From a virus, in IMG/VR virus record IMGVR_UViG_3300028610_000873, positions 1-22,312 of that record: 22,312 bases of DNA. The stretch is one strand, 5' to 3'. The notes beneath the pieces were generated by a model. It was not told where the DNA came from, searched no databases, and saw nothing but the letters and a program-made list of their open reading frames with translations. This document shows positions 1-22,312 of this stretch, piece after piece; within the stretch, counting starts at the first letter, position 1; the number at the start of each line of letters is the position of its first letter. The translations under genes were made by a program, and so were the position numbers.

Positions 1-822
1 CCCTACATCAGTATTGAAAATTCCGGTATTCGCATAAACTGAATCAACTGGATTTGTTAAGCTACCTATGTCAAAAGAACCACTTGGTATTATATCAGCA
101 TAAAAACCAATTGAATCAGGGCTTGCATTATCAAATGATAACATTTGTTGAGTTCCTGAATAAATAGAACCTTGATTAGCTGCTGGGAAATAGAAATTTC
201 TCCATCCTCTTGTTGTTATTCCTAAATCATAAGAATTATCAGCTTGTCCATATATATTCCTTGATTGAAATCCTGTATTATCTGCAAATATAATTAATCC
301 AGAATTCACTTCTATTCTAAAATCATTTGCTGAATTTGCAAATATTTTTGTATTTCCATTGTTAAAAGTTATTCCTGTTCCTGATCCTCCTGTCTCGTTT
401 TGATCTATAATTATTTTTTTAAAAAACCCACTATCCGCCGCCGTTGTGTTTGAACCTACATTATGCTGAACATCATTTTGAAATAATAAATCGCCGCCTA
501 AAGTTAAGTCGTCGCCGTCAAAGGTCAGGTCGTCGTCGCCTGCAATGTTACCAGAACCATCAATAACGCCTACTTCGGTATTATTTCCTGTAACAGTAGC
601 AACGTCAATATAAACATCAGCTTGTAAGGTGTCAAAAACAGCCCTGTCAACATCAAACATTAATATTTCATTGCTATAAATTACATTTGTATCTGTTTTT
701 TCTGCTAATATAAATTTCAAAGTATCGCCGTCATGAAACCACCACATATCAGAACGTACTTTGTTTTGAGAAATCCCTGCCAAGGAAATTAAAATCAATA
801 TTAAACTAAATAATTTTTTCAT
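1..822 (-). CDS. Signal-peptide-bearing tail fibre-like protein (partial, C-terminus off the left edge)
   Basis: The frame is open from the ATG at 820-822 to base 1, giving 274 codons with no stop. The N-terminus (MKKLFSLILILISLAGISQN) is a typical Sec signal peptide: two lysines, a hydrophobic core, and a small residue before a glutamine. The mature part looks like a phage fibre shaft. It is rich in G, N, D and T, has short repeats around residues 95-115 (DDLTFDGDDLTLGG), and later carries phrases such as YDLGITTRGW and DIGSLTNPVDSVYAN. Such phrases are common in fibres that end in an S74-type intramolecular chaperone, which could lie beyond the window. It follows a fibre-tip-like gene at the distal end of the tail module, the usual place for receptor-binding proteins. 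A signal peptide on a fibre is odd, because tails assemble in the cytoplasm. Fibre-like is inferred from composition and position. Confidence 0.7.
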   Translation of the reverse strand, partial: MKKLFSLILILISLAGISQNKVRSDMWWFHDGDTLKFILAEKTDTNVIYSNEILMFDVDRAVFDTLQADVYIDVATVTGNNTEVGVIDGSGNIAGDDDLTFDGDDLTLGGDLLFQNDVQHNVGSNTTAADSGFFKKIIIDQNETGGSGTGITFNNGNTKIFANSANDFRIEVNSGLIIFADNTGFQSRNIYGQADNSYDLGITTRGWRNFYFPAANQGSIYSGTQQMLSFDNASPDSIGFYADIIPSGSFDIGSLTNPVDSVYANTGIFNTDVG

Positions 823-825
823 ATC

Positions 826-1260
826 TTAAAATGTTATATCATAATACCATGTACCCGAAATTGACCCGAGTGTTATATTTACATTATTCGCATCTGGTTT
901 ATTAACTATCCCAAAAGGATTGACTAAATCACCTGCATCGTCATAAATAGTAACTTTAGGGGTTTGTGTACCCAAACCATGGGTTAATTCTAATACACCT
1001 GCATTTAAGTCTCCATTATCAAATGAATTAGCATGCCTTACTTTACGGAACTTCCAGGTAGTTGTACCAGAATTATAATACATCATATACTCATTAGCCA
1101 ATCCAGCTGTATTGATGGTTATATCTGCCATTCTATCTCTGGAATGCTGTAATGTCGATGTTAATTGATCATTATGTTCATCTCCCCGTATTTTTACTCC
1201 AGGTGAATTCTTAATCACTGCATCCATTGCAGCTTTAATTGCAGCATAAGTTAAGCTCAT
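826..1260 (-). CDS. Tail fibre tip/baseplate-associated protein
   Basis: This 144-residue protein has no signal peptide. The N-terminal half is mainly helical (residues 1-50). The C-terminal half contains a pattern, around residues 88-115 (VLELTHGLGTQTPKVTIYDD), that recurs at the ends of phage tail fibres and appendages: a hydrophobic strand, 'THGLGT', then a strand ending in 'YDDAGDLV'. It starts at an ATG preceded by an unusually good Shine-Dalgarno site that overlaps the stop codon of the gene before it. The fibre-like gene begins 3 nt after its stop, so the two are probably translated from one message. Being a structural tail protein is well supported by context; its exact place in the virion is inferred. 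Confidence 0.65.
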   Translation of the reverse strand: MSLTYAAIKAAMDAVIKNSPGVKIRGDEHNDQLTSTLQHSRDRMADITINTAGLANEYMMYYNSGTTTWKFRKVRHANSFDNGDLNAGVLELTHGLGTQTPKVTIYDDAGDLVNPFGIVNKPDANNVNITLGSISGTWYYDITF

Positions 1261-1265
1261 GATAA

Positions 1266-1272
1266 CCTCCTA
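1266..1272 (-). promoter_or_regulatory. Strong Shine-Dalgarno site TAGGAGG
   Basis: Minus-strand TAGGAGG lies 5 nt before the ATG at 1258-1260. Its TAG is also the stop codon of the upstream 121-residue gene. Most other genes here have A-rich leaders or overlapping starts with no such site, in line with Bacteroidota practice, so this perfect site stands out. Confidence 0.6.
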
Positions 1273-1635
1273 TTTTTGCAGTTCGTCAATAATTTCTTTT
1301 TTAGTAAAAGTTTCATCCGTTTTTATACCTCTGTCTTTTGCAATTTTTCTTAACTCTTCAGGATTCATTTTTAGAAACTTCTTTAAGTCTTTTTCTTTTT
1401 TATCATTTTTTACAAATAACTGAAGCAAAACTAATAAATCATTTATCCTGTTTTGGCAACTGCATGAATGATTCCCGTGCTCAGGATGAAATGTTGCATA
1501 TATAATGCCTAGCTTTTTCAAATTAATAATTTCTTGTTTCTTTTTCCTGGATAAAAACTGGTTTGAATTTTCAATATCAAGGATGTTTTTTTTAAAAAAC
1601 TCCTCTATTTCTTTTAAAAATATATTTTTTTTCAT
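1270..1635 (-). CDS. Small protein with C-terminal SAP/Rho-N-like helical motif
   Basis: This 121-residue, lysine-rich protein is not assigned to a family. The C-terminal 33 residues (MNPEELRKIAKDRGIKTD, then a KKEIIDELQ helix) match the helix-extended-helix pattern of SAP, HeH/LEM or Rho-N domains. Those often bind nucleic acid or proteins and are also seen on phage structural or scaffold proteins. The middle has a small Cys/His cluster (HGNHSCSCQ, residues 53-61) that could bind a metal. It follows a terminator hairpin after the 202-residue gene and lies just upstream of the fibre-tip gene. An A-rich leader precedes the ATG. Role unknown: tail morphogenesis or DNA binding are both possible. 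Confidence 0.55.
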   Translation of the reverse strand: MKKNIFLKEIEEFFKKNILDIENSNQFLSRKKKQEIINLKKLGIIYATFHPEHGNHSCSCQNRINDLLVLLQLFVKNDKKEKDLKKFLKMNPEELRKIAKDRGIKTDETFTKKEIIDELQK

Positions 1636-1650
1636 TTTTTTAAGTTTTAA

Positions 1651-1671
1651 AAGAGGGCTGTTAACCCTCTT
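1651..1671 (-). terminator. Intrinsic terminator after the tail tube candidate
   Basis: Seven-base perfect stem (AAGAGGG / CCCTCTT) with a 7-nt loop, 3 nt past the stop codon of the 202-residue gene. The last stem bases continue into a short T run on the minus strand. Its position suggests that a highly expressed gene is cut off here, with partial read-through to the fibre genes. Confidence 0.65.
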
Positions 1672-1674
1672 ATA

Positions 1675-2283
1675 TTAAGCTGCTGCGCTTTGTAATGTTA
1701 CAAATACAGCATCACTGGTTGCTTCATCAGTATCATAAAATGAATATTCAGGCGTACTTTCCAATGCAAACTCTTCACTTTCAAGTTTCAGCATCCACAC
1801 ACCGTCAACATCATTATATTTATCTAATTCAGCCCCGCCTTCAGGTCTTTTAAGCCCTGCCTCAACGCCAAATACTTTATATTTACCTTCGCCGCCTTCA
1901 TCTCTGAATAGGTTTTTGTAAATAACAACAAATCTCTGGTTGCCCATATCTTTTACTATCTTTTCAATAGCTGCTTTCCCTCCTATTGCAAGAAAATCAA
2001 TTGTTTGTTTGTATCGGTATCCAGAGGCTCTTTTTATTCCTGTTACGATTGGTTTTGTCTGGTTTTCGTATCCTTCGATAAGGTATCCTTTATCGCCTTG
2101 TGTCAAAACCAATGCATCTATGAGATTTGGTGATGTCCCATCAAACGTAATCGTCGCGTTTGTAACCGCTAAATCCCATTCTGTTTTTGTAATTAGGAGA
2201 ATATTAGGCTCAGTACCGCCGATTGGTAAATAATCACAATCAACCGCTATCCCTACCGCTAATGCTCCACAATTTGGATCCAT
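1675..2283 (-). CDS. Probable major tail (tube) protein
   Basis: This 202-residue protein alternates predicted beta strands with loops. Its C-terminal third (GEGKYKVFGVEAGLKRPEGG, then a 'GVWMLKLESEE' strand and a Ser/Ala-rich end) has the look of phage tail tube subunits, where a strand-rich core is followed by a 'D..G.W.l.l.s.E' element. No other gene in the window is a better tube candidate, and the usual tube position between tail completion and chaperone is empty. The gene has its own 46-nt A-rich leader and is followed at once by a terminator, as expected for an abundant subunit. It lies after the tape measure gene, which is unusual. The assignment is inference from fold-like pattern and context. 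Confidence 0.5.
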   Translation of the reverse strand: MDPNCGALAVGIAVDCDYLPIGGTEPNILLITKTEWDLAVTNATITFDGTSPNLIDALVLTQGDKGYLIEGYENQTKPIVTGIKRASGYRYKQTIDFLAIGGKAAIEKIVKDMGNQRFVVIYKNLFRDEGGEGKYKVFGVEAGLKRPEGGAELDKYNDVDGVWMLKLESEEFALESTPEYSFYDTDEATSDAVFVTLQSAAA

Positions 2284-2329
2284 AATTTTAATTTTTTAAG
2301 TTTATAAATATTACTGCTGCTGTTTATTT

Positions 2330-2692
2330 TTATGCTGTTTTTACGTAAATCAATACAGTTACGGTATAATTAATCGCATCGGTTGTGTAATATCCTGCCC
2401 CAACGGTAAAATCATGGGACAATAACGTCCAATCTGTCCATATAGTTACCGTTAATCCTGCTGTATCATAATCAGCGGTTACTAATGCTGCTACTTGTGT
2501 ATTAATAGCTGCCACCAAAGCTGTAAATGATGTTACTTCATTCGATTCATCAATATCAGCTTTTGCAACCGTCAATACTTTCACGCTTTCATACTCCTGA
2601 TCTGTAAATTCTGTTGGAGTTGGTAAAGTATATCCTGATGGTACTTGATTATCAGAAATGCTTACCTTCACCCCGTTGTTTACTAATGCCAT
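2330..2692 (-). CDS. Small tail protein of unknown function
   Basis: This 120-residue acidic protein is rich in Thr, Val and Ala. It looks mainly beta (C-terminal TINYT-type strands), with one helix near residues 55-75. It has no signal peptide or membrane segment. It begins after an AAAGGA Shine-Dalgarno-like stretch 15 nt past the tape measure stop and precedes the tail tube candidate. It could be a minor tail subunit, a tail tip protein, or an alternative tube subunit. I do not recognise a family. Confidence 0.55.
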   Translation of the reverse strand: MALVNNGVKVSISDNQVPSGYTLPTPTEFTDQEYESVKVLTVAKADIDESNEVTSFTALVAAINTQVAALVTADYDTAGLTVTIWTDWTLLSHDFTVGAGYYTTDAINYTVTVLIYVKTA

Positions 2693-2707
2693 AGTTTATC
2701 CTTTCTT

Positions 2708-5017
2708 TTATAATGTTTCTAATACTTTTATTTGCTGCTGTGTATCTTCAATATCGTGTACGTCCTCAACTACTAAAACAGGGACTCTAATTACTTCAAT
2801 CTTAGGCGTGTCAATTTGTGTGGTAACACCGCCATCCTGATAATAATTAGAATGACCTGAATATAAGGGTATGCCTCCATGTTTTACGTTTATTGCTGAA
2901 ATTATTGAGGCATCAACCGGGCTTGACATGACTGATTTTGTCAAGACAGGTTCGCCACCTTCGCCTTCGCCATATAGTTTTATACCACCTTCAGCATGTG
3001 AAGCACCTTGTAACATTTGACCTTTCTTGCTTATTACCGTCCCTTTTGAAAATGTAGGTATTTCCGGTAATGGTTTAGCCAAAACTATCCCAGCCTGAAC
3101 TGCACCCGCTGCTACAACCAAAGCGGATAATATTCCCGCACTCACCCCGAAGTCTGCAAATCTTGTACCTCCCCCTGTTGATAATACAGCCGTAACAGCC
3201 ATAGCCGTATTTATCCCGATATTTAATAATGCCTGTGCTTTGTCTAAAATAGCCTGTTTTCGTGTTATCTTAGCCTTTTCAAGTGCAAACTTACGTTCTA
3301 TATCTTCGCGCTTCTTTTCATCGTCCCCGGCTGCTTTTAAATCTTTTTTAAGCTGTCTATCTAAAAGAATCGACTGGCGGCCAGATAATGCAGAAGAAAA
3401 ATTAAATAAAGTATTGCCTAAATTAATAGCTTCATTTACTGTTCTTTTCCTTAATTCTACAATTGCGTTTTGTGTATCTTCTTCAAATTGTAATTTCGCT
3501 TCGGCTTCTTCTTTTGCTATTTCGATTAATTCACTAGATAATTCGTTTGCCCTTTCAATATCCCTGTCAAATTGTTCATCTTTAAAGTCATCTTCTTCTT
3601 CTATTATTTCTAAATTTAAATCTTTAGCCTTTTTTGCAAGCTCTCTTTTTACAGTAGTTAGTTGGGTAACCATCCTCATTTGCGCTTGGAATGCTTCAGT
3701 TGTTGCTTGTACTAATTTAATTTCTGCCTCGCTTTGTGCTTGTAAATCTTCACTTCCTGAAGTTGCAAAACTATTTTGGGTTTTAATTATTTCGAGTTCT
3801 TTTTCAGCTAATTCAATTTTAGTTTTTGCTCTTTCCTGTATCGCTTTGTCCCACGCAATAACAGCTTTTTCCCTTTCTTCTGCTGAAAATTGTTCCTTAT
3901 TGTTTACTATTACCCTCAGTCTTGCTATTTCCTGTTCAATTCGTGCATTTTCAAGATTAATATTCCTAGTCCTTTTTAGCAAACTAAATTTTAATTCTTC
4001 AATTTCCATAGCTCTTGCAGTTTCACGCCTCGTTTCATCTGCAAACTTTCTTATTGCTCCCCTCCCTTTTTCTAATTTACCCGAAAAATCAGCAACTCCA
4101 GTACCCATTTGGATTAACCCATCAGATACAACTTTAGCACCTTCTTTAAATTCACCTTTGAATATTTTAGCAATACCTGAAGCGATAACCCCAATTGCCT
4201 TAAACCTATTTATAAAATTAGTCTTTATAGCTTCGAGTAACTTTTCCAAGCTTTCTCTTGGATTGGAAAATACATTTACTAATGTTTCACCAACAGAAAT
4301 AAATAAATCCTTTAGGTTACCAAAAAGTATCTTAAAAGGGACTAATATTTTTTGAAGTTTAAATGCTCCTTCTTCAGAGCTTTTAAAAAAGGCAACTAAC
4401 GACCCTATTGCAACTATTAACAATCCTATTCCAGTAGAAGCTAAAGCAATTTTAAATATTTTCATTGCTTTAGTTCCTGTGTTAGTCCCGGCTGTTACTA
4501 TTTTTTGAGCATTTCCAAGCAACGCCAATTCTCTACTAAATAATCCAGTTTGCTTAAAAGCATCTTTTATCCCACCGCTATAATTACCGACGTTCCTATT
4601 ATGAACTCCTGTTTTTGCATCTAAAGATGTTAATTGCTTTGTTAAATTTGCTTGTTGTGCGGTTAATCGCTTTCCTTCCTTTCCATTTTCCCTTTGCGAT
4701 TTACTAAGGGCTTTCCATTGTAACTTGGATTTTGTTAATTGTGCATTTAATTGGTCATAACTACCTTTAGCAGATTTTACAATAGTATTGTTTAACTTCT
4801 GTATTTTGGTTATTTCTTTTAAATTTTCATTTGTTTTTTTTAATTCATTTTGATAACCTACTAATTTTTTATTTACTTCATCAGTTGCAGTACCTTGTTT
4901 TTTAGATTCTGTCTTAAAATCAGATACCCCTTTCTTTAGATTAAGAACAGATAATTTAGTATCATCAATCTTTTTTTGATTGGTCTTAATTTCTAATATG
5001 ATGGTTTTGTCTGCCAT
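2708..5017 (-). CDS. Tail tape measure protein
   Basis: This 769-residue protein has the standard tape measure layout. It has a lysine-rich helical N-terminus (residues 1-135), then VGNYSGGIKDAFKQTGLFS around 143-161, a phrase typical of tape measure N-domains. A membrane-like segment follows at about 190-211 (GIGLLIVAIGSLVAFF), then long coiled-coil stretches at about 330-580. A second hydrophobic, Ala/Gly-rich region lies near 595-650. The C-terminal domain begins FSKGTVISKKGQMLQGASHA and continues with glycine-rich EGGIKLYGEGEGG. The protein sets tail length and is ejected with the DNA. It starts at a TAATG overlap with the upstream baseplate-type gene. The membrane-like segments could help DNA cross the host inner membrane. 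Confidence 0.9.
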   Translation of the reverse strand: MADKTIILEIKTNQKKIDDTKLSVLNLKKGVSDFKTESKKQGTATDEVNKKLVGYQNELKKTNENLKEITKIQKLNNTIVKSAKGSYDQLNAQLTKSKLQWKALSKSQRENGKEGKRLTAQQANLTKQLTSLDAKTGVHNRNVGNYSGGIKDAFKQTGLFSRELALLGNAQKIVTAGTNTGTKAMKIFKIALASTGIGLLIVAIGSLVAFFKSSEEGAFKLQKILVPFKILFGNLKDLFISVGETLVNVFSNPRESLEKLLEAIKTNFINRFKAIGVIASGIAKIFKGEFKEGAKVVSDGLIQMGTGVADFSGKLEKGRGAIRKFADETRRETARAMEIEELKFSLLKRTRNINLENARIEQEIARLRVIVNNKEQFSAEEREKAVIAWDKAIQERAKTKIELAEKELEIIKTQNSFATSGSEDLQAQSEAEIKLVQATTEAFQAQMRMVTQLTTVKRELAKKAKDLNLEIIEEEDDFKDEQFDRDIERANELSSELIEIAKEEAEAKLQFEEDTQNAIVELRKRTVNEAINLGNTLFNFSSALSGRQSILLDRQLKKDLKAAGDDEKKREDIERKFALEKAKITRKQAILDKAQALLNIGINTAMAVTAVLSTGGGTRFADFGVSAGILSALVVAAGAVQAGIVLAKPLPEIPTFSKGTVISKKGQMLQGASHAEGGIKLYGEGEGGEPVLTKSVMSSPVDASIISAINVKHGGIPLYSGHSNYYQDGGVTTQIDTPKIEVIRVPVLVVEDVHDIEDTQQQIKVLETL

Positions 5018-6918
5018 TAGAAATAATCATTATTTAAGTTATAATCTAAGCTATTATAATCACCTTCGCCCGCAATATCAGGCACAAAGCTTGATTTGTT
5101 AATATGAATTAACGTAACTGTTGTTAATCCTTCACGATAAATTAAAGGTTCTAATAAAAACCAGCCCCAATATTTTATCCAGATAGGTTTCTCAAAATCT
5201 ATCTTATTAAAATCATTAATATTCAAATACACATCCGCTTTTATTTCACGGTACATATTTAAAGTTTTTTCCATGAATCCGTAATATGTATTTACGTATT
5301 CCTGCAAATTAATATCTTCTGTATTGGGTATGTTTGTTGTAATTTCAATTGGTGTATCTTCGCTCCCGGCTGCAAAAATTGTCTCACTACCAGAACCTAA
5401 TGATCTTTTCTTCATGGTAGTTTTACCGGTATGAGTAAATTCATAACTTATATTACTTTCATCATCTTCAGTAGATTTAAACATATCAAGGTTTTCTGCA
5501 AATTCAAATGGTAAGCTTAGTACTGTTTTTTCTTTTTTTAATTGAATATCGCTTATTGGGAAAAATCCCTGCTGGATATCTGAATTATTGTATTTTATAT
5601 AATTTTTTTGTGCATAATCTGATTTATATTTTGGTTTTACATTAGTAAAGTGCTTATCTGACCAATCAGTAAAATTACCTTGTTTTATTTTTGTTTCTAA
5701 TTCAGCATAAGTAATAAACTTAACATTAGTCCCGGTTACGATTAATCTGGCATTGAATAGTTTTAAAACATCTTCAATCAACTTACTTTGTGATATAATA
5801 AGTAAATTATTAGCAACTGTAAAAGGAGTACCGTAAACTCCTGTATCCGGTGTAGGAGCTTCTAATATTTTTAAATAACTTACATTTGCAGGGGCTTGTA
5901 ATATAGTAATCGGATCTTCAGCTACTGAAAAAATTGCTAAATAAATAACATCCCCAGCAAGAAGAGGTATATCAGTAAACGTCTGATTTATAGAATTATT
6001 ACCCTCTACCAATGGGATACTTACCAAAGTAGGGGTACCTGGGTTTTTTGCACCATACCTAACCTGCAAAGTGGGGAATCCAGTATTTAATACGTCGGTT
6101 TCATAAACTATATTTACTTCAAAAGTGTAATCCCCATCGTATAGTACTGTGTAAATTGTAGGATCAGTATTAGTCCCTAATTCAACTGAAGAACCTGTAC
6201 TTAAATATATATCACTGGAAAATGAAGAAAACCTAATCCCATGAGATACTATTCCAGAAGTTGTTTCTTCAATTGCTACCTGTGCTGTAGCTAAAATACC
6301 CAATTGCGCATCTGTAGGTATGCTATCTGCTAAAGAAATCCATATATCAGTATAATCAGTTAAAGAAAGCAGATCCCCCGATCCTGTAAACCCTGCTTCT
6401 GTTAATATTTTTGTTACTAAAAGGTTCAAGGGTATAAATGGCAACATATGTGCAATATCTAATTTGCCTAACCCAAAAGAAAAAAGTAAAAATACTGGTT
6501 TATCGGTTGCCGCCCGGTTATCATTTGCATAATCTAAATCCCATGTAAAATCCAAATCAGATAAATCCAGATCAGTTAAACTTTTACCTTTTATCTCTGT
6601 GAAAAAATCAATATTACCATCCCTTACAATTAAATCAAAACTATCAGAATCAGATTGCCCTACAACAGCCTTGCCATTTTCAATAAGAATGTTTTTATTT
6701 CTTCTTAACCTAACATTCGTGTCAATATATGGTAATAACGAATTGCTTTGAATAGTTAAAAACCATTGAAATATCCTGGCATTTTCTTTAGTCCAGTTAA
6801 TTTTGAATTTATTAGTAATATTAGTTTTAGATTCAAGTTCGCCAAAACTAGAAATTTGACGCTTTAATTTAACGCCCTCAACTTCAATCCAACTATTATT
6901 TATAAATAATTCAGTCAT
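5017..6918 (-). CDS. Large tail/baseplate structural protein (hub-like candidate)
   Basis: This 633-residue protein opens with a Dit/hub-like strand region (ELFINNSWIEVEGVKLKRQ) and a segment 'NITNKFKINWTKENARIFQW' around 34-53. Long beta-rich stretches follow, and 'LLVTKILTEAGF' near residue 165 resembles segments seen in large structural proteins of Bacteroidota phages. It has no catalytic motif that I can see. It overlaps both neighbours by TAATG junctions, so the 428-, 633- and 769-residue proteins are probably made from one message in a fixed order. A baseplate hub or tail-associated role fits its size and neighbours, but an exact analogue cannot be named from sequence alone. Confidence 0.6.
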   Translation of the reverse strand: MTELFINNSWIEVEGVKLKRQISSFGELESKTNITNKFKINWTKENARIFQWFLTIQSNSLLPYIDTNVRLRRNKNILIENGKAVVGQSDSDSFDLIVRDGNIDFFTEIKGKSLTDLDLSDLDFTWDLDYANDNRAATDKPVFLLFSFGLGKLDIAHMLPFIPLNLLVTKILTEAGFTGSGDLLSLTDYTDIWISLADSIPTDAQLGILATAQVAIEETTSGIVSHGIRFSSFSSDIYLSTGSSVELGTNTDPTIYTVLYDGDYTFEVNIVYETDVLNTGFPTLQVRYGAKNPGTPTLVSIPLVEGNNSINQTFTDIPLLAGDVIYLAIFSVAEDPITILQAPANVSYLKILEAPTPDTGVYGTPFTVANNLLIISQSKLIEDVLKLFNARLIVTGTNVKFITYAELETKIKQGNFTDWSDKHFTNVKPKYKSDYAQKNYIKYNNSDIQQGFFPISDIQLKKEKTVLSLPFEFAENLDMFKSTEDDESNISYEFTHTGKTTMKKRSLGSGSETIFAAGSEDTPIEITTNIPNTEDINLQEYVNTYYGFMEKTLNMYREIKADVYLNINDFNKIDFEKPIWIKYWGWFLLEPLIYREGLTTVTLIHINKSSFVPDIAGEGDYNSLDYNLNNDYF

Positions 6919-8204
6919 TATAAATGCCCTAAATTTAATTGTTTTTTTAATGCTTTAACTTCAGTCTTAAATTTACTTGAATCAGTGCGGTATAAAAACG
7001 ATTCGCCGTCATCTATCCTTACGTTTATATACATATTTGTTTCCTGTAAAAATGCTTGCAAACAATAGAATAAACCTTCTAAGCCTGTTTGATGTACTAC
7101 ATTAATATCATCAGCAAATAATTTTATTGTTTCATTTGCATTTTTAGATAAATCAAATTCGCTATCTTTTAAAAATATTGTTTTCTTTGTGTTAACTGGT
7201 AATGAATAATCCTGTCTTAATGTGAAATTCCAGTAATCCAGACCGCCCAAAGTATTTATCCATGCAACTGATATAGAATCATCACAAGCCTGATGTATAT
7301 TAATTCTTATTTTTTCAGTTAATCTGTCTCTGGTAGTATCGAAAAGATAAAGGTTTACATAATCAATATTAGAAGCATAACCGCCGTTTAGTTGAATTCT
7401 TAACATTACATCAGACCAATTACTTAATGCGTAGGAATCTGTTGAGGTAGTGCCATCTGTAAAGTGTTTTTCTTCTTTTACAAAAAGCGTTGCACTACCA
7501 AAAGCGTTTATTATCGCAACATCAAAATCTTGGCCTTCCCAGTATGCTAACTCTTCAAACTCTGTTAACCATTTAGCAAAAAACTCGTTTGGTGTCCCGG
7601 CTGGCTCTATTATGTAGGGTGTCATGTCAGTGTAATCTAATGCTGCAAAAACCACATTAAACGTTCCCACGCTTACAGCCGTTTGCGATGTTTCACCCCA
7701 CACCTCTACATATTCTAATTCGTAAGATGTTCCTAAATTGGTATCTTGTATATATTTAGTATCATAATCTGAAATATTTTCTTTTGATAATAAGTAAACT
7801 AAATTTTCACTAATATCAGCTGAGAGCAACCCGGTTGCATCCGGTACTATTTTTAGATAAACCTCATCTTCTGCTATTAAAGCCAGGTAATAATTAGTAC
7901 GTACATCATCAGAATTCATATACCCGGATGTCGCAACCAAACTAAACGCACTGTTTAAGACAAATAGCGTATTGTCAGTCCTTTCCGCAATGGTGAAAAA
8001 TCCACTGTCAGTGTTACCACCACCATCATCGCCAAACAAGTAAATATAATCACCTACGTCTAAAGTTGATGATCCTGCTCCAGATAAAACCAAATCAAGG
8101 GTATCAATAGATTCGACAACAAAATCTTTTCTTTGAAATTCTACCAGAATCTCATTGAAAACGCTTGCCCAATCGTCTGGAGTTGTATTTACTGTTATTG
8201 CCAT
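6918..8204 (-). CDS. Tail/baseplate structural protein
   Basis: This 428-residue protein starts MAITVNTTPDDWASVFNEI, a form I associate with structural proteins of Bacteroidota phages. It is mainly beta. A segment near residues 305-330 (ACDDSISVAWINTLGGLDYW) resembles a 'D.i.v.WiN.lGG.DyW.F' signature also seen in that group. It has no enzyme motif, signal peptide or membrane segment. It starts immediately after the stop of the 145-residue gene and overlaps the 633-residue gene by one base. Its position upstream of the tape measure gene points to a distal tail or baseplate component; the exact role is inferred. Confidence 0.6.
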   Translation of the reverse strand: MAITVNTTPDDWASVFNEILVEFQRKDFVVESIDTLDLVLSGAGSSTLDVGDYIYLFGDDGGGNTDSGFFTIAERTDNTLFVLNSAFSLVATSGYMNSDDVRTNYYLALIAEDEVYLKIVPDATGLLSADISENLVYLLSKENISDYDTKYIQDTNLGTSYELEYVEVWGETSQTAVSVGTFNVVFAALDYTDMTPYIIEPAGTPNEFFAKWLTEFEELAYWEGQDFDVAIINAFGSATLFVKEEKHFTDGTTSTDSYALSNWSDVMLRIQLNGGYASNIDYVNLYLFDTTRDRLTEKIRINIHQACDDSISVAWINTLGGLDYWNFTLRQDYSLPVNTKKTIFLKDSEFDLSKNANETIKLFADDINVVHQTGLEGLFYCLQAFLQETNMYINVRIDDGESFLYRTDSSKFKTEVKALKKQLNLGHL

Positions 8205-8642
8205 TTATATAGTTTTCAATTCGTTTAATATTTCAGCTTTCCAGCTTATTCCTATCCTATTCGATAGATTATTTAGTTTACTTTCATTGAAAAAATCAGT
8301 TAAAAAACCGGTTTTAGGGTTCTTAAAAAGTAAAGTCCCCTCTTTATGAATCCTTTTTGATAAATTCCAACTTTTCCCAATTGCTTCTTTTTCTGCCAAT
8401 CCTTTGCCCTTAAACCATTTAGCCAAACTTTCCTGAAGCGTCGGGCTTCCTGCCGTTGTATTTACAGTTGCGCCCCTTCCAGTTTCATACGCTTCAAAAA
8501 TCCATTCCCAGCCAAGTAACTTGTGAACCCCAGGTTCACTTACAATTTCTAAACTATCAGAAACTTTGGGGCTTACCTTACTTGATATGCCGTCCTCTAC
8601 TTCACCTAAGAATTTTAATATTTCATTATCAATTAGATTCAC
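8205..8642 (-). CDS. HK97 gp10-like tail completion/minor tail protein
   Basis: This 145-residue protein begins with GTG, overlapping by GTGA a TGA in another frame. The central part reads WIFEAYETGRGATVNTTAG, then 'LQESLAKWFKGKGLA' and a helix ending 'SKRIHKEGTLLF' (residues 45-105). This W-x-EaxTGRGaT...L...I..W...KG......I.keGt pattern fits HK97 gp10-like virion morphogenesis proteins, which act at the tail terminus or neck. In most siphophages such a gene precedes the tail tube and chaperone genes; here it follows the chaperone. The GTG start is the likely one because the frameshifted chaperone extension ends 14 nt inside this gene. Confidence 0.6.
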   Translation of the reverse strand: MNLIDNEILKFLGEVEDGISSKVSPKVSDSLEIVSEPGVHKLLGWEWIFEAYETGRGATVNTTAGSPTLQESLAKWFKGKGLAEKEAIGKSWNLSKRIHKEGTLLFKNPKTGFLTDFFNESKLNNLSNRIGISWKAEILNELKTI

Positions 8643-8880
8643 TTAATGATTTTCTTACATCGTTTAATATTGCGTTTTTCTCAACTAACATGAAATATAA
8701 ACTATATTCCATTTCAAAAATATCATCAAATTTGTATGTATATTGTTCTGCTAAGTCAGTTATTGTATTTAACATACCAAATTTACTTAAACGGTTGATT
8801 CCTGCTCTAACTTGTTTTGCATTTGTGCTGCCAAATCTTTGTTTTTCAATCTTTGATATTCTGTTAAGTTCTTTAACAAA
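8629..8880 (-). CDS. -1 frameshift extension of the tail assembly chaperone (G-T type fusion)
   Basis: This frame has no start codon of its own but stays open from the slippery run at 8877-8886 to a TGA at 8629-8631. After a -1 shift it adds FVKELNRISK and 72 further residues, ending in RKSLSESN. The fusion would be about 248 residues: 165 from the zero frame and 83 from this one. The extension contains a helical segment INRLSKFGMLNTITDLAEQY followed by YKFDDIFEMEYSLYFML. This resembles the T-domain style of lambda gpGT-like fusions, which bind the tape measure protein. Such frameshifts in the chaperone pair are conserved across long-tailed phages. The overlap with the GTG-start gene is 14 nt. 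Confidence 0.75.
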   Translation of the reverse strand, partial: FVKELNRISKIEKQRFGSTNAKQVRAGINRLSKFGMLNTITDLAEQYTYKFDDIFEMEYSLYFMLVEKNAILNDVRKSLSESN

Positions 8881-9374
8881 AAAAAACCTACACCCAACAC
8901 ATCCTTATAACTACAATCTTCAATTAAATAGATTATTTGTTTATACTGTTTTGAATTAAACACCGTATTTCTAACCATTGGATAAAAATATATAGCCAAT
9001 ATCTCTGGTAATAATTTATAAATAACAGTATTAAACGTGTCTTTATCCATCCTGGCTAATAACATTTTAAATATAGCTATTTGCCCGGTCGTGCTTTCTG
9101 TAAATAAATCTTCTTTAACCCTGTATTTCTTACCAAGTATTTCAATCTTATCGGGTTTAGAATAATCAACGTTCCTGAAATATTCAAAACAATTTTCTTT
9201 TAAATAACCATCTGTAATCTCTAAAGCTGCTGAATAATCAACATTAAGAAGCTTTTCAATGAATTCAGCTTCATGAATCCCGTCCCAATCCTTTACCCTT
9301 AGAAAGTCTTTGTAAGATAACTCCCCTGCCTTAGTTGGAATAGTGTATTTTTTATTGTCGTGTTTTAATTGCAT
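8787..9374 (-). CDS. Tail assembly chaperone (lambda gpG-like)
   Basis: This 195-residue zero-frame product starts within the 3' end of the 157-residue gene. Its N-terminus (TIPTKAGELSYKDFLRVKDW) matches the start of many tail assembly chaperones, where a Pro/Trp-containing segment leads into 'L.y.dFL.i'. It is mostly helical after that, with residues 92-120 and 155-180 forming long helices. The T9 run at 8878-8886 encodes GFFLLKNL in frame zero and is the slip site for the longer form. Chaperones of this kind coat the tape measure protein during tail assembly and are absent from the finished virion. That gives it a role with the 769-residue tape measure protein encoded downstream. Confidence 0.75.
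   Translation of the reverse strand: MQLKHDNKKYTIPTKAGELSYKDFLRVKDWDGIHEAEFIEKLLNVDYSAALEITDGYLKENCFEYFRNVDYSKPDKIEILGKKYRVKEDLFTESTTGQIAIFKMLLARMDKDTFNTVIYKLLPEILAIYFYPMVRNTVFNSKQYKQIIYLIEDCSYKDVLGVGFFLLKNLTEYQRLKNKDLAAQMQNKLEQESTV
8877..8883 (-). promoter_or_regulatory. Slippery heptamer T TTT TTG for -1 ribosomal frameshifting
   Basis: On the minus strand, frame-zero codons read GGT TTT TTT TTG TTA. Sliding back one base at T TTT TTG gives TTT TTT GTT AAA and enters the open extension frame. The heptamer fits the X XXY YYZ rule. It lies in the C-terminal part of the tail chaperone gene, exactly where such sites occur in other phages. Confidence 0.75.
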
Positions 9375-9838
9375 ACGTTATATTCATTTTCAACTACAAA
9401 AATTAATGTCGTTAAGACCCCGCTTACATTATTATCAAAAGATGCATCGTTATAAACTTCTTCTGCTGTTAAACCCTCAATATCATAACTTTGATTATAT
9501 ACTTCTTTTAAAAAATCCTGATAAAGAGCAGTTAATAAATCTAATACAGCATCAATATCAGTTATTCTATTTTCTGCAAAGCTAGTATCTTTAAAAAATC
9601 CTATTGAAATATTGTACTTTGTATTAACATTTTTACTGTTTTTAATTTCAGAATCCCATTTTACCGGCCTTACTAAAAATACAAAAGCATCATTTTCTTC
9701 ATTTATTGCTACGTTTAATTCATCTTTTGCACCTTGATAAAAGGTTGGCGTTGTATTTTCTCCTGTGTAAGGAGGATCTATAACTGTAGGATCATAAATC
9801 AATTGTGATACTATTCCTGAAATTATATTACCTATCAT
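9365..9838 (-). CDS. Tail completion/terminator-like protein
   Basis: This 157-residue protein has a helical N-terminus followed by 'PTFYQGAKDELN' and 'DAFVFLVRPVKWDSEI' (residues 31-67). The pattern of a Tyr/Phe-Gly segment, an Asn, then a strand with '..vfl..P' is one I associate with the neck and tail-terminator region of Bacteroidota phages. The C-terminal half alternates helix and strand. It sits between the neck adaptor and the tail chaperone, overlapping both, which is where a tail terminator belongs. The assignment comes from pattern and position rather than from a diagnostic motif. Confidence 0.5.
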   Translation of the reverse strand: MIGNIISGIVSQLIYDPTVIDPPYTGENTTPTFYQGAKDELNVAINEENDAFVFLVRPVKWDSEIKNSKNVNTKYNISIGFFKDTSFAENRITDIDAVLDLLTALYQDFLKEVYNQSYDIEGLTAEEVYNDASFDNNVSGVLTTLIFVVENEYNVCN

Positions 9839-10368
9839 GATACTGAATTTACACCAAAATGGCTACGTTTTTGAATCCTGGTAAAAAACCAGGTGGGAAA
9901 ATCTTCATTATGAAACGATATATAAGTGCAAGCTTCATAATATAGGTCAACTCCTTTATTAAATGCCTCATTACTAATCTTTTCAACTTCATATCTGGCC
10001 AATTGGCAAGATTTGTCTTTTTTCTGCCTAACCGTTCCGATTTCCGTATCTTCAGAAAGCCTTATAATTTTCCATTCTGCATAAATGAAATAACGCAACA
10101 TCTTTAAAAGCCCTTCATACACGAATGTCAAAGAACCATTAATCCAATCTTCGCCGTCTACCAATTCAATATAAGGTGAATTCTCAGGTGATTGTGGAGT
10201 TGATGAATCTAAATCATCTATTAATAATAAATACAGATCATCGCCAAGCAAAAGCCTTAAATATTTTTTTTCAACTTGTGCCGTCAAATCTGCAAAATCT
10301 GCATTTTGACTTGAAAGCTGAGTAATATTTATATCGCCTTTAAAATCTGATTTTTGCGTTAAGCTCAT
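9835..10368 (-). CDS. Head-tail connector (neck adaptor) protein
   Basis: This 177-residue, mainly helical protein has features of phage neck adaptors in this phage group. 'VEKKYLRLLLGDDLYLLLID' (residues 32-51) resembles the '..yL..lLGd.ly..l..' helix. It is followed by an acidic 'Y.eLv.G..W' segment near residues 65-75, then 'GLLKMLRYFIYAEW' and a basic segment containing 'T..GTVRQKKDKS' around 105-120. Such proteins bind under the portal and pass DNA to the tail. Its position, first after the capsid cassette and its terminator, fits. It overlaps the next gene by ATGA. Confidence 0.65.
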   Translation of the reverse strand: MSLTQKSDFKGDINITQLSSQNADFADLTAQVEKKYLRLLLGDDLYLLLIDDLDSSTPQSPENSPYIELVDGEDWINGSLTFVYEGLLKMLRYFIYAEWKIIRLSEDTEIGTVRQKKDKSCQLARYEVEKISNEAFNKGVDLYYEACTYISFHNEDFPTWFFTRIQKRSHFGVNSVS

Positions 10369-10380
10369 ATAAGGAAAATT

Positions 10381-10402
10381 AAAGGGAGCATAAGCCCCCT
10401 TT
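10381..10402 (-). terminator. Intrinsic terminator after the capsid cassette
   Basis: A nine-base stem (AAAGGGGGC / GCTCCCTTT) with one A-C mismatch and a four-base loop TTAT, 2 nt past the stop of the 235-residue gene. It is followed on the minus strand by AATTTT. The GC content stands out from the AT-rich surroundings. It would limit transcription from the capsid genes into the tail genes. Confidence 0.6.
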
Positions 10403-10404
10403 TG

Positions 10405-11112
10405 TTATAAATCAAAAATTATTTCAAATGTATCAAGCTCAATTCCTTCGCCAACACTATCATCACCTGTATAAACTAACAGGAATTTCATATACCTATA
10501 ATGCAATTGAGGATTTTGTACGCTTGAAGTAGTAATAGTCTGTGCTGCATTTACAATAGTCTGTTCTGCCACTGTCATATCCTTTCCTAAGGAAATGAAT
10601 ATAGCGTGCGTTGCCGTTGAATCACTTGTTAAGGTATCCACCAGAACAGTAATATCATGAGCGGCAATGACACTATTATATTGTGCAGTTGTTTCGGTAG
10701 TCGTATAATCTGCAATTACACCGTAACTAATGACACTCGTTATTAATCCTGCTACTGGATTAACAGAACTTAAAACATCAGGTACTAATTCAGCATAAGT
10801 ATCTAATACAGATATTTTATAATCTGAATTTACATTAAATGTAGTATCTGTTCCTGTTACACCTTTTGAATTAATGGTCACTTTAAAGTGCAAAGGACGA
10901 TTATTCCTATTCTTACTACCTACCTGAAGGGTAAATGCTATACTATCCTGATTGTCAGTTAATGTGTCTGAGGCCATCCCAGTCCAAGTTAACTTAACGC
11001 CTCTAGTATCTAAATTCCACGCCCTGCTATTATTTAAATCATATGTTAAATCCTGTGCGAATGTTGCAAATCCTAGAAAAGCAACAATCAATAAAACGAT
11101 TAGCTTTTTCAT
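10405..11112 (-). CDS. Secreted-type protein co-encoded with the major capsid protein
   Basis: This 235-residue protein has a textbook Bacteroidota signal peptide, MKKLIVLLIVAFLGFATFAQ, with likely cleavage before the glutamine. The mature region is Thr/Ser/Asp-rich and mostly beta, with one possible helical stretch near residues 175-195. It has no lipoprotein cysteine in the right place and no transmembrane helix after the signal. It starts 3 nt after the capsid stop and ends just before a terminator, so it is probably expressed at a level close to the capsid protein. By position one would expect a head decoration protein, but the signal peptide argues for export. It could be an exported accessory protein, or a virion protein that keeps a hydrophobic tip. 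I do not recognise a family. Confidence 0.65.
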   Translation of the reverse strand: MKKLIVLLIVAFLGFATFAQDLTYDLNNSRAWNLDTRGVKLTWTGMASDTLTDNQDSIAFTLQVGSKNRNNRPLHFKVTINSKGVTGTDTTFNVNSDYKISVLDTYAELVPDVLSSVNPVAGLITSVISYGVIADYTTTETTAQYNSVIAAHDITVLVDTLTSDSTATHAIFISLGKDMTVAEQTIVNAAQTITTSSVQNPQLHYRYMKFLLVYTGDDSVGEGIELDTFEIIFDL

Positions 11113-11115
11113 ATC

Positions 11116-12126
11116 TTAAATATTATCAGTTAATAATGAAAACTTCTGAATAACTTTTTCGCCACTATTAGAAAGTGGAGCTACGCTTCTCGCAATATCA
11201 ACAGAAAGCTGATAGTATCTAACAACATCCTGAGTGAAATTACCACCGTCAGCTTTTGCCCAATATGCATGAACGGCAAATGTCATTCCTGACCCTAATA
11301 AATTAGGTAAACTGAAATAATCAGCTACAGGTGTATCTTTACCCATTGCATTTACCTTAGGAATCCTGCTAACCATTGCGGCAGCCCCGCGTTCCCAGGC
11401 ATACATTTGAAGCCATTCATCGTTATCAATGGAAAATAAATCAGAAACTCCATCGAAATTAATCCCAGCCATTTGATAAACAAGGTTTTTTTCATTACCA
11501 GGGCCTTGAGCAGCTTGTTCCTGAAAAATTATGCTTCCATCAGTTGAATAAATAATATCCAATGGTTTACGATAATCATTAGACCTCATTACTTGTTTTG
11601 TAATGTTGAAAAATTTATCTTTATAAACATAAGGGATATCAAGTATATCATCAGCTTCATCAAATGTCCCAAACTGACCACCATAATCATTTACCCCGGA
11701 CTTGTTAGTTTCCAGAAATGCCAATGAATCAGTTTCAATATCAATCATTATATCCTGAAATGCATTGTATATTTCATTTGCCAAAAAATCAGCACCTAAA
11801 ACATTATGCATTGAATCTTTCGTGCTATGACCAAAACTCCTTACATAAGGAGTAAAAGAAATTGTATCATGAGCCGAAGTCCCAAACCCTCCCGTGTGAT
11901 CCGATGTCCTCGCATTAGTCACGGCCGCGGTTGTTCTTTTGAAGTAAAAGGCATCCGTTTGTACGCCTTCACTATCAACTATGTCCTGCAAATTAATAAA
12001 TAGTGCAGGAGCATTTTTTAAAAGTATTGTATTTACCGGCCTAAGTGCTGCCCTTAATTCAGGTTCACTGAATAATTCAGACATACGCACTTGTGCTGCG
12101 GTAAATATACTATCTGTATAAGCCAT
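11116..12126 (-). CDS. Major capsid protein
   Basis: This 336-residue protein lies directly after a scaffold-like gene, in standard head-gene order. It has mixed alpha/beta composition with an N-terminal helical arm (MAYTDSIFTAAQVRMSELFS). A central region contains 'YGGQFGTFDEADDILDIPYV' around 148-167, and the C-terminal region is strand-rich. A Gly/Asn-rich loop with 'AQGPGNEKNLVYQ' lies near 215. Size and position fit an HK97-fold capsid subunit. It has no N-terminal delta-domain or protease gene beside it, so capsid maturation by cleavage is not indicated. The start is preceded by an A-rich leader (CAATAAAAA) rather than a Shine-Dalgarno site. Naming rests on order, length and general resemblance to Bacteroidota phage capsids. 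Confidence 0.75.
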   Translation of the reverse strand: MAYTDSIFTAAQVRMSELFSEPELRAALRPVNTILLKNAPALFINLQDIVDSEGVQTDAFYFKRTTAAVTNARTSDHTGGFGTSAHDTISFTPYVRSFGHSTKDSMHNVLGADFLANEIYNAFQDIMIDIETDSLAFLETNKSGVNDYGGQFGTFDEADDILDIPYVYKDKFFNITKQVMRSNDYRKPLDIIYSTDGSIIFQEQAAQGPGNEKNLVYQMAGINFDGVSDLFSIDNDEWLQMYAWERGAAAMVSRIPKVNAMGKDTPVADYFSLPNLLGSGMTFAVHAYWAKADGGNFTQDVVRYYQLSVDIARSVAPLSNSGEKVIQKFSLLTDNI

Positions 12127-12162
12127 TTTTTATTGTATTAAAATGTATTATTTTTTAACAGA

Positions 12163-13059
12163 TCAATCTTGATCTTTCAATTTTTTCTCTAAAGCGATAT
12201 GTTCTGTTGAATGCCCTTCCAACTCACCCGTTTCAATTTGTTTATCAATTGATTCGCGTGTTACTTTTGTATTGTCATCTGGTTTTGGATCACCCGGTTT
12301 TCTGTTCGTGGGTGACCTTTCTTTTTTCATAGGTACATATTTTGAAATTTCAGTATCAAAAACAGCCTGAATTGTTAATGGCTCTTTTGTATCGTTATTT
12401 TTCAAAATATTACCTTCCTTATCCAGTATGACAGTTTTTTCATTCTGTATATCAATAACAAACATATTATTAAAGACACTATCAGCAACGGTTCTACGGC
12501 TTTTCAGTTCTTCATCAGTTTCAAAATCAATAGGGAAATCATTTAATTCTTTCGTATAAGCAATCTTTATGTTGTTTTCTTTAATTGCTTTTAAATGATC
12601 TGTTTCCTGACCTTCAAACTTTGATGTAAACCCTTTAATCGTTAAAGCTTGTGCATCAAAATCTTTTTGTAATTGTTCATTATCAACAGTTGAAAGTTCC
12701 TCTTTTACTGACTTGTAAACATTTTCGGTGTTTGAGTAGTCATCCATTTCAATACCAAATTCAGCCGCTAATTTCTTATTCTGAGCCGAAATGATATTAT
12801 TTGCAGCAGCATTGTACAACAAAGATGGCAACTTTTGATTTTTAGCCATCTCAATCAATTCTGTTAGATAAGTTGAATTATGATCTTCTTTTAAATTATT
12901 CTCACGTAATTCAAAATCTTCTTTTTTAAATACTTTATTTTTCTCTCTAAATTGGTTTAGAATAATAGTTGTCCCACCATCTGTTTTAATAGAATTAGTA
13001 ATAAACTCTTTTTCTAATCCGGTTATAGAAACTAATAAATCAATGTGTTTTTCTTCCAT
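12163..13059 (-). CDS. Probable capsid scaffolding protein
   Basis: This 298-residue, highly charged, helix-rich protein lies between the portal region and the capsid gene, the standard scaffold position. Residues 1-60 are helical (a 'LVSITGLEKEFITNSIK' segment). Residues 60-175 are helical and Gln/Lys/Glu-rich. Residues 195-225 form a strand-like part (NMFVIDIQNEKTVILDKEGN). The C-terminus is basic and proline-containing (ERSPTNRKPGDPKP) and then acidic. A basic C-terminal end is typical of scaffolds that bind capsid subunits. It has no protease motif. Alternatives are an internal head protein or a scaffold-protease without its protease domain. Confidence 0.6.
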   Translation of the reverse strand: MEEKHIDLLVSITGLEKEFITNSIKTDGGTTIILNQFREKNKVFKKEDFELRENNLKEDHNSTYLTELIEMAKNQKLPSLLYNAAANNIISAQNKKLAAEFGIEMDDYSNTENVYKSVKEELSTVDNEQLQKDFDAQALTIKGFTSKFEGQETDHLKAIKENNIKIAYTKELNDFPIDFETDEELKSRRTVADSVFNNMFVIDIQNEKTVILDKEGNILKNNDTKEPLTIQAVFDTEISKYVPMKKERSPTNRKPGDPKPDDNTKVTRESIDKQIETGELEGHSTEHIALEKKLKDQD

Positions 13060-13084
13060 TTTTACAGTTTTTTAAACTTCAGTT

Positions 13085-13537
13085 TTATTTATCTTTTTTT
13101 TCTTTAATTTCCTTAAGTATGTTTTCTGTTTTCAATAATGAACCGGGCTCACTGCCGAATGTTTTTAGATATAGTTCTCTTGCGACTTGTAAATCAGTAT
13201 CGTATTTTTTTACTTTTTCAATTAATGTCTCAAGCTTCATTAAATGATTAGGCTTTTTGTTAAATTTTTCTTCATAATCTTTTCGAGCTTGTATTAATTC
13301 CGGGCTATCTGCTTTTTTTGGTTCTGTTTTTTTTGGTTCTTTTGTCAACTTTTCACCTTCTTTAAATTCATGAACAACCTTCCATTTAAACTCAGGCTTT
13401 ACGCTTATGTCCAAAGCTTTTACGCCTTTCAACTGCTCTTCTGAGATTATTTTCCTTACAGTTTCAAGTTTTTCCTTTGTTTGCCCTTCTTTATTCACAA
13501 AAGAAGTTTTTTCCTTCCTTTCAATCAGTACTTTCAT
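13085..13537 (-). CDS. Small head-region protein with a duplicated 27-residue motif
   Basis: This 150-residue, strongly basic protein lies between portal and scaffold; its start overlaps the 3' end of the portal gene. The N-terminal 60 residues look globular (MKVLIERKEKTSFVNKEGQT). A Lys/Pro/Glu linker follows at 64-78. Two ungapped copies of a motif follow at residues 84-110 and 119-145: A-R-x2-Y-x3-F-x3-P-x2-L-x-K-x-E-x6-K, with 9 of 27 positions identical. The repeat resembles small SAP/HeH-like helical units. It may link portal, scaffold or DNA during procapsid assembly, but that is a guess. Confidence 0.55.
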   Translation of the reverse strand: MKVLIERKEKTSFVNKEGQTKEKLETVRKIISEEQLKGVKALDISVKPEFKWKVVHEFKEGEKLTKEPKKTEPKKADSPELIQARKDYEEKFNKKPNHLMKLETLIEKVKKYDTDLQVARELYLKTFGSEPGSLLKTENILKEIKEKKDK

Positions 13538-15107
13538 TTTCTTTTATTTTAGTTAATAATTCTGCTTTTATTTCTTTTGGTTCTTTTGTTAAATCTAGCC
13601 GGTTAACAAAATTCTGTAATTCTAGTTTTATTTTTAATTGACTAGGATTTAATAATACTTCGTGCTCTTTAAGTTCTTTGAGGGTAAAAAAAGGATACGG
13701 CTCAACGTCAGCCAACTTTAATTGTTCTTCTAATTTTTGAGGTTCGTTTCGGTAGTATGCACGTATCCAATCTAAATATAATGACCGTAAAAAGCTCATA
13801 TTTAATCCAATCTCTTTCCCTCTTTTGATTTCTGTTAATATATCTTCTTCAGTTCTGCCGGTATAAAACCTTTGGTATTTAACTATAACGCTACCAAATT
13901 TATTTGTAAATAATTTCCCTAAAACGGTTAAAGCCCAAACTTCTACACTTTCTATGTAGTTTATTATCTTGTTTATCCTAGTATTTAAAGGGATCTGATT
14001 TTCTTGTACTTCTGTTGCTGTTTTTAAGGAATTTACGGCTATATTTTTTAATCCGGTTGCATGGAATTCTATTTCCTGTTCAAGTTGTTTTAAGTTTTCT
14101 CTTTGGAATTCTAATGTCTTAATATCTTTTTCAACATACTTGACAATCTCAGGCATGTAAGGCTTCATGTCATTAGGGATAGTTTGTGGCACTTTCAATA
14201 CTTCGGCTGTGTTCTTTACCCAATATTCCCCAGTGCCGTTACAAGCATCACATTTATAACTGCCATTAGCACCATCGTCTATTATTCCAGTACCGCTACA
14301 CTTTAAACATTTAAAGGCTAAGGTAATCTTTTCCGGGAAAGCATGTAATACTTTGCTTTCTTCAAATATATCTGAATCCCTTTTATATATTTTGAACTTT
14401 TCAATAGTAGTAAAAAGCAATGAATCTTTTACTTGGTCTTTAAAAACTAAGCCGCCTACTTGCCTAAATGGCTTTTTCTGTAAAATTACCTCTTCATTAA
14501 AACCGTATATTTGTGGTTTTTCTCCTGCCTTTTGTGAAATTTTAGCTTTTTCTTCTGGTTTTTTTCTTATAACAAAATCCCACCATCCTGTTTTGCCTTG
14601 ATAGTCTACCCATTGGATTAATCTAAAAACTTTTTCCTCATCTGTTGATATATCTAATTCGTAAATCAGTGTAATGTCATCATAATAGAAAACTGAATTA
14701 ATCGGTATAAATATAATAATCGGCTTCCCTTCGTTTTCGGTATCTTTTTCGATTAATATAAAATCATTGGGCGCATTGAAAGCCTTATCAATGATTATAT
14801 CTACTGACTGTAAATAATCAATATCGATTAAATGTTGTATAAAAGCTTTTTTTTCTTCTTCGCTTTTTATATCAAATTCCCTAAGTACTTTATTTGATTG
14901 GAATTTAGTAAGATGCCCTTTTACAAGGTCAAAAATTGAATAGGTAGAGTTATAGGATAGTTTTTTCTTTAATTCTTTTTGTTCTTTTGTTTCAACTTCT
15001 TCTAAAGATGTAGTTTCGAGGCTTTCGCTTCTTCTGGATATTTCATAAAGCACCCTATCAACCTCCCGGGCAACCACAACAAAATCATTTTTATACTTTT
15101 CTAACAT
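13521..15107 (-). CDS. Portal protein with a four-cysteine zinc-finger-like insert
   Basis: This 528-residue protein is in the portal position and has the usual portal length. It has a helical N-terminus and a strand-rich region at residues 110-220. A cysteine insert lies at 267-289: CLKCSGTG, then CDACNGTG, with C267, C270, C286 and C289 in place. A long helical region (about 300-380) containing 'LEFQRENLKQLEQEIEFHAT' resembles the portal stem/wing helix. A helical C-terminal domain with 'YTGRTEEDILTEIKRGKEIG' follows. The two CxxCxGxG motifs are like those in DnaJ's zinc-binding domain and probably bind one zinc ion. I believe similar inserts occur in other Bacteroidota phage portals but could not check. 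A good promoter lies just upstream. Confidence 0.8.
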   Translation of the reverse strand: MLEKYKNDFVVVAREVDRVLYEISRRSESLETTSLEEVETKEQKELKKKLSYNSTYSIFDLVKGHLTKFQSNKVLREFDIKSEEEKKAFIQHLIDIDYLQSVDIIIDKAFNAPNDFILIEKDTENEGKPIIIFIPINSVFYYDDITLIYELDISTDEEKVFRLIQWVDYQGKTGWWDFVIRKKPEEKAKISQKAGEKPQIYGFNEEVILQKKPFRQVGGLVFKDQVKDSLLFTTIEKFKIYKRDSDIFEESKVLHAFPEKITLAFKCLKCSGTGIIDDGANGSYKCDACNGTGEYWVKNTAEVLKVPQTIPNDMKPYMPEIVKYVEKDIKTLEFQRENLKQLEQEIEFHATGLKNIAVNSLKTATEVQENQIPLNTRINKIINYIESVEVWALTVLGKLFTNKFGSVIVKYQRFYTGRTEEDILTEIKRGKEIGLNMSFLRSLYLDWIRAYYRNEPQKLEEQLKLADVEPYPFFTLKELKEHEVLLNPSQLKIKLELQNFVNRLDLTKEPKEIKAELLTKIKENESTD

Positions 15108-15157
15108 TCATAGCAAATTGCAGATAAAAGGGTAAAACTGCTTTCGCATCAAGTAGA

Positions 15158-15188
15158 CAAAGTTAAAAAATATTTATTTAATATGCAA
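15158..15188 (-). promoter_or_regulatory. Bacteroidota-type promoter before the portal gene
   Basis: Minus-strand TAACTTTG (15158-15165) matches TAnnTTTG exactly. A TTG (15186-15188) lies 20 nt upstream, the expected spacing for the primary Bacteroidota sigma factor. It lies in the intergenic gap, giving a leader of about 45 nt before the portal ATG. Confidence 0.65.
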
Positions 15189-15194
15189 ATGTGA

Positions 15195-16358
15195 TTATTC
15201 TCCTAGTGTATATTGACCAAATAAAATAATTCTGAATAATACTAACCCGCTTAAATCATCTCTTGCAGTTGCTTTAAATGTATCATTTAATCTCGGATCA
15301 AATCTAAATACTATCCCATATTTTTCTTTTATATTATATTTTATAGTTGTTGAATGGTTTCCGCCTCCTGCCTTATCGTCAAAAGTGACATCACCACCGA
15401 ATTGATCAAAGTCAGAAGTACTTTTATAATTTCCTAGCCCAAATTGAGATGTATTTAATTTTTTAAACCTTAATCCATTTGTAAGAGCTGCCAAATCACC
15501 GAATTTAGATTTATCTCCAGCAGTTGAATGCTCCATTATAACTAATACATTTTGTATATCTATTGCAGTCGTGCCATTTCTAAGATTAAAAATAAAATTC
15601 TGAGTTGTAGTATCTGCGTCAACATTCATATCTATTGAGCCACGTATAACTACAGCAGCGGTTGAAAATGATGCTGTAAAATCTGCATAAGTATAAATAG
15701 TATCATTAGAAGCTGATCTTACTTCTAATTGTGTAAAAAATCCTCCTTGTTGGATAACAATATATTCCCCTGTTCCTGTAAATCCATGCCCTGAACTAAC
15801 CAAACAAAAGAAACTATCTACTTGAATGGATTCTGTTAAAGTGATATCTGTTTTATCCTCACGCATTAACGCATATCTAAACGCATTAGTTGTTTGATCT
15901 TGTATCCAAACATCAAAAGATTCTGCCCTATCCCGAAATAGGAAATATATATTGTTTACACTAGATAACTGGTTTGTTGTATTTGCATCAAATAACACAT
16001 TGAAATATCTGTATTTATTTATAAATTCTGTTCTATTAAATTCTATTACAGTGTCAGAACTAGTACCATACCATGTTACAGAGCTTATATTAGCATATGA
16101 ATTATTTTTATAGATTTTAGCCTGGAGGATTACATTCATTGAAGGGCTACCAGAAATACTATCTATGTCCACCCTTATATTACAAGATGTGAAATAACTC
16201 TTATTCGGATATATTGAATAATTCCATAATGTATCATTATTGGATATCGTGTCGCCTGGTTGCCCTTTATATCTGTATTGATATTCACTTTGCTTTAGGG
16301 CTTTTTGAGATTGTACGCTTAATGCTGCAAAAAGAAATACAAATAATAAGTTTTTCAT
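15195..16358 (-). CDS. Secreted-type protein in its own transcription unit (moron-like)
   Basis: This 387-residue protein begins with a clear Sec signal peptide (MKNLLFVFLFAALSVQSQKA), with cleavage likely before the final glutamine. The mature protein is rich in Asn, Thr, Ser, Tyr and Phe and looks entirely beta, like adhesin, receptor-binding or appendage proteins. It has no lipoprotein cysteine and no later membrane segment. The gene has its own promoter and follows a strong terminator, and the next gene also has its own promoter. This layout is typical of a moron, an accessory gene added between phage modules. It may be exported to the host surface to block other phages or change host properties, or it may be an appendage. 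Both are inference. Confidence 0.65.
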   Translation of the reverse strand: MKNLLFVFLFAALSVQSQKALKQSEYQYRYKGQPGDTISNNDTLWNYSIYPNKSYFTSCNIRVDIDSISGSPSMNVILQAKIYKNNSYANISSVTWYGTSSDTVIEFNRTEFINKYRYFNVLFDANTTNQLSSVNNIYFLFRDRAESFDVWIQDQTTNAFRYALMREDKTDITLTESIQVDSFFCLVSSGHGFTGTGEYIVIQQGGFFTQLEVRSASNDTIYTYADFTASFSTAAVVIRGSIDMNVDADTTTQNFIFNLRNGTTAIDIQNVLVIMEHSTAGDKSKFGDLAALTNGLRFKKLNTSQFGLGNYKSTSDFDQFGGDVTFDDKAGGGNHSTTIKYNIKEKYGIVFRFDPRLNDTFKATARDDLSGLVLFRIILFGQYTLGE

Positions 16359-16373
16359 AGCTTTTTTTATGCA

Positions 16374-16404
16374 TAAAGATACTCATTATTTAGAATGAAA
16401 ACAA
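16374..16404 (-). promoter_or_regulatory. Bacteroidota-type promoter before the moron-like gene
   Basis: Minus-strand TATCTTTA (16374-16381) matches TAnnTTTG at all but the last base. A TTG (16402-16404) lies exactly 20 nt upstream. The ATG follows 15 nt downstream. It sits between the terminator and the signal-peptide gene, where a promoter is needed. Confidence 0.5.
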
Positions 16405-16446
16405 ATAAGAACTGAGTTAATTTGTTAATTTTCAATTATTTAACAT

Positions 16447-16480
16447 AAAAAAGCCTGTAAGCTGAGAACTTAACAGGCTT
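16447..16480 (-). terminator. Intrinsic terminator after the terminase operon
   Basis: An eight-base perfect outer stem (AAGCCTGT / ACAGGCTT) whose inner arm continues with a one-base bulge, followed on the minus strand by TTTTTTATG. It lies about 110 nt past the stop of the 140-residue gene and before the next promoter. Confidence 0.8.
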
Positions 16481-16589
16481 CTAGTAAGAAATGTAGTTTA
16501 ATGGATTGTAAAGATAGTTAATTATCTATTAATATCTAATATTATAGTTCTTATTTTATAGGAATTGAATCCAATATTGGCTAATATCT
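16481..16589 (-). other. AT-rich 3' untranslated stretch
   Basis: About 110 nt between the stop of the 140-residue gene and the terminator hairpin. I see no open frame, tRNA or clear promoter in it. Confidence 0.4.
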
Positions 16590-17012
16590 TTATAATAATT
16601 CCATTTTTTTAATCTCGACACAATGAGAACGCCCTTTTGCTTTTTCAGCTTTTTCTCTTGTATCAAAACATTCTAATACATTATCACGTGCTACAACAAC
16701 TAAGCAATATATATATTTTTTCTTCATTGCATCTTTTAAATCTTTACAAGCTTTTGTAAATTGCCTTTCAGTTTTTATTAAACCAGATAGCAAGCATTTA
16801 CGTTTCTTTATTTTATTGTGTATTATTATCGCTCCTGTATTTTCGATTGACTTTTCAAATGAAGGAAATTGTCCACCTAATTTAAACCTTTCATTCTCAG
16901 CTTCAATAGTTTGCTTTTTAATCAAATGGATTTCTTTGATCTTATCTAACATTTCAAAAGCTGCAGCGATAGCCTTTGCCGTTTGTTTGTTGATTATTTT
17001 ATTCTTTTTCAT
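16590..17012 (-). CDS. Unknown basic protein, last gene of the terminase operon
   Basis: This 140-residue, lysine-rich protein belongs to no family I recognise. The N-terminal half is helical and resembles a coiled coil (KAIAAAFEMLDKIKEIHLIK). The C-terminal 45 residues (KYIYCLVVVARDNVLECFDT, then a charged helix and a final strand) look like a small alpha/beta domain with a strand-helix-strand order. It follows the ParB-like gene by 37 nt and precedes the terminator. The base composition matches its neighbours. A role in packaging or DNA handling is possible from context only. Confidence 0.55.
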   Translation of the reverse strand: MKKNKIINKQTAKAIAAAFEMLDKIKEIHLIKKQTIEAENERFKLGGQFPSFEKSIENTGAIIIHNKIKKRKCLLSGLIKTERQFTKACKDLKDAMKKKYIYCLVVVARDNVLECFDTREKAEKAKGRSHCVEIKKMELL

Positions 17013-17049
17013 AATATTTAGTTTACTTGCAATTTACAATAAATATATT

Positions 17050-17436
17050 TTAGTCATCAATAGGTACTATTATATCAGCCTTAATGGTTTTTTTACCTAA
17101 TTGTTTAGCCACATCAACTCTATGCACACCATCATAAACCATATACCAACTATTATACTTATGAGCAAATATAGGCTTGTTTATTACATTGTCTGGGTTT
17201 ACTTTTTTGTAATATTTTACTTTGAACGTTTCCGGTAGGTGAGGATATTCTAGTAAACATAACTTTAAATCAATATCTATACATTTTTTAGGTTCATCAG
17301 CAAATAAAGAAAATTCACCACTTGTATAATATCCTGTTTTCTGCTCAATGTTTCGTAACATTACACCTAATTCTTTGCTTACCATTTCATTAATTTGTTT
17401 CAATTCATTTTTTTCTAATTCGTCTATTCTTTTCAT
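17050..17436 (-). CDS. ParB/sulfiredoxin-fold domain protein
   Basis: This 128-residue protein ends in the hallmark of the ParB N-terminal-like fold: YMVYDGVHRVDVAKQLGKK (residues 98-116) followed by a strand 'IKADIIVP'. The DG-x-HR core (D102, G103, H105, R106) corresponds to the ParB GxxR-type nucleotide-binding motif. The N-terminal 40 residues are helical. It has no helix-turn-helix or partner ATPase, so it is not a partition ParB. Phages often carry such single-domain proteins near the terminase; their role is unclear, and some ParB-fold proteins bind or hydrolyse CTP or cut DNA. Its start overlaps the end of the terminase gene by ATGA, suggesting coupled translation. Confidence 0.7.
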   Translation of the reverse strand: MKRIDELEKNELKQINEMVSKELGVMLRNIEQKTGYYTSGEFSLFADEPKKCIDIDLKLCLLEYPHLPETFKVKYYKKVNPDNVINKPIFAHKYNSWYMVYDGVHRVDVAKQLGKKTIKADIIVPIDD

Positions 17437-18716
17437 TGTTGGTAGTTAAATGAATAATCTTGATTAAATGCCATGTGCCGGTATCTTGAAGCGTCCCAAA
17501 AATGATTAAACTTATCAATTGGTTGGTTTACTGGCTTGCCATTAATAGTTCTTAATTTATAGTTTTCAACTTCTTTTTTTACTTGAATATAGAATTCGTT
17601 TTTAATGATATGAATCTTTTTCTTTTTCATAGATAAAAGCCAAAATATTACGTTTTGTGTTTTGCTTACTTTATGAATATTCCACCCTAAATTTTGTAAC
17701 CCACGCACCATTTCAACTGTTCCTTTATCATTACTATATTTATCTGAACTATCAGCAGTAGTACTTAGTTTTATGTTTATATCCGATACTTTTGAATATT
17801 CGTGTATAGCTTCAGGGGTCTCAATTGGTTCATAACACAAAGGTTCTAACCATATATTATATTCATCTTCAGCACATTTTACAATAACCAATGGATCAAC
17901 TGTAAAACCAAAATCCATTCCATAATCAAATGCAATATCAGGAAATCTATCAATATAAGTTATATATTTAAATATTCTACCTTCCATTGCAGAGCGCAAA
18001 CCTAGACCATACACTTTCCACATATAATCATCTGCTGTACCATTTTCTATATTTGTTGGGTGTGGTCTACGTTTTTTCTCAGGCAAATGCCTATCTTCTG
18101 GATGAGTAGGCTCATAAGCTAATATTTCATCCCTTTGGCCTTTTGGTAAAAACGGGTTGTCTAACTGAGTAGAGTGGAAAAACTTACAATCTGATCTGGT
18201 TTCAAGCTTATCAAATACCCAATGTTCGGTAAATGTTGGGTTGTAATCACCTATAAAAAGTTCGTTGCACCTTTGATTTAGTTGTTTAACATCATCCCAT
18301 TCAGTTTCTAATATTTCATTTACATAAACAACATCATGCCTTTCTCCATGTGACCCTATCCCATTTAACCCAGAAAAGAATATATTATTCCCATATAAAG
18401 TATAGCTTTGCGGGTCAGACCTGGTATGATTATTTATATCATAAATCCCATTACGCTTTAATATTTTTATAAAATCTTTTAATACAGTTTTTTTAACATC
18501 ACTATATTGGTCTCGACCGATAAGTATATCTTTATTCCAGTTAAAAAAATTGTCGCAATATGTTATGATGAATTGTAATATATCCCAGGTTTTAGCCGAA
18601 CCGCCGCCGCCTTCATGTAAAAATATTTGTTTTTCTTGTGCCTCTGATTTTTTCCAATCGAACTCTTTATCTAAAAAATCGTAATTTGACCCTACGTCTA
18701 AGACTACTTCATCCAT
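17433..18716 (-). CDS. terL: Terminase large subunit
   Basis: This 427-residue packaging motor has both expected domains. In the ATPase domain, the P-loop is GGGGSAKT at residues 36-43 (K42) and the Walker B strand is VVYVNEI, with N133 and the catalytic E134. The usual aspartate is replaced by Asn, a variant I recall from related phages. The coupling motif is FIGDYNPT near 154-161. The RuvC-like nuclease domain shows D268 (MDFGFTVDP), D322 (TTADSSD) and D408 (FWDASRY) as likely metal ligands. It overlaps the small subunit by 8 nt and the ParB-like gene by 4 nt. Together with the portal it drives DNA into the procapsid and cuts it. The presence of all motifs makes this the firmest call in the window. 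Confidence 0.93.
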   Translation of the reverse strand: MDEVVLDVGSNYDFLDKEFDWKKSEAQEKQIFLHEGGGGSAKTWDILQFIITYCDNFFNWNKDILIGRDQYSDVKKTVLKDFIKILKRNGIYDINNHTRSDPQSYTLYGNNIFFSGLNGIGSHGERHDVVYVNEILETEWDDVKQLNQRCNELFIGDYNPTFTEHWVFDKLETRSDCKFFHSTQLDNPFLPKGQRDEILAYEPTHPEDRHLPEKKRRPHPTNIENGTADDYMWKVYGLGLRSAMEGRIFKYITYIDRFPDIAFDYGMDFGFTVDPLVIVKCAEDEYNIWLEPLCYEPIETPEAIHEYSKVSDINIKLSTTADSSDKYSNDKGTVEMVRGLQNLGWNIHKVSKTQNVIFWLLSMKKKKIHIIKNEFYIQVKKEVENYKLRTINGKPVNQPIDKFNHFWDASRYRHMAFNQDYSFNYQQ

Positions 18717-19197
18717 CTTTTTTTGGCCGGTGAACTTTTACCTTTGTAATTCGTTTTTCTATAACACCAGAATGTTCCTGATGATCTTTTAATCCTAATT
18801 CCCTTGCTATAATCATTGGTTGCAATAGCCCGGCTGCTGATCCTTCAAGCTTTTGGCTGTAGATTGCATCGTGTATGCGTGTTGTGATATAAATAAAATC
18901 TTTATTATTTTCATATTTATTGAATGTCATTGTTGTTATATCAGCAAATAAACAAAAGCTTTTTATTGTCATTGCCCTCATTTTGCTTACAGGAGTTGTG
19001 TAAGACGTTTCTTTTGTACCATCCTTGTTTTCTATTGTAATGCCTCTTTGAATAACTATAGCTTCTTTTAACGGGTTTTCTTCAATCCATTTAGCATAAG
19101 CTATAAATTCATCCCAAAGCTTTTCGGGAGTATATTCATAATCTCTCCCGTGTTTATCTCGGAATTGCCAATAGTTATTTCCTTTAGGTGCTGCCAT
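18709..19197 (-). CDS. terS: Terminase small subunit
   Basis: The start at 19197 (MAAPKGNNYWQFRDKHGRDY) is chosen over an ATG 12 nt upstream, because MAAPKGN..W.xRxKHGRD is the usual opening of Bacteroidota phage small terminases. This gives 162 residues. The central helical region (IKSFCLFADITTMTFNKYE, near 85-103) resembles a helix-turn-helix that recognises the packaging site. The later part with 'KLEGSAAGLLQPMIIARELG' is typical of the family, and the C-terminus is basic (KVHRPKKDG). It overlaps the large subunit by 8 nt. The upstream 57-residue gene ends 14 nt inside it, so all are probably on one message. Confidence 0.8.
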   Translation of the reverse strand: MAAPKGNNYWQFRDKHGRDYEYTPEKLWDEFIAYAKWIEENPLKEAIVIQRGITIENKDGTKETSYTTPVSKMRAMTIKSFCLFADITTMTFNKYENNKDFIYITTRIHDAIYSQKLEGSAAGLLQPMIIARELGLKDHQEHSGVIEKRITKVKVHRPKKDG

Positions 19198-19357
19198 TAG
19201 TTTGTTCAATTCGTTCGTTTATAACTCCATCTTCTATTTCTTGCATCATTTTATCAAATAACTTTACTAACTTCTTTTTTACATCCTTGGTGTTTATCCA
19301 CTTCCCGGATGATGTTTTTGTTTCAATATTATTTACTGCTTTATCTTTATTAGCCAT
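19184..19357 (-). CDS. Small helical protein upstream of the terminase (57 aa)
   Basis: Translation from the ATG at 19355-19357 gives 57 residues, starting MANKDKAVNNIETKTSSGKW and containing an amphipathic helix VKKKLVKLFDKMMQEIEDGV. It starts at a TAATG overlap with the 67-residue gene before it and ends 14 nt inside the terminase small subunit. The tight packing and biased composition favour a real gene. I do not recognise a family; it may help terminase assembly, but nothing in the sequence shows this. Confidence 0.55.
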   Translation of the reverse strand: MANKDKAVNNIETKTSSGKWINTKDVKKKLVKLFDKMMQEIEDGVINERIEQTNGST

Positions 19358-19560
19358 TAGAATATATTATTTACAATGTCGTTTACGCTCTTTTCTATAG
19401 CGTTGATAACGTCATCTTTGAATAATGGAATATAAATACCTGGCGAAACCTCTTCTATGTCATATAAATATTTATCCCCGCTTCTACCGAATGCGTCATT
19501 TATTGTAAGCCCTGTTACTGGATCTGCATCGCGTGTGTTTATTATAATTTCTATTTCCAT
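19357..19560 (-). CDS. Small unknown protein (67 aa) with an NDIV C-terminal helix
   Basis: This 67-residue acidic protein starts with a short strand and loop (MEIEIIINTRDADPVTGLTI) and ends in an amphipathic helix INAIEKSVNDIVNNIF. The C-terminal 16 residues closely resemble the end of the 44-residue protein encoded just upstream. The start is 1 nt after that gene's stop, and its own stop overlaps the next gene's ATG (TAATG). Function unknown. Confidence 0.6.
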   Translation of the reverse strand: MEIEIIINTRDADPVTGLTINDAFGRSGDKYLYDIEEVSPGIYIPLFKDDVINAIEKSVNDIVNNIF

Positions 19561-19561
19561 T

Positions 19562-19696
19562 TTAAAAACAATTTTTTACAATATCATTAGCAAACTTATC
19601 GATTGCCTTGATTAACGAATGATTTTTCCTTATTTCTAATTCATTGCACATTTTAGCAGTTGATTTAGCTATGTTATGTTTTTGTCCAGTGTACAT
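19562..19696 (-). CDS. Small unknown protein (44 aa), paralogous C-terminus
   Basis: Translation from the ATG at 19694-19696 gives 44 residues, starting MYTGQKHNIAKSTAKMCNEL and ending in a helix IKAIDKFANDIVKNCF. It begins at a TAATG overlap with the 44-residue gene upstream and ends 1 nt before the next start. The ending aligns with that of the 67-residue neighbour (I-x-A-I-D/E-K-x2-N-D-I-V-x-N-x-F), and the DNA also looks similar there, so a small local duplication is likely. Function unknown. Confidence 0.55.
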   Translation of the reverse strand: MYTGQKHNIAKSTAKMCNELEIRKNHSLIKAIDKFANDIVKNCF

Positions 19697-19830
19697 TAAT
19701 TTAAAGCAAATGTTTCAAAGTGTAAATATACTGTTCCGTTTTTATTAATAGGGTAAATCCCTGATTCATAAAATGCGCGTACATTCATAATGATAAATAT
19801 AGGTTTAACTATTTGGATCTCTGTAGTCAT
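19696..19830 (-). CDS. Small unknown protein (44 aa), first gene after the promoter
   Basis: Translation from the ATG at 19828-19830 gives 44 residues, starting MTTEIQIVKPIFIIMNVRAF and ending NGTVYLHFETFALN. It looks like a small beta-rich protein. A promoter lies so close upstream that the message may start at or almost at the ATG. A second methionine at residue 15 (19786-19788) could be the start instead. Its stop overlaps the next ATG (TAATG). Function unknown. Confidence 0.5.
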   Translation of the reverse strand: MTTEIQIVKPIFIIMNVRAFYESGIYPINKNGTVYLHFETFALN

Positions 19831-19834
19831 TTAG

Positions 19835-19865
19835 CAAATTTAAGCAATAAATATGACTTATTCAA
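19835..19865 (-). promoter_or_regulatory. Bacteroidota-type promoter before the small-gene/terminase operon
   Basis: Minus-strand TAAATTTG (19835-19842) matches TAnnTTTG exactly, with TTG (19863-19865) 20 nt upstream. The motif ends 4 nt before the ATG of the first 44-residue gene. The 77-nt gap it sits in holds no other feature. Confidence 0.6.
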
Positions 19866-19907
19866 AAATGTTTTTAAAGGTAGCGTTATATTTATGTTAG
19901 TAACTAT

Positions 19908-20162
19908 TTAAAAATGCTTATGTTTTTCAATCCAATCTTGTGGCGTTACATAACCATTAGCTTCGCAATATTCCATGTAGTACTGCATATTTTCAAACAG
20001 TCCCCTTTGGTTGCTAACACCAGGTATAATTAAATTTTTAACTACGTCTGATTTCAAAAACTTGTTCATTTTTTCTTCATTTGTAACTCCATATTGCCAA
20101 CTATATCTTCTAACATGTTCTAAATATTCGTTAACTATTTTTTCAATGTTTTCCTTATTCAT
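19908..20162 (-). CDS. Unknown small protein (84 aa)
   Basis: This 84-residue, mainly helical protein is charged and rich in Tyr and Asn. It starts MNKENIEKIVNEYLEHVRRY and ends in a short segment with two tryptophans or aromatics (YVTPQDWIEKHKHF). It has no domain I recognise. It overlaps the DnaA domain IV-like gene by 4 nt (ATGA), so it may work with it. It is the last gene before the next promoter. Confidence 0.6.
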   Translation of the reverse strand: MNKENIEKIVNEYLEHVRRYSWQYGVTNEEKMNKFLKSDVVKNLIIPGVSNQRGLFENMQYYMEYCEANGYVTPQDWIEKHKHF

Positions 20163-20569
20163 AATTCATGGCTTTTTATTAAACATAATACTTGAAATAA
20201 TTCTAAATGCCCTGTTTTATACAGCTCTTTTAGTATTTTAACATTTAATAATGATTTTTCTTTTAAGCTCTTTATATCCTGGTAATCCGGATCAAATAAA
20301 TGGTTTAAATCATCAACGTATTTTCTTATTGTCCTATCGGTGTCTATGTAATCTAATATTTTAGCAAACGAATAAGGCACTATTGACGGTGTCCTGTCGC
20401 TGAAAAATTCTGATATTTCCCGGTTTTTTTTACTAGTTAATTTTTTTGCATAGTAACAGCACAATTGCCGGGCTAATACATTTTCATGCTCGTTTGTGTC
20501 CTTTTGTATATGCCTTGGCTTCAGCATTAGGTAGTCACCTATTATTTTTTGAATCCTTTGTAGTGTCAT
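20159..20569 (-). CDS. Stand-alone DnaA domain IV-like DNA-binding protein
   Basis: This 136-residue protein has the pattern of the DnaA C-terminal helix-turn-helix domain without the AAA+ part. It opens with 'IQKIIGDYLMLKPRHIQKDT' (residues 6-25) and continues with a helix 'ENVLARQLCCYYAKKLT' (29-45). The recognition region is EISEFFSDRTPSIVPYSFAK (51-70). In true DnaA the last part is GxRDHxTVxxA; here D58-R59 are kept and the His/Thr are replaced by Pro/Ser. The remaining 60 residues are helical. Similar stand-alone domains are common in phages of this group. It may bind the phage origin or act as a regulator, in keeping with the helicase and nuclease genes upstream. Confidence 0.7.
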   Translation of the reverse strand: MTLQRIQKIIGDYLMLKPRHIQKDTNEHENVLARQLCCYYAKKLTSKKNREISEFFSDRTPSIVPYSFAKILDYIDTDRTIRKYVDDLNHLFDPDYQDIKSLKEKSLLNVKILKELYKTGHLELFQVLCLIKSHEL

Positions 20570-20584
20570 TTCTATTTTTTAGGT

Positions 20585-21079
20585 TTATACTTCATTAAAT
20601 AAATCTTGTTGCGTATCAATATATTCTTTTTGTTTTCTTTTTATTAGCTCAATTTTTATCCTATCGGATATATTTTTTTGCATTTTTCTATCAATTTTAA
20701 AATTATGATGAGCTTCTAATGCTTCAGTTATTATTCCTTTTTGATAGTTATAAATTATTAACCCAAATCTATTTTGTTCTAATTCTCTTTTGGTTTCCAA
20801 AGAGGTAATACTATAATCAGGTATAAATGCAAATGAATAATTACAATACTTGGCATTATCACCAAGTTGTTTTATCATTTCGCTATGATCGTTACATTTT
20901 GCTTCAATGTTTATTAATCCATTACCAGGCTTAAAAACTAAAAAATCAGGCCTCCTGCTTACTTCAGGAATAAACATTTCATCAATAAATATCAAGCCCT
21001 TTTCTTTTAACCATTCTTTCAATTTATCTTGCATTTCATATTCACAAGATGTACCATTTGTTGAATGTCCTATTCTCAT
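20585..21079 (-). CDS. PD-(D/E)XK family nuclease
   Basis: This 164-residue protein has the core of the PD-(D/E)XK fold. RRPDFLVFKPGNGLINIEAK (residues 42-61) supplies D45, E59 and K61 as the metal and catalytic residues, and a conserved acidic helix precedes it (E13, E15). The strand and helix order that follows (YSFAFIPDYS, then a charged helix) fits this superfamily. The C-terminus is lysine-rich. It may resolve recombination or replication junctions, or otherwise process phage DNA, between the helicase and packaging genes. A restriction-type role cannot be excluded. Substrate is inferred. Confidence 0.75.
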   Translation of the reverse strand: MRIGHSTNGTSCEYEMQDKLKEWLKEKGLIFIDEMFIPEVSRRPDFLVFKPGNGLINIEAKCNDHSEMIKQLGDNAKYCNYSFAFIPDYSITSLETKRELEQNRFGLIIYNYQKGIITEALEAHHNFKIDRKMQKNISDRIKIELIKRKQKEYIDTQQDLFNEV

Positions 21080-21103
21080 TTATTATGCTTCATTAAATGT
21101 TAG

Positions 21104-21463
21104 TTAATATCGTAAGTCTGTCCAGTGAATTATTTTACCATCGAAATCTTTGTTAAACCATTTACGAAAATCTTTCATAGTTTCAAATCCATCATTTAAT
21201 GCAAGTTGTTTAATTTCTTTTTCGCTTAATAACTTTCCTTCAATATAAACTGTAATCCAATTATTTAGATATTCTATTTTTATTTTTTGAGTTGATTCAC
21301 ACCTTCTAACTTCGAACACTTCTTGATTTTTGGTTCTTACATTTATGGTAAAATGAATTTTTCTACCCATGCTCCATCGGTTATTTTTATCCACTCTAAT
21401 TGTATGGATTTTAGTTCTATTTAAAATGGGTTGTTTGAATTGTATTTTAAATCCTAGTATCAT
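21104..21463 (-). CDS. ASCH/PUA-like domain protein
   Basis: This 119-residue protein matches the ASCH-like proteins often found in phages of this group. 'ILNRTKIHTIRVDKNNRWSM' (residues 13-32) is the basic loop typical of the fold. A strand with 'GRKIHFTINVRTK' follows. The C-terminal part has 'IKQLALNDGFETMKDFRKWF', then 'GKIIHWTDLRY'. ASCH proteins are thought to bind RNA or modified nucleotides. The gene lies 24 nt from the nuclease gene. Its exact role here is unknown. Confidence 0.75.
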   Translation of the reverse strand: MILGFKIQFKQPILNRTKIHTIRVDKNNRWSMGRKIHFTINVRTKNQEVFEVRRCESTQKIKIEYLNNWITVYIEGKLLSEKEIKQLALNDGFETMKDFRKWFNKDFDGKIIHWTDLRY

Positions 21464-21502
21464 AACTTCAATTTATATTATTCACTTATTTTCGGTATTT
21501 CA

Positions 21503-21718
21503 TTAGCTTTTTAATATGCCCGAAATCTCATCAACCCATCTAATTTGAGGGTTTGAAAATTTCCTGTAAGGTTTAATTCTTTCGATTATAATATCAAGCT
21601 TTGTTTTAGCTGAAATTTCATCACTAAACCTTTGAGCATTTTCAACTTTCAAAGTCCTGGAAGGATCACCATTACCTTTAGTGGCATACACGCCTTTTTC
21701 AAATTCAATTATATACAT
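21503..21718 (-). CDS. Unknown small protein (71 aa)
   Basis: This 71-residue protein has two short beta segments (MYIIEFEKGVYATKG and a later IRWVDEISGIL) around a central helix with 'AKTKLDIIIERIKPYRKF'. Its alpha/beta pattern and basic charge suggest a small nucleic-acid-binding or inhibitor protein, but I recognise no family. It sits between the tiny 44-residue gene and the ASCH-like gene. Confidence 0.55.
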   Translation of the reverse strand: MYIIEFEKGVYATKGNGDPSRTLKVENAQRFSDEISAKTKLDIIIERIKPYRKFSNPQIRWVDEISGILKS

Positions 21719-21773
21719 TTATTTAATTATTTAATCTTAGTTTCTAAACTTCATTATCTTTTTGTAGTAAAAT

Positions 21774-21908
21774 CTATATTTCTCTGAATATTCTTAATAG
21801 CGCTCCTTTACTTATTCTTTGAGATTCTTTTAATAATAAAAATAATTGTTCTTCATCAAATATATAATTAGTTTCATTATGTCTTTTAGTCTGTACTCTA
21901 ATTATCAT
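21774..21908 (-). CDS. Small unknown protein (44 aa) after the helicase
   Basis: Translation from the ATG at 21906-21908 gives 44 residues, starting MIIRVQTKRHNETNYIFDEE and continuing with a helical QLFLLLKESQRISKGALLRI. The start is 5 nt past the helicase stop. The composition (helix with alternating charge) is like a real protein rather than noise. It is short, so some doubt remains. Confidence 0.45.
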   Translation of the reverse strand: MIIRVQTKRHNETNYIFDEEQLFLLLKESQRISKGALLRIFREI

Positions 21909-21913
21909 ATTTT

Positions 21914-22312
21914 TTAAAACGGTATCGGCTTGCTTTCCCATTGTTCTTCTTTTTTTTGGTTTTCTAAAGGATTAAAATTACCAAAGTAAAACCTATTAGT
22001 CATTCTATTAAAATTCATTGTTATATTCCCTGGTATACCTACAATTTTTTGCTTTTTTATTTTCTGGACAATAACGTCAACATTTGTATCGTTTTTATTT
22101 GTAGTATATTCAGGTCTATGAATAACAATTATATTATCACATTTATTGCCCCACATTGCACCCCCGGCAAAATCAAATACATTCGGCGGTTCATAATTAC
22201 CATTGGTTTGCTTGGTTAAATTACCTTTGGGATGTGCTACTATAATTTTATAAATATTATTATCTAATGCAAACCGTTTTTCTTTGTTTAAATAATCACT
22301 AAGGTAACGATC
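21914..22312 (-). CDS. DnaB-like replicative helicase, C-terminal part (partial)
   Basis: The frame is open to the right edge of the window, so the true start lies outside it and only the last 132 residues are seen. 'YKIIVAHPKGN' (near residues 22-32) and 'PPNVFDFAGGAMWGNKCDNI' (45-64) resemble the C-terminal motifs of phage DnaB/primase-helicase proteins. 'IIVIHRPEY' (64-72) is followed by 'VDVIVQKIKKQKIVGIPGNI' (82-101), typical of the final strand and tail. The ending EEQWESKPIPF is proline-rich. It probably unwinds phage DNA during replication. An internal ATG at 22156 is not the real start, because the coding pattern continues well above it. Confidence 0.8.
   Translation of the reverse strand, partial: DRYLSDYLNKEKRFALDNNIYKIIVAHPKGNLTKQTNGNYEPPNVFDFAGGAMWGNKCDNIIVIHRPEYTTNKNDTNVDVIVQKIKKQKIVGIPGNITMNFNRMTNRFYFGNFNPLENQKKEEQWESKPIPF

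Follow-up and report, generated by a model that had tools for sequence, protein, structure and literature searches.

Q-rule signal peptides on capsid-adjacent, terminase–portal and fibre-position proteins suggest export of virion components in some Bacteroidota phages

The late module of the tailed Bacteroidota phage studied here encodes three proteins, SP-A, SP-B and SP-C, with predicted cleavable Sec signal peptides (SPs), encoded respectively between the terminase region and the portal, directly after the major capsid protein (MCP), and last among the tail genes. Virion parts of tailed phages assemble in the cytoplasm, and assembly is taught as a wholly cytoplasmic process; the initial annotation was right to call export signals on such parts unexpected. 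We consider it rather probable that the three are accessory virion proteins with real Sec signal peptides, which would be exported, cleaved and added to the particle either in the periplasm or on lysis. The implication would be that particle parts of some tailed viruses leave the cytoplasm before they join the particle, contrary to the accepted account of assembly.

Results

Three Q-rule leaders in one late module

The window, meaning the whole stretch of DNA analysed (22,312 nucleotides of IMG/VR record IMGVR_UViG_3300028610_000873), is a 22.3 kb record whose minus strand holds a late module in the order TerS, TerL, SP-A, portal, scaffold-like gene, MCP, SP-B, head-tail genes, tape measure, tail genes and SP-C. 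Its landmarks are the terminase large subunit (17433..18716; phrog_3717, E 7.5e-14), the portal protein adjoining SP-A (13521..15107; phrog_7376 portal, E 1.7e-27), the MCP (11116..12126; phrog_7231 virion structural protein, E 4.3e-33, with a relative annotated as major capsid protein) and the tape measure protein that marks the tail module (2708..5017; phrog_18891, E 1.4e-24), all on the minus strand.

Signal peptides were called with a purpose-written rule-based scorer of n-, h- and c-regions, standing in for SignalP. Among the 28 window genes tested, it called precisely the three minus-strand reading frames that the initial annotation had singled out, and their coordinates were confirmed. 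SP-A (15195..16358, 387 aa) begins with MKNLLFVFLFAALSVQS followed by Q (signal peptide 16358-16308, score 9.9, cut between QS and Q), leaving a mature protein of 370 aa. SP-B (10405..11112, 235 aa) begins with MKKLIVLLIVAFLGFATFA followed by Q (11112-11056, score 12.75, cut between FA and Q; mature 216 aa) and occupies the decoration/cement position. SP-C (1..822) begins with MKKLFSLILILISLAGIS followed by Q (822-769, score 10.7, cut between IS and Q); the 274 aa present are the N-terminal part of a tail-fibre/spike-like protein. The capsid-neighbour and fibre positions claimed earlier hold for SP-B and SP-C, with the correction that the fibre-position gene, whose signal peptide also stands, extends beyond the window. 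It is preceded by a small minus-strand gene (826..1260) with a weak head-decoration match (phrog_2647, E 3.5e-5).

All three leaders have the n/h/c build of a signal peptide and place Gln at mature position 1 after a small residue, the 'Q-rule' that is specific to the phylum Bacteroidota (PMC5837995, PMC10653852). The scorer passed about 0.04% of shuffled N-termini, and among 23 proteins of the lambda late region it called only Lom, which is known to be exported. Of its signal peptidase I (SPI) calls in three Bacteroidota host genomes, 65-77% had Gln at +1, near the published phylum mean of 71% (PMC5837995). This calibration agrees with the proposed SPI site of the phylum. Type IX secretion, for which a C-terminal T9SS sorting domain served as the criterion, was rejected: a Pfam search of SP-A, SP-B and the full-length SP-C counterpart described below gave no T9SS domain match.

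Relatives and identity of the three proteins

In a related 43.6 kb contig (L002/L029) with a 95% identical MCP, the counterparts of all three genes keep the signal peptide. The orthologues of SP-A and SP-B share 66% and 61% identity, respectively, with the window proteins. Similarity is weaker for SP-C, whose search against the contig gave E 2.3e-6. The SP-C counterpart (L029:1263-3605, 780 aa) begins with MEKLITILLIFFAIFSYS followed by Q, cut between FSYS and Q, a leader that the scorer misses because of a Glu at position 2, and it matches a phrog_4636 tail spike (E 3.5e-7). Adjoining it are another SP gene and a lipoprotein, which are probably lysis genes. Placed last among the tail genes and fibre-like in sequence, SP-C is, on sequence grounds, a tail fibre or spike.

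SP-A had been suggested to be a moron. This now seems doubtful, because its C-terminal half has homologues (E 8e-12) in Vibrio podophages that occupy the same slot, after TerL and before the portal gene, and lack a signal peptide. In PDB, a tail tube (9n71_B, E 0.005) was a weak match of the SP-A family. The models that AF2 gave for SP-A and SP-B (mean pLDDT 40 and 38) were too poor to use. Single-sequence searches found no close relatives of SP-B in IMG/VR, nor of SP-B or SP-C in INPHARED.

Several further features of these genomes were observed. A 27.7 kb contig (G002, L031) encodes an SP-A identical to that of the window, and at its start lies the C-terminal portion of a fibre resembling SP-C; it appears to represent the same phage population. 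Residues ~263-299 of the portal form an insertion resembling the DnaJ zinc finger, CxxCxGxG...CxxCxGxG (Pfam DnaJ_CXXCXGXG, E 0.006, below cutoff), which is also kept in L002. The tape measure has 769 aa in the window (2708-5017) and 933 aa in L002 (L002:17103-19904). Given MCPs that share 95% identity, this implies that closely related phages differ in tail length. A mosaic structure is suggested for the terminase genes: between window 17433-19209 and L002:1713-3544, TerS and the N-terminal portion of TerL are different, and the neighbouring late genes are closely similar.

Signal peptides concentrate directly after the capsid gene

MCP relatives were gathered from IMG/VR and Bacteroidota assemblies, giving about 80 loci, and their genes were called with a heuristic gene caller. 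Signal peptides were found at MCP+1, the position directly after the MCP, in 28/71 loci, at +2 in 2/67 and at the remaining offsets from -5 to +5 in 1/578, that is, in 3/645 outside MCP+1; a Fisher test of MCP+1 against other offsets is descriptive only, the loci being related. The trait of SP-B is thus shared by other phages, a point raised by the initial annotation. Gln stands at +1 in 27 of the 28 MCP+1 leaders, which differ in sequence and retain the n/h/c pattern. An MCP homologue followed by an SP gene also occurs in Bacteroidota assemblies (L032, L033, L036). In loci that lack the SP gene, a ~357-aa adaptor usually comes straight after the MCP.

The tree set comprised 28 SP proteins, one per distinct locus, with the window and named phages included. 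One BLAST cluster holds 22 of them, and its profile also reaches L145, L150 and L170. SP-B and the L036 protein have no relation to this main cluster detectable by BLAST or profile, and membership of SP-B in the main family is unsupported (hhalign probability 0.2%, HMM E-value 1.5). On the MCP tree the SP trait is clustered, with five changes of label.

SP-B and the MCP+1 family lie beside the MCP and are dispensable among relatives, as is typical of decoration or cement proteins. Searches of PDB and Pfam returned no match for them, and PHROG none of significance; the Pan5 record is the only GenBank entry naming a member as a cement protein. By gene position, the MCP+1 family are putative decoration proteins. 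The MCP+1 proteins of Pan5 (L005, ON968456) and MD05 (L006, OP947161) bear Bacteroidota-type Q-rule leaders although both phages have hosts assigned outside that phylum; these host assignments may deserve a check.

The leader behaves as a swappable module

Three unrelated protein families, MCP+1, SP-A and the pectate-lyase fibres, exist both with and without a signal peptide. At MCP+1, L141 encodes a homologue of the family (E about 1e-15, HMM 2.6e-19) that begins at the mature domain and has no in-frame leader upstream; the L141 MCP is closest to, and groups with, that of the SP-bearing L140. Among the Cellulophaga phages, the pectate-lyase domain (117-774) of the SP-bearing phi10:1 gp093 shares 44-50% identity with the SP-less phi4:1 gp051/052 and phi14:2 gp097, and the SP-bearing phi18:3 gp087 shares 28-30% with the SP-less phi4:1 gp050 and phi14:2 gp096. 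Conversely, a signal peptide and about 118-132 N-terminal residues are common to Cellulophaga fibres with different C-terminal domains. The presence of the same domains in SP-less proteins at virion positions (phi4:1, phi14:2, L141 and the Vibrio homologue) indicates that the signal peptide is a swappable leader.

Signal-peptide fibres are recorded in Cellulophaga virions

For two phages of Cellulophaga baltica, phi10:1 and phi18:3, GenBank records mark gp091-094 and gp085-087, respectively, as structural by experimental MS/MS, and all seven carry a signal peptide with Gln at +1. By this deposited annotation, SP proteins are present in the virions of both phages. Several of the SP fibres have lyase domains. 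A later paper (PMC11946311) attributes mass spectrometry on purified viral particles to the earlier Cellulophaga phage study. The annotations could include envelope carry-over. In the stretches of phi10:1 and phi18:3 that were read, however, the structural note is attached to all 7 SP proteins of the fibre block and to none of the 10 SP or lipoprotein candidates outside it, which argues against a general carry-over of exported phage proteins.

The trait is absent from the structural modules examined in phi18:1, hattifnatt9-1 and B124-14, and from phi4:1 fibres and phi14:2; with so many examined phages lacking it there, a universal trait of Bacteroidota phages was rejected. In Flavobacterium phage FCL-2, the short fibre-like protein gp71 (L040:45363-45806) starts with MKTIVITLLLSISTYS followed by QVGIATTTPTETLDVNG, a signal peptide leading directly into a fibre motif.

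A putative O-glycosylation motif

The Bacteroidota O-glycosylation motif D[ST][AILVMT] occurs 16 times in mature SP-A, SP-B and SP-C (5.6 expected) and 12 times in the L029 counterpart of SP-C (4.3 expected). It is not enriched in the SP proteins of phi10:1 (5 versus 12.7 expected) or in the exported proteins of three host genomes, and its use as proof of export was dropped, leaving it as a lead only. In the MCP+1 family it recurs at aligned positions and falls partly within conserved ones, where it may be structural.

Discussion

The leaders, their Q-rule, the gene positions and the domain swaps are established at the level of sequence, and export of these proteins is well supported. For the window phage we infer export during infection and a virion location. 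The initial annotation offered both exported envelope proteins and virion proteins as roles; the Cellulophaga MS/MS records and the SP-less versions of the same domains in ordinary virion genes favour virion accessory proteins that are also exported.

On this preferred reading, the host Sec system would export a decoration-position protein, a tail fibre or spike and the protein whose gene separates terminase from portal; signal peptidase I would cut before the +1 Gln, and host glutaminyl cyclase would presumably cap the new N-terminus as pyroglutamate. The exported proteins would then fold in the periplasm. Lysis would mix cytoplasm and periplasm and let them bind the particle, a loading step that we offer as conjecture. 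SP-less versions of the same mature domains would presumably be attached in the cytoplasm. Decoration proteins and fibres are parts that are plausibly added last.

The main rival places the proteins in the envelope only, outside the virion, where they would mask receptors, exclude superinfection or trim capsule for release in the manner of Lom or T5 Llp, their gene place reflecting late expression. The leaders and the Q-rule speak for export, not for virion location, and lambda Lom, itself SP-bearing and exported, is encoded beside the tail fibre genes. Three observations speak against such a role: in two Cellulophaga phages it is the SP proteins of the fibre block, in particular, that MS/MS annotation assigns to the virion; SP-less copies of the same domains occur in ordinary virion proteins; and signal peptides are found almost exclusively at MCP+1, the classic decoration position. 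We judge an envelope-only role unlikely.

Dual use, in which exported enzymes or adhesins would act first on the host surface and then partly become virion fibres or coat, would give the lyase domains of several SP fibres a function both in capsule removal at release and in infection, but it leaves the capsid-adjacent SP gene unexplained and appears improbable. Quite improbable is an uncleaved N-terminus, unused for export and serving within the virion as attachment peptide or membrane anchor, akin to the hydrophobic tips proposed in the initial annotation. It would suit the normal cytoplasmic assembly of tailed-phage virion proteins, but the conserved, near-universal Gln after a valid cleavage site makes sense only with a cleaved leader, as expected of Bacteroidota Sec substrates, and the leader sequences diverge yet keep the n/h/c pattern.

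Extending exported accessory virion proteins beyond the window, we tentatively propose that some Bacteroidota tailed dsDNA phages complete their particles outside the cytoplasm: Sec-exported Q-rule decoration and receptor-binding proteins, matured in the periplasm and possibly pyroglutamate-capped and O-glycosylated, would be loaded on otherwise complete virions at lysis. If true, assembly would follow a divided route, in which the parts that meet the next host are modified in the periplasm. It would also bear on annotation, which at present lists these genes under secreted enzymes or morons. In addition, the +1 Gln offers a cheap marker of phages infecting Bacteroidota.

Our search of the open-access literature turned up no description of tailed phages that export virion proteins through Sec, and no published interpretation of signal peptides on Cellulophaga-type fibre or lyase proteins. 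One or two signal peptides were counted in two rumen Bacteroides phages (PMC5723332), and the lyase proteins of Nekkels and Ingeline are stated, in one clause with no interpretation, to carry signaling peptides (Bartlau et al. 2021, PMC8776804). These lyases and the fibre blocks of phi10:1 and phi18:3 resemble the window in that fibre or lyase proteins encoded where the structural module ends, on its tail side, have Sec signal peptides with +1 Gln. The phages concerned showed no signal peptide at MCP+1, and their sequences gave no match to SP-A, SP-B or SP-C.

Morons of the lambda Lom type share with the window proteins Sec export and a gene in the late or tail region. In contrast, they are non-virion proteins with no positional link to the capsid gene, and the record of related SP fibres in virions argues against a Lom-type identity. 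Decoration and cement proteins of tailed phages are not known to carry signal peptides. Those of the gpD, Soc and phage L Dec type are optional, are encoded by a small gene beside the capsid gene and may bind after capsid assembly (PMC7602432). SP-B is likewise encoded by a small gene adjoining the capsid gene. The filamentous phage coat proteins pIII and pVIII offer a parallel to the present proposal, being virion components that are synthesised with signal peptides and exported. Filamentous virions, however, are extruded through the envelope without lysis, whereas the phage considered here is tailed, has dsDNA and encodes a terminase, a portal and a capsid protein.
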